Positions 1 through 39,542 of a DNA stretch of 39,542 nucleotides are shown in pieces (within the stretch, counting starts at the first letter, position 1; each line of letters begins with the position of its first letter). The notes under the pieces are model-generated. The model made no database searches. It was not told where the DNA came from and was given only the letters and a program-made list of their open reading frames with translations. The translations under genes and the position numbers were made by a program. This DNA is from a virus. The stretch is taken from positions 1-39,542 of IMG/VR virus record IMGVR_UViG_3300032931_000509; one strand, given 5' to 3'.

Positions 1-61
1 CCTTTGCAACTTCCCTCGCGGACTCGTGAATGTAAGCCTTTTCTTCTGTTGTTAATGCCAT
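1..61 (-). CDS. Start of an unknown protein, cut by the window edge
   Basis: Only the first 20 codons are present, beginning MALTTEEKAYIHESAREVAK. A GAAGGG ribosome-binding site lies 8 nt before the ATG, which supports a real start. The gene follows the tail fibre gene on the same strand, the position where T7-like phages often keep small lysis or holin genes. The peptide is charged and helical and I do not recognise it. If the two window ends are adjacent in a circular molecule, it would run towards the membrane segment encoded at the far right end, but one frame out. Confidence 0.6.
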   Translation of the reverse strand, partial: MALTTEEKAYIHESAREVAK

Positions 62-80
62 CTATCTCGCCCTTCAATAG

Positions 81-99
81 AAAATAGTAAATAATAAAT
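81..99. repeat. Short-period A/T repeat (AATAGTAAATAATAAAT family)
   Basis: The spacer between the tail fibre stop and the next start consists largely of a 7-8 nt period A/T repeat. The same sequence occurs at 11050-11083 in the opposite orientation. Confidence 0.6.
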
Positions 100-115
100 G
101 GAAGATTCTCGCCTT

Positions 116-1444
116 TCATAGCCTGTATAATATCAAGTAAGTATCTGCCGTTCCTACATTTATATCCACAGTATTGGCCCCGCAGTTCACGTAACCGCGA
201 AGCGTGATATAGTCATCCGCATCTAACAAAACGACATCCTGAACCGTCACGGATACATCGGTAGTCGCCGCCCCGTTCTGCTGAGACCGCGTGGCGGTGG
301 CGGTTGTCCCGTTCTTGTAGATTTGGGCGTAATAAGTTTTTTCGGCGATCGCGTTTTCGTATGTGATCTGCCCGATTATTATGTAGTAACCAGCCACCGC
401 CGGCGTGATCTTATAGCTCGACAGGTTCGTTATCGTGCCCGAATCAAACGTATCGGTATCTAATGTGATCGTTGTCCAGGTCACATCGGTAAGATTCGCC
501 TGGGCGGCCGTCCCGTACATCCTGGCATAAGGCTTGTGGGCATCGTCGGCGTACTTCTTATTCACGATCATAGCATCCGTCGAAGGTGCCGCCGTCGAGG
601 CCATCAGGCTCGCATCGGCTACCGTAGTAATGCCTGAGAGCGTCGTAGTGCCGCTGAACGTCTTATTGCCCCCCACGGTCTCATTGCCCGTCAATCCGAC
701 CGCCCCGAGCGTTGTACGGGCCGCCGCAGCCGTCGCATCGTCGATCACAGTCTCGGCAAACGCCGATATCGTCGGAACCGCCAGCGTCGTTTTCGCCGCG
801 GCGGCGTCGGCATCGTCAAGAACGGTTCCCATAAACGCGCTAACCGACACCGATCCGGTCGGCACGGCGTCAAGGGCAGTGAAGTTGCCGCTCGAATCGA
901 ACCCTAAAACCGTCGAGGCCCGTTGAACCGAATCGTCTAAATCCGTCGTTATCGAGGTATCGGAGATCGGGATCCGCGGAGCCCGGCGTATTTCCTCCTG
1001 AAGCTCCTGTACGATCCGCGTCAGTTTATCCAGTGCCGTCTGCATAGCCGAAAATCGCAGGGCGCCCGTATCTCTCAGGTTGGTATTCTGTGTCTGCGTG
1101 GTTCTCCTGCTGAGCGAAATCGTATAGTCGCCGCTATATGTCGCAACGGTTGTGACCGTTCCGCCCGATGAATAGTCGTTATTTACCGCCGAAACGGTAT
1201 ATTCGTTTGTCTCTACCAGGACATCTTCGGCTCCCGTCAAGATCGTTCGCAGCGTTACAATCACCTCGCTCGTCGCCGAGACGGGGAAATCGAACGTGAA
1301 CGCGACGGAGCTGCCGTTGCAAGCCTGCGGAGTCTCTTTCGACTCAGTCTCCGTTACAGTTGCGAACGCCGCCGAACACATCATTAGCGCAATCAAAACC
1401 AGCAGCCGTTGAACCTTGAACCTTGAACCTTGAACCATTTTCAT
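116..1444 (-). CDS. Tail fibre with T7-type N-terminal attachment domain, C1q-like tip and signal peptide
   Basis: Probable host-recognition fibre, 442 aa. The start at 1444 is chosen because AAAGGA lies just upstream; an in-frame ATG at 1519 would overlap the preceding gene. Residues 1-30 form a Sec signal peptide (positive n-region, hydrophobic core, AFA cleavage site). The n-region is encoded by a GGTTCAA repeat. Residues 30-150 match the pattern of T7 gp17-like fibre attachment domains: strands, then an RRTTQTQNT motif, then a helix ALDKLTRIVQELQEEI. The middle contains repeated Ala/Thr-rich stretches. The last ~130 residues look like a C1q/TNF-type trimeric jelly-roll (GYYIIIGQITYENA, DDYITLRGYV), suited to binding a surface ligand. 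A signal peptide on a tail fibre is unexpected. The family call is firm; the tip fold is an inference. Confidence 0.8.
   Translation of the reverse strand: MKMVQGSRFKVQRLLVLIALMMCSAAFATVTETESKETPQACNGSSVAFTFDFPVSATSEVIVTLRTILTGAEDVLVETNEYTVSAVNNDYSSGGTVTTVATYSGDYTISLSRRTTQTQNTNLRDTGALRFSAMQTALDKLTRIVQELQEEIRRAPRIPISDTSITTDLDDSVQRASTVLGFDSSGNFTALDAVPTGSVSVSAFMGTVLDDADAAAAKTTLAVPTISAFAETVIDDATAAAARTTLGAVGLTGNETVGGNKTFSGTTTLSGITTVADASLMASTAAPSTDAMIVNKKYADDAHKPYARMYGTAAQANLTDVTWTTITLDTDTFDSGTITNLSSYKITPAVAGYYIIIGQITYENAIAEKTYYAQIYKNGTTATATRSQQNGAATTDVSVTVQDVVLLDADDYITLRGYVNCGANTVDINVGTADTYLILYRL
1407..1437. repeat. GGTTCAAG repeat overlapping a signal-peptide start
   Basis: About four units of an 8-nt GTTCAAGG-type repeat read as coding sequence from codon 3 of the tail fibre gene (VQGSRFKVQR). 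The same family occurs at 27958-28020 and 35565-35597 between genes. Confidence 0.7.
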
Positions 1445-1458
1445 TTTACGTCCTTTCG

Positions 1459-4400
1459 TTACCTTATTATTTTCCTCATTCCTCGCTGGTTCTTTTTCTG
1501 AGACCCCTGTCCGAACCACCAGTAATATTCCTCACCGACGATAGGAACACTTCGCCACAACTCCCATCCCCGGTCCTTGCCCATCGCCGTATTAATTATG
1601 TCCCGGGACAGGGCATCGATAGCTTTGGTCGGCGGCCGCCATCCTTCGAGTATCGCCGTTCCGAACCCCTTTTCACGAGTCCGCCATGCCTGGTACTTGG
1701 AGAAAAAGACCATTCTCAGGATGTTATCCGTCATCGAATCACTCAGGCTGAACTTCCGGCCGCGTATGAAGTCCTTCAAAAGGTCGCTTCCGCAGCCCAT
1801 AAGAGCAAATGCGAAAGTCAGCCAAACTAATTTGCCGAAACCGCGGGCGAAAGTGTCCTTCGATTTCATATCCTTAAAGCATTCGTTTCTCACATAATCG
1901 AGCCTTCGAATATAGAAGCTCTTAAGAGAATACGCCAACCGCCAACTACCGGCCTTGGCATAGGATTCCGGCATTTCGCTTATCGCCAATGGCTGAATAT
2001 CCAAAAGCTCATTGAAAAGAAGGTACTTGATATTGTCGGTAATCTCGCCTTTCTTCAAATCGGCTATAACATTCTGGTATTCTTCGCCGAATACCCGTTG
2101 CATTCTCTTGACAAAATCAGGATTAAGTTCGGCGTTTCTCGCCTGGCTTCGGTACTTTCGAAGTACCGTATTGATATCATTTTCCTTATTGAGTCGGTCG
2201 ATCTGCTCGAAGCCGATGGATTTCAATAGCGTACTGAGTGCCTTGTGCATACTCGGACCCTGAAACTCCTCACCTATTGAAACGATACCTATATCCCTGG
2301 ACGTCACTTCCGAACGCCGGGCTATGGTTGTAATGAGTGCCGGGATCGAGTGCCATGGGCTCTTGTAAAACGAATATGCAAACTCGTCGAGCTGGGTAAT
2401 GGCCTGCAATGGCGAATTCAGCGTATCGATATATACGCCCGATGATATCATCGAAGTAATTCTGCCCATCCCCGTCGGATCAAATATTCCCATCAATATG
2501 TCCTGAATCTGCTTTTCCTGAGCCGGCTGAATCAGTCCCGCCCTTCTTACCCGGTCGATATACCCGCCTATCGTATCGGTCAGTGGCCGGGCCTTGAGTC
2601 TTGTCAGCCGCTCGTTGGTAGCCATCCATGCCTCGTATGTCTTCGAAATATGCTCCTTGTAAGTTTCTTCCGGCGCCCCTTTGAGCCCGACCCGCCGTTT
2701 CAGTTTCGTCAATCTCGTTAATCTCGCCCTTTGTGTTTTTCTCAGGGCCTGGATCAGTTTGGTCTCGCGGCCGAAGAACTCACGTTCCCCGATCTTGGCC
2801 GTCATCAGTTTGATATATTTGAATACCGCGGTCAGTGAATCCTCGTAGAATGAATCGAGTTCCGCCGTCACCGATTCCACCGTCCGCTCCTTCGCCGGGC
2901 CGGGCCGAGACAGCATCAGGTTCTGCAACTGGTAGCCGCGCATGAGAACGTTAATATCCTGAGCGATCTCATCCGGCGTCATATCCCGGATCTCCCGTCC
3001 CGCCTGCTCCGCGCGCTTCTTAATCATCTCCTCTATAATCGACCAGTCATCGCGGCCCTGGAAGTACATTAAGAACCCCTCTTTATCGCTCAGGATTCTC
3101 GGCCAGTAGTTCTTCATATACTCTATTTTTATCCCGACGTCCTTGGCCGCCTCGTATATTTCATCCAGCGCGGCCCGGGCCTTCTCGTAATCGGCCTGGA
3201 TTCCGTACTTTTCGGTCAGTTCGGCGATTTTCCAGTTGATCCCGTTCTTTAGGGCCAGGTCCATCTGCCGCCGGTCCGTCTTATCCATCTTTTTGATATC
3301 GTGGACGAACGGACTGACCTCATCGGACAGCCAGACGGTCCTGGTCATCTGGTCGTAAACGTATTTTCTCGTCGCCTGGAATAGTTTCGGTGCGATATTG
3401 AACAGTCTCGTCGACATCGGCGTAAACTTCTTTTCGAGAGCTATCCACGCCCGTTTCGCCTGCGATGATGCCTTATCCCGAACATCCCGGCCCTTGACGG
3501 CCATATTCCGGTCGAACCATTCCTTATCATAGACCGGCCGAACAAGCGTCCTTGTCGATTTCGGCAACTCCTCGGCCCCGGGAATGGCCGAGCCGATCAC
3601 TTTATCCAAATGCTCCGGCAGTAAATCCGGCCTCAACGCCGGCGTCACTTCCCGGATATTTATCTTGAATCTCCGGATCGCCGGGCCTTTTTTCCTTGTC
3701 TTACTCGGTATGAGCGCCTGCTGGGCCTTCAATCTCGCCTTGCGGCCCTCTATCTGCGCCCTGAGCTCGGCCTCCCGCCTCAGCCGCTGGCCGGAAGTCT
3801 CAAATTTTAGATTTTCGATTTTCGATTGCTTCTCAATTGCCTCCGCCGCCCCGCCTGTAATTAGTTTTACTTGTTCTTCAGGAGTGAACATTTTTATCAC
3901 ATTCTGCAAACCACCGACAAGCATCCGTAAGTGCTCTGGTGAGTATAATTTAGTACCGGCTGGCGCCTCATCGTACAGAGTCTGCAATGGCGGCAATTTT
4001 TCAAATATATCGGGGTTTTTCCTGCACATTTCCTGATAAAACAGAGTAAGCCGTTGAACGGCGTTTGCAACCTCTCCCTTTGAAGCCGTCTCCAGAAATA
4101 CATCCACATTGTTCCCCTGAATTAGTGTGGCCGGTTTATCCCCTAATTTCTTCCGCTCTGTCTGGGCGGAAGCTTGGGGTGCGGCGAGAATATCTTTTTC
4201 TTCTGTGGGAGCAATAATCTCTATATCGTCACGAATGAATTCTTTCAGAGACACGTAGATGGAATTTAACTTCTCTTGATATGTGAATGTAGGGTCATTC
4301 ATATCTCGGTCTATCGTACCACCCAGATATGAAATCTGACCTTTGGTAAGGTATCCACTCGCTTCTAACTTAGCCGCCACCTTGTGCGTAAGTCCTTTAA

Positions 4401-7400
4401 CAGCAATCAAACTACTTATATCTGCATTAGTTAATCCTAATGTCTTGGCTTTTCGAGTAACTTTTACCTGCTTGCCCGCCGCACCGCCCTGCAGAACCGG
4501 CCGGCCTAAAAGGTCTGTCTGCCTCTTTGCAACCTTTCCCGTCACCGACTCCCCGAATATATCCTCGACCGTTCTGAACCCCTTGCCCTGCAGGGATGAC
4601 TTGATCTTCGCAAGAATTTTCCTGATCTTCTCGAATATCTTTCGTATTGCGTTCGTTGGCGCCTTATTCTCTTTATAGAACCGCCCGAACGCCGCGGCCT
4701 CCAGCTCCTCGCCCCTCAGTCCGGGCCCGTACTTATCCATCAGCGTCGCCAGGTCATCGTCGGTCAGTCTGCTTCGAAGTAAATGCCAGCCCTCATGTGC
4801 CCCCGTCTCAATATCCGCCCCGAGCGCCAATTGGATCACCTGCCGCTGGCCCTTAGTCATTGCCGCCCCGGTCGCCTTGCCCTGCCGCCTCTGGAATGGA
4901 ACATCGTCCTCGTACTCTATCTCTTCGACCTTCTCGACCTGAGCCTCGATACCATTGGCCTCAAGAACGTCCTTCGCCGCGTTCTGGGCCGCGAGCTGGT
5001 TCTCAGCCAATATCTGCTCGGTCGCCAGCCTTTCGAGTTCCGCATCCTGCTCATCTTCCGAAAGTTCGGCGATCTTCTGCATCTTATCGGCGTTCACAAA
5101 CTCATCCATCACCGACTCGATGGGAACATCGTTCCGCTCCGCCCATTCGGTAATCATCTCGTTAATCTCGATATCCGATGATCCGTGCCGGAGCATGCGG
5201 AACTTCTCGGCTAACATCTCGGCATCCGGGTATCCGCTGGCTGCGAAATTATTTAGTGCTGCCGTATTAAGGCCGGAAGCCTCGGCGCCCGATTCGAAGG
5301 CATCGGCCACCCGCTGCACGAACTCCGACAGTTCCATATCACCGTGGGTATCGTACTCGCCCTGCTCCGTCTCTGTGTAAAGGCCCTGCTGAACGGCGAC
5401 GTCCCATGCCGTCGCCCGGCCGCTCGTGGCATCGGCACGGTCGAAGGTGAACATCTTCTGAAGTTTCGTCTTGAACTTGCCCGGTTTCATCTCCCCGATT
5501 ATCGCCTCGACCTCACCCCGCCCTGACTCCTCGACGTAATAAAATCCCGGCCCGATCTTCCGGCCTGAAACATCCTGTGCCGCCACCTCATTCTGATAAA
5601 TATCGTGAGCCTTAATCCTCTCCGCCGTCTCCTTGATAAGTGATTTTCGACGTTTCTTGGTAATCCCGGAAAGTTGCTCATCCGTTTCGCCCGCTTCGCG
5701 TTCCTCCATCTTCTCGCGAAGCGAGTCAATTTCTGATTTACGATTTACGATTTCCGCTTGTTTTTCAAGTGCCTTGACCGGACTCAATTGTTTGGTGCTA
5801 AAAACGGCTAATGTTCTGCCTGCATTCACATCATCCTGATATTCTATGCTGTCATAACCCAACTTTTGAAGTTGTGGGATTATGATTTTCTCCCACGCTT
5901 CTTGTTTTTCCTCCTGTGTGTTTTGCCACCAGTAAAGCAAGTCCTTTGTCTCAATTATTCTCTTTGCCATTGGATTTCCTTTGTCCTTGAGCCCCGACAT
6001 GACTTTCAGACCTGCTTTATCGATTACTAATGTATTTTTCGCCTCCACGTTATAAACATCGACTTTTTCTAAATCTCTTTCCAATTGTCCCGATTCTTCA
6101 TACTCATTAAATTCTTCTTCTGTCTGAGGGATACCTCCCGCCACATATGTTGCGGCGACGTGTTTATTTTTGGTTAAAGCGATTAAACCCTTAGTCCTTT
6201 TTGCCTCTTTTAACACCCCCGCACCAGTATCACCGCGATAATAAATATTTTTCTCTGTGCCCTCTGTGGCTAATTCTTCACCCTCGGCGGGGGCTAAGTC
6301 GGGATACTCGACGACCGGCGTTACTTCTAAATCGGTTTGGGGACTCCAAAATATCCTGACTATGTGAGGTTTCCCTTTTATCTGAAGGCCGCCTTTATGT
6401 TTATAACCAACATAACCTTGCCCCTGTAACATTTTGGTAATTTCATTAAAAAGATATGTTCCCTCATCGGCGGATACATTATTATTAGTAAACTCTGCCC
6501 GCATCGTGTCATATAATTCACGAAGATTTTTGGTGTCTTCTTTATAGTCCGGATCAGTAAGTATGTAATCTAATTCCCATTCTTTAAGAAGTGGCATCAA
6601 GTCTGTTTTGATTTTAGCGTCTAAAGGTTTTTCCATATCATACAAATGTTGTTCTGCATCGGGCGAAACTTTCACTTTATATACCGTCGGGGTAGTTCCC
6701 TTGCCTTTTTTGGTATAACCCTCCGCAACGCTTTCAGTATCTGTGGTATAAAAACCTTGCCCATAGATATTCAATCCGTTCCAAGTATCTTCTAGTGGAT
6801 TCTTGATTTGTTCGATTGATTGACTTGTACCGTGGTAAACAGTTCCCCCTTGTTTCTCTGTACCCTCTGTGGCTAATTCTTCAGCCTCGCCAGGAGCGAC
6901 GATCTCGGTCGGGGCGGTCTCTTTGCCCTTACCGGCCTGAGTTTGGCCTTCCTGCGCAATGCTCGCCAAGTGCCGGGCCGCCTGCTCGTCTAATTCGTCA
7001 ATCTGCCGCTGAAATTCATCTTTTTCCGGACCTTTCTCCAATGCCTCGGCCTCGGCGGCCATTCTCTGCCTCATTTCCGACCACGGGATAATCAGGGCCT
7101 TAACCCTTCTTGCGTATTCCGCCGGCGATTTTACGTGGACTATGCCCTCTTCTTCCTCGGCTTCGTAAGGAACCGTTTCTTTCCATTTTTCTGTGATTTG
7201 GATTAGATTCAGGCCGCCCTGCATGCCCCATCCGCCGAGAAATCCGCCGGCGACTTCCCATGGTGACTGTTTAAGCGATCCTAAAATAGCCTTTTTCGCA
7301 GCCTCATAGCTCGACATTCCCTTCTTTGTGTTTTCAAGGATCCCGGCCCTCGTGTTTTGGAGCATCCCGGTAAAGAACTCCTCGGCCCCTTCCTTAAAGC

Positions 7401-8613
7401 CCGCCGATACAGCCTTCGTGCTTTCCCCTATTCCTTCGAGAAAATGAGACTCCATAAAGTACTCGATACCGCCGTCGGCAATACCGTGCAATGTGCTCCA
7501 AAAGAAGTTTTCCTCCTGTTCCTGGGCATGTTGAAATCCGCCGGCCGCCGATAATCCCGATAACAGGAGCAATCCCCGGTTGAGCTGGAACCCCTTGTTT
7601 AATATTTCCGCACCCGCCGTCGCGCCGCCCGAAAGGTACATTGCGAGAACGGACAGTGCGCTTGAAGCCAAACCCTCGCTTATTCGGCCCGCACCGTAGG
7701 AAACTGGGTCTATCTTCGCCAGGGCCGGATCGAGTGCTTCCCACCCGTAAGCCGCCTGCTCCGCCCATGCCAGCCGTGATTGCTTTCCCCACTTCGATAT
7801 ATTCTGCCCGGTCGATATAACGGCCTCGGCAAGTGGATTATAGATTTCATTTTTATTCTTCGATCCCAACTTTGAAAGCTGGTCAATCGCATACCCGCCC
7901 TGTTCGACGAACTGCCCAAGCCAGTCGTAAGCCGTGCCGCCAACCGCTCCGCCAACGCCCGACTCGGCAAAACGTGCAATTCCCTTGCCCGCCTCCTTCA
8001 AGGCTGTAATGGGATGCAGGGGAATATTCGGGGCCGTTTTCCTGGTAATGAAAGGCGAAAAACCGCCCATGCCCGCGGCAACGTAAGGATACCGCATAAT
8101 TTCTTTTCTTTCGGCGAGTTCCTGTTTCTCGCTTTCAATATCTACAACCGCTTTTGCAAAGCCGAGAATAACATCCGAGGCCTTCGTATTTACCGCTATT
8201 ATAGAAGCAGGAATGCCAACAGGAGAGGGCGATATCGAAAGAAACGATCCCAGAGTCGTCTTAAATGCATCAATCATCTGCTTGTTTATTTTCTCGTGGG
8301 TATCGTCGACAGGAAATGCTTGTCTTTTCAGACCTGTTTTTCCCTCGATTTCCGGGCCAAGATCATAAGCCAGTTCGGGCGGAATGCCGTACTGGCTGCT
8401 GTAATAAATGCTGTTTTCAATCTTATCGCGGAACGGCTCGAACTGCTCGGGCAAATCCTCCATCGATACACCCATCCCGCTGCCGGCGATCCGCTCGGAT
8501 ATATCCGGATCGGGTATCTCCGTCGATGTATCGTCCAGCACGAATCCTTCCGGCGGATCCTGTATTTCGTCTAATACGAATCCTTCCGGCGGTTTTATGG
8601 TATTGGTATCCAT
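1459..8613 (-). CDS. Giant polyvalent ejection protein: two ADP-ribosyltransferase-like domains plus metallopeptidase
   Basis: A 2384-residue protein in the slot of T7 gp16, so probably packaged in the head and ejected with the DNA. It starts with two near-identical PPEGFVLD repeats. Hydrophobic segments lie near residues 105-150 and 305-345. Two ADP-ribosyltransferase-like domains follow: residues ~592-770 (YHGTS, then GQGFYTT) and ~788-945 (YYRGD, then LGYDSIEYQ). Residues 1273-1277 are HEGWH, a zinc-metallopeptidase HExxH motif, with a possible third ligand in EELEAAAFG. The last ~400 residues resemble the conserved C-terminal region of large polyvalent proteins (LPD38-like) and end in a hydrophobic segment near 2255-2275. 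These domain types are known in polyvalent proteins thought to disarm host defences on entry. Repeats at 6251, 6854, 5728 and 3801 sit at domain joints. Its start overlaps the preceding stop by 19 nt. Confidence 0.8.
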   Translation of the reverse strand: MDTNTIKPPEGFVLDEIQDPPEGFVLDDTSTEIPDPDISERIAGSGMGVSMEDLPEQFEPFRDKIENSIYYSSQYGIPPELAYDLGPEIEGKTGLKRQAFPVDDTHEKINKQMIDAFKTTLGSFLSISPSPVGIPASIIAVNTKASDVILGFAKAVVDIESEKQELAERKEIMRYPYVAAGMGGFSPFITRKTAPNIPLHPITALKEAGKGIARFAESGVGGAVGGTAYDWLGQFVEQGGYAIDQLSKLGSKNKNEIYNPLAEAVISTGQNISKWGKQSRLAWAEQAAYGWEALDPALAKIDPVSYGAGRISEGLASSALSVLAMYLSGGATAGAEILNKGFQLNRGLLLLSGLSAAGGFQHAQEQEENFFWSTLHGIADGGIEYFMESHFLEGIGESTKAVSAGFKEGAEEFFTGMLQNTRAGILENTKKGMSSYEAAKKAILGSLKQSPWEVAGGFLGGWGMQGGLNLIQITEKWKETVPYEAEEEEGIVHVKSPAEYARRVKALIIPWSEMRQRMAAEAEALEKGPEKDEFQRQIDELDEQAARHLASIAQEGQTQAGKGKETAPTEIVAPGEAEELATEGTEKQGGTVYHGTSQSIEQIKNPLEDTWNGLNIYGQGFYTTDTESVAEGYTKKGKGTTPTVYKVKVSPDAEQHLYDMEKPLDAKIKTDLMPLLKEWELDYILTDPDYKEDTKNLRELYDTMRAEFTNNNVSADEGTYLFNEITKMLQGQGYVGYKHKGGLQIKGKPHIVRIFWSPQTDLEVTPVVEYPDLAPAEGEELATEGTEKNIYYRGDTGAGVLKEAKRTKGLIALTKNKHVAATYVAGGIPQTEEEFNEYEESGQLERDLEKVDVYNVEAKNTLVIDKAGLKVMSGLKDKGNPMAKRIIETKDLLYWWQNTQEEKQEAWEKIIIPQLQKLGYDSIEYQDDVNAGRTLAVFSTKQLSPVKALEKQAEIVNRKSEIDSLREKMEEREAGETDEQLSGITKKRRKSLIKETAERIKAHDIYQNEVAAQDVSGRKIGPGFYYVEESGRGEVEAIIGEMKPGKFKTKLQKMFTFDRADATSGRATAWDVAVQQGLYTETEQGEYDTHGDMELSEFVQRVADAFESGAEASGLNTAALNNFAASGYPDAEMLAEKFRMLRHGSSDIEINEMITEWAERNDVPIESVMDEFVNADKMQKIAELSEDEQDAELERLATEQILAENQLAAQNAAKDVLEANGIEAQVEKVEEIEYEDDVPFQRRQGKATGAAMTKGQRQVIQLALGADIETGAHEGWHLLRSRLTDDDLATLMDKYGPGLRGEELEAAAFGRFYKENKAPTNAIRKIFEKIRKILAKIKSSLQGKGFRTVEDIFGESVTGKVAKRQTDLLGRPVLQGGAAGKQVKVTRKAKTLGLTNADISSLIAVKGLTHKVAAKLEASGYLTKGQISYLGGTIDRDMNDPTFTYQEKLNSIYVSLKEFIRDDIEIIAPTEEKDILAAPQASAQTERKKLGDKPATLIQGNNVDVFLETASKGEVANAVQRLTLFYQEMCRKNPDIFEKLPPLQTLYDEAPAGTKLYSPEHLRMLVGGLQNVIKMFTPEEQVKLITGGAAEAIEKQSKIENLKFETSGQRLRREAELRAQIEGRKARLKAQQALIPSKTRKKGPAIRRFKINIREVTPALRPDLLPEHLDKVIGSAIPGAEELPKSTRTLVRPVYDKEWFDRNMAVKGRDVRDKASSQAKRAWIALEKKFTPMSTRLFNIAPKLFQATRKYVYDQMTRTVWLSDEVSPFVHDIKKMDKTDRRQMDLALKNGINWKIAELTEKYGIQADYEKARAALDEIYEAAKDVGIKIEYMKNYWPRILSDKEGFLMYFQGRDDWSIIEEMIKKRAEQAGREIRDMTPDEIAQDINVLMRGYQLQNLMLSRPGPAKERTVESVTAELDSFYEDSLTAVFKYIKLMTAKIGEREFFGRETKLIQALRKTQRARLTRLTKLKRRVGLKGAPEETYKEHISKTYEAWMATNERLTRLKARPLTDTIGGYIDRVRRAGLIQPAQEKQIQDILMGIFDPTGMGRITSMISSGVYIDTLNSPLQAITQLDEFAYSFYKSPWHSIPALITTIARRSEVTSRDIGIVSIGEEFQGPSMHKALSTLLKSIGFEQIDRLNKENDINTVLRKYRSQARNAELNPDFVKRMQRVFGEEYQNVIADLKKGEITDNIKYLLFNELLDIQPLAISEMPESYAKAGSWRLAYSLKSFYIRRLDYVRNECFKDMKSKDTFARGFGKLVWLTFAFALMGCGSDLLKDFIRGRKFSLSDSMTDNILRMVFFSKYQAWRTREKGFGTAILEGWRPPTKAIDALSRDIINTAMGKDRGWELWRSVPIVGEEYYWWFGQGSQKKNQRGMRKIIR
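3801..3828. repeat. AAATCGAAAATC-type repeat inside the polyvalent gene
   Basis: A/T-rich short-period repeat of the AAATCATAAATC family, read in frame as KIENLKFE. It lies at a joint between a more A/T-rich stretch (about 3840-4450) and the G/C-rich downstream part. Confidence 0.5.
5728..5755. repeat. AAATCGTAAATC repeat closing the second ART-like domain
   Basis: Three units of the AAATCATAAATC family, encoding EIVNRKSEID immediately after the end of the second ADP-ribosyltransferase-like domain (FSTKQLSPVKALEKQA). Confidence 0.6.
6251..6279. repeat. CTCTGTG-family repeat, linker before second ART-like domain
   Basis: 29 nt that differ by a single base from 6854-6882. Encodes EELATEGTEK just before the second ADP-ribosyltransferase-like domain (IYYRGD). 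Belongs to the CTCTGTGTCCTCTGTGGC family that is intergenic elsewhere in the window. Confidence 0.8.
6854..6882. repeat. CTCTGTG-family repeat, linker before first ART-like domain
   Basis: Second copy of the 29-nt linker repeat, one mismatch to 6251-6279. Encodes EELATEGTEK immediately before VYHGTS, the opening motif of the first ADP-ribosyltransferase-like domain. Confidence 0.8.
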
Positions 8614-10127
8614 TTAGTCCCGTTCCAACCAACTTTCTTGCCCGTCTTCGGATTGGTTGCTGTTTTCGTAAATGAGGTTCCTTCCTTTCCCGGCAGCCCG
8701 CTAATGAGCTTGCCCCAGTTTTTAGGCCGCCAGTCTTTTACAAACGGCTCTATCAAACTGTTATAGTATTTATTCAACTGCTCCGGTGTTTCATCGGGAT
8801 ATTTCGTTATGTGGTCTGCCAATGCCCTGTATGCCTTATCGTAATAAAGTGCCAATTCCGCTTTCGGTTGTTTCTCGCCGCCTATTACTAAATTGCCAAG
8901 TGATGCAAAGTACATCTGGGCCTGCGGGCTCTTCAATGGGTCATCATCCGGCGATTTCTTGAGATTCAGTACCGACTGGGCCTGGGTGATCCCGCAAATT
9001 CCCGGGACCATGGCCGTGATCTCGGTATTCGTCATGGAATTGGGATTAGCCAGAACCTTCGTATAGTTCTTCCAGTAAGTTTCCGGATCGGTGATCGTAG
9101 TGTACGGATTCGGTTTGCCCTCTTTTAATATCGCCTGCCGTCGATCACCCTTGCCCAATTCCGCTCCCCGCCAGTCTGCGACAGTTGTTTTATTCGAAAA
9201 CAATACCCTGTCCGTAAAACAGGTTTTAAGATAATCGTTCAACTTTTTTATATCGCCGGTTTCCGCTATATTCGCCGCTTCTAATTGGTACTCGGCCTTT
9301 TTTGTCTCCTCATCCTGGTTCCACATCAACTGCAGGTAGTTACCCTTGCGCTTCGCGGCCGTTCTGATCTCATCCTTATCGGCCGAGGTCAGCCGCTGCA
9401 CGAGATTATCGCTCATCAGAACGCCGAGATCACCGCTCTCCATTACCTGCTTAGTGATTTCCGGATCCCGCTCGATAGCCTCCATCGCCACATCAAGTGC
9501 GAGAAGGTGCATGTCCTCCTCTGCCCAGCCCGGCGCAGCCATACCCAACCTCTCGTGCTCGTTGGTATGTGCCCTGTATTTCCCCTCCATCTCTTTTCGT
9601 GTCCGGTCTACAACTTCATCGTCGTCATTGGCGATATCGAGATATTCCTGCGCGAATATCTTCCGAAAAGCAGGCTGGTCCAGTCTTATCTTCTGAATCA
9701 CATTCGCACGGGATGAATTGAAAATTTTAAGCTCTTCCTTATCGGCCTTGATAGCAAGGTCCGTCGAAAGCTCATTCCTTGCCCGCGGATCCTTAACCTT
9801 CGCGAGATAGTCTCCCGACCATTGTTTGTATTCCTGGTCGAACTTCACCGCGTGGTTATCGTAATTCGTATCGCCGGTCCGCCGCACTTCCGAATCGCTC
9901 TCGAACTGCTGGTATGCCAATTGCCCTTCGTTGTACTGGTTCGCATAATCGGCGTATCGCCTCCTCATCAGGACATCCTGGAACTGATTGCCCGCCCGCG
10001 ATATAGTCGCTCCCATCCGCTGCAGGGCATCCGATTCGCCGCTGAACATATTCGGGTTAACCGACCCGGCAATCGACGGTGCCGCCTGCGGCGCCTGTTT
10101 TCTCGGTCCTGCTATCAATTCGGGCAT
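8595..10127 (-). CDS. Internal virion protein, T7 gp15-like
   Basis: A 510-aa, largely helical protein between the gp14-like and gp16-like genes, the gp15 position of T7-type phages, where the product forms part of the DNA-ejection conduit. No signal peptide or membrane segment is visible. The N-terminus is Pro/Ala-rich. Long charged helices fill roughly residues 40-300. The C-terminus ends in a small beta-like tail (KKVGWNGTKWIPIP). Its last codons overlap the polyvalent gene by 19 nt, indicating translational coupling. The call rests on gene order and helical character; no catalytic motif is seen. Confidence 0.6.
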   Translation of the reverse strand: MPELIAGPRKQAPQAAPSIAGSVNPNMFSGESDALQRMGATISRAGNQFQDVLMRRRYADYANQYNEGQLAYQQFESDSEVRRTGDTNYDNHAVKFDQEYKQWSGDYLAKVKDPRARNELSTDLAIKADKEELKIFNSSRANVIQKIRLDQPAFRKIFAQEYLDIANDDDEVVDRTRKEMEGKYRAHTNEHERLGMAAPGWAEEDMHLLALDVAMEAIERDPEITKQVMESGDLGVLMSDNLVQRLTSADKDEIRTAAKRKGNYLQLMWNQDEETKKAEYQLEAANIAETGDIKKLNDYLKTCFTDRVLFSNKTTVADWRGAELGKGDRRQAILKEGKPNPYTTITDPETYWKNYTKVLANPNSMTNTEITAMVPGICGITQAQSVLNLKKSPDDDPLKSPQAQMYFASLGNLVIGGEKQPKAELALYYDKAYRALADHITKYPDETPEQLNKYYNSLIEPFVKDWRPKNWGKLISGLPGKEGTSFTKTATNPKTGKKVGWNGTKWIPIP

Positions 10128-10141
10128 AATATATCCTGGAG

Positions 10142-10615
10142 TTAAGTTTTAATTTTACTCATCGCGTATGTGCTTGCCATCTGTGACGCCCCGCCGAACA
10201 GGGCCGTCCACACGCCCATCTTGCCCGCCCGGGCCGCCGACTTCGCCTCCATCCGGTAAATCTCGGCCATATCCTCCGACCGCCGGGCCTGCGACTCGCC
10301 CTCGAACCCGGTCCTCGCGATATCGTAGGCGTAATCGTTAATCACCTGCAACTGGTGCTCGGCCGGCGAGCCGGTCATCATCATCCCGCTGCCCGCCGTT
10401 ATCTCCCTGTTGGCCGCAAGGGTGCGCCTCATCTCGATACGTTTGAGCCGCTGGGCCTCGGCGGCCTGGTCCCGCGTAGCCGCCGCCTCGCCGAGCGCTA
10501 ATTGCGATTTATACTTGCCTAACGCCTCGGCACTCTTACCCTGCTGGTTCACTGCCACCGCCTGCACGGTCGCCCCGGCGGCCATTATTGCATAAGGTGC
10601 CCACGGCATAATCAA
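10142..10615 (-). CDS. Internal virion protein, T7 gp14-like
   Basis: A 157-aa protein with the usual gp14 layout: a short hydrophobic Ala/Gly-rich N-terminus (PYAIMAAGATVQAVAV), then a long helix rich in Ala, Gln, Arg and Glu, then a second small hydrophobic stretch (WTALFGGASQMASTYAM). Such proteins sit in the inner core and form the outer-membrane part of the ejection channel. The start overlaps the preceding stop as ATGA; an ATG two codons later at 10609 is an alternative. Order and layout make this fairly secure. Confidence 0.7.
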   Translation of the reverse strand: MIMPWAPYAIMAAGATVQAVAVNQQGKSAEALGKYKSQLALGEAAATRDQAAEAQRLKRIEMRRTLAANREITAGSGMMMTGSPAEHQLQVINDYAYDIARTGFEGESQARRSEDMAEIYRMEAKSAARAGKMGVWTALFGGASQMASTYAMSKIKT

Positions 10616-11049
10616 AATCTCCTGATATACAGATAAAATTCCTTCGTCGCCCGGCGCTGACGCTCGAAGCCTATGTGGTTCAACATTATCTGCGACGCGT
10701 TGAATCCTATTCTCGATCTCGACCTGATCTTCTTTAAACCGTACTTCTCGGCTATAATCTCCGGCATATCACGCATCGCTCTCAGTGCCTCTTTCCAAAA
10801 CGAGCACGAATGTTCGACGTCTTTATCCACTACGATCCAGATATCGCCCAGGCCCGGCCGGGTCAGCATTACACCGGCCGCCGCTATCAATTTGCCGTTA
10901 TACTCGGCGGCGTAGGCAGGCCCCCAGTCCATGTTCAATTTCGCCCACTCCATGATGCGTTCGCGTCCGCAGTTGCGGAGCGTCTCATCCATCGAGTTCT
11001 CGGCCAATAAAATCAAATCCTCAAGATGCGCCACTCGGAGCTTTATCAT
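10612..11049 (-). CDS. GNAT-fold acetyltransferase-like protein, T7 gp13-like
   Basis: A 145-aa protein with the GNAT strand-helix pattern. It opens with MIKLRVAHLEDLILLAENS, has a central sheet with LIAAAGVML and IWIVVD, and ends with an N-acetyltransferase-like NASQIMLNHIGFERQRR helix and strand. T7-type phages carry a GNAT-fold protein (gp13) at this position, needed for internal core assembly, so a structural role is more likely than free acetyltransferase activity. No Shine-Dalgarno is present: an A/T repeat (11050-11083) abuts the start codon directly. Confidence 0.7.
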   Translation of the reverse strand: MIKLRVAHLEDLILLAENSMDETLRNCGRERIMEWAKLNMDWGPAYAAEYNGKLIAAAGVMLTRPGLGDIWIVVDKDVEHSCSFWKEALRAMRDMPEIIAEKYGLKKIRSRSRIGFNASQIMLNHIGFERQRRATKEFYLYIRRF

Positions 11050-11083
11050 ATTTATTATTTACTATTTATTATTTACTATTTTT
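11050..11083. repeat. AATAGTAAATAATAAAT repeat used as a leader and as a 3' end
   Basis: About four units of a 7-8 nt repeat fill the junction between two genes. On the minus strand it supplies the last codons and TAG stop of the gene ending at 11062, and then abuts the ATG at 11049 with no ribosome-binding site. Confidence 0.8.
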
Positions 11084-11409
11084 GTATGTTGTTCCCGAAT
11101 CCAATCATCTAACATCTTCTCCGCTCCTATTTGTGCTTCTATTCGTGTGCAAAAACCTTCTTTTCTCTTAATTGTATCTCCTTGACCCCATCTAAATGTT
11201 GCTTCATAACTAATATCATCACAACTACCCCATTGAATAGCTTCTAATTCCCAATTACCAACATTACAACTTGAACATTGGAAATGTGTCCACTTTTTCA
11301 AATCTTTTTCTGATATTTCAGATGCTGATCTTACCCATCTCCATTTATATTTCAACCGATGGTCGTTACTTAATAAATCATCCCCTTTATGTCTCTCGTA
11401 GTTATTCAT
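11062..11409 (-). CDS. Unknown 115-aa protein
   Basis: I do not recognise this protein. It is hydrophilic and carries a CSSC pair near residue 45 and further Cys residues. Trp is frequent (KWRWVRS, NWELEAIQWGSC, FRWGQGD). Its start overlaps the nozzle gene stop by 4 nt (ATGA), so it is co-translated with the tail nozzle. Its last codons (IVNNK, stop) are encoded by an A/T repeat, so the original C-terminus may have been lost or replaced. Base composition is more A/T-rich than the neighbours, suggesting a late acquisition. Confidence 0.65.
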   Translation of the reverse strand: MNNYERHKGDDLLSNDHRLKYKWRWVRSASEISEKDLKKWTHFQCSSCNVGNWELEAIQWGSCDDISYEATFRWGQGDTIKRKEGFCTRIEAQIGAEKMLDDWIREQHTKIVNNK

Positions 11410-13763
11410 TTTTCCACTTCATAATCGACGATAATTCCCAGCACCGTCAACGGCACTGGGTACGAATCCTGTATGCACATATCCCCGGCAGTCTCGAACC
11501 CGCCGGTGAAACTTATCTTCTTATCGCCCGTGAATAACGGTGTCGCCGCCTCCATTGCATCGGAATTGTCCCTGAATACGTAAGAATCGTAATCCGTCCA
11601 CGTCGGGCCTATCGAGCAGCTCAGCGACTCGAAGAACCTCAGCGTTGTAGCCGAGATCCGCTTGGTCCTGCCCTGCAGCGCCCCGCCCGTTGTCAGGAAC
11701 TCCAGCTTCATCGGCTCCAGTTTCGCGGTATAAGGCAGTCCGATATGCACCCTGTTGTAGTAATCGTCCAGGGTCACTGTATTGGCGTCCACGGTATAAT
11801 CGCCCGCGTACCCGCCGTCGCCCGCGGCGACAACCGCCTTGTCCTCTAAGTGGTCTAAAGTTGTAAACGTATTCTCGACCTGCTCGACCGTCCCGCCCGA
11901 GGTATAGGCGGTGAACGTAACGGAATTAATATCGACCGCATCGGACAGGTCCCGCAGCTCAAAACTCGAACCCGTAACCGTGTGGACCGTATAGACCTGG
12001 TAATTGACCTCATCCATCCCGCCGACCCCGGCGAACCGAACCTGGTCGCCATCGGCAAACGTATGATCCGCCGCCGTTACAACCGCAGGGTTCGCCTGCG
12101 TTATATTCGTTATCGAAACCGCCGCACCTCCGTCGAACGATAACCCGCAGTCTACGAAGAATGCCGAATCCTGATCCGCGAACTCTATCGGCTGAAACTG
12201 CTCGATATACCGCTTCTCGGACCCGCCGATTTCACGCTTGATTATTACCCAAACCTCATCTTCCGGATCGCCGGAAACCACTGCCACACTCTCACAGTCA
12301 CCGTCGAAAACGTACCGGCTCCATCCTAAAATCTCCTGGTTGTCCTCCAGTACGAGGGCAAGCAGCTCCCCGTTATCGCAGACCGACCATAAAATTGATA
12401 ACGGGCTCCGCTGGTACGCTAATTGGGTAATACCGGTATCGGTAATGTGCTCGCTCAGCAGGGTCAGGTCCTCGCTCCGCCAGTTATCGCTGGCGAAGTC
12501 GAATTTCAGCCTCATTATCTTCTCGTTATTGCGCTGCGCGTAAATGACCTGGTTATTGACTAACAAACCCTGTATCTCGGCGCTGCCGTAGGTCGACTGC
12601 CGATTGAGGGTCGAGGCTGATAATGGCTTGCCCGCCGGCGTTTCCAATTTCCACTCATCGCCCGTAGTCCCGATCATCATGTCATTGTGTGAGACGAGCC
12701 AGCGAATAGTATTGACCTGATCGGCTGCAAGCGTGCAGGTATAGGCCGATGTTTCGAGATTCGTAACAAGGAAATTATGCCAGTCGTCCGTCTGAGAGAA
12801 CCATATCGTATCGGGCTCGGCCGCCGTGCCGCCGAAGCATAAACGCTCCCTGTGCAACGTTACCGCGGCCGGCCAGCCCCGGTAATTGCTCCACGAGCCC
12901 TCCGCCCATAAATAAGTTGCAATCGTACCGCCGAGATCGTAAAGGACCGTAGCATTCGCCAATCGCGGAGTCGAGACACCCGTAATCGATACTATTCCCT
13001 GCTTGACGTAATTGGCCGCGACCATCGTATAAGAGCAACTGAAGTACTGTTCGTCCCGGTGAACGTAAACCCCGTACTGATCCGTCATCTTAAGCCGGTA
13101 CTCTGCGTCGGCAACGGTTTCGGTATCGCGGAAATCCATATTCTGCGGATTGTCGCTCGTTGAAGTAAACGTATATACATCCTGCCAGTTGGTGCCGTCG
13201 TAAGACCTCTGTAAATACAGTATTCCCTTCCATCTACTGCTCGTAAGTACGGAGAAATCCTGGCCCATGGCGACTAATAGGGTTGGCGAATTCTGGTCGG
13301 CCTGCGCAACATAAAGCGAATCGGCGGTAAATGACCCGGTTACAGTATTGGCATCGACGGTATGCGACAGTTGCCACAACGCGCCCACGTGTTCGGCGTA
13401 GAAGGTATCCAAACTGGCGGTGATCGTAATGTCCCCGGTAGTCGCCGAAGGCGTCAGCGTCCAGCCGACCGAGGTATTCTGGGCCATGAACGGGCCGCGC
13501 ACGAAGTTCACATCGGCTATCGTCCAGTTCGTATCGCCGAACCTTTGCAGTATCTGCGGATGATAGTCCGGGTGGGCCAGGTACATTACGTTCGCCGACT
13601 GGATGTACTGGACTTCGAACAGGTCCGCCGCAGCGTAAGGTGAAGCAATCGAATAGGCCGAGCCATCCTGCAGTATCTGCTCACCCTGCCCGAAAGCAAT
13701 TACGCCCAGAATGCAACTTATTAAAATCTGAAATCTTAAATCTGAAATCTTAAATCCTATCAT
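11406..13763 (-). CDS. Tail nozzle protein (gp12-like), large C-terminal portion, with signal peptide
   Basis: 785 aa. From residue ~27 onward it reads like the main body of podovirus tail nozzle proteins: ILQDGSAYSIASPYAAADL and EVQYIQSANVMYLAHPDYHP early, then WPAAVTLHRERLCFGGT with FSQTDDWHNF, then MIGTTGDEWKLE. A domain near residues 555-635 resembles the E1-FCCH-like insert common in such proteins (ANPAVVTAADHTFADGDQV, then YTVHTVTGSSFELRD). In relatives this body continues directly from the N-terminal domain, encoded here by the separate upstream gene 13773-14141. Residues 1-26 are instead a signal-peptide-like segment (ISCILGVIAFGQG), partly encoded by a repeat. AAAGGTGAG serves as ribosome-binding site. 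It should form the tail tube end with the gp11-like adaptor. Confidence 0.8.
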   Translation of the reverse strand: MIGFKISDLRFQILISCILGVIAFGQGEQILQDGSAYSIASPYAAADLFEVQYIQSANVMYLAHPDYHPQILQRFGDTNWTIADVNFVRGPFMAQNTSVGWTLTPSATTGDITITASLDTFYAEHVGALWQLSHTVDANTVTGSFTADSLYVAQADQNSPTLLVAMGQDFSVLTSSRWKGILYLQRSYDGTNWQDVYTFTSTSDNPQNMDFRDTETVADAEYRLKMTDQYGVYVHRDEQYFSCSYTMVAANYVKQGIVSITGVSTPRLANATVLYDLGGTIATYLWAEGSWSNYRGWPAAVTLHRERLCFGGTAAEPDTIWFSQTDDWHNFLVTNLETSAYTCTLAADQVNTIRWLVSHNDMMIGTTGDEWKLETPAGKPLSASTLNRQSTYGSAEIQGLLVNNQVIYAQRNNEKIMRLKFDFASDNWRSEDLTLLSEHITDTGITQLAYQRSPLSILWSVCDNGELLALVLEDNQEILGWSRYVFDGDCESVAVVSGDPEDEVWVIIKREIGGSEKRYIEQFQPIEFADQDSAFFVDCGLSFDGGAAVSITNITQANPAVVTAADHTFADGDQVRFAGVGGMDEVNYQVYTVHTVTGSSFELRDLSDAVDINSVTFTAYTSGGTVEQVENTFTTLDHLEDKAVVAAGDGGYAGDYTVDANTVTLDDYYNRVHIGLPYTAKLEPMKLEFLTTGGALQGRTKRISATTLRFFESLSCSIGPTWTDYDSYVFRDNSDAMEAATPLFTGDKKISFTGGFETAGDMCIQDSYPVPLTVLGIIVDYEVEK
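13721..13757. repeat. AAATCTGAAATCTTAAAT repeat at a gene-splitting signal peptide
   Basis: Four units of an about 9-nt repeat beginning at codon 3 of the nozzle gene and encoding ISDLRFQIL, the n-region and start of the hydrophobic core of its signal peptide. Confidence 0.75.
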
Positions 13764-13772
13764 GGCTCACCT

Positions 13773-14141
13773 TTATTTATAGAATCTGATCGTTTTATCC
13801 CCGAACTCCAAAACGTAATTTGTGCCCGTCGAGTGCCCGAACGGGATCAGCCGGCCCTTAACATCGCTGTCCGCGGACTCTGCTATATAGTAAGTGCCCG
13901 GCCTCTTCGACGCCCCGCCCTGGGCCTGGCAATAGAAATTTTCCATTACCCGCACACCCGAATACGCCGCCTTCAGGTCCACCCTGGCCGCCATCTCACC
14001 CGTTATCTCACCGGAATTGAAGGAGTTTATTATCGCCTTCTCCGCGTATGTTAAGCCACAGAGGACACAGAGGACACAGAGAATAATTATCGACACGGAT
14101 TTACACTGATTTACACTGTTTTTTTTATTCTTATTCTTCAT
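13773..14141 (-). CDS. Detached N-terminal domain of the tail nozzle, with signal peptide
   Basis: 122 aa. Residues 35-122 match the N-terminal domain of podovirus nozzle proteins: INSFNSGEITGEMAARVD, then VRVMENFYC, then KRPGTYYIA, then RLIPF, and finally VLEFGDKTIRFYK. In relatives the chain continues, but here it stops at FYK and resumes in the next gene as GEQILQDG. Residues 1-33 are a signal peptide with TYA cleavage site; residues 9-29 are encoded by two repeat families (NSVNQCKSVS from TTTACACTG-type repeats, LCVLCVLCG from CTCTGTGTC-type repeats). It is a paralogue of the N- and C-terminal parts of the gene at 14195-15634. Whether it pairs with the downstream nozzle body is an inference. 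Confidence 0.75.
   Translation of the reverse strand: MKNKNKKNSVNQCKSVSIIILCVLCVLCGLTYAEKAIINSFNSGEITGEMAARVDLKAAYSGVRVMENFYCQAQGGASKRPGTYYIAESADSDVKGRLIPFGHSTGTNYVLEFGDKTIRFYK
14052..14120. repeat. Two adjacent repeat families encoding a signal peptide
   Basis: 14052-14084 is a 9-nt period repeat (CTCTGTGTC on the minus strand) and 14092-14120 a 10-11 nt period repeat (AGTGTAAATC on the minus strand). Together they encode most of the signal peptide of the gene 13773-14141. Confidence 0.85.
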
Positions 14142-14157
14142 TTTAATAACCTTTTTT

Positions 14158-14189
14158 TAACCGTGTTAATCCGTGTTAATCAGTGTCTA
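14158..14189. repeat. TTAATCCGTG repeat between the nozzle paralogues
   Basis: Three units of a 10-nt repeat (CCGTGTTAAT) fill the spacer between the propeller-containing paralogue and the small nozzle gene. The near-identical sequence at 15640-15672 precedes the other paralogue. Confidence 0.8.
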
Positions 14190-14194
14190 AAAAT

Positions 14195-15634
14195 TCAGTT
14201 GCTCTTAAAAAATGCCATTTTCTTGTCGCCTAACGCTATCACGTAAGGATTGGCGTCCTCACATTCGAACGGGATCAGGCGCTTAGCCTCAGCATCGGAT
14301 AACCCGGTCTCTATCTCGTATCCTGGAACCGCCGGAAACCCCGGGGTTCCTGCGTCCATAAACGGAATGCTGCTGCCTTCTACACCATATGCCACATCAT
14401 TCTCTACCCGGTAGTCGGCAATATAAGTGAGATCGGTATCAAGAAGCCATATTCCCGCACCAAACTCGCCGCCGTCGTAATAACCTGAAGAAACAGCTAT
14501 TCGACCTTCCCAATCAAACCAAATTCCATACGAATCAAGTCCCGTATCGTAACTTGCTATGAGATTCAGAGACGTATCAAATTTGTAGACACTTGCATAT
14601 GCCCCGCCTACTCCGTGATCGTGTCTACTACAGGCAACGTAGATAAAATCTCCTATTTTGATAATACCACGACCTTGACCTCCAGTATTGAAGTAATTAT
14701 AATTAGTTCCACCAAAATCTATTGCCGAAACAGTCGTATCAACTGTGAGAGCTTTTCCAGTACAATATATTCTTTGATTTGTGCTATCTATTAGGATATC
14801 TCTCGACAATATACCTACGTCCAGAATCAATACTATACTACCATCAGAGTTCCATTGTATAACAGCACCACTAAGACCCATAGTATAAACATTATCATCA
14901 TCATCAACTGCTATCGTATAATAACTTCCACCCTTATGGACATGCCATACCTCATCCCCGGTTGCTGCATCAAATTTAATCAAACGGTAAGGACCTGACA
15001 CTACTGCATATAAATATTTTTCATCATCTGTAAAACATAAATCACCAACCATGTCACCAGTTTGAGGCCATCCGTCGTCAGGGACGAAAAAGGTATTATC
15101 CGCATTCAAATCCGTATCCCAACGAGTAATGCATGGTTCTGTTCCCGCACCGTGCCCGGAAACAACTATTCCATCACTTGTTACAGCAATGGAAGAGTTC
15201 AAATAACCACCACCTAAACCCTCATAATTCAGAACGGTATAATTAGGATCAAGCCAAACCACCGAATCACTATTCGAAACTACAGTCGCCTCATCCCGAA
15301 ACTGTGCCGGCGGCACTGCCGGCACTTCCGGCACTTCAGGCACAATTACAAGAGAATAATTGTTCGCGATATAATACGTTCCCGGCCGCTTCTCTACCGG
15401 GCCCCATGGCTTGACGAACATATTTTCCAGTACCCGGGCCGCGGAATAATACTTTTCGACGTCCGTCCTGGCCTCAAGCTTCGGTGTGATCTCGCCGTTT
15501 TTGAACGAGTTGATCATCGCCGTCTCGGCGTAGATTGAGCCACATAGAGCACAGAGAACGAATAAAATTATCAGACACGGATTTACACAGATTTCACTGT
15601 TTTTCTTTTTATTATTTTTTATCTTAATTTTCAT
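14195..15634 (-). CDS. Nozzle N-terminal-domain paralogue with a propeller-like insertion and signal peptide
   Basis: 479 aa. The first 90 residues (signal peptide cut at IYA, then MINSFKNGEITPKLEARTD, LENMFVK, KRPGTYYIA) and the last 28 (RLIPFECEDANPYVIALGDK and on) match the small nozzle gene 13773-14141. Between them, residues ~91-440 are an inserted module of repeated short strands: SSIAVTSDGIVVSGHG, CFTDDEKYLYAVVSG, IAVDDDDNVYTMG, IDSTNQRIYCTG, WFDWEGRIAVSSG. This is the pattern of a six- or seven-bladed propeller of the NHL/PQQ type. Pro/Val-rich linkers flank it (VPEVPEVPAVPP, and PGFPAVPG). The insert is clearly more A/T-rich than its flanks. The insertion replaces nine residues of the compact version. 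A carbohydrate- or protein-binding tail decoration is plausible. Confidence 0.75.
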   Translation of the reverse strand: MKIKIKNNKKKNSEICVNPCLIILFVLCALCGSIYAETAMINSFKNGEITPKLEARTDVEKYYSAARVLENMFVKPWGPVEKRPGTYYIANNYSLVIVPEVPEVPAVPPAQFRDEATVVSNSDSVVWLDPNYTVLNYEGLGGGYLNSSIAVTSDGIVVSGHGAGTEPCITRWDTDLNADNTFFVPDDGWPQTGDMVGDLCFTDDEKYLYAVVSGPYRLIKFDAATGDEVWHVHKGGSYYTIAVDDDDNVYTMGLSGAVIQWNSDGSIVLILDVGILSRDILIDSTNQRIYCTGKALTVDTTVSAIDFGGTNYNYFNTGGQGRGIIKIGDFIYVACSRHDHGVGGAYASVYKFDTSLNLIASYDTGLDSYGIWFDWEGRIAVSSGYYDGGEFGAGIWLLDTDLTYIADYRVENDVAYGVEGSSIPFMDAGTPGFPAVPGYEIETGLSDAEAKRLIPFECEDANPYVIALGDKKMAFFKSN

Positions 15635-15672
15635 TGTCTTTTAACCGTGTTAATCAGTGTTAATCCGTGTCT
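15537..15672. repeat. Repeat cluster spanning a gene start and signal peptide
   Basis: Three blocks: 15537-15562 (CTCTGTG family, coding), 15571-15600 (AGTGAAATCTGTG-type, coding) and 15640-15672 (TTAATCAGTG type, leader). The block order matches that at 14052-14189, showing that the two genes and their leaders arose by tandem duplication. Confidence 0.8.
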
Positions 15673-15674
15673 CA

Positions 15675-18275
15675 TCACGGATCATCTCCTTCCGCATTCA
15701 GCGTCGCCGTCCCGCCGCCTCCGCTGGCGGCGGTCCGGTCTATCGTTATAACCCCCGGCGGCGGTGTGACCGGCTGGTTGTCGTAAACATCCATAGGAAA
15801 GTACCCCATGCCCCACAAGATCACCACATCGTCCACCGCGGGTGTGAATGAGAATGGCAAATCGACCTCCACTATCCGCCCCGCCGTCCATTCATAGACC
15901 GTTCTCGACTCCCAGTGGGCATCCGTAGCATCCCGAACGTAGATCGTCGCACCGCGATAGGCGTCCGCGGCCGCTGCGCCCGCCGTGAGTGTGAAACTGT
16001 TGGCGTCGTTATCATCTGCCACCGTAGTCGTTAAGGCCCGCATGACGTCCGTAACGGCCTTAATCAAAGTGATGTTCGGGTCTAACTGCTGGACTTCACC
16101 GCCGAAACTGGCCTCGGTTGTATAGGTTGCCATCAAAGCGTTCCAAATCGCCGCCGCGTGCTCGGCGTCGGTATCGTAGGCCGCCGTATCAGCCAGAACA
16201 TCCTCCGCCGCCTGGCCATAAGTCCCCGCCCCGCCGTAACTGCCCGTCGCCGCGTTCCAGATCGCCGCCGCGTACTCCGCCGCCGTATCGAAAGCCGAGG
16301 TATCGGCCAGAATTAAAGTGATGTTCGGATCGAGGCCACCCATTTCTCCACCGAAGGTTGTTTCGCCCGTATAACTTGCAACTAAAGCACCCCAAATTGC
16401 CGTTGCGTATTCAGCGTCTGTATCATAGGCAGTTGTATCCGTTAGAATTGAATCTATATCCGTATCGTGGTTATCAACATCGGAACTGCCCATGATTTTA
16501 TTCGTCGGCAGTTTGCCTTGAATGGCCGCTGTATCCTCCAGAATAGATACCGTCTCAGCCTTCAGTGCAATTATATCGGCGGCAATGTCAGTACCAGTCG
16601 CGTTTGTGATCGTCGCTGCGTAAATCGCCGAGAGTAAAGTTGCCTGTGGTGGAAATTCCAAGTTCCAGACTACTGGAGCGGAAACTGTGAAATCATCGAC
16701 AACGTGAGTATCACCACCATAAGTTAACGTGAACGTATGCGGGCTATAAGTCAGAAGTGCTTCGGATGTTCCAATCCACTTCTTGTAATCTATCGTCTGT
16801 TCGGCAATGTCACCACCTGAATCTGTTGCCACACTAAATTCCGAAGCCGCTGCAACGTAAGCGATTCCAGTTACCCATGCCCCTGTACCAGCACCACCAA
16901 CACATCCTGCCTTCGCAGCATAAGCCGCCGTCGTCAGCACCCATTTGTTTGCAGTAAGGTCTGTAGCGAATACTCCCGATGTGTGGTCGAGGATACATTT
17001 ATAGAAAGTCGAACCGGCATCAGTCGAGACTACATTCCCAAACGTCTGGCATTGAACTGTGACCGTTTCGAGGTCTGCACCATCTTCATCTGCTACGTGG
17101 ATATTGCAAGTTTGCTTTCGAGTGCAACTGGCAGTTGCATTATTTATAATAATACTACTTATTGTAAAATCAGGGTCTATTAAATTTAATGAAGTATCTA
17201 CCTCAGTAACATAAACTTCCACATAGCCAGAATCAGTGATTTTAAGATTGGATATCGATGGCGTAGCACTGCCATAAGAAGACAACCCATAAAACACATC
17301 GTGCAGATGAATATTAGAAAATGTAGGAGTAACATATGCAGTGATGCTTTGCAACCCCATGCTTTTAACATCTGTCCATGTTGTCGTCCCACCACCAATA
17401 ACCACTACAGCTCCTGGAAAACCGGATATACCGGAAAATATACTATTGCGAGCAATCCATGTTCCATTAGTCTGTTGAAACCATGCTCCGATTACATCTC
17501 GCCGAATAATCATCGAACCATATATACCAAACTCAGCAGTCGCACTGGCTAAGAAAGCAAAATTTTCATCTAAATCGAACGACCATGCCGAACCCGTTTT
17601 ACTCCAATCACCTGAAGATTCACCTAAATCGAGTGTTGCGTTTGCTTTAATAGAAAAGTGGGAGTAATTTTCCCAGTATACAAATTCATGTGCAGACCGA
17701 AAATAAGTGGCCGTCGAGCCATCACCGAACTCAACATCACAATCAATAAGATAACTTCCATCAGCAACAATCTCCCACACCACACCCCAGATGTCCTGTG
17801 TAACCGCTATCGTACCATCGGCCCAGACAGTTCCGCCACCAGCGGCATTGTCAGAACAATCAAGATTAGTTATCGTCTTAAACCGTTTGGTAGTTGTATA
17901 TGTGCCGTTTCCTGCCGTAACGTCGAGAGATTCCGTCTGTGCCGTGTCCCACGCATCCGTTCCTGTGATGAAGATAAAATCCGCCTCGGCAGTCTTGGCA
18001 GCAACGATACATTTGATTATCAAAGCCTTTGAATGAGTAGGTCTTATCTGGTAATCGAGAGTAACATTTGCCGCACCATTCTCTGCGACGTTCAGGACAG
18101 TCCCCGTCCCTGCCTGGTCAGCCGTATACATATCGTTGAACGTAGCCGGAGCACCGGATGTTCCATCCGTAACAACTATCTTATTCGTCGCTACTGTATA
18201 TGCGAACGTACCAACGCCGAAAGCCGGACTAACAGCAAATAGCAAACAGCAAATAGAAAATAGCAGCCTTTTCAT
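15675..18275 (-). CDS. Large secreted beta-rich fibre/appendage protein
   Basis: 866 aa, probably a virion-associated fibre or host-surface binding protein. The signal peptide ends at AFG; its core LLFSICCLLFAV is encoded by a CTATTTGCTGTTTG repeat. Residues ~150-380 have the short-strand rhythm of a right-handed beta-helix (SMIIRRDVIG, NGTWIARNSIF, ISNLKITDSG). Near the C-terminus are three tandem units of about 45 residues (LADTAAYDTDAEHAAAIWNAL type), encoded at about 16060-16450. A compact C-terminal domain (RIVEVDLPFSFTPAVDDVVI) follows. It overlaps the preceding gene by 4 nt (ATGA). The function is inferred from position among tail genes and beta-rich composition. Confidence 0.65.
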   Translation of the reverse strand: MKRLLFSICCLLFAVSPAFGVGTFAYTVATNKIVVTDGTSGAPATFNDMYTADQAGTGTVLNVAENGAANVTLDYQIRPTHSKALIIKCIVAAKTAEADFIFITGTDAWDTAQTESLDVTAGNGTYTTTKRFKTITNLDCSDNAAGGGTVWADGTIAVTQDIWGVVWEIVADGSYLIDCDVEFGDGSTATYFRSAHEFVYWENYSHFSIKANATLDLGESSGDWSKTGSAWSFDLDENFAFLASATAEFGIYGSMIIRRDVIGAWFQQTNGTWIARNSIFSGISGFPGAVVVIGGGTTTWTDVKSMGLQSITAYVTPTFSNIHLHDVFYGLSSYGSATPSISNLKITDSGYVEVYVTEVDTSLNLIDPDFTISSIIINNATASCTRKQTCNIHVADEDGADLETVTVQCQTFGNVVSTDAGSTFYKCILDHTSGVFATDLTANKWVLTTAAYAAKAGCVGGAGTGAWVTGIAYVAAASEFSVATDSGGDIAEQTIDYKKWIGTSEALLTYSPHTFTLTYGGDTHVVDDFTVSAPVVWNLEFPPQATLLSAIYAATITNATGTDIAADIIALKAETVSILEDTAAIQGKLPTNKIMGSSDVDNHDTDIDSILTDTTAYDTDAEYATAIWGALVASYTGETTFGGEMGGLDPNITLILADTSAFDTAAEYAAAIWNAATGSYGGAGTYGQAAEDVLADTAAYDTDAEHAAAIWNALMATYTTEASFGGEVQQLDPNITLIKAVTDVMRALTTTVADDNDANSFTLTAGAAAADAYRGATIYVRDATDAHWESRTVYEWTAGRIVEVDLPFSFTPAVDDVVILWGMGYFPMDVYDNQPVTPPPGVITIDRTAASGGGGTATLNAEGDDP
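18232..18266. repeat. AGCAAATAGCAAAC repeat encoding a signal-peptide core
   Basis: Four units of a 7-8 nt repeat, read on the minus strand as the hydrophobic core of the signal peptide of the 866-aa protein. A shorter relative (GCTATTTGCTG) lies at 26109-26126. Confidence 0.8.
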
Positions 18276-18601
18276 TTCTTTGCCGGTCTCCAGTCCAGGA
18301 GTTTCGCTACGTTCGGGTCGCTAAAGCCGGTATTGGCATCCTTAACGACCTGCCACGCCTTAATCAACGTCGCCTTCAGCTCGGCATCGACAGTATTGAA
18401 CGAGCCGCTTTTCGCAATCTCCTGAAGTTGTGTACTCGTTTCCTGAATGGTACTTCTCGCGTTTTGCAATAATGCCCGTGCCGTAATGACTTTCTGCCGC
18501 TGCTCGGCATCGGTCACAAGCGAGCCAAACTTCGTATCAACTGCCGCCCAGACCGCCGAAGCAATTAACAGAACCAGTCCGATTTCAATTATTCGTTTCA
18601 T
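18272..18601 (-). CDS. Small secreted helical protein
   Basis: 109 aa, not recognised. Residues 1-20 form a textbook signal peptide (MKRIIEIGLVLLIASAVWA). The mature part is a predicted long helix or coiled coil rich in Gln, Ala and Lys (AEQRQKVITARALLQNARS), ending in DWRPAKK. An AGGAGAAAGA ribosome-binding site lies upstream. The stop overlaps the next start as ATGA, coupling it to the 866-aa fibre protein, so a chaperone or trimerisation partner for that protein is possible but unproven. Confidence 0.6.
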   Translation of the reverse strand: MKRIIEIGLVLLIASAVWAAVDTKFGSLVTDAEQRQKVITARALLQNARSTIQETSTQLQEIAKSGSFNTVDAELKATLIKAWQVVKDANTGFSDPNVAKLLDWRPAKK

Positions 18602-18643
18602 TCTTTCTCCTAAATATCAACAAGAATACCGTAAGGCGTTTCA

Positions 18644-18730
18644 TCAATATCTCCAGGGGTCGAAAAACATCAAACCCACACCGAATAAAAGTAACAGCAT
18701 AACTACTATTGTTTTTAGTATTCGTTTCAT
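18644..18730 (-). CDS. 28-aa single-membrane-span micro-protein
   Basis: A short reading frame beginning MKRILKTIVVMLLLLFG and ending in DPWRY. It is followed by a second one of 19 aa that starts in its double stop (TGATGA; 18644 down to 18585, beginning MKRLTVFLLIF) and overlaps the next gene. Both look like free-standing signal anchors. The ribosome-binding site is weak (AGAAAGAAAAAG). They may be real small membrane proteins or relics of duplicated signal-peptide starts. Confidence 0.35.
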   Translation of the reverse strand: MKRILKTIVVMLLLLFGVGLMFFDPWRY

Positions 18731-18740
18731 CTTTTTCTTT

Positions 18741-18771
18741 CTCTGTGTCCTTTGTGATCTCTGTGGCTAAA
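18741..18771. repeat. CTCTGTG-family repeat
   Basis: Intergenic copy of the 9-nt period repeat ending in CTGTGGCTAAAAT, just after the stop of the 315-aa secreted protein. Confidence 0.75.
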
Positions 18772-18774
18772 ATA

Positions 18775-19722
18775 TTAGTACGGCCGCCCGTAAACCTTCA
18801 GATTGCCCGCCTCCTCGCCCGTCGCGGCGTCGCAGTCGTAGAACACGAACTGGATATACTCTAATCCCGCCAAGTCGATAACGAGCATTGCCACCTCGTT
18901 ATCACCCGAATTAAATACACCTACACCCGGCTCGCTTACTACCGTGCCGTTATAGCCCGGCCACTTCGTCTGCTCGTCGATCGCTATCGTATCCGCCCAG
19001 AAGGCCGGGTTGATCTGGATCGTGGCGTCCGTGCCGTTGCCGGTCGAGGTAGTGATATCGCAAACCACCGAATCGTTGCCGGTAACTGTCGTGATATTCA
19101 CAATCTCGCTCGTAAAACCCGTGCCCGTCACGCGGGCCATCATCCCGGCCACGACATCGTCGAAACTATTGCTCAGTGTGAATGTCTCCGATGCGTGGGT
19201 ATAGGCCACGCCCGTCAAACTTACCAGCTCGCCGAGCGCATCGCCGCCGTCCGGGTACTTTACTACCGCCTGCGTGCCGAGGACACCGTTGCCCTCGCAG
19301 ATATTCTGCTGCATCCCGTTGCCCCTGGCCCACCCGACCACGTTGAAGCTGAACGTATCGTCGGTATCGTTGAAACAATTGCCGCAAATTACAAAGACCC
19401 ACTTCGTCCCGGGCGCGTATGGTGTATCGCTGCCCACGCTGCGGGAAGGTATTCGAAACGCTCCGCCCAAAGCGACCCCTGTATCGTCCATACCATCGTA
19501 GTCGCACGTCAGTGTCGCGCTGACGCCGGTCCGGTCGTAGACGGCGGCAAAGGTATCGCCATCCTGGCTGGCCTTCGCCCTGACAAGGTTCCAGCCTGTA
19601 TGGTACTGGTCCACCGGCTCGGCCCGGACAATCGGCATTAAACACACCACCATTGCGGCCGCCAGGACCAGCAAAACAGCTACCGCCGTTATCACCCTGC
19701 CATATCGTTTTATCGTTTTCAT
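18775..19722 (-). CDS. Secreted beta-rich protein of unknown function in the tail module
   Basis: 315 aa. Residues 1-35 are a long signal peptide (MKTIKRYGRVITAV, hydrophobic core, VRA cleavage). The mature part is Gly/Thr/Asp/Val-rich with short strands and a single central repeat-like segment (ARVTGTGFTSEIVNITTVTG), typical of phage decoration or fibre domains; it has two Cys in CGNC. AAGGAGA lies at good distance from the start. It is placed between the gp11-like adaptor and the small secreted protein, so it probably belongs to the virion or to a surface-binding layer. No family was recognised. Confidence 0.6.
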   Translation of the reverse strand: MKTIKRYGRVITAVAVLLVLAAAMVVCLMPIVRAEPVDQYHTGWNLVRAKASQDGDTFAAVYDRTGVSATLTCDYDGMDDTGVALGGAFRIPSRSVGSDTPYAPGTKWVFVICGNCFNDTDDTFSFNVVGWARGNGMQQNICEGNGVLGTQAVVKYPDGGDALGELVSLTGVAYTHASETFTLSNSFDDVVAGMMARVTGTGFTSEIVNITTVTGNDSVVCDITTSTGNGTDATIQINPAFWADTIAIDEQTKWPGYNGTVVSEPGVGVFNSGDNEVAMLVIDLAGLEYIQFVFYDCDAATGEEAGNLKVYGRPY

Positions 19723-19733
19723 TTTTTTTCTCC

Positions 19734-20396
19734 TTAAATATCAAATTCCAAATTATTCGGCCTCATAAACCCGTCCCGGATATCCTTTTGCCCATCCAGC
19801 AAATCCCGGCCTTCGATATCGACGTCCATACCCTCAAGCCCGTTGGCGTACCGGGCCGTATCCATCGCCGTATCCAAATCCCGCTGGAGCGACATCTTCC
19901 GGTAATCGTTCTCCGCTATCGGCGCGCACATTTCTATCGCACCCGTCAGGATGACGAGTTTCGTGAACCACGCCCGCCAACTCCCGGGATTCGTGCGCAG
20001 AACGATGTACTTAACGAATACTTCATCCTGATCGCACAAAAGAACATCATCCTGTACAACCTTGCCGTTCTCGGTATGGCAATAGACCCCGATCTCGTAT
20101 TCGTAATGGATGTCCCTGTAGTTTTCATCAATCGTCGATATGACCCTCACGCATCCGTCCGGCAGCTTGTATTGATGGTCGTAGCCCAATGCCGGATCCG
20201 TCGCTACCTTCGCTAATTCCGCGTGGGCCGTCGCGAAATGCCATTCAATCGGCAAAGCAAAGACCTCGGCGACGATACCGTCGAAGATATCGTTCGCCAG
20301 CCGCTGGCTCTTCGAATCGGTGCCTAACGAAGCCAGCGTCGTTTCCCCGATACATATCATCATCCGGTTAACTACGTAAAGTTTATCGAACGCCAT
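19734..20396 (-). CDS. Tail tubular protein A (T7 gp11-like adaptor)
   Basis: 220 aa. The pattern fits the adaptor ring that connects the portal to the nozzle in short-tailed phages. It has an N-terminal helix with SKSQRLANDIFDGIVAEVF, then PIEWHFATAHAEL, a sheet with YKLPDGCVRVISTID, then VFVKYIVLRTNPGSWRAWFTKLV and a C-terminal helical region. There is no signal peptide, unlike the genes on both sides. GCGGAG supplies the ribosome-binding site. It should interact with the portal (28735-30489) and with the nozzle proteins. Confidence 0.75.
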   Translation of the reverse strand: MAFDKLYVVNRMMICIGETTLASLGTDSKSQRLANDIFDGIVAEVFALPIEWHFATAHAELAKVATDPALGYDHQYKLPDGCVRVISTIDENYRDIHYEYEIGVYCHTENGKVVQDDVLLCDQDEVFVKYIVLRTNPGSWRAWFTKLVILTGAIEMCAPIAENDYRKMSLQRDLDTAMDTARYANGLEGMDVDIEGRDLLDGQKDIRDGFMRPNNLEFDI

Positions 20397-20410
20397 TTGT
20401 CACTCCGCAA

Positions 20411-20442
20411 AATCATAATTAATAAATCATAAATCATAAATT
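20411..20442. repeat. AATCATAAATCATAAATT repeat
   Basis: Four units of an 8-9 nt A/T repeat lying directly after the hairpin at 20447-20491 in the direction of transcription and before the gp11-like start. Confidence 0.7.
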
Positions 20443-20446
20443 AAAA

Positions 20447-20491
20447 GGGCGGGAGCCGGGAAACAGGGGGAGCTAATGCCCGGTCCCGCCC
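20447..20491 (-). terminator. Strong G/C hairpin, probable terminator after the beta-helix gene
   Basis: An 8-bp stem (GGGCGGGA with TCCCGCCC) plus 5 more pairs (CCGGG with CCCGG) after a bulged G, around an 18-nt loop. On the minus strand it follows the beta-helix stop and is itself followed by TTTTAATTT. This fits an intrinsic terminator or attenuator between the head and tail genes. The downstream T-run is short, so read-through is likely. Confidence 0.55.
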
Positions 20492-20500
20492 TCAAAAAAC

Positions 20501-23500
20501 TTATTGCGGTATGACCTCACAACCATTCTCGACCGGCGTGAAGATCATGTACCACTCAATCTCGCCGGTGGAACCGCCGCCAGATACATTGGACTCAAGC
20601 ATACCTTCTTCTACCCACCAGTTTATACCTGGACCCATAGAACCACTTGAACCAACAGCTTGTACGGTCAAAACGCTTTCTCCTATTGCAGCAGTAAAGG
20701 CAAGAATTCCACCTGCATCGATTGTATCAACATCAACGCCTGTACTCAGATCGTAATCCCAGGTATCGTCTGCATCTACCTGAATTTCCAACGTAGTCGC
20801 CCCGCCGCAAGCTACTGTTGCTTTGCCGACGAAACTCGTTACTACAATAGGAGCACCAGTCACCAGAAACAAATCATCCAGTGCGTTCAAGTCACCAAGC
20901 TTCATACATCTCGTATAGGACTTGCCTGCTATAAGCGGTATGTCTTCGGCACCAGTATCAACTCCGACACACTGTTTGTTGCCGAAACAACGCAACGAGC
21001 CTGGATCGAGAATCGATCCGTAGGTACTGCCCGACAGCATGTTATCAATCAGATCGCCTGTAGTGGCGCCCGTGAACTCTATTGCACATTGACCGGAGTT
21101 GTTATTGGTCACTGAGTTGTTCTTAATCAGGGCGTTCGTATTGATCTGATCGCTGTAAATACCGGCATTTGTGAAATCACCCCAGATTCGGCAATTCTCT
21201 ATAATCAGCCTGTCGATTACACCCGTGGCGGCCGCAATGCCGGAAGTAGCTCCGGTTGTACCTGCAACAGACAACAGGCGGCAATTGCGTATCGTTGAAA
21301 GCTCGGCAGAGGCATCGAGACTAACAGTGATTGCAAACTCGAAATTACCGGCGTCTGTAAACAGGCAGTCTTCCATAGTAAAATCGGCCGCCGCAACATG
21401 AACCCCGATTGCTGTTGCCGCCGTACTGGAATGGAAGTTTATACCCTTGATCGTATTACTGGCGCCAGTAACGTCAAAGGACGAGTTTGCATGCTGCATA
21501 TCGACGAATGGCATATCTGTGCCGTCGCCGAGACCGATAATCGTTACACCTGCAGTTGCAAGAGCTACCTGGGCATCCGCTGAATGTGTCTCCGTATGCC
21601 CCGGGGCCACAAAGACTATGTCGCCCTTATTGGCTGTAACATCACCGTAACCCTGGGAAATCAAAGCTTCGGCAAGAGCCCATGAGATTCCTGAATTGGC
21701 TGTATTACCGGTCACACTATCGACATAATAAACGTCACCTATAGTTCCGCCTGCCATTCTCAAACCTGCAAGAATATCATCCGACTTGTTTTGGAGATAT
21801 TCGAGCCGTTCGAGATTGGAGCCGTCGCCAGTTTCCGTAATATCGGTCGTCAGGGCGCTGATAGGTATTTCAATGCCGGCTTCATCCAGAACGGACGAAC
21901 CCATATTGCCGCTGCAAATCATTGAGCCGGGGTCCAGCATCGTGGCAAACAACGGTGAAGAAAGCGTGTTGTTAGTCAGATTACCTGTAGTAGCCGCCGT
22001 AAATTCAACTGCTAATTGACCGGAAGTTAGTTGCGTGACCACGTTGTCTTTAATCAAGACATTGGTACAAATCTGGTCGCTCCAAATACCCGCAACCGTG
22101 AATGTTCCGAATATCCAGTTGTTGATAATTTTTATATTGTCTACAGCACCAGTCAGCTTGATACCTTCGGTCGCAGCATTTCCAGGCGTCAAAATTTGAC
22201 AACCTTCGATGGTCACGTCGTCACAACCCGCCGCAACGTCAATGGCATTGAGTATCTCGCTCGTTGTGGCATCTTCGAATATGCAGTTCTTGATATGACA
22301 ACCATCGGCAGTGGCCGCAAGATCAATGCCCTTCAAGATGTCCGTAGCACCCGCCAAAAACCTGATATTCTCAATGTGAACGTTTGCTACTGACACATCC
22401 CATTGATCCGCAGCAGTATCCAACGTGATAGTCGGCATGAGCGTAGCTTCGCCAAAACCTTTGATCGTAACACCGGCAACATTGATGGCAACGGCGGCGG
22501 CCAAAGTCTCCGCGTGGCCGGGTGCAACGTAGATAACATCGCCGTTACTGGCAGTTGCGGCCGCAATGGCCAATGCCACAGTCGTATAGGCATTTGTCCA
22601 AGTCTTGCCTAATTCAGCCGCAGTTGCAGATGTGCCGGTTTTGCCGGAATCGACGTACCATACACTACCAGAACCACCAAGCATTGTAACAACATCCGGA
22701 TTAGTCTCCGTCGTACGAACAAGCATTACCAGGTCGCCGGTAGTGACTGCCTGACTAAAAGCAGGTGCAACCGTAAAGACTCCTGTTGCCGTCACGTATG
22801 CGGTAATATCCCTGATTTCGCCTTCAGGAGCACCCGCCGCCGCACCGGCATCATAGACACAAATAGCAGACCAGCCGGTTTCGAAATAATTGGTTCCAAA
22901 ACCAGCCAGGCCAACCGAAGTAAAGTTGGTTGCTCCACCGGCGTTTACCTCGCAGGAATTGCGCATTCTCTGAGTGGTTAATGCAGCTACTTGAGCAGCA
23001 GTTGCACCAGCCGCTGCTGAGCCGAATAGTATGGTTTGCAATTTGGCAGTTGTGTCCCACAATGCCGTGTCCGAAAGGATAGCATCGAGATCTACATTCA
23101 ACGCCTGGAGCGACATTGTAGTATTGTCATAAGTTGCTACTGTTGCAGCCGCACCAATACCCATAATCTTGGCAAGTGTCGAATCGTTGGCTACCGTAGC
23201 AGGAAACGCATCAGTACCATCAGCCGTATAGTACAACTTCTTTAAGATGTCATCAGCTGAACCTGCTGTCACCGTAGCAATCGCTGATTCCGGCGGGAAT
23301 AGTTCTGCACTGAGGTCTATCGTATTGATGATATAGTTCTCAAAGCAGGCCAATGAACCTGGGTCTATCGCAGTAGCAACTGCATTGGTGTAAACAAGAT
23401 TTTCAGCAAGAATTCCCGTAGCTGCTTCTGTAAATTCCAGTCCGAACTGGCCCGCAGTCGCCTGGTGAACAACGTTGCCGGCCACCAGCATATTGGTATT

Positions 23501-24304
23501 CACCTTGTCGCTGTGGACGGCCGCCACGGTAAACGTTCCCTGGAACTCGTTGCCGACAATCAAAAGCCTGTTTACTATACCGGCATCACCGTTGATAGCC
23601 TGGTTGCACCCGGTAGTCGCTACGAGACTCATAAACTTGTTGCCTGCGATAGTCACAAAGTCACTGCCGGTAGCAAGCGTAATCATGTCTAAGAATTCCC
23701 ACGTTCCGGTAGTTGGAGTTACCCATTCGCAACCTGAGATTGTCAGATAATCGGCGCCTGCCGTAAGCGTTACCGAACTTACCACGTCAGTTGCTCCGCA
23801 AACAAACCGCAGGTTCTTAAGCATCACATTGGCTACTGAAATGTCGATGGTAGCCCCCGCGTGCGTGTACGTAAACGTCGGCATGTTGGAACCCTCGCCG
23901 ACTCCTTCGACGGTCACACCTATCTTATCGATTGTGGCGCCTAACGCCGCCGTCGACCACGTCTCCGCGTGGCCCTGGGCAACGTAAACTATATCCCCGT
24001 TATTGGAAGTGCATAGTGCAAAAGCCTCATCCAAAGTTGCTAAAGCGTTCGACCAGGAGCTGCCGTCGCCCGCGATGGTTAATCCGCTGTCGACGTAGTA
24101 AATATTTCCCGTCCCGATATTCGTCGCGCCGCCGCCGGCCGTCAGGGCATCTATCTCCTTCGCCCACCGCCAGCCGATGTCCTTCGCATTGCCGGTCCAC
24201 CAGTCGCCGTTCGGCTTACTGTAAATGTTCCATGATGTGGCGCCCTGGCCGAAGCATGGAAGAGCGATTGCGAGAATCGCCATGATTAGAATTGTTCGTT
24301 TCAT
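20501..24304 (-). CDS. Secreted triple-repeat right-handed beta-helix fibre
   Basis: 1267 aa, beginning with a signal peptide (MKRTILIMAILAIALPCFG). It contains three homologous units of about 270 residues at ~68-336, ~548-815 and ~858-1124. Each starts with YYVDSG or WYVDSG, then SW and NGDIVYVAxGHAET, a GVTIxGxG turn, many N-x-F/I ladder positions (MLKNLRFVCGA; HIENIRFLAGA), and ends DPGSxxCxxN. This is the signature of right-handed parallel beta-helices, often glycan-binding or glycan-cleaving. The C-terminal ~120 residues form a separate beta domain. G/C hairpins flank the gene at 20447 and 24342, so it may be an inserted cassette between cement protein and adaptor. The function as head fibre or receptor-binding appendage is inferred. 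Confidence 0.7.
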   Translation of the reverse strand: MKRTILIMAILAIALPCFGQGATSWNIYSKPNGDWWTGNAKDIGWRWAKEIDALTAGGGATNIGTGNIYYVDSGLTIAGDGSSWSNALATLDEAFALCTSNNGDIVYVAQGHAETWSTAALGATIDKIGVTVEGVGEGSNMPTFTYTHAGATIDISVANVMLKNLRFVCGATDVVSSVTLTAGADYLTISGCEWVTPTTGTWEFLDMITLATGSDFVTIAGNKFMSLVATTGCNQAINGDAGIVNRLLIVGNEFQGTFTVAAVHSDKVNTNMLVAGNVVHQATAGQFGLEFTEAATGILAENLVYTNAVATAIDPGSLACFENYIINTIDLSAELFPPESAIATVTAGSADDILKKLYYTADGTDAFPATVANDSTLAKIMGIGAAATVATYDNTTMSLQALNVDLDAILSDTALWDTTAKLQTILFGSAAAGATAAQVAALTTQRMRNSCEVNAGGATNFTSVGLAGFGTNYFETGWSAICVYDAGAAAGAPEGEIRDITAYVTATGVFTVAPAFSQAVTTGDLVMLVRTTETNPDVVTMLGGSGSVWYVDSGKTGTSATAAELGKTWTNAYTTVALAIAAATASNGDVIYVAPGHAETLAAAVAINVAGVTIKGFGEATLMPTITLDTAADQWDVSVANVHIENIRFLAGATDILKGIDLAATADGCHIKNCIFEDATTSEILNAIDVAAGCDDVTIEGCQILTPGNAATEGIKLTGAVDNIKIINNWIFGTFTVAGIWSDQICTNVLIKDNVVTQLTSGQLAVEFTAATTGNLTNNTLSSPLFATMLDPGSMICSGNMGSSVLDEAGIEIPISALTTDITETGDGSNLERLEYLQNKSDDILAGLRMAGGTIGDVYYVDSVTGNTANSGISWALAEALISQGYGDVTANKGDIVFVAPGHTETHSADAQVALATAGVTIIGLGDGTDMPFVDMQHANSSFDVTGASNTIKGINFHSSTAATAIGVHVAAADFTMEDCLFTDAGNFEFAITVSLDASAELSTIRNCRLLSVAGTTGATSGIAAATGVIDRLIIENCRIWGDFTNAGIYSDQINTNALIKNNSVTNNNSGQCAIEFTGATTGDLIDNMLSGSTYGSILDPGSLRCFGNKQCVGVDTGAEDIPLIAGKSYTRCMKLGDLNALDDLFLVTGAPIVVTSFVGKATVACGGATTLEIQVDADDTWDYDLSTGVDVDTIDAGGILAFTAAIGESVLTVQAVGSSGSMGPGINWWVEEGMLESNVSGGGSTGEIEWYMIFTPVENGCEVIPQ

Positions 24305-24341
24305 TTTTAATACCTCTCAATCTGTGTTTTTTGTATGTTTC

Positions 24342-24371
24342 GGGCCGGGCGGAGAAAAACACGTCCGGCCC
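24342..24371. other. G/C hairpin upstream of the beta-helix gene
   Basis: Perfect 7-bp stem (GGGCCGG with CCGGCCC), 16-nt loop. It lies between the cement protein stop and the beta-helix start. No T-run follows on the minus strand, so it is more likely an RNA-stability or processing element than a terminator. Confidence 0.45.
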
Positions 24372-24391
24372 TTCGTTCGAATCAGCTTCTC

Positions 24392-24823
24392 TTACATCGG
24401 TGCCGGTGCATCTTCCGGCCCTTCATCCGCCAGCCATGTGGTCAGGGCAAATCCGCCGCTGAATGCCGTCGATACGACGTTGTAGAAAATGCCCCAGAAA
24501 TCGTAGCCTGATGGAACCGCGATCGGGCGAAGCCTGAACTGGTGAAGGACACCGACCGTTTCCAGCTGGGCGGGCAGGATAATCCCCGAATCGCCGATTA
24601 CGATTTCAGAGCCGCTGGCAAGACTTGCCGCCGTATCGACCCTGAACTCGATGCGAATTCCTTCCGTGCCGCCGGCGGCGATAACCGCCACCAAAGACTT
24701 TATAAGGTGCGGCTCCGACATGAACAGGTTGCGCGCGGCATCGCTGCCGAATGAATTTACTTTATCACTTACCACATCGACCGTGATAACCTGTATCTCA
24801 CTGAACGCTGTTAACTTATCCAT
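24392..24823 (-). CDS. Capsid cement/decoration protein (Bbp16-like)
   Basis: 143 aa from the ATG at 24823, chosen because GAGGT lies 9 nt upstream; an in-frame ATG at 24862 would add an atypical leader. The layout fits BPP-1 Bbp16-type capsid cement proteins: VSDKVNSFGSDAARNLFMSE, a sheet with GIRIEFRVDTAASLASGSEI, an IILPAQLETVG edge, and a final strand with FSGGFALTTWLADE. It lies immediately downstream of the major capsid gene. No signal peptide. The family assignment is by pattern only. Confidence 0.6.
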   Translation of the reverse strand: MDKLTAFSEIQVITVDVVSDKVNSFGSDAARNLFMSEPHLIKSLVAVIAAGGTEGIRIEFRVDTAASLASGSEIVIGDSGIILPAQLETVGVLHQFRLRPIAVPSGYDFWGIFYNVVSTAFSGGFALTTWLADEGPEDAPAPM

Positions 24824-24895
24824 TTTCTTTACCTCGAAAAAATATTGTTTTTGATTTTTCAAATAACGAAATTACAGCAACGGGTAAGCGCCCGT

Positions 24896-25948
24896 TTACG
24901 TTACCGTCGCCTCCGTCGAGGTCATCGAATCCCACCTGTGTACGGGTATTCCGCACAGGGTCAGAACTTCCGGCGCGTTCGGCTGCTCGGGCGTGTAGAA
25001 CACGTTGCCCTTCGAATTGTTCCGGTTCCTGATCTGCGTCCGGACGGTGGAATTGCAGTACCAGATGGCGTTTTCAAGGTCCGGCATTTGCTCGAGCGCG
25101 TGGATCGCCACTTCCTCATCGAACCCGAAGTCGTCGACGGAATCGATGGCGGAGGTCGATATATTGCAGATGCGCTGTACGTACCGGGCGTCTTCGACTG
25201 CCTGGCCCACTTCCGTCGTCAGCCAGTTCTGGACCGCCAGGTATTTGTTCGTACCGCCGATATCCGTCACGAATCCGTCGGCCACCGGATCGTTCCGGAT
25301 TCCAAAGCCGGTAATGGACTTGCCCGGCTGCTCGATTGACCCGGATGGCGGGGTAATCCCCGTCGGGTAAATCCAGTGGTATTTCAGGCTGCCGTGTCCG
25401 AGCAGGAGCAGCGACGCCTTATTGGCGGTCGCCGAGGCCGCACCGCCGGCGTTGTCGTGCACGTAGTCGCTGCTCAGCGCGTTGTAGTTGCTTCGCTTGA
25501 ACAGGCCTAACGGGCTCTTGCCGTCCGACCTCGTTCCGTACAAAAGGCTCGTGGATATGGCCTTGAGCATTCCTGCCGAGAACTGGCCGCACATCATGGC
25601 CCGTATTTGTGAGGCCGTTGAAGCGTTGCCCCTGGCCTTGTGCAGGATCATTCCCTTATCCGCCTGGAATATCGAGGCCATGTTTGCCGTAACTTCGCGG
25701 AACTGCGCGGTGATCGGCGCTTCGGCTGCTACGCCTTCGTTCCACATTCGCCAGGTTCCTACCGGCTGGTAATACTCGGTCGTCCCTTTGTGGCCCGAGC
25801 CGTCGTTGCACTCTTCCATGTGCACATCCGCGAAAATAGGAATTTGAGACGATAGTGTCTGGATCAGGTGGACCAGCCCGCCTTTCGGGTCCAGCAGTTG
25901 TGCCGCGGCCAATGCCGTGACGTAAGTTGATAAACTGTAAGTTGTCAT
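24896..25948 (-). CDS. Major capsid protein (BPP-1-like, HK97 fold)
   Basis: 350 aa. The N-terminal helix and E-loop-like region (LVHLIQTLSSQIPIFADV, then EYYQPVGTWRMWNEGV) lead to the conserved helix with AISTSLLYGTRSDGKSPLGLFKRSNY. Next comes a segment describing IYPTGITPPSG, then DARYVQRICNISTSAIDS, as in Bordetella phage BPP-1-type capsid proteins. It lies between scaffold and cement genes as expected. Translation starts behind a GGAG site that can be buried in a 9-bp stem (25952-25994). A small AACGGG/CCCGTT hairpin directly follows the stop, in the position of the T7 late terminator, but lacks a T-run. Confidence 0.85.
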   Translation of the reverse strand: MTTYSLSTYVTALAAAQLLDPKGGLVHLIQTLSSQIPIFADVHMEECNDGSGHKGTTEYYQPVGTWRMWNEGVAAEAPITAQFREVTANMASIFQADKGMILHKARGNASTASQIRAMMCGQFSAGMLKAISTSLLYGTRSDGKSPLGLFKRSNYNALSSDYVHDNAGGAASATANKASLLLLGHGSLKYHWIYPTGITPPSGSIEQPGKSITGFGIRNDPVADGFVTDIGGTNKYLAVQNWLTTEVGQAVEDARYVQRICNISTSAIDSVDDFGFDEEVAIHALEQMPDLENAIWYCNSTVRTQIRNRNNSKGNVFYTPEQPNAPEVLTLCGIPVHRWDSMTSTEATVT

Positions 25949-26133
25949 CTTTTACTCTCCAAATAAATAAATTGATTCTTGATTCGGAGAGTAATCTGTT
26001 ACTTACAGGCCCTCCTGACACTTAACGCTTGCTGAGCGCCGACCGCTTTGGCCGGTAAGCATCAGGCCCGGTTTGCACCGAGTAGTCTGAAATGATTTAC
26101 TTATTCAATAATTGCTATTTGCTGTTTTTCCCC
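25949..26133 (-). promoter_or_regulatory. Structured 185-nt leader of the major capsid gene
   Basis: This is the longest gap within the structural genes. Just before the capsid start, TTACTCTCC (25952-25960) and GGAGAGTAA (25986-25994) are perfect 9-nt inverted copies with a 25-nt loop, and the arm next to the ATG contains the ribosome-binding site. Upstream lie small hairpins (CGCT/AGCG around CAGCA; ACCG/CGGT around GCCAAAG) and a GCTATTTGCTG repeat. No clear promoter was found. A translational control or RNA-processing role for the most abundant virion protein is the likely reason for the structure. Confidence 0.55.
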
Positions 26134-26988
26134 TCACCACTTCGTTTGAGCGTTGCACGCATCGACTTCAGCCTGCAGAGTTGGTGTCATTCCTTTGGCG
26201 GCCGGTTTGGCGTTGCCATCGCCGGTGAGCATATTGGCGCCGATCATTTTCCTGCCTAACACGCAGTAAAGTCTCAGCATCGAAGGGTCGACCCCGCACG
26301 CACGCCACTTTGCCAGGTCGCCCGGCGAATCGAAAATATTAGCTTCTTTGAGCCTGACCTCAAGACCTTTGATCACCGTTCCATCTGGTTCGGTCCAGCC
26401 TGCCCAGAGTTTCGGGAACGCCTCAGCCCCGAGCGACTTCATCGCCGCGAACGCCATGCGCGGATTAACCAACATGTCATTGCCCGTCCAGTCCTTTCTC
26501 AACTGCTCGTCCTCTGTGCCGATCTGCCTGGTCTCGGCCTCGGCGGCCGCTTTGTGCTTTGCCAGCATCCCGGCGTTATAAGCGTCGTAAAAGCCCTTCG
26601 CATCTTCCTTCGGCACACCGGCCTTCGCGAATATCTCGCGGAACTGAGTTTCCATCGCCTCATCGTACTGCATTCCGGCCGGCAGGTCCGGCCTCTTGAA
26701 CTCGTATTCGGCGCCGGACTTCACCGCTCCCAGTTCAGCCTTGAGCGAGGCCCTGTACGCCGCCTTCTCGGCATCCGTGGCATCCTTGCCGGGTTTCTGT
26801 ATCACATTCTCCAGCCTCTTGCCGAGCGCTGACTTGGTATCTGCATGGACCTTGACGAACGATTGAAAATCCTTGATATCGTCGAAACACTTCGTATCTT
26901 TATGCTCGTCGCCGGCAAGAGCCTTCAGTGCCGAAGGATTGACGAACGTGCCGTCATCGTTCACATGATCTGATAAATTAAAATCCAT
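26134..26988 (-). CDS. Capsid scaffolding protein
   Basis: 284 aa from the ATG at 26988, preceded by GGGAG; a longer frame to 27108 would overlap the upstream gene in an Arg/Gly-rich, unlikely stretch. The protein is acidic and helical, rich in Ala, Lys, Asp and Glu, with a central helical block (AMETQFREIFAKAGVPKEDAKGFYDAYNAGM) as seen in scaffold proteins of podoviruses. It lies directly before the major capsid gene. A small C-terminal helix-rich end (PTLQAEVDACNAQ) may bind the coat. Confidence 0.7.
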   Translation of the reverse strand: MDFNLSDHVNDDGTFVNPSALKALAGDEHKDTKCFDDIKDFQSFVKVHADTKSALGKRLENVIQKPGKDATDAEKAAYRASLKAELGAVKSGAEYEFKRPDLPAGMQYDEAMETQFREIFAKAGVPKEDAKGFYDAYNAGMLAKHKAAAEAETRQIGTEDEQLRKDWTGNDMLVNPRMAFAAMKSLGAEAFPKLWAGWTEPDGTVIKGLEVRLKEANIFDSPGDLAKWRACGVDPSMLRLYCVLGRKMIGANMLTGDGNAKPAAKGMTPTLQAEVDACNAQTKW

Positions 26989-26999
26989 ATTTTTACTCC

Positions 27000-27329
27000 C
27001 TATTCTCTGAATCCTTCCAGTGTTTGCCTGGATACTTCTACGATGGGTTGCCTGGCCGCCGCCTGCTGTTCGGCCTCGATGACCGCCATCTCGTCGACCG
27101 GGCCGCACAAGGCCCGCGTATCGCGCAGGAAAGCATCTAATACGTATATTTCCATCACCGACTTCTGCCCGCCAATCGGAACATCGACCTCGCGGACGCG
27201 GCGCCTCATATCCGCCAGAACCTGCCGGCCGAACAGATTGGCCAGAAACGCCTGGTAATACGCTATCCGGGCATCTTTTGCCTGCTCCGGCGTCCTCTGG
27301 CTCTCTTTTGTTTCGTACCAGTTTGCCAT
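27000..27329 (-). CDS. Small head-module protein of unknown function
   Basis: 109 aa, helical (YYQAFLANLFGRQVLADMRR; EMAVIEAEQQAAARQ). Not recognised. A protein of this size often lies between portal and scaffold genes in T7- and BPP-1-like phages. There is no Shine-Dalgarno; an A/T repeat (27331-27350) abuts the start codon. Confidence 0.6.
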   Translation of the reverse strand: MANWYETKESQRTPEQAKDARIAYYQAFLANLFGRQVLADMRRRVREVDVPIGGQKSVMEIYVLDAFLRDTRALCGPVDEMAVIEAEQQAAARQPIVEVSRQTLEGFRE

Positions 27330-27330
27330 T

Positions 27331-27350
27331 TTCGATTTCTGATTTATGAT
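27331..27350. repeat. ATCATAAATCAGAAATCG repeat abutting a start codon
   Basis: Two to three units of the AAATCATAAATC family sit immediately before the ATG at 27329 on the minus strand, in place of a ribosome-binding site. Confidence 0.65.
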
Positions 27351-27374
27351 GGTTCGACTTCGCTCACCACAGGT

Positions 27375-27941
27375 TTATGATTGACGTTTTTTCCCCGGCT
27401 TCTCGGGTTCCGGTTCTTCTTTTGCAGACTCCGGCTTTGGTTCCGCCAGTTTTGCAACGGTTGCCTTCAGCTCGTCAATCTGTTTGGTCTGTTCGAGAAG
27501 GAGCTGGTTATTCAGTCGCTCGCGGAGCACGCCTTCAGGCAAGGTCGGCGACCTCTGCTCGGCTAACGACATCCCGGGCACCCGGATATCGAGATTCCAG
27601 CCCGGTACGGCCCTCGGCCTGCCGGTCAGGCTGTCGATCACTACCGTCCGGCCTGATTTCTCGCACAGATCCGTAATGAATTTCTGCGCCTGCTCCTTAG
27701 TCATCGTCGCCCGGTAAAGGATCTCACTCTTGGAGCCGAACTTACCCGTTTCAACGTCGAAAAAGTGCTCGAATCCTTTATTGAATTTGCCGTCTTTGCA
27801 TATGTAACGCCGGACATCGCGCTCGGACTGTACCTCGGCCGTCAATATGGCCTTCGGTATCTTCTGTTCGTTGAAATCCGGAATGTCCGGCTTCAATACT
27901 TCCACTTCCACTTCTTTAATTTGCTGATCTTGCTGATCCAT
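27375..27941 (-). CDS. Unknown charged head-module protein
   Basis: 188 aa. It has an acidic N-terminus (QQIKEVEVEVLKPD), a central globular part around YICKDGKFNKGFEHFFDVETG, a helix with TKQIDELKATVAKLAE (coiled coil) and a Pro/Glu/Lys-rich tail. Good ribosome-binding site (AAAGGA). It lies between portal and scaffold; a head-assembly role is likely by position only. Confidence 0.6.
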   Translation of the reverse strand: MDQQDQQIKEVEVEVLKPDIPDFNEQKIPKAILTAEVQSERDVRRYICKDGKFNKGFEHFFDVETGKFGSKSEILYRATMTKEQAQKFITDLCEKSGRTVVIDSLTGRPRAVPGWNLDIRVPGMSLAEQRSPTLPEGVLRERLNNQLLLEQTKQIDELKATVAKLAEPKPESAKEEPEPEKPGKKRQS

Positions 27942-27957
27942 ACTATTGTCCTTTCCG

Positions 27958-28020
27958 GGTTCACGGTTCAGGGTTCACTGTTTAACCATTAAACCGTTGA
28001 ACCGTTGAACCATTGAACCT
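27958..28020. repeat. GGTTCACGGTTCAGG / CGTTGAACCG repeat array
   Basis: About seven degenerate 8-9 nt units of the GTTCAA family fill the 102-nt gap between the genes at 27941 and 28044. Inverted units (TTAACCATT, AACCGTTGAACC) make it partly self-complementary. Confidence 0.75.
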
Positions 28021-28043
28021 CTTTTTATATTTCTCGATTTTTG

Positions 28044-28280
28044 TTATCCGGCCAGACTGCCCTTACCACCCAGCTTTATCATCCCGCTTTTAGCCATTAT
28101 GATCGGGCTCGGCGGGTTAACCTCTAACTCGATGCCTATTTGCGCCCTGATACCGACGAGCATGTTCTTTCCGTTTTTTTTCTTAACTTCATAACTGACC
28201 CCGGCAATAGCCCCGCTGTTAGCCAAATGGTTGATCATCGCCATCGCCGCGTAACCATCCTGTGGTAAATTTATTGCCAT
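28044..28280 (-). CDS. Small unknown protein
   Basis: 78 aa, not recognised. Contains a short N-terminal helix (GYAAMAMINHLANSGAIAG) and a beta-rich remainder (SYEVKKKNGKNMLVGIRAQIGIELEV). AGGGA precedes the start. It is 8 nt from the next upstream gene and clearly in the same operon. Confidence 0.55.
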   Translation of the reverse strand: MAINLPQDGYAAMAMINHLANSGAIAGVSYEVKKKNGKNMLVGIRAQIGIELEVNPPSPIIMAKSGMIKLGGKGSLAG

Positions 28281-28288
28281 AACTATCC

Positions 28289-28738
28289 CTAAGTCACTGT
28301 TTCCTGGTTGTTTTTTATGTCATCATCAATACAAATATCAGTACCGGCAAAACTACCAATACCCTTCGGCTCTTTGCATTCCTTTTTATCCCACCACCAG
28401 GCCATTAATTGATTGTAAGCCAGACTGTTCATCCAAATACTTATATAATTCTTCTTGAAAAGGTGCTTATTCACCAGGTACTCATTCACCATTTGCATCA
28501 GAACATAACCGCACAACCTATTATCATCCACACCATCGATATTCGTCGTAGAGATATTCACCATGCGTGCGACACATTTATCGAAACAATAAAAAAGGTA
28601 CACCGATGTTTTATTCGGAGTCTTGCTCACGACCTGTCCCATTCCAAAGTCGGCATTACCCTGTGCGTTATCGAATACATCAGGCTTATCCAAAGAGTTG
28701 AATTTTTCATCTTTATTTATTTTATCGTAATCTATCAT
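28289..28738 (-). CDS. Unknown protein coupled to the portal gene
   Basis: 149 aa, not recognised. Its start overlaps the portal stop by 4 nt (ATGA). It is A/T-rich and Asn/Asp/Lys-rich compared with the portal gene, with aromatic and Cys residues (YLFYCFDKCVARMVN; AWWWDKKECKE). The composition suggests a later insertion between portal and scaffold. Confidence 0.6.
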   Translation of the reverse strand: MIDYDKINKDEKFNSLDKPDVFDNAQGNADFGMGQVVSKTPNKTSVYLFYCFDKCVARMVNISTTNIDGVDDNRLCGYVLMQMVNEYLVNKHLFKKNYISIWMNSLAYNQLMAWWWDKKECKEPKGIGSFAGTDICIDDDIKNNQETVT

Positions 28739-30489
28739 ACAACGCTCCCCGCCAATTGAGCCGCCGGGCTGTTCGGGTCCACGGCGTCCTTAGTGACCGC
28801 AGGAACCATCTTCGCCGCCCGCTCGGCCATTTCCAGCTGCTCCTTCTGCTGCTGCTTTGCCGCCAGCTCCGCGTCGATTTTTGCCAGCTCCTCATCGCTC
28901 TTGAGCTCATCCATCGGCATTCCCCTGCTCAGCAGTGCCCGCTCCAGGAACATCCGCTCTTTGACAATCATCGCCGAGCCCGGGAATGTCTGGTTGCACG
29001 CCGTTGCGAATTCCAGCTGATCGATAGTCGATTTGCTCTGCGGCAGAGACCTCTTGAGCCTTGCAAGCTCACCGTTGTAACGGTTTTTAATCATTATCTT
29101 CCTTTTCCCGCCGTCAGCCGCCGGCATTCCCTTTTCAGCCATATAATCAAGCAGCTCATCGGGCGGATCCGGCATTCTGCCGGCCTGGTCCTCAAACTGC
29201 CAGATCGCGTTAGTCGCCGGCTCCAGGCAGTCATCCTCATTGGCCCGGATAACCGGCCCCATCATCCTGAGCATTTCGGCCAACATCTGGTATATCTCAC
29301 CTAATGTTTTAACCGTACTTTCTCGCCGGGTCAGCATTTCAAGGAACGATACGAAAAATATATCATTCACGGCTTTGTCGCTCTTACTGATCTGCTCGAC
29401 CGCCCCTCTCAGGTCGATCTTGGTCGTCAGGAACTCCAGCACATCGTCGCCTTTGTTCAGGAGTGTCGTAGACCCGGGGTTCAGCCTGCTCTTCCTAATA
29501 GCATCAATCAGCGATCCGCTTGCCTTCCTGGGCGGATCGACCATCATATCCGATCCCCGCATCTCGTTCTTATTGTACAGGTTGCCTTTCGTCGCCGCGG
29601 TCAGCGCGTACCCGGCCAATGAAATCGGGTAGCCCGATGATGTCGGCGTTCCGAACCTTACATTGATCGGCCTGGTCGTCGCTCCCTTCTTTTCCAGCAC
29701 CCACTTGTCCTTCGCAGTCGTCTTGTCGGAATACTTCAAAATGTAGAACGAAATGTACGGCAGGTCGGTAGTATCCACCATGCCCGGCCTGGCCGAACCG
29801 TTGGGATAAACAGCGTGGATGAATTTGTGTTCCGTAAACGGGTTCTTCTTTTCCTCGCCCCTGGCCTCCGTGACAATCGATGGCGGCAGCACCTCGTCCC
29901 CGAATTTCTCCAGCATCTGCCTCGCCGTCATCGTCACATCGAAATGGTCGATATCGATCTCACCGTTCATATCCACTGCGATATAATGAGTCCGCGGGTC
30001 CCGGTTCCTGAAAATCACCCTGCCCTTCAAAAGGTCTTGTTCGGTAGTCATGCACCCGATAGTTATCGCAGCATCTTTCATGCACTCCGGGTATTCCCGG
30101 TAGAACGTCGACTGGTCGTAACCGTAGCTCACCTGCTCGGCCGCTTCCTGCATGTATTTTTTTATCGAATCGGACTTCATGAGCGATTTCTTCGGCGCCT
30201 CGAACGAAAGCCACCATTCATCGCCCGCGTTCTTCTCGACGGTCATGCCCGTAAACCCGATAGCGAACTTCCGAACCGCGGCCGCGGGATTCTCATCGTA
30301 AACAGAGACGCCGAAATCCTCGCCCGGCTTGATAGTCTGGGCCATATCGTACCGGATCGGCTGGAATAATTTATCCTCGACGTCCCACAGCGGCTCGTGG
30401 GTTTTCCTGATCTCGATTACCCGGTCGTGCTGCTTGAGAATGAAATCGGCCAGGCCATCGTCATCGTATTTTCGCCAGTCAAAGGACAT
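28735..30489 (-). CDS. Portal (head-tail connector) protein
   Basis: 584 aa, the usual length for T7/BPP-1-type connectors. It opens with an N-terminal helix HDRVIEIRKTHEPLWDVEDK. The wing has strands such as VIFRNRDPRTHYIAVD and a KFIHAVYPNG segment. The stem and crown helices include NDIFFVSFLEMLTRRESTVKTLGEIYQML. The C-terminus is helical and Gln/Glu/Lys-rich (AELAAKQQQKEQLEMAE). It forms the dodecameric DNA channel docking with terminase and with the gp11-like adaptor. The start lies directly after an A/T repeat whose AGGAAATC supplies a weak ribosome-binding site. Confidence 0.85.
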   Translation of the reverse strand: MSFDWRKYDDDGLADFILKQHDRVIEIRKTHEPLWDVEDKLFQPIRYDMAQTIKPGEDFGVSVYDENPAAAVRKFAIGFTGMTVEKNAGDEWWLSFEAPKKSLMKSDSIKKYMQEAAEQVSYGYDQSTFYREYPECMKDAAITIGCMTTEQDLLKGRVIFRNRDPRTHYIAVDMNGEIDIDHFDVTMTARQMLEKFGDEVLPPSIVTEARGEEKKNPFTEHKFIHAVYPNGSARPGMVDTTDLPYISFYILKYSDKTTAKDKWVLEKKGATTRPINVRFGTPTSSGYPISLAGYALTAATKGNLYNKNEMRGSDMMVDPPRKASGSLIDAIRKSRLNPGSTTLLNKGDDVLEFLTTKIDLRGAVEQISKSDKAVNDIFFVSFLEMLTRRESTVKTLGEIYQMLAEMLRMMGPVIRANEDDCLEPATNAIWQFEDQAGRMPDPPDELLDYMAEKGMPAADGGKRKIMIKNRYNGELARLKRSLPQSKSTIDQLEFATACNQTFPGSAMIVKERMFLERALLSRGMPMDELKSDEELAKIDAELAAKQQQKEQLEMAERAAKMVPAVTKDAVDPNSPAAQLAGSVV

Positions 30490-30490
30490 T

Positions 30491-30512
30491 TATGATTTCC
30501 TATTTATTATTT
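30491..30512. repeat. AATAGGAAATCATAAAT repeat at the portal start
   Basis: On the minus strand the stop of the upstream gene and the start of the portal gene are both embedded in this A/T repeat. The same AAATAGGAAATCATAAAT string precedes the small terminase start. Confidence 0.7.
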
Positions 30513-30863
30513 CAAAAACCCTTGCATATCCTTCAAACTCTGTATCGCGTGCTCCAGCCTTTCAATAACCGCCGAAGCATTCTGTTTGGCATCGTTCTTT
30601 TGACTTTGATATAATTTTATTTGCTCGCATAACCGGCTATTTAGCAGATTTATTTGGTTTTGTGTTTTCTTTTTCTCATCCAACAAATTACGCAATTGTT
30701 CTATCGATCTTTGGTCAGTCTTATGATTCCCCTCGTACTGCCATATAGTGTATTTATATACACCTAATTTTCCTTTGTAATGTATCCAAACAACCAATCC
30801 GCCAACCAAAAGACCAATAATTAATTGCATGAATCCGGTAAGATATGTCAATTGTTCGTTCAT
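30507..30863 (-). CDS. Membrane-anchored coiled-coil protein
   Basis: 118 aa: one N-terminal membrane span (FMQLIIGLLVGGLVVWIHY), then a long Gln/Lys-rich coiled coil. This is the layout of inner-membrane spanins and of some superinfection-exclusion proteins, but the place, between terminase and portal, is not that of a lysis gene. It overlaps the next upstream gene by 4 nt. The function is open. Confidence 0.55.
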   Translation of the reverse strand: MNEQLTYLTGFMQLIIGLLVGGLVVWIHYKGKLGVYKYTIWQYEGNHKTDQRSIEQLRNLLDEKKKTQNQINLLNSRLCEQIKLYQSQKNDAKQNASAVIERLEHAIQSLKDMQGFLK

Positions 30864-31057
30864 ATTGATTCCTCATGCAGGATACATCCAAAACCCTTAT
30901 CAGTTCTAAAATAACTGCCGTAATCATCGTCTGCGCCATACAATACTATCTTGTCGGGAAGTCCATCCGCTATGACTTTGGGATGTTCGCAATCCCTGGC
31001 CTCGCCAGTGCCTTTCCAATATTTACAAGTCCCGCATTTCTTCATATCAATCTGCAT
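30860..31057 (-). CDS. Small Cys-rich protein with CGTCxYW motif
   Basis: 65 aa. The CGTCKYWKG motif and two further Cys residues suggest a small metal site. The protein at 36638-36877 has the same motif (CGTCAFWKK), so the two probably belong to one small phage family. The reading frame overlaps both neighbours. Confidence 0.55.
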   Translation of the reverse strand: MQIDMKKCGTCKYWKGTGEARDCEHPKVIADGLPDKIVLYGADDDYGSYFRTDKGFGCILHEESI

Positions 31058-31559
31058 CTATTTTCGTTCCAATCAGTACCCAGTCGTCACTGAAAAGTTT
31101 CTTACACAACCCACAGCACAAATCATGCCCCTTAATACCAAATCCGTATATGACACAGGCATACTTGCCGCTGTCATACTCTTTATTCACGCATTTGGCA
31201 TCCTCGCATACCGGGCAAGTCAAAAAGAACGGCTCATTTACATCTATCGACTTCCTGCCGCACAATGCGTAAGCTACGTTTTCTACATTTCTGAAATTGT
31301 ATTGTCCCCAATTTATATAGTTCGGCTCGATAAATTCAATTTCTATACCACAATCAACACAGTATGGCCGGTAATTTAATCTAACTTTCGCGCCTACGCG
31401 ACGTTCCATTGTTACCGGGTCACATTTATATACAATGTATTGATGTTTACATTCAATCTCTGGGTTTATTGACCCACCAAAAAAGTAATAAGCCCAACAA
31501 CCTAATGTAACACTGAGAAATACTATCATTGAAAATATAAGACTATCTCTGTTTATCAT
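31047..31559 (-). CDS. Membrane protein with Cys-rich (zinc-ribbon-like) domains
   Basis: 170 aa. Residues ~8-27 are a membrane span (LIFSMIVFLSVTLGCWAYYF). The rest has paired Cys motifs (YCVDCGIE; CPVCEDAKC; DLCCGLCKK) typical of zinc-binding folds. Not recognised. It is A/T-rich and lies with other small non-structural genes between terminase and portal, so it is a possible moron. Confidence 0.55.
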   Translation of the reverse strand: MINRDSLIFSMIVFLSVTLGCWAYYFFGGSINPEIECKHQYIVYKCDPVTMERRVGAKVRLNYRPYCVDCGIEIEFIEPNYINWGQYNFRNVENVAYALCGRKSIDVNEPFFLTCPVCEDAKCVNKEYDSGKYACVIYGFGIKGHDLCCGLCKKLFSDDWVLIGTKIDAD

Positions 31560-31566
31560 TCCTTAA

Positions 31567-31599
31567 CCTCTGTGCTCTCTGTTTTCTCTGTGGCTAAAT
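31567..31599. repeat. CTCTGTG-family repeat
   Basis: Degenerate copy of the 9-nt period repeat ending CTGTGGCTAAATTT, directly after the stop of the gene ending at 31600. Confidence 0.7.
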
Positions 31600-31800
31600 T
31601 TATAAAGTCTTTGAAAACCCCACCTGCCCGACCGGCTTCTGCAGGCTCGGAATCGATATCCGGGACAGTTCGCGGTTCATCTGCACCCGCCGCCGCCTCT
31701 CCTGCTCGTCCAGTACGGCCTTATTAATCTCCGGCTCGACTCTCATCGCCGGCTGAGCCTGCTGGGCCGGCGGTCTATCATTTCCAAACGCCATAATCAA
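31600..31800 (-). CDS. Small protein following the large terminase
   Basis: 66 aa, hydrophilic: Pro/Gln-rich start (RPPAQQAQPA), then a basic helix (EQERRRRVQMNRELSRIS). A short Pro/Arg-rich protein is common between terminase and portal in podoviruses. Its start overlaps the terminase stop by 4 nt; an ATG two codons later (31794) is an alternative. Confidence 0.6.
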   Translation of the reverse strand: MIMAFGNDRPPAQQAQPAMRVEPEINKAVLDEQERRRRVQMNRELSRISIPSLQKPVGQVGFSKTL

Positions 31801-33344
31801 GCCCTCATCTTATCGTATTTTTTACCTTCGACGTCGGCGGCGCTGTGAGATGCGATTGCCTTTGCCACGTTGCCCGGCAGCCTGCCCTCTTCCTCGCACA
31901 TCCGGATAATCAGGCAACCGTGCCCGAACGCATCGGCGGCGTGGCTGTCGGCATCATGTACCGGCTCTCTCTTAAAGACCGTATGCTCTTCGGTACTGGC
32001 GATATCGTCTTTTTCAAAGTGGTAATTCATCAGGTGCTTAACGCCCGCCGAGCAGTGCCGGTCATCGAACCATACCCGCTCGATCATTCTTCGCTCGGCC
32101 CCGATCCGCAGCTCTTTCGTATGAGCCGGAAGCACGTCGAAGTGAATGCCCTTTTCGGCAAAAGAATCGATAGTCATCTTGCCGGTCATGCCGTTCTTCT
32201 TATTGCTGCCGAGAATATCAGGCCCGCAACAATGGCCGGAGTAGAAGTAAGGCTTCGTATTCAAGACCTTGGCATAAGCCTCATCGCCCAGCCCGGAATT
32301 GTCCTCGTAAAAATCTATCGTATTCCTGCGGTCGCGGATAAACTGCCAGAACCATATCGCCGTGTGCATAGGGCCAAGGTCCCATGAGCAATAGACAGGA
32401 TACACGGGATCCCACGGCACCGCGCATATCCGATCATCCTCTTTCGCCCGGATCATCAGCCGACCGAGAATGGTTCCCTCAATCGCGGCGTAGAATGCCT
32501 CCTCCGAAGTCGATGGATGCTCTTTATACATAAGCTCTTTTAGAACCTCTTTCTTCTTAACGTACCAGGCTCGATAAGCAGGCCCGATTACCCGGCCCGT
32601 TGCCCGCTCGACCTTCTTGAAATACTCAACAAACTGCACCGGTATATCCACTTCCTCGAATAACTGGTTTTCCGGATTGTCGAACCATGCGAAGAAATGA
32701 AACCTGTAGTCCATCCTGGTCAGCTTAACGCCCTTTGCCGCCTTGGCCTCGGCAACGGTGCACATTTCTTTGAAGTCGCCGCCCGCACCCTCCGCCGTGC
32801 ACTCGATTATTGCGATCCCGCCCTCCTCGATGCACTCCATAGCGCCGGACTTGATCTCGGCCGCCTTCATCGGATCGTGCTGGCATATCCAGTCGTATTC
32901 CGATACGTGCAGAAACTGAAGCGTATCGCTGCGCATCGATGTATCCACGTACAGGCATGAATTGTTATTGAATAAAATGTCCTGCTTGGTATCGTTGACT
33001 GCCTTAACGCGGTCCTTAATGACCTGCGGCAGGTTGTTATACACATACTTGATCTTTGTCTCAAATATCCTCTGCGAAGCCTTTAGCTTATGACAGACGA
33101 TGCCCGCCGTCACGTTCGGCGTGAACAGGCACAAATCCAGGGCGAAGATGCACGCAAACGTAGTAACTCCGTGCCGGCGGCTCTTCAATACTATATTGAG
33201 CCACCATAAATACTTGTAAAGTAAATATTGCACGTAATTCATCTTAAACTTAACCTTCACACTCTTTTTGTTTATTATCCAGTAGAGGTTATTCAGCCTC
33301 CAGTACTGACTACACAGGTTTCTCTCTATTTCCTCGACAGTCAC
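31797..33344 (-). CDS. Large terminase subunit (packaging ATPase and nuclease)
   Basis: 515 aa, drives DNA into the head and cuts it. The ATPase part has a variant Walker A, KSRRHGVTT (residues 54-62), and a Walker B-like LQFLHVSEYD with Glu149. The RNase H-like nuclease starts at YCSWDLG (Asp322) and ends with DADSHAADAFGHG, which carries the last acidic ligand. Length and order of motifs are normal. It overlaps the small terminase gene by 4 nt (ATGA). Podovirus-type neighbours downstream support the call. Confidence 0.88.
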   Translation of the reverse strand: MTVEEIERNLCSQYWRLNNLYWIINKKSVKVKFKMNYVQYLLYKYLWWLNIVLKSRRHGVTTFACIFALDLCLFTPNVTAGIVCHKLKASQRIFETKIKYVYNNLPQVIKDRVKAVNDTKQDILFNNNSCLYVDTSMRSDTLQFLHVSEYDWICQHDPMKAAEIKSGAMECIEEGGIAIIECTAEGAGGDFKEMCTVAEAKAAKGVKLTRMDYRFHFFAWFDNPENQLFEEVDIPVQFVEYFKKVERATGRVIGPAYRAWYVKKKEVLKELMYKEHPSTSEEAFYAAIEGTILGRLMIRAKEDDRICAVPWDPVYPVYCSWDLGPMHTAIWFWQFIRDRRNTIDFYEDNSGLGDEAYAKVLNTKPYFYSGHCCGPDILGSNKKNGMTGKMTIDSFAEKGIHFDVLPAHTKELRIGAERRMIERVWFDDRHCSAGVKHLMNYHFEKDDIASTEEHTVFKREPVHDADSHAADAFGHGCLIIRMCEEEGRLPGNVAKAIASHSAADVEGKKYDKMRA

Positions 33345-33997
33345 TCATCATCTTCTTTCGCTGAAAAGTCCGGTATTTCCGATTCGCCCGGCAAGCCCAT
33401 TTTCACTCCGCCGATCTGCTCGATGAGCCTCTTCAATGGATCGGCTGCATCAATCTCGTGCTCTTCCTTGAAATTCCACCGCTTGCCCGGATCGCCCTTA
33501 TTCGTCAGAACATTCTTTACCGCCTGCTGGTTCGGATCGACATCGGCTGTTTCTTCCCGAACAACCACCATTTGGTAGTCGGCAAGCTCCTCAACCTTCC
33601 TCTCGCATTCGTAAAGCATCGCGGGCCTGGTCATCTTCATATTCAGTCTCAGCTTGAGCTTCGAAGCCGCGTAACGAACTATCAGGGCCTTCGTATAAGA
33701 GCTCCTGGGCATCTCCGGTCCCTGGTTCTGCAGCTCCTTGTAAACCTTCCTGAGCTTATGCTTTTTGGCCTGAACCGACTGGCCGGCCTTCACCTTACCG
33801 CAGTCGAACTCATCCTTTGCCGACTCGAAGGCATCGGCAAATTCACTATTGTAAAATTTCGAGCTTTGCTGTTTCCAGTTGAGAATCGTCCCCTCCGCCA
33901 GGCCGACCGCGGCTGCGATCTTCTTTATCGACAATCCCTCCTGCACGAGAATCACCACCCTGTCGATTATCTCAGTTGTGCACTTCGCCGCGGGCAT
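33341..33997 (-). CDS. Small terminase subunit
   Basis: 218 aa. Residues 8-45 form a helix-turn-helix (IIDRVVILVQEGLSIKKIAAAVGLAEGTILNWKQ, in two halves) for recognising the packaging site. A basic helical middle and an acidic C-terminus follow, which suits ring formation and terminase large-subunit contact. A repeat of the AAATCATAAATC family (34001-34036) abuts the start and provides AGAAG near the ATG. Confidence 0.8.
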   Translation of the reverse strand: MPAAKCTTEIIDRVVILVQEGLSIKKIAAAVGLAEGTILNWKQQSSKFYNSEFADAFESAKDEFDCGKVKAGQSVQAKKHKLRKVYKELQNQGPEMPRSSYTKALIVRYAASKLKLRLNMKMTRPAMLYECERKVEELADYQMVVVREETADVDPNQQAVKNVLTNKGDPGKRWNFKEEHEIDAADPLKRLIEQIGGVKMGLPGESEIPDFSAKEDDE

Positions 33998-34000
33998 CTT

Positions 34001-34036
34001 CTGATTTATGATTTCCTATTTACGATTTTCGATTGC
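34001..34036. repeat. AAATCGTAAATAGGAAATC repeat
   Basis: Four units of the AAATCATAAATC family between a 36-aa basic gene and the small terminase start. Confidence 0.7.
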
Positions 34037-34037
34037 C

Positions 34038-34148
34038 TCAACTATACCTCTTATGTGCTCTTTTCGCGCCGGCTACGGTCTTGTAGGTCCTGATCTTCTT
34101 GCCTTTACTCTTGCCGTGGCAATGATATAATGTTCGGCCTCTACGCAT
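34038..34148 (-). CDS. 36-aa basic protein
   Basis: Begins MRRGRTLYHCHGKSKGKK and ends AGAKRAHKRYS; over a third of residues are Arg or Lys. The start overlaps the previous stop by 8 nt, showing coupling. Similar tiny basic proteins lie near terminase genes in other phages; they may bind nucleic acid. Too short for family assignment. Confidence 0.5.
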   Translation of the reverse strand: MRRGRTLYHCHGKSKGKKIRTYKTVAGAKRAHKRYS

Positions 34149-34368
34149 GTTTCACCATTTCCGTCAGTTTCTTGCCGTCCCCGATATCGAAGGCGTTTTT
34201 TAATTCTCCCAAATGAAAGCCCTGGAGGTCCCGGCATCCGTTGGCAAACGACCTGATCGCTATCTGCGGTTTATATCCGAGCCCTTCGGGATTGATCGCC
34301 ATTGCCATTGATACCAATTTTCTCACCTCATCTTCAATCTCCTTTATCTGTTCGTGTATTTGTGTCAT
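34141..34368 (-). CDS. Small protein, first gene of the late (structural) unit
   Basis: 75 aa, helical, not recognised (IHEQIKEIEDEVRKLVSMAM). It is the first gene downstream of the divergent control region. Its ribosome-binding site is weak. A possible minus-strand promoter upstream (TTAAAC, 16 nt, TATAAA, ending about 34400) is tentative. Confidence 0.55.
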   Translation of the reverse strand: MTQIHEQIKEIEDEVRKLVSMAMAINPEGLGYKPQIAIRSFANGCRDLQGFHLGELKNAFDIGDGKKLTEMVKHA

Positions 34369-34658
34369 ATCTTTAAGTAATTGAAATTACCGGCTATCTT
34401 TTTATAAATCCAAAACATTCTTGTTTAAGTTGCGAATTAAAAATCACAAACAGCATATCGAGAAATTTTAACGCTGATTTTCTACAAAAATATCTTGCTC
34501 TAAAACCTTCATTTTCAGCCTAATAACCACGATAATACAAATATTTTCACATTTCCACGAAAATAACTATTGACAAACATCAGCTTTAGCCGTATTATTA
34601 TAATAGATAGCAAAAGTTAATAATCAATAACGTTTTTTTATGAAAGAAGGGTAAGAAA
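34369..34658. promoter_or_regulatory. A/T-rich divergent control region
   Basis: 290 nt without a gene. It separates the minus-strand late genes from the plus-strand unit. Rightwards it holds a clear promoter (34570-34598). Leftwards only a weak promoter candidate is seen near 34400. This is the most likely site of the lysis/lysogeny switch operators; no clear operator repeat was found. Confidence 0.6.
34570..34598 (+). promoter_or_regulatory. Near-consensus sigma-70 promoter
   Basis: TTGACA at 34570-34575, 17-nt spacer, TATTAT at 34593-34598; a further TATAAT overlaps at 34599. It drives the plus-strand unit starting at 34659. Confidence 0.7.
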
Positions 34659-34662
34659 ATGA
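34637..34662 (+). promoter_or_regulatory. Duplicated leader with a four-codon mini-frame, copy 1
   Basis: 26 nt identical to 34818-34843. It contains ATGAAAGAAGGGTAA (Met-Lys-Glu-Gly-stop), whose AGAAGGG also serves as ribosome-binding site; the real ATG follows 4 nt after the stop. Confidence 0.65.
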
Positions 34663-34802
34663 GCGAGTACAAATATCAACATCCGACAGCTGGTATAATT
34701 GAAATCGAAGCGATAGATGAGGATGAAGCCCTGGCCAGCCTGCGCGAGATCGTAGCGAGAGATTTCCCGCAGACCGACTACGAGGACTGGTCGGACGCAT
34801 AA
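34659..34802 (+). CDS. Small acidic early protein, 47 aa
   Basis: Begins MSEYKYQHPTAGIIEIEAID and ends DFPQTDYEDWSDA. About a third of residues are Asp or Glu, so it is strongly acidic. It is the first gene behind the strongest promoter in the window. Small acidic early proteins are typical of anti-defence or polymerase-binding factors, but nothing here identifies its target. Confidence 0.6.
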   Translation: MSEYKYQHPTAGIIEIEAIDEDEALASLREIVARDFPQTDYEDWSDA

Positions 34803-34817
34803 ACCGTAAACATTAAC

Positions 34818-34843
34818 TTTATGAAAGAAGGGTAAGAAAATGA
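34818..34843 (+). promoter_or_regulatory. Duplicated leader with a four-codon mini-frame, copy 2
   Basis: Exact 26-nt copy of 34637-34662, placed before the second gene of the unit. A shorter relative (TAAGAAAATGAAAAC) precedes the third reading frame at 35048. Confidence 0.65.
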
Positions 34844-35043
34844 AAACTGAAAAAACAAGACACGAAAAACGACGAGAATGGCTGAAGCAAATCGGGCAGG
34901 TTCGGTGCGCGTGCGGCGACACTGCATCGTATGGTTTGCATGGCCGAGACACTATCAGTGGTACGGTGGGTGGACGTCCTGCCATTTGGTTGGGCTGCCC
35001 GAATTGCACTGGTCACGCGCTTGGTTTTCCTCTGGTCGATTAA
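34840..35043 (+). CDS. Small zinc-binding-type protein
   Basis: 67 aa. A basic N-terminus (TEKTRHEKRREWLKQIG) is followed by CACGD and GCPNCTGHA, two Cys pairs that could hold a zinc ion. Starts behind the duplicated leader. Probably an early regulatory protein; no family recognised. Confidence 0.55.
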   Translation: MKTEKTRHEKRREWLKQIGQVRCACGDTASYGLHGRDTISGTVGGRPAIWLGCPNCTGHALGFPLVD

Positions 35044-35047
35044 GAAA

Positions 35048-35170
35048 ATGAAAACCAAATATCAATGTAAGCGATGTCGCAACATCATTGCTATGCAAAC
35101 GGGTAAGGCGATCAAAAGGATGATATTATGGCAAAAATTGATTTGCGAAAGATTATTCTCAGTGAGATGA
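35048..35170 (+). CDS. 40-aa protein with CKRC motif
   Basis: Begins MKTKYQCKRCRNIIAMQTG, like the first half of a small zinc ribbon, and then runs into an ordinary helix while overlapping the next gene by 43 nt. The start has the TAAGAAAATGAAAAC leader but no strong ribosome-binding site. It may be real or a decayed fragment. Confidence 0.35.
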   Translation: MKTKYQCKRCRNIIAMQTGKAIKRMILWQKLICERLFSVR

Positions 35171-35319
35171 AAAAGCGGAAGATAAGTATCCCGGCCATGA
35201 GCCGAACCATTGGCTGCAACCAACAAACACTGTACGATTTCTTCGCCGGGCGAAAGGCACTGACCGCCAACTACCTGCAGGCGGTGCTGAATGAGTTGGG
35301 GGCAGCAATTAAATTTTAG
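35128..35319 (+). CDS. Small XRE/Cro-type DNA-binding protein
   Basis: 63 aa, almost only a helix-turn-helix: ISIPAMSRTIGCNQQTLYDF, then FFAGRKALTANYLQAVLNEL. AAAGGA lies 8 nt before the start. As last gene of the plus-strand unit it fits a Cro-like regulator. It ends 6 nt from the end of the oppositely oriented helix-turn-helix gene. Confidence 0.7.
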   Translation: MAKIDLRKIILSEMKKRKISIPAMSRTIGCNQQTLYDFFAGRKALTANYLQAVLNELGAAIKF

Positions 35320-35325
35320 CCACGA

Positions 35326-35547
35326 TCATTTCAAGCACTCCTGCATCGCCTGTAAAAGTATCTCGCTGACCTCGAACTCGTACATATTTTCGAACCGTGA
35401 TATATTCATTTGGCAGATAGTCCAGCCGACCTTGTTTGTCAGCCTCCGCGCCAATTCCGCCTGGCTCATTCCCGCCGCCAGCCTCTGCCTCCTCAGACAA
35501 TCACCCGATATATAGTGCATCCCGATTGTACGCTTGATCGTAAGCAT
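35326..35547 (-). CDS. Helix-turn-helix protein facing the Cro-like gene
   Basis: 73 aa. The motif LRRQRLAAGMSQAELARRLT and then QMNISRFENM is a standard XRE helix-turn-helix. AAAGGA lies upstream of the start. It lacks any C-terminal domain of a classical repressor. The convergent layout with 35128-35319 is unlike the divergent repressor/Cro pair of lambdoid phages. Confidence 0.7.
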   Translation of the reverse strand: MLTIKRTIGMHYISGDCLRRQRLAAGMSQAELARRLTNKVGWTICQMNISRFENMYEFEVSEILLQAMQECLK

Positions 35548-35776
35548 TAGAGAATCCTTTCTTTAAGGTTTACGGTTACAGGTTCACGGTTCACAGTTGT
35601 TTTAAATCTCTGTGTCCTCTGTGTCCTCTGTGGCTAAAATATATTTTGATCGTGTCACTGTAAATGCGAAAATGTCACTTCCTAACAAAATACAAAATCC
35701 ATTTTTCATATAATCATTTACCCGAACATCACTTACATCACAATCACTTATTTACTTGTATTCTATTATGAATGTT
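35548..35776. other. 229-nt gap between integrase and helix-turn-helix gene
   Basis: No gene seen. The left half holds two repeat families (35565-35640). The right half is A/T-rich with GTGTCACTG and ATGTCACTT and several ATCACTTA-like words. As the region adjoining the integrase 3' end it is a natural place for attP, but no core site can be named from one sequence. Confidence 0.5.
35565..35640. repeat. Adjacent GGTTCACGG and CTCTGTGTC repeat arrays
   Basis: 35565-35597 is the GTTCAA-type repeat. 35608-35640 is the clearest 9-nt period copy of the CTCTGTGTC family in the window, ending CTGTGGCTAAAA. Confidence 0.85.
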
Positions 35777-36607
35777 TTACGGATCGAAACTGCCCTCGAA
35801 GCCCCTCATCTGCTCTAACTTCTCTTCCGACAATGTGTTAATGTAGATTTGCGTAGTGGCAATCGATGCGTGCCCGAGCTGCTGCCGGACGTATTCCAGG
35901 TCCTTTCTGTAATTGTATAAAAACGTTCCGAACGTATGCCGAAGTGCGTGAGGATGCAGGGCCGCAACGCCCGAGCGAGTCCTGATCTTGCGAATCCTCG
36001 AATACAGGTCGGAGTACGTCAACGGCTTGCCGCGTTCGTTCCTAAAGACTGGCTCGGGTACTGAGGTTTTATAAATGGTGTTCAGGCCTTTTATTATGTA
36101 TTCCATTAAGATTTGCTTGAGTTTCGGCCCAATCTTTACCGCTCGCTGCCTGGAGCCCTTGCCGCGCCGGACGTCTATCTGGCTGCGACCAGCGAGAATG
36201 CCTAAATCTTGAACCGCAAGTTCACAGCACTCACTCGCCCTGAGCCCGGCTCCGAGCAGAACTTCGAACAGTACGCGATCCGAATCCCGCAATACCGCCC
36301 GGCAGCTGACAACCTCTTCTTTCGTCAGGTAATCGCCGGAGTCCAAATGCTGCTTTTTGATTTTTTTCTGCTTCGGCCCGGCCGCCGGCTGCCGGCCCTT
36401 CCGCAGGATCCGCCCGACCGCAATCGCGTACCACGGCCCGCCTGTCTGCGTCTTATAACCATCCTTATTCATCGAGTCGGCAATGCCCTGGAAAGTCGGC
36501 TTCACCCCGTGAGGCCGACGGGCAGCCTTCAAAAATACCTGCTCGATAACGGCGGCCTCATCGTCAAAATAACCGAACGGCTTTCTTCCTGCTTTTTTCA
36601 TTTTCAA
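35777..36607 (-). CDS. Tyrosine recombinase (phage integrase) with a serine-recombinase-like N-terminal domain
   Basis: 276 aa. The catalytic domain is complete: Arg123 in GAGLRASE, Lys150 in RRGKGSRQ, His220 and Arg223 in HPHALRHTFG, His246 in QLGHAS, Tyr255 in TQIYI. It should catalyse integration and excision. Its N-terminal ~70 residues are not the usual helical core-binding domain. They read RKPFGYFDDEAAV, then GIADSMNKDGYKTQTGGPWY, then VGRILRK, the pattern of the 'Recombinase' domain of large serine recombinases (PF07508-like). No arm-binding domain is seen. The call as integrase is firm; the domain origin is an inference. Confidence 0.85.
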   Translation of the reverse strand: MKMKKAGRKPFGYFDDEAAVIEQVFLKAARRPHGVKPTFQGIADSMNKDGYKTQTGGPWYAIAVGRILRKGRQPAAGPKQKKIKKQHLDSGDYLTKEEVVSCRAVLRDSDRVLFEVLLGAGLRASECCELAVQDLGILAGRSQIDVRRGKGSRQRAVKIGPKLKQILMEYIIKGLNTIYKTSVPEPVFRNERGKPLTYSDLYSRIRKIRTRSGVAALHPHALRHTFGTFLYNYRKDLEYVRQQLGHASIATTQIYINTLSEEKLEQMRGFEGSFDP

Positions 36608-36617
36608 TTCTTCTTTC

Positions 36618-36648
36618 AGCCACAGAGTACACAGAGTTCACAGAGTTT
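36618..36648. repeat. CTCTGTG-family repeat providing a stop codon
   Basis: Minus-strand copy of the 9-nt period repeat (ACTCTGTGA units). The TGA within it ends the gene 36638-36877. Confidence 0.75.
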
Positions 36649-36877
36649 TTCTCAAATTTTTATTCAACCTGAATTTGCCGCAGGCTATATTGCCATCATC
36701 CAATGTAACAGCTTTTTCCAGATAATAAGGCTGAATCCTGTCAAGCGGCAACATAATCGAGTAAAATCCCTTAGAACATTGTCCGGCTGGTATTCCCTTA
36801 AATTTGTTATTTGCTTTTTTCCAAAATGCACATGTTCCGCACCTTTTATGACCGCAGGGTAATGCTGATTTTTTCAT
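36638..36877 (-). CDS. Small Cys-rich protein with CGTCxFW motif
   Basis: 79 aa. HKRCGTCAFWKK with later Cys residues (QCSKG; IACGKF) suggests a small metal-binding fold; related in motif to 30860-31057. Its last residues and stop lie in a repeat, so the end may be secondary. Function unknown. Confidence 0.55.
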   Translation of the reverse strand: MKKSALPCGHKRCGTCAFWKKANNKFKGIPAGQCSKGFYSIMLPLDRIQPYYLEKAVTLDDGNIACGKFRLNKNLRKTL

Positions 36878-36890
36878 TTCAAAGCCTTTC

Positions 36891-36922
36891 TTAACCGCGG
36901 ATTACGCGGGTTACGCAGATTA
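36891..36922. repeat. ACCGCGGATTACGCGGGTTACGC repeat
   Basis: Three units of a G/C-containing repeat (GCGGATTAC, GCGGGTTAC, GCAGATTAT) in the 66-nt gap. The only copy of this family in the window. Confidence 0.65.
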
Positions 36923-36943
36923 TTTGGTTCTCAAATTTCATCT

Positions 36944-37558
36944 CTACACCTTATCTGCATCGACTTTTTGTGCATTGAATGTCACACTCTTGCAATGCGG
37001 GCAACTGTCGGGCTTGCTTTGCCATTCGGTTTTGCAGTGTGTGCAGATATAGATTGTCACCCTCCTGGCACGGTCCGGGTTATTTTCCGCCTGCTCCGCC
37101 ATGTCTGTCTTCTGCCGCCCGGCCATAGCACGAAGCCTTGCTGCCTCTGCATGATCGCCTGTCCGCTCGGCATAAGCCGCCCCGGCAAGCTCTGGGCTTT
37201 CGAACTGACCCAACGATTTACTTTTCCCGTTTTCCCAATATTGAACCCGCCACAGGTGCGTTCCATCTTTTCTCGGCTTGCATGGCGAGATGCCCTTGTA
37301 TTTCGATGCCCTTTTCCTCGGCCCGCGAAGGCCCGGGATATGCTTTGGCTCTTCCGACATGGCCGCCCGCTTCTTGTATTTGCCGCGCATCTTTTTCCCG
37401 GTCTTTATTTTCGGCACAATCACAGGCTTTGGCGGCTCGGCTTGTTTGTCAACCCGATCGAGACCGTCGAGAGTAACGATAACCTTATCAATCTCAATAA
37501 TTTGGTGATATATTTTATTCTTATAACTTTTCAGTTCTGCTATTAACTCGTCAAACAT
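36944..37558 (-). CDS. AP2-domain DNA-binding protein with C-terminal zinc ribbon
   Basis: 204 aa. Residues 1-32 form a helix (FDELIAELKSYKNKIYHQI), followed by a basic linker. Residues ~85-135 are an AP2-type domain: SKYKGISPCKPRKDG, then LWRVQYWENGKSKSLGQF, then AGAAYAERTGDH. The end is a zinc ribbon (YICTHCKTEW, CPHCKSVTF). AP2 domains in phages are usually attached to HNH nucleases; here no HNH motif remains, so it is probably a DNA-binding regulator or a nuclease remnant. AAGGAG precedes the start. Confidence 0.75.
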   Translation of the reverse strand: MFDELIAELKSYKNKIYHQIIEIDKVIVTLDGLDRVDKQAEPPKPVIVPKIKTGKKMRGKYKKRAAMSEEPKHIPGLRGPRKRASKYKGISPCKPRKDGTHLWRVQYWENGKSKSLGQFESPELAGAAYAERTGDHAEAARLRAMAGRQKTDMAEQAENNPDRARRVTIYICTHCKTEWQSKPDSCPHCKSVTFNAQKVDADKV

Positions 37559-37637
37559 AACAACTCCTTTCTACGCCGGCCATTCGGCCCGGCCTCATAC
37601 TCTCGCCAAACGATCTTTGAATAACACAAGTCATTAT

Positions 37638-37886
37638 TTAAATCCTGTTAATATAAACTTTTATAGGAAAAGAATTATCATCTCTTGCTCGTTGAAACTC
37701 TCGACCGCTTAGACACACCCGGCCCTTCGCATCCACACATATATGGTAAAAGGTCTTTTCTAATAATCCAACTTGCGAAAATTTCTTTGTTGCAGTATTT
37801 ACCCACTCATCAAAATCTTTAAATTCGAATAAATATTGCCCCACGATGATAGTAAAACTGTTTTGTTCGTTGGTTATCTCAATCAT
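37638..37886 (-). CDS. Unknown 82-aa protein
   Basis: Globular alpha/beta sequence (TIIVGQYLFEFKDFDEWVN; FYHICVDAKGRVCLSGREF). Not recognised. AAAGGGG before the start; it overlaps the end of the preceding gene. Probably an early accessory protein. Confidence 0.55.
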   Translation of the reverse strand: MIEITNEQNSFTIIVGQYLFEFKDFDEWVNTATKKFSQVGLLEKTFYHICVDAKGRVCLSGREFQRARDDNSFPIKVYINRI

Positions 37887-38022
37887 TTTTCCCCTTTATC
37901 GGTTTTTTAATCGGCTGCTGCTCGTCGAAGTGATTCCTGTCCGGGTCCGGTTTCGGCAGTTCATCCGGCGGCACGCCCCACAATTCTTCATCGGAAATCG
38001 GCACGTCTTTATCCATACACAT
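37879..38022 (-). CDS. 47-aa acidic, Pro-rich protein
   Basis: Begins MCMDKDVPISDEELWGVPPD and ends KKPIKGKND. Its start shares one base with the preceding stop (TGATG), and its end overlaps the next start by 8 nt, so it is tied into a translational chain. Disordered and unrecognised. Confidence 0.55.
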   Translation of the reverse strand: MCMDKDVPISDEELWGVPPDELPKPDPDRNHFDEQQPIKKPIKGKND

Positions 38023-38564
38023 CAATCTTCCTCCAGTTGCCTGTGATATTCCTGCCGCCTGGCCTCGAACTCGGCCTTCGTCAGTCTTGTTTTTTGTTTC
38101 ATCTTCGAAGATAGAAAATCAGCCTGCTCTTTCAATATTGTTTCATTATTGTATGATACATGTTTACTCTTCTTATATATCGTGGGGGCAAAACGCCCCC
38201 ACCATACGGCAAAACGCCCCCACCCTGATTTTGATGATTTAACAGGTTTTCTAACAGGTTTTCCACAGCCTGTCATCGATTCGAAAAGTGGCATATCGTC
38301 CAGCATAAGCTCGTTGATGAAAAGCACCCGCCGACGCCTGGTCTCGTATAATTGGGCGATCCAGTCTTTGTGAACCAGCCCGCTCACGGCTCGGCCTAAC
38401 GTGCGCTTATCAATACCCAGATCGCCCGCCAGCATCTTATTGGACTTGTAGCAACCGGTTCGACCGTAACGAAGGATGTGAGAGATGATCATCTTTTCGG
38501 TCGAATTGAGATCACGCCTGCGGGCCAGCCAGTCGTATAACGCGGTGAATTTTACCTTAGCCAT
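38022..38564 (-). CDS. Winged-helix replication-initiator-type protein
   Basis: 180 aa from the ATG at 38564 (a longer frame would include an A/T repeat and lacks a ribosome-binding site). Residues ~15-85 form a winged helix: NSTEKMIISHILRYGRTG, then LAGDLGIDKRTLGRAVSGLV, then a wing with YETRRRRVLFIN. A short linker with a 7-residue repeat (WGRFAV, WGRFAP) and a charged helical tail (EFEARRQEYHRQLEED) follow. Layout and gene-internal direct repeats recall lambda O-type initiators. A transcription factor role is the alternative. Confidence 0.6.
   Translation of the reverse strand: MAKVKFTALYDWLARRRDLNSTEKMIISHILRYGRTGCYKSNKMLAGDLGIDKRTLGRAVSGLVHKDWIAQLYETRRRRVLFINELMLDDMPLFESMTGCGKPVRKPVKSSKSGWGRFAVWWGRFAPTIYKKSKHVSYNNETILKEQADFLSSKMKQKTRLTKAEFEARRQEYHRQLEED
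38187..38224. repeat. Iteron-like direct repeats within the initiator-type gene
   Basis: Two exact 17-nt copies of GGCAAAACGCCCCCACC, 21 nt apart. The first is also part of a GGGGGC/GCCCCC hairpin. Next to them (about 38236-38262) lie two AACAGGTTTTC copies in a more A/T-rich stretch. Confidence 0.6.
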
Positions 38565-38577
38565 CCGTGACCCTGTT

Positions 38578-38609
38578 AATTTATGATTTATGAATTTCGA
38601 TTTATGATT
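38578..38609. repeat. ATAAATCATAAATTAAC-type repeat
   Basis: Four units of the AAATCATAAATC family upstream of the initiator-type gene. Confidence 0.65.
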
Positions 38610-38719
38610 GCAGACCATCCCTGCATCGAATATTTCGAGTGTATAAAAAAGGTGCCGGGCCGCCTCAAGTCGGAGTCCTTTACAGCGGCCCGGCGACCGG
38701 CCATGCAATCAGACCGTAC

Positions 38720-38848
38720 TCAGGGCCTTCGGTTCTTCCAGTCCGGTGGATCGAAGATGTGCCATATCTTCTGGCCGATCCGCATCAGGCTGACGAACAG
38801 CCCACCCAATACCCGGCAGACTAACGGCTCTTTGGGAGTCTCATTCAT
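38720..38848 (-). CDS. 42-aa small membrane protein
   Basis: Begins MNETPKEPLVCRVLGGLFVS; a hydrophobic stretch of about 20 residues is followed by FDPPDWKNRRP. The start lies 1 nt after the preceding stop (TGAGATG), indicating coupling. Might be a small holin or antiholin, but no family signature is seen. Confidence 0.45.
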   Translation of the reverse strand: MNETPKEPLVCRVLGGLFVSLMRIGQKIWHIFDPPDWKNRRP

Positions 38849-38849
38849 C

Positions 38850-39392
38850 TCAGAACAGAAACCGGAACCCCAGGCTCAGCCGCCAGCCGTCCTTAACGGC
38901 ATCGAGTTCGTTGAAGTTCTGGTTGCGAGCTAATTCCGTAATGAACGAGGATTTACTATCGGCGGCGAGCTTGCTCTGTATGCCAACGATGAATGCGTAG
39001 AACCCCGAATCGCGATCGATGAAGTTCCATGTGCCCTGCCCACCGAAATAAGGTTGGGCAACCATCTCTTCCGGGATAATAGACAAGAGTATTTCAGGTA
39101 TCCACGGCAGTGGATTATTCGGGTCCAAGAGGTCCCTCGCATGCACCAGTGCGCCGAGAGACATTACCTGCGGCGGCTTTAGCTCCTCGGTCCCGACCTC
39201 ATACGCCGGCCGCCACGTCGAGCCGATAAAGCCCTCTATGAAATCGTACTGATAGCCAACACGCGCAGTGATCGCGTTCTGGCTATTGAGGTCCTGCTCT
39301 GTAAGGCCCCACAACGTCACTCCGTTGGCATGGACGGCCCCGCCGGCCGACAAGGCCAGTAATGCCGCGAAAACAATAATCTTTGTCTTCAT
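38850..39392 (-). CDS. Secreted outer-membrane-like protein
   Basis: 180 aa from the ATG at 39392, chosen because AAGGAG lies 6 nt upstream and a clean signal peptide follows (MKTKIIVFAALLALSAGG, cut at VHA). The mature part alternates as in beta-barrel strands (AITARVGYQYDFIEGFIGSTW; WRLSLGFRFLF) and ends in Phe, typical of outer-membrane proteins. The same frame stays open upstream to 39539 and encodes a separate membrane span (WIWIMLGLAGVGFL), so a longer protein or an upstream fused gene is possible. Its function is unknown; superinfection exclusion is one option. Confidence 0.55.
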   Translation of the reverse strand: MKTKIIVFAALLALSAGGAVHANGVTLWGLTEQDLNSQNAITARVGYQYDFIEGFIGSTWRPAYEVGTEELKPPQVMSLGALVHARDLLDPNNPLPWIPEILLSIIPEEMVAQPYFGGQGTWNFIDRDSGFYAFIVGIQSKLAADSKSSFITELARNQNFNELDAVKDGWRLSLGFRFLF

Positions 39393-39542
39393 TTCGATCT
39401 CCTTAATCATATTCGTTAAAACAGTTGATGTATTCTTAACCCCGGCCCTCAGAAAGCCGACACCGGCCAATCCGAGCATTATCCAGATCCATTCGGGCGG
39501 CGACCAGAGCTTGAACGCTTCCATGAACGCTACTATCATCCC

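Follow-up and report, generated by a model that had tools for sequence, protein, structure and literature searches.

A podovirus of the T7/BPP-1 type, whose hosts are probably Phycisphaerae, seems on balance to build its virion in two compartments. The window, i.e., the whole stretch of DNA that was analysed, is an IMG/VR virus record of 39,542 bases, in which the structural genes all lie on the minus strand. Sec signal peptides (SPs) were predicted on the nozzle chains, the T7-type tail fibre and four further genes, and the boundary between the SP-less and the SP-bearing parts is the joint between the gp11-like adaptor and the nozzle. The simplest reading of this boundary is a two-compartment assembly, with joining on membrane opening. 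The genomes compared show predicted SPs that are restricted to these proteins, conserved, and repeatedly gained or lost. Translocation of the SP-bearing tail parts is, on the same sequence evidence, very probable, and we infer that the SPs are cleaved.

Signal peptides in the window

The preliminary description of this DNA had named eight genes with SPs and usable cleavage sites, and their starts exist as written. Designated by start position, these are as follows.

20501 to 24304, minus strand: 24304, beta-helix protein, predicted exported, 1267 aa; SP about 24304-24242, MKRTILIMAILAIALPCFGQG; weak NosD Pfam match
18775 to 19722, minus strand: 19722, predicted exported protein, 315 aa; SP 19722-19621
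18272 to 18601, minus strand: 18601, predicted exported protein, 109 aa; SP 18601-18545
15675 to 18275, minus strand: 18275, predicted exported protein, 866 aa; SP 18275-18216
14195 to 15634, minus strand: 15634, nozzle N-domain with inserted propeller; SP 15634-15527; phrog_376 matches
13773 to 14141, minus strand: 14141, nozzle N-terminal piece, 122 aa; SP 14141-14043; phrog_376 positions 6-92
11406 to 13763, minus strand: 13763, nozzle main piece, 785 aa; own SP 13763-13689; phrog_376 positions 93-710
116 to 1444, minus strand: 1444, T7-type tail fibre; SP 1444-1361; phrog_1640, 4e-12 (T7 fibre N-domain)

The SPs were identified by a rule-based caller, which looks for a positive n-region, an uncharged h-region and agreement with the -3/-1 rule. 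Calibrated on E. coli, it called 17 of 17 exported genes and falsely called 3 of 72 cytosolic ones. All eight genes were called, with scores of 40-64, which shuffled versions of the first 45 residues attain in 0-3.5% of cases. An SPase I-type -3/-1 site follows the h-region in each of them, and the N-terminal features of Sec preproteins, namely a positive n-region, an h-region and an SPase I site, are thus present in the window. The start of 1444 is an internal ATG of the ORF 116-1519, with AAAGGA upstream. Among the other window proteins, 1 of 29 was called, and that weakly (29.3). Outside the tail module, a gene cut at the record end (38850-39539, minus strand) has an internal start, MKTKIIVFAALLALSAGGAVHA, that gives a ninth SP-like leader.

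It had also been claimed that the terminase, portal, scaffold, capsid, gp11-like and internal-core proteins lack SPs, and the caller indeed finds none on them in the window. The main SP-less genes are given below.

31797 to 33344, minus strand: terminase large subunit; phrog_2, 1.5e-21
28735 to 30489, minus strand: portal; phrog_332, 2e-51
24896 to 25948, minus strand: major capsid protein; phrog_212, 1e-22
19734 to 20396, minus strand: gp11-like tail adaptor, the last cytoplasmic-type part; phrog_394, 4e-27
1459 to 10615, minus strand: internal-core genes (gp14-, gp15- and gp16-like by order); phrog_418, 8e-16 for 10142-10615

The nozzle, adaptor, portal, capsid and terminase belong to the families expected of a T7/BPP-1-like podovirus and stand in the expected order (phrog_376, 394, 332, 212 and 2). 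The tail proteins of such phages are customarily SP-less, which is not so here; judged by protein families, the eight predicted SPs lower the standing of the phage as an ordinary member, not its membership of the podoviruses.

The further claim that SPs are confined to outer tail and fibre parts has the backing of protein families for the nozzle pieces and the T7-type fibre. No match to a known tail family was found for 24304, 19722, 18601 and 18275 with PHROG and Pfam profiles, and these are putative tail-module genes by their position and SP-bearing homologues only. The gene 24304 occupies the slot between cement and gp11, where the Cobetia phage Carin1 has a head-spike gene (gp40); homologues occur in L025, L023, L027 and the Phycisphaerae MAG G008. 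The product of 19722 is 51-52% identical to the SP-bearing L025:4829-5785 and L023:5019-5915, the mature part being conserved and the leaders divergent; its AlphaFold model is poor (mean pLDDT 35). In L027, 18601 has an SP-bearing counterpart (39% identity) with the same neighbour order, and 18275 is 41% identical over 271 aa to the product of gene 5094-6314, which has an SP. Taken together, the accessory SP genes of the window resemble those of the core-clade phages at 35-52% identity, whereas the adaptor, portal and capsid do so at 22-30% or undetectably. The exported parts seem to travel between phages as a pool that keeps its SPs.

The split nozzle

Profile matches to phrog_376 indicate that one nozzle of the T7 gp12 type is encoded in two adjoining pieces, 14141 and 13763. 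The nozzle N-domain occurs once more in 15634, with the propeller inserted near position 67. In the distant relative L025, the counterparts are 9893-10273 for 14141 and 10273-12345, with its own SP, for 13763; the architecture of 15634 matches L025:7338-9935, with a different insert. In both phages the split falls at one and the same point of the nozzle profile (position about 98-101), and both pieces carry their own SP in each, the N-terminus of the downstream piece being internal in an ordinary nozzle. Without export of each chain, an own SP on an internal nozzle piece in two phages would be difficult to account for. On the downstream piece, a structural N-terminal leader would be needless, while an exported chain needs one; the split nozzle therefore favours export.

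Large adhesin-like domains (beta-helix-like repeats, laminin-G-like) are present in or just after the nozzle N-domain in L025:7338-9935 and in the nozzle N-regions of L027, L028 and L031, where the window has the propeller. These folds were assigned by eye, except for the propeller.

Signal peptides in related phages

A terminase relative (G001) encodes an intact nozzle that starts with MLKKLILILLLVSSAFG directly followed by YNPSITSFNAGQVSP. Viral contigs were scanned with this nozzle, giving the loci L021-L038; a viral scan with the portal as the query found no relatives. SP-bearing nozzles are found in 12 viral records and on a single contig assigned to a Phycisphaerae MAG (G008, JAQTMR010000018.1), usually along with SP-bearing fibres and accessory proteins. 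In 15 genomes, with the window included, SPs are present on 18 of 19 nozzle chains and 10 of 11 T7-type fibres (nine relatives have an SP-bearing fibre), against none of 76 terminase, portal, capsid, scaffold, adaptor, acetyltransferase-like and core proteins (adaptors 0/15, major capsid proteins 0/12). For nozzle and fibre together (28/30) against the other virion proteins (0/76), Fisher's test gives p = 1e-23, the sequences being related by descent and hence not independent. The automated caller missed L023 and L030, whose SPs are clear by eye. L028 is a weaker case, as the call there used an erroneous start further upstream and a TTG start is required. One relative genome is complete, with a 136-base terminal repeat, and has eight SP genes in its tail module.

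In the outgroup, 21 of 22 nozzles are SP-less, including those of cultured phages and of seven other Planctomycetota loci. The sole exception is L033, whose n-region is long. This distant phage (G780, GC 70%) has SP-like leaders on both nozzle and fibre, and its nozzle leader contains a tandem-like stretch, VNQVNEVNEV. In the nozzle tree, a clade with full support unites the 13 SP sequences with G160; the window and L033 are placed elsewhere, among SP-less nozzles. This requires at least three to four gains or losses of SPs, and nozzle export has thus been gained more than once or lost repeatedly. In G160, nozzle and fibre are both SP-less, and the genes beside them keep their SPs. Similarly, L034 and the putative Methanomicrobiales virus vir555 (BK063671) have SPs on accessory proteins and an SP-less nozzle, so the export of accessory proteins does not require that of the nozzle. 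In vir555, four consecutive SP genes lie at the genome end (L081:28278-33520) and one before the adaptor (14869-15384). It was also considered whether the host cell demands SPs in all Planctomycetota phages. This was rejected, as the seven other Planctomycetota nozzles, all full-length, have none, and as G160, which is closely related to the G008 MAG, has SPs on neither nozzle nor fibre.

Leader behaviour and predicted cleavage

Similarity is lower between the leaders than between the mature chains for 34 of 36 nozzle pairs and 29 of 36 fibre pairs, with the SP grammar kept. Predicted cleavage leaves 5-9 residues ahead of the conserved motif, against mostly 7-15 residues from Met in SP-less nozzles; cleavage would thus restore an ordinary nozzle N-terminus. 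The solved virion nozzle of Carin1 (8ck1), whose homology to the clade nozzle covers almost the full length, begins to align at residue 23 of the L020 nozzle, i.e., beyond the SP. The AlphaFold model of the L020 nozzle is poor (mean pLDDT 48). A periplasmic signature was not seen in the cysteine content of the mature nozzles.

Leaders made of intergenic repeats

A composite intergenic repeat (GTGTAAATCCGTGTC ... CTCTGTGTC...CTCTGTGGC) makes up the leaders of both 14141 and 15634; the copies are located as follows.

15525 to 15612, minus strand: composite repeat in the leader of 15634; repeats D6, D12
14040 to 14125, minus strand: host-type composite repeat forming the leader of 14141; CTCTGTGTC units read as LCV

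Read in frame, the 9-base unit CTCTGTGTC gives Leu-Cys-Val and provides a ready-made h-region. An intergenic copy in the MAG G008 (contig C1, near 239,500) aligns with the leader of 14141 over 77 columns. The repeat core has nine copies in G008 and is present in 3 of 61 sampled Phycisphaerae genomes, with zero matches in the reversed control; the composite form is found in 2 of 150 genomes. Short repeats are present in 13763 and 1444. The repeat content indicates that predicted SPs of the window were recruited recently from non-coding intergenic repeats. Copies of the CTCTGTG repeat also fall within the core gene that encodes 2384 aa (window 6250-6294 and 6853-6897); such repeats are thus tolerated in coding sequence.

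The sharing of the composite repeat between the window leaders and the G008 MAG points to a Phycisphaerae host. The G008 MAG also holds a related phage, and the related contigs in MAGs resemble phage genomes placed in the bins. Phycisphaerae are thus the probable hosts, through an indirect link and a repeat sampled in Phycisphaerae only.

Proposed assembly in two compartments and its alternatives

It is proposed that the head, the portal, the gp11 adaptor and the internal core would be made in the cytoplasm, and that the nozzle, the T7-type fibre and several spike/adhesin proteins would cross the inner membrane as Sec preproteins, lose their SPs and assemble outside it. DNA-filled heads from the cytoplasm would then join the tail parts at the gp11-nozzle interface, most likely when the inner membrane opens at lysis; on the place and time of this joining, our confidence is evenly divided. 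Lysis through Sec-exported enzymes is plausible, as two relatives encode lysis-type proteins with SLT domains, and chronic release might be another way for heads to meet the exported parts. The SLT transglycosylase-domain proteins in question (L111:2443-2877 and L114:6613-7113) have N-terminal export or membrane segments and are candidate Sec-exported endolysins of the clade.

Alternatively, the leaders could be uncleaved hydrophobic helices that anchor tail parts in the membrane or serve DNA entry, with nothing exported and cleaved. Some nozzle leaders are indeed short (14-18 aa), but the SPase I-type sites in all eight window genes, the free variation of leaders that keep only the SP grammar and the separate leader on the internal nozzle piece of two phages make this unlikely. 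A slightly less likely view is that the proteins are not virion parts when exported, and instead cover the surface of the producing cell or work in the medium (superinfection block, host polysaccharide binding), reaching the virion incidentally. Many exported neighbours are adhesin-like (beta-helix, Laminin_G_3), and other phages have individual tail-module proteins with SPs, as this view would have it; in related virions, however, the nozzle forms the conduit of the tail, and a second, SP-free full nozzle was not seen in the clade loci.

It is very improbable that misassigned starts or inserted dispersed repeats mimic SPs in proteins that truly start at the mature N-terminus. The dispersed repeat in the leaders of 15634 and 14141, the short repeats in 13763 and 1444, and an in-frame ATG at codon 40 of 15634, which has no clear ribosome site, lend themselves to such a view. 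Against it, 13763 has no ATG, GTG or TTG between the leader core and the conserved part, and the sole alternative start of 14141 is a GTG at the beginning of the leader core. No such repeat is seen by eye in 24304, 19722, 18601 and 18275, which have SP-bearing homologues, and in the relatives, where these repeats are absent, SPs occupy the same position. Mimicry by repeats was therefore rejected as a general explanation, and misassigned starts, which the preliminary description had named among its refutations, are contradicted for most genes. Least probable of all is a domesticated secreted structure in place of a phage. Phages do not usually export tail parts, yet the window contains genes for terminase, portal, capsid, internal core and integrase, and many related free viral contigs exist, one being a complete genome with terminal repeats. 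For this reason the earlier suggestion of an adaptation to a surface structure was dropped, and a tailocin-like secreted tail, in which head and packaging genes would be missing, was rejected likewise.

Export of the outer tail parts, the first of three options offered originally, is thus favoured. The pattern was looked for in related phages, as had been advised, and found there: SPs on nozzle and fibre recur with leaders that are unrelated in sequence, and two phages have a separate SP on the internal piece of the split nozzle. Stated for the whole lineage, the proposal is held at even strength: a tailed-phage lineage may assemble across the inner membrane, a nozzle-fibre-spike complex outside capping packaged heads at the gp11 ring, with nozzle export having arisen more than once and SPs having been recruited from intergenic repeats.

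Relation to known systems

Tailed-phage assembly is taken to be cytoplasmic. A lineage exporting nozzle and fibres would break this rule and offer a natural two-compartment assembly system, in which SPs arise from non-coding repeats. It would raise new questions on head sealing (how DNA is retained before nozzle capping), tail joining and release in Planctomycetota. The absence of SPs has served as support for a phage origin (PMC6199706); secretome filters may misfile such virion proteins as secreted proteins of the host.

In filamentous phages (Inoviridae), the virion proteins are Sec preproteins that are assembled at the membrane. An excerpt of PMC8310372 describes G3p of filamentous phage as such a preprotein. 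These virions are extruded and have no terminase, icosahedral capsid or tail, and the analogy is only functional; a filamentous phage identity was rejected, as terminase and capsid genes are present in the window. For Phage-ZRK32 (21.9 kb), from a cultured deep-sea Planctomycetes strain, a member of the same phylum, chronic, non-lytic release is claimed in excerpts of PMC10945688, which do not mention export of tail parts.

The gene order and virion protein families of the window are those of T7-, BPP-1- and P22-like podoviruses (nozzle phrog_376, adaptor phrog_394, portal phrog_332). Unlike in the window clade, nozzle and T7-type fibre are SP-less in T7, BcepC6B, HTVC010P, Carin1 and BUCT711. 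The open-access literature gave no described phage with an exported nozzle and fibre, in line with the novelty claimed originally. Predicted export of accessory proteins is wider than the clade, being found in BcepC6B, PBR31 and, with several proteins, vir555; the new element is that of nozzle and fibre. Burkholderia phage BcepC6B has one SP-bearing accessory protein in its tail module, gp19 (L089:20959-22032; MKKLIAILLAVPALALG...), and so has Xanthomonas phage PBR31, orf035 (L124:5932-6741; MKKLIALFSLFCTSAFG...). The SPs of these two cultured proteobacterial podoviruses have apparently gone unremarked; in the paper on PBR31 (PMC10975493), the sole protein said to have an SP is the esterase gp40.

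Follow-up and report, generated by a model that had tools for sequence, protein, structure and literature searches.

The window analysed here is the whole of IMG/VR virus record IMGVR_UViG_3300032931_000509 (39,542 nt). On its minus strand two consecutive genes, in the same frame and with in-frame TAA and TGA codons between them, encode products of 122 and 785 aa that each begin with a signal-peptide-like segment (Table 1). Read along the minus strand, the small gene ends in ..VLEFGDKTIRFYK and is followed by TAA, AGGTGAGCC and then the large gene's ATG. The small product has the C-terminus ..TIRFYK, and the large product starts with MIGFKISDLRFQILISCILGVIAFGQ, a signal-peptide-like stretch after which it resumes with GEQILQDGSAYSIASPY. 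The word GCTCACC (plus strand) stands in exact copies on either side of the intruding piece, where the initial annotation had placed it, and is the sole exact repeat of at least 7 nt between the two flanks examined. The piece measures 79 nt between the repeats and 86 nt with one copy included; of the earlier description of an intrusion of about 86 nt containing a stop, a start, a repeat and a signal peptide, the size, start, array and signal peptide stand, but the TAA lies just outside it. The outer copy, in the context AAAGGTGAGCC-ATG, can serve the large gene as a putative ribosome-binding site, a role already proposed for it and one that its position upstream of the ATG fits. No second contig with this junction was found among other contigs, and the split is known from a single assembly. 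Elsewhere in the window, positions 1459-8613 encode a protein of 2384 residues that weakly matches DUF3990 and a polyvalent-protein ADP-ribosyltransferase, below curated cut-offs; no tRNA was found in the window.

Table 1. Features of the split nozzle locus and its neighbourhood (window coordinates).
Feature	Position	Strand	Remarks and basis
Nozzle N-half gene, 122 aa	13773-14141	minus	Own signal-peptide-like N-terminus; PHROG 376, 8ck1_A, signal-peptide rule
Nozzle C-half gene, 785 aa	11406-13763	minus	Own signal-peptide-like N-terminus; PHROG 376, 8ck1_A
Intruding 79-nt piece between 7-nt repeats	13686-13764	minus	Start codon, 7-nt array and signal-peptide core
Outer 7-nt repeat copy, GGTGAGC on minus strand	13765-13771	minus	Putative ribosome-binding position of large gene
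Inner 7-nt repeat copy, coding G-E-(Q)	13679-13685	minus	Point where homology to relatives resumes
7-nt-unit array, 4.7 copies, AAATCTG on plus strand, 33 nt	13724-13756	minus	Translated within C-half signal-peptide-like segment
Signal-peptide-like segment of C-half, MIGFKISDLRFQILISCILGVIAFG	13689-13763	minus	Signal-peptide rule
Signal-peptide-like segment of N-half	14043-14141	minus	Core from 9-nt array 14057-14081, n-region from 10-nt array 14093-14122
N-half paralogue	14195-15634	minus	Signal-peptide-like N-terminus and beta-propeller-like insert; PHROG 376 columns 7-57, E 3.5e-18
Tail adaptor gene, upstream	19734-20396	minus	No signal peptide; phrog_394 tail protein, E 4.3e-27

The two products match adjacent parts of one nozzle family. 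In profile matches the small protein takes columns 6-92 of PHROG 376 (E 1.6e-26) and the large protein columns 93-710 (E 7.3e-156), the two genes jointly covering the whole profile, and on the Carin1 nozzle (8ck1_A) they align to residues 13-97 (E 2.1e-09) and then, in two stretches, to residues 99-821 (E 7.1e-71), an adjacency that is certainly beyond chance. The unsplit relative L106, modelled with a pLDDT of 88, aligns with the Carin1 nozzle at Z 46.7 over 749 residues and with T7 gp12 at Z 28.5 over 544 residues, and the split maps to the point where strand 103-108 of this model ends. In a read-through model, in which the halves are joined by a linker into a single chain and are not two separate chains, mean pLDDT is 85.1 and pTM 0.77, while residues 126-152, corresponding to the insert, form a disordered loop with pLDDT below 50. 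This model aligns with Carin1 8ck1_A at Z 42.0, the 719 aligned residues being drawn from both halves (model residues 29-911), and with T7 9jyz_P at Z 28.4. The structure alignments use 28 and 26 hand-chosen rows free of long inserts. Propeller proteins align to approximately residues 67-655 of the read-through model, so that the N-half is predicted to supply the first strands of a propeller-like body.

Judged by profile matches and predicted structure, the small and large genes together make up a single T7-gp12-like tail nozzle, which bears out the split-nozzle claim of the initial annotation, and because two ORFs take the place of one polypeptide the system is filed here as a split variant of the podovirus nozzle. 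Carin1 gp36 (PDB 8ck1) and T7 gp12 have the same fold as the two halves combined. In Carin1 the nozzle gene adjoins the connector gene, and gp36 is a single gene without a signal peptide, whereas the window divides the nozzle between two genes that both begin with a signal-peptide-like segment. A nozzle in two adjacent genes (PHROG 20269 and 15566) also occurs in Xanthomonas phage SAC (locus L012, 1767-4870), but there the split lies elsewhere, between PHROG 376 columns 271 and 282, and no signal peptide is visible.

The nozzle is continuous in related phages, as had been supposed. A C-half match was found in 171 relatives; leaving aside the six without an N-half match, 164 of the remaining 165 carry both matches in one ORF. 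The sole broken nozzle among them, in L075, has a frame change inside an inserted domain; its two parts occupy 4223-5149 and 5215-7298, the second without a signal peptide. In a tree of 165 rows, from which 7 loci were omitted, the window falls in a seven-row clade (support 99) with L106, L107, L108, L014, L015 and L109, all six of which are unsplit and have signal-peptide-like N-termini, and thus provide the unsplit allele that the initial annotation had suggested looking for. The hinge in these clade relatives reads RFYKDGGQI or RFYKDSGQI, with no intrusion, and the intruding piece is missing at the hinge of L106, L107, L108, L014 and L015; the C-half shares 42-49% identity with unsplit clade relatives in the best segment of the match. 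In a second survey, with the N-half as query, none of 80 loci (five of them already in the first set) stops at the hinge; one locus has its stop 208 residues past it, and two run off their contigs. An old family trait of two genes meeting at the hinge is ruled out by these two surveys, and the comparison with relatives identifies the split as a derived state. Neither of the outcomes named in the initial annotation as refuting its reading was obtained: relatives lack a natural split at this junction, and the halves align to neighbouring parts of a single fold. The search for a host found none; a single genome scan yielded 7 loci, the nearer of which lie on MAG contigs assigned to Syntrophaceae and Syntrophorhabdus and are unsplit and without signal peptide; against IMG/VR, capsid and portal queries found no relative, and a terminase query found six loci.

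The position of the split is one at which nozzles frequently carry additional sequence. At least 16 extra residues are present at the hinge in 93 of 163 relatives, and the hinge inserts among the scanned relatives include Laminin_G_3 in L018 and L045 and E1_FCCH in L013. These alignments mark the nozzle hinge as an insertion hot spot, a feature that the initial annotation overlooked.

The intruding piece may have arrived through a target-duplicating insertion, template switching or local repeat growth. Growth of the array in place or via template switching, with the signal peptide made from the array plus local sequence and the 7-nt repeat due to chance and ribosome-binding-site selection, is a possible origin, although it stops short of being a probable one. 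It draws on the distribution of tandem arrays in the window: 17 of 29 arrays with units of 7-10 nt are close to a gene start, at most 60 nt before or 75 nt after it, against an expected 3.6, when every period-7-to-10 row is counted, overlaps are merged and gene starts are set by hand (an initial count with hand-picked arrays gave 16 of 24). Furthermore, of the eight tail genes that begin with a signal-peptide-like segment, six contain an array in their first 40 codons, a number reached in 1 of 20,000 random placements, and in L107 the start of the unsplit nozzle gene also bears arrays. On the other hand, L106 and L108 are almost devoid of such arrays, and array growth leaves unexplained the presence of the outer repeat at the matching hinge position.

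Arrays near gene starts, some of them directly before the start codon, are seen for instance at 11049-11081, 20410-20441, 27953-28019 and 34003-34034 of the window, and at 14092-14186 and 15570-15675 10-nt arrays flank two gene starts as imperfect inverted repeats. The TAACTGA heptamer repeats of Beggiatoaceae are likewise tandem 7-nt units close to start codons, with a few inside ORFs (MacGregor 2015, PMC4679880). The window arrays differ from these in their unit, in belonging to a phage and in that the array at the junction is translated within a signal-peptide-like segment; the words "phage" and "signal peptide" are absent from the main text of that paper.

The initial annotation had read the piece instead as a short mobile element inserted with a 7-nt target-site duplication, an origin that now appears unlikely. 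Its repeat is real, with exact copies at both ends of the piece, and the hinge gives it some context: the inner copy codes for hinge sequence partly present in relatives (the GGT codon in L108 and L015), and the outer copy is one base off the matching hinge place. The repeat is also uncommon at gene starts, GGTGAGC occurring in none of 1352 leaders and any 7-mer of the 26-nt junction in 12 of 1352, against 1.4% of random pairs; by this measure the repeat exceeds chance marginally. The reading of this repeat as a target-site duplication is weakly supported, array flanks often having such repeats: in six of the 15 window arrays an equally long direct repeat of different sequence is found within looser 45-nt flanks. 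Moreover, AGGTGA by itself fits a ribosome-binding site, no inverted repeat of at least 16 nt overlaps 13686-13764, and a plain duplication is insufficient in that the stretch from the last K codon to the outer copy, a single codon in relatives, reads TAAA in the window. Copying of the insert core from elsewhere in the window is ruled out, its signal-peptide core having no second copy there above the shuffled level; for the 7-nt array, the window holds look-alikes only.

The signal-peptide-like starts extend well beyond the split gene, a clade-wide pattern that the initial annotation missed. A hydrophobic N-terminal stretch precedes the conserved start in 34 of 165 nozzles, many with textbook ends such as ..LCSVAFAE, and on the tree this label requires 7 changes, against about 32 in shuffles. 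Starts of this kind are found in 34 of 54 upstream ORFs of positive loci and in 32 of 516 in the others, a count in which wrong start choices put some positives (L107, L014) among the negatives. From tree clustering and frequency, signal-peptide-like N-termini emerge as a trait that this phage clade inherits. The calls come from a home-made hydropathy rule for signal peptides, which flags 10 of 30 window genes, including the terminase small subunit, most likely a false positive; under this rule both halves and the paralogue have a charged n-region, a hydrophobic core and small residues near the cleavage site. Within the tail module of the window (116-1444, 11406-15634, 15675-19722 and 20501-24304, minus strand) most genes have signal-peptide-like N-termini, as is seen clade-wide, and in L107 such N-termini at 4445-5608 and 2967-3659 stand on repeats such as LCVLCVLCV and NADYADY. 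In a literature survey covering titles and abstract openings, with most subscription journals outside its coverage, no signal peptides on tailed-phage tail proteins and no comparable nozzle split were found.

It is doubtful that these hydrophobic N-termini are instead membrane anchors or assembly signals of tails assembled on the inner face of the membrane. Their distribution would suit such a role, as the genes that have them include the fibre, both nozzle halves, the paralogue and genes of 866, 109, 315 and 1267 residues, tail-tip and fibre genes among them, while capsid, portal, adaptor, large terminase and internal virion proteins have none; most of the N-termini, however, show the n-h-c layout and AXA-like end of cleaved signals.

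Upstream of the small gene lies a second N-half, which was overlooked in the initial annotation. This paralogue ends at the hinge common to the small gene (..KKMAFFKSN), and its propeller-like insert matches phrog_8401 (E 2.8e-05). It groups with the small gene (support 91/95), so that the N-half duplication probably followed or accompanied the split. In pairwise comparisons with 10 hand-chosen relatives, the N-half is 45-54% identical to the clade, whose members share 66-79% among themselves, and the C-half 44-50%, against 52-56% among relatives; the N-half has diverged beyond expectation, which could reflect relaxed constraint, and the two N-halves have done so to a greater extent than the C-half. 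The small gene nevertheless retains 13, and the paralogue 12, of the 14 positions conserved across the family, third codon positions differ most, and both halves keep most family-conserved residues. A broken nozzle, whether through gene decay or through misassembly and with a functionless small piece, would be in keeping with the faster divergence of the N-half and the single contig, but is very improbable when the new stop, ribosome-binding site, start and signal peptide fit together, conserved positions are kept with a third-position bias, a second N-half copy has the same end and the real break in L075 looks so different.

The favoured reading, which we consider probable as a whole, is that of a derived gene fission after which two exported, docking polypeptides form each nozzle subunit. 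In the ancestor, the nozzle would have been one protein with an export signal. A short piece would then have entered the insertion-tolerant loop that directly follows the final strand of the N-terminal part. Together with its flank this piece would have supplied a stop and a ribosome-binding site, then a start, and with it a tandem 7-nt array and a signal-peptide core. The nozzle is now produced as two polypeptides, both most likely exported through Sec, trimmed and then docked without a covalent link into each subunit; Sec export, cleavage and two-chain docking in the virion are what we infer from this arrangement. The mature N-termini expected from such trimming would lie at ..AFG/QGEQ and ..TYA/EKAI. 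Since signal peptides are heritable in the clade, the insert would have given the C-half its own predicted export signal besides breaking the gene, a signal that the C-half presumably needed for a nozzle whose assembly would take place outside the cytoplasm. That the C-half gained a signal-like start also suggests that such starts are useful, as there would be no need to gain a useless one.

A broader scenario, offered as speculation and unlikely to hold in every part, is that the clade exports tail parts via Sec and completes its tails beyond the cytoplasm, that the fission gave the second half its own signal peptide, partly from a tandem array, and that the N-half was thereby freed for duplication. 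A single C-half may then have two possible partners, a plain N-half and one that displays a propeller on the tail.

Tail assembly in tailed phages is generally placed in the cytoplasm. If true, signal peptides on the nozzle and other tail genes of a clade, retained between relatives of only about 35-50% identity, would break this rule. The split nozzle, with a signal-peptide-like start on both halves, makes the idea of export testable. The junction further suggests that a short tandem array, where it lies close to the start of a gene, can turn coding and help a gene to split into two parts with export-type starts.
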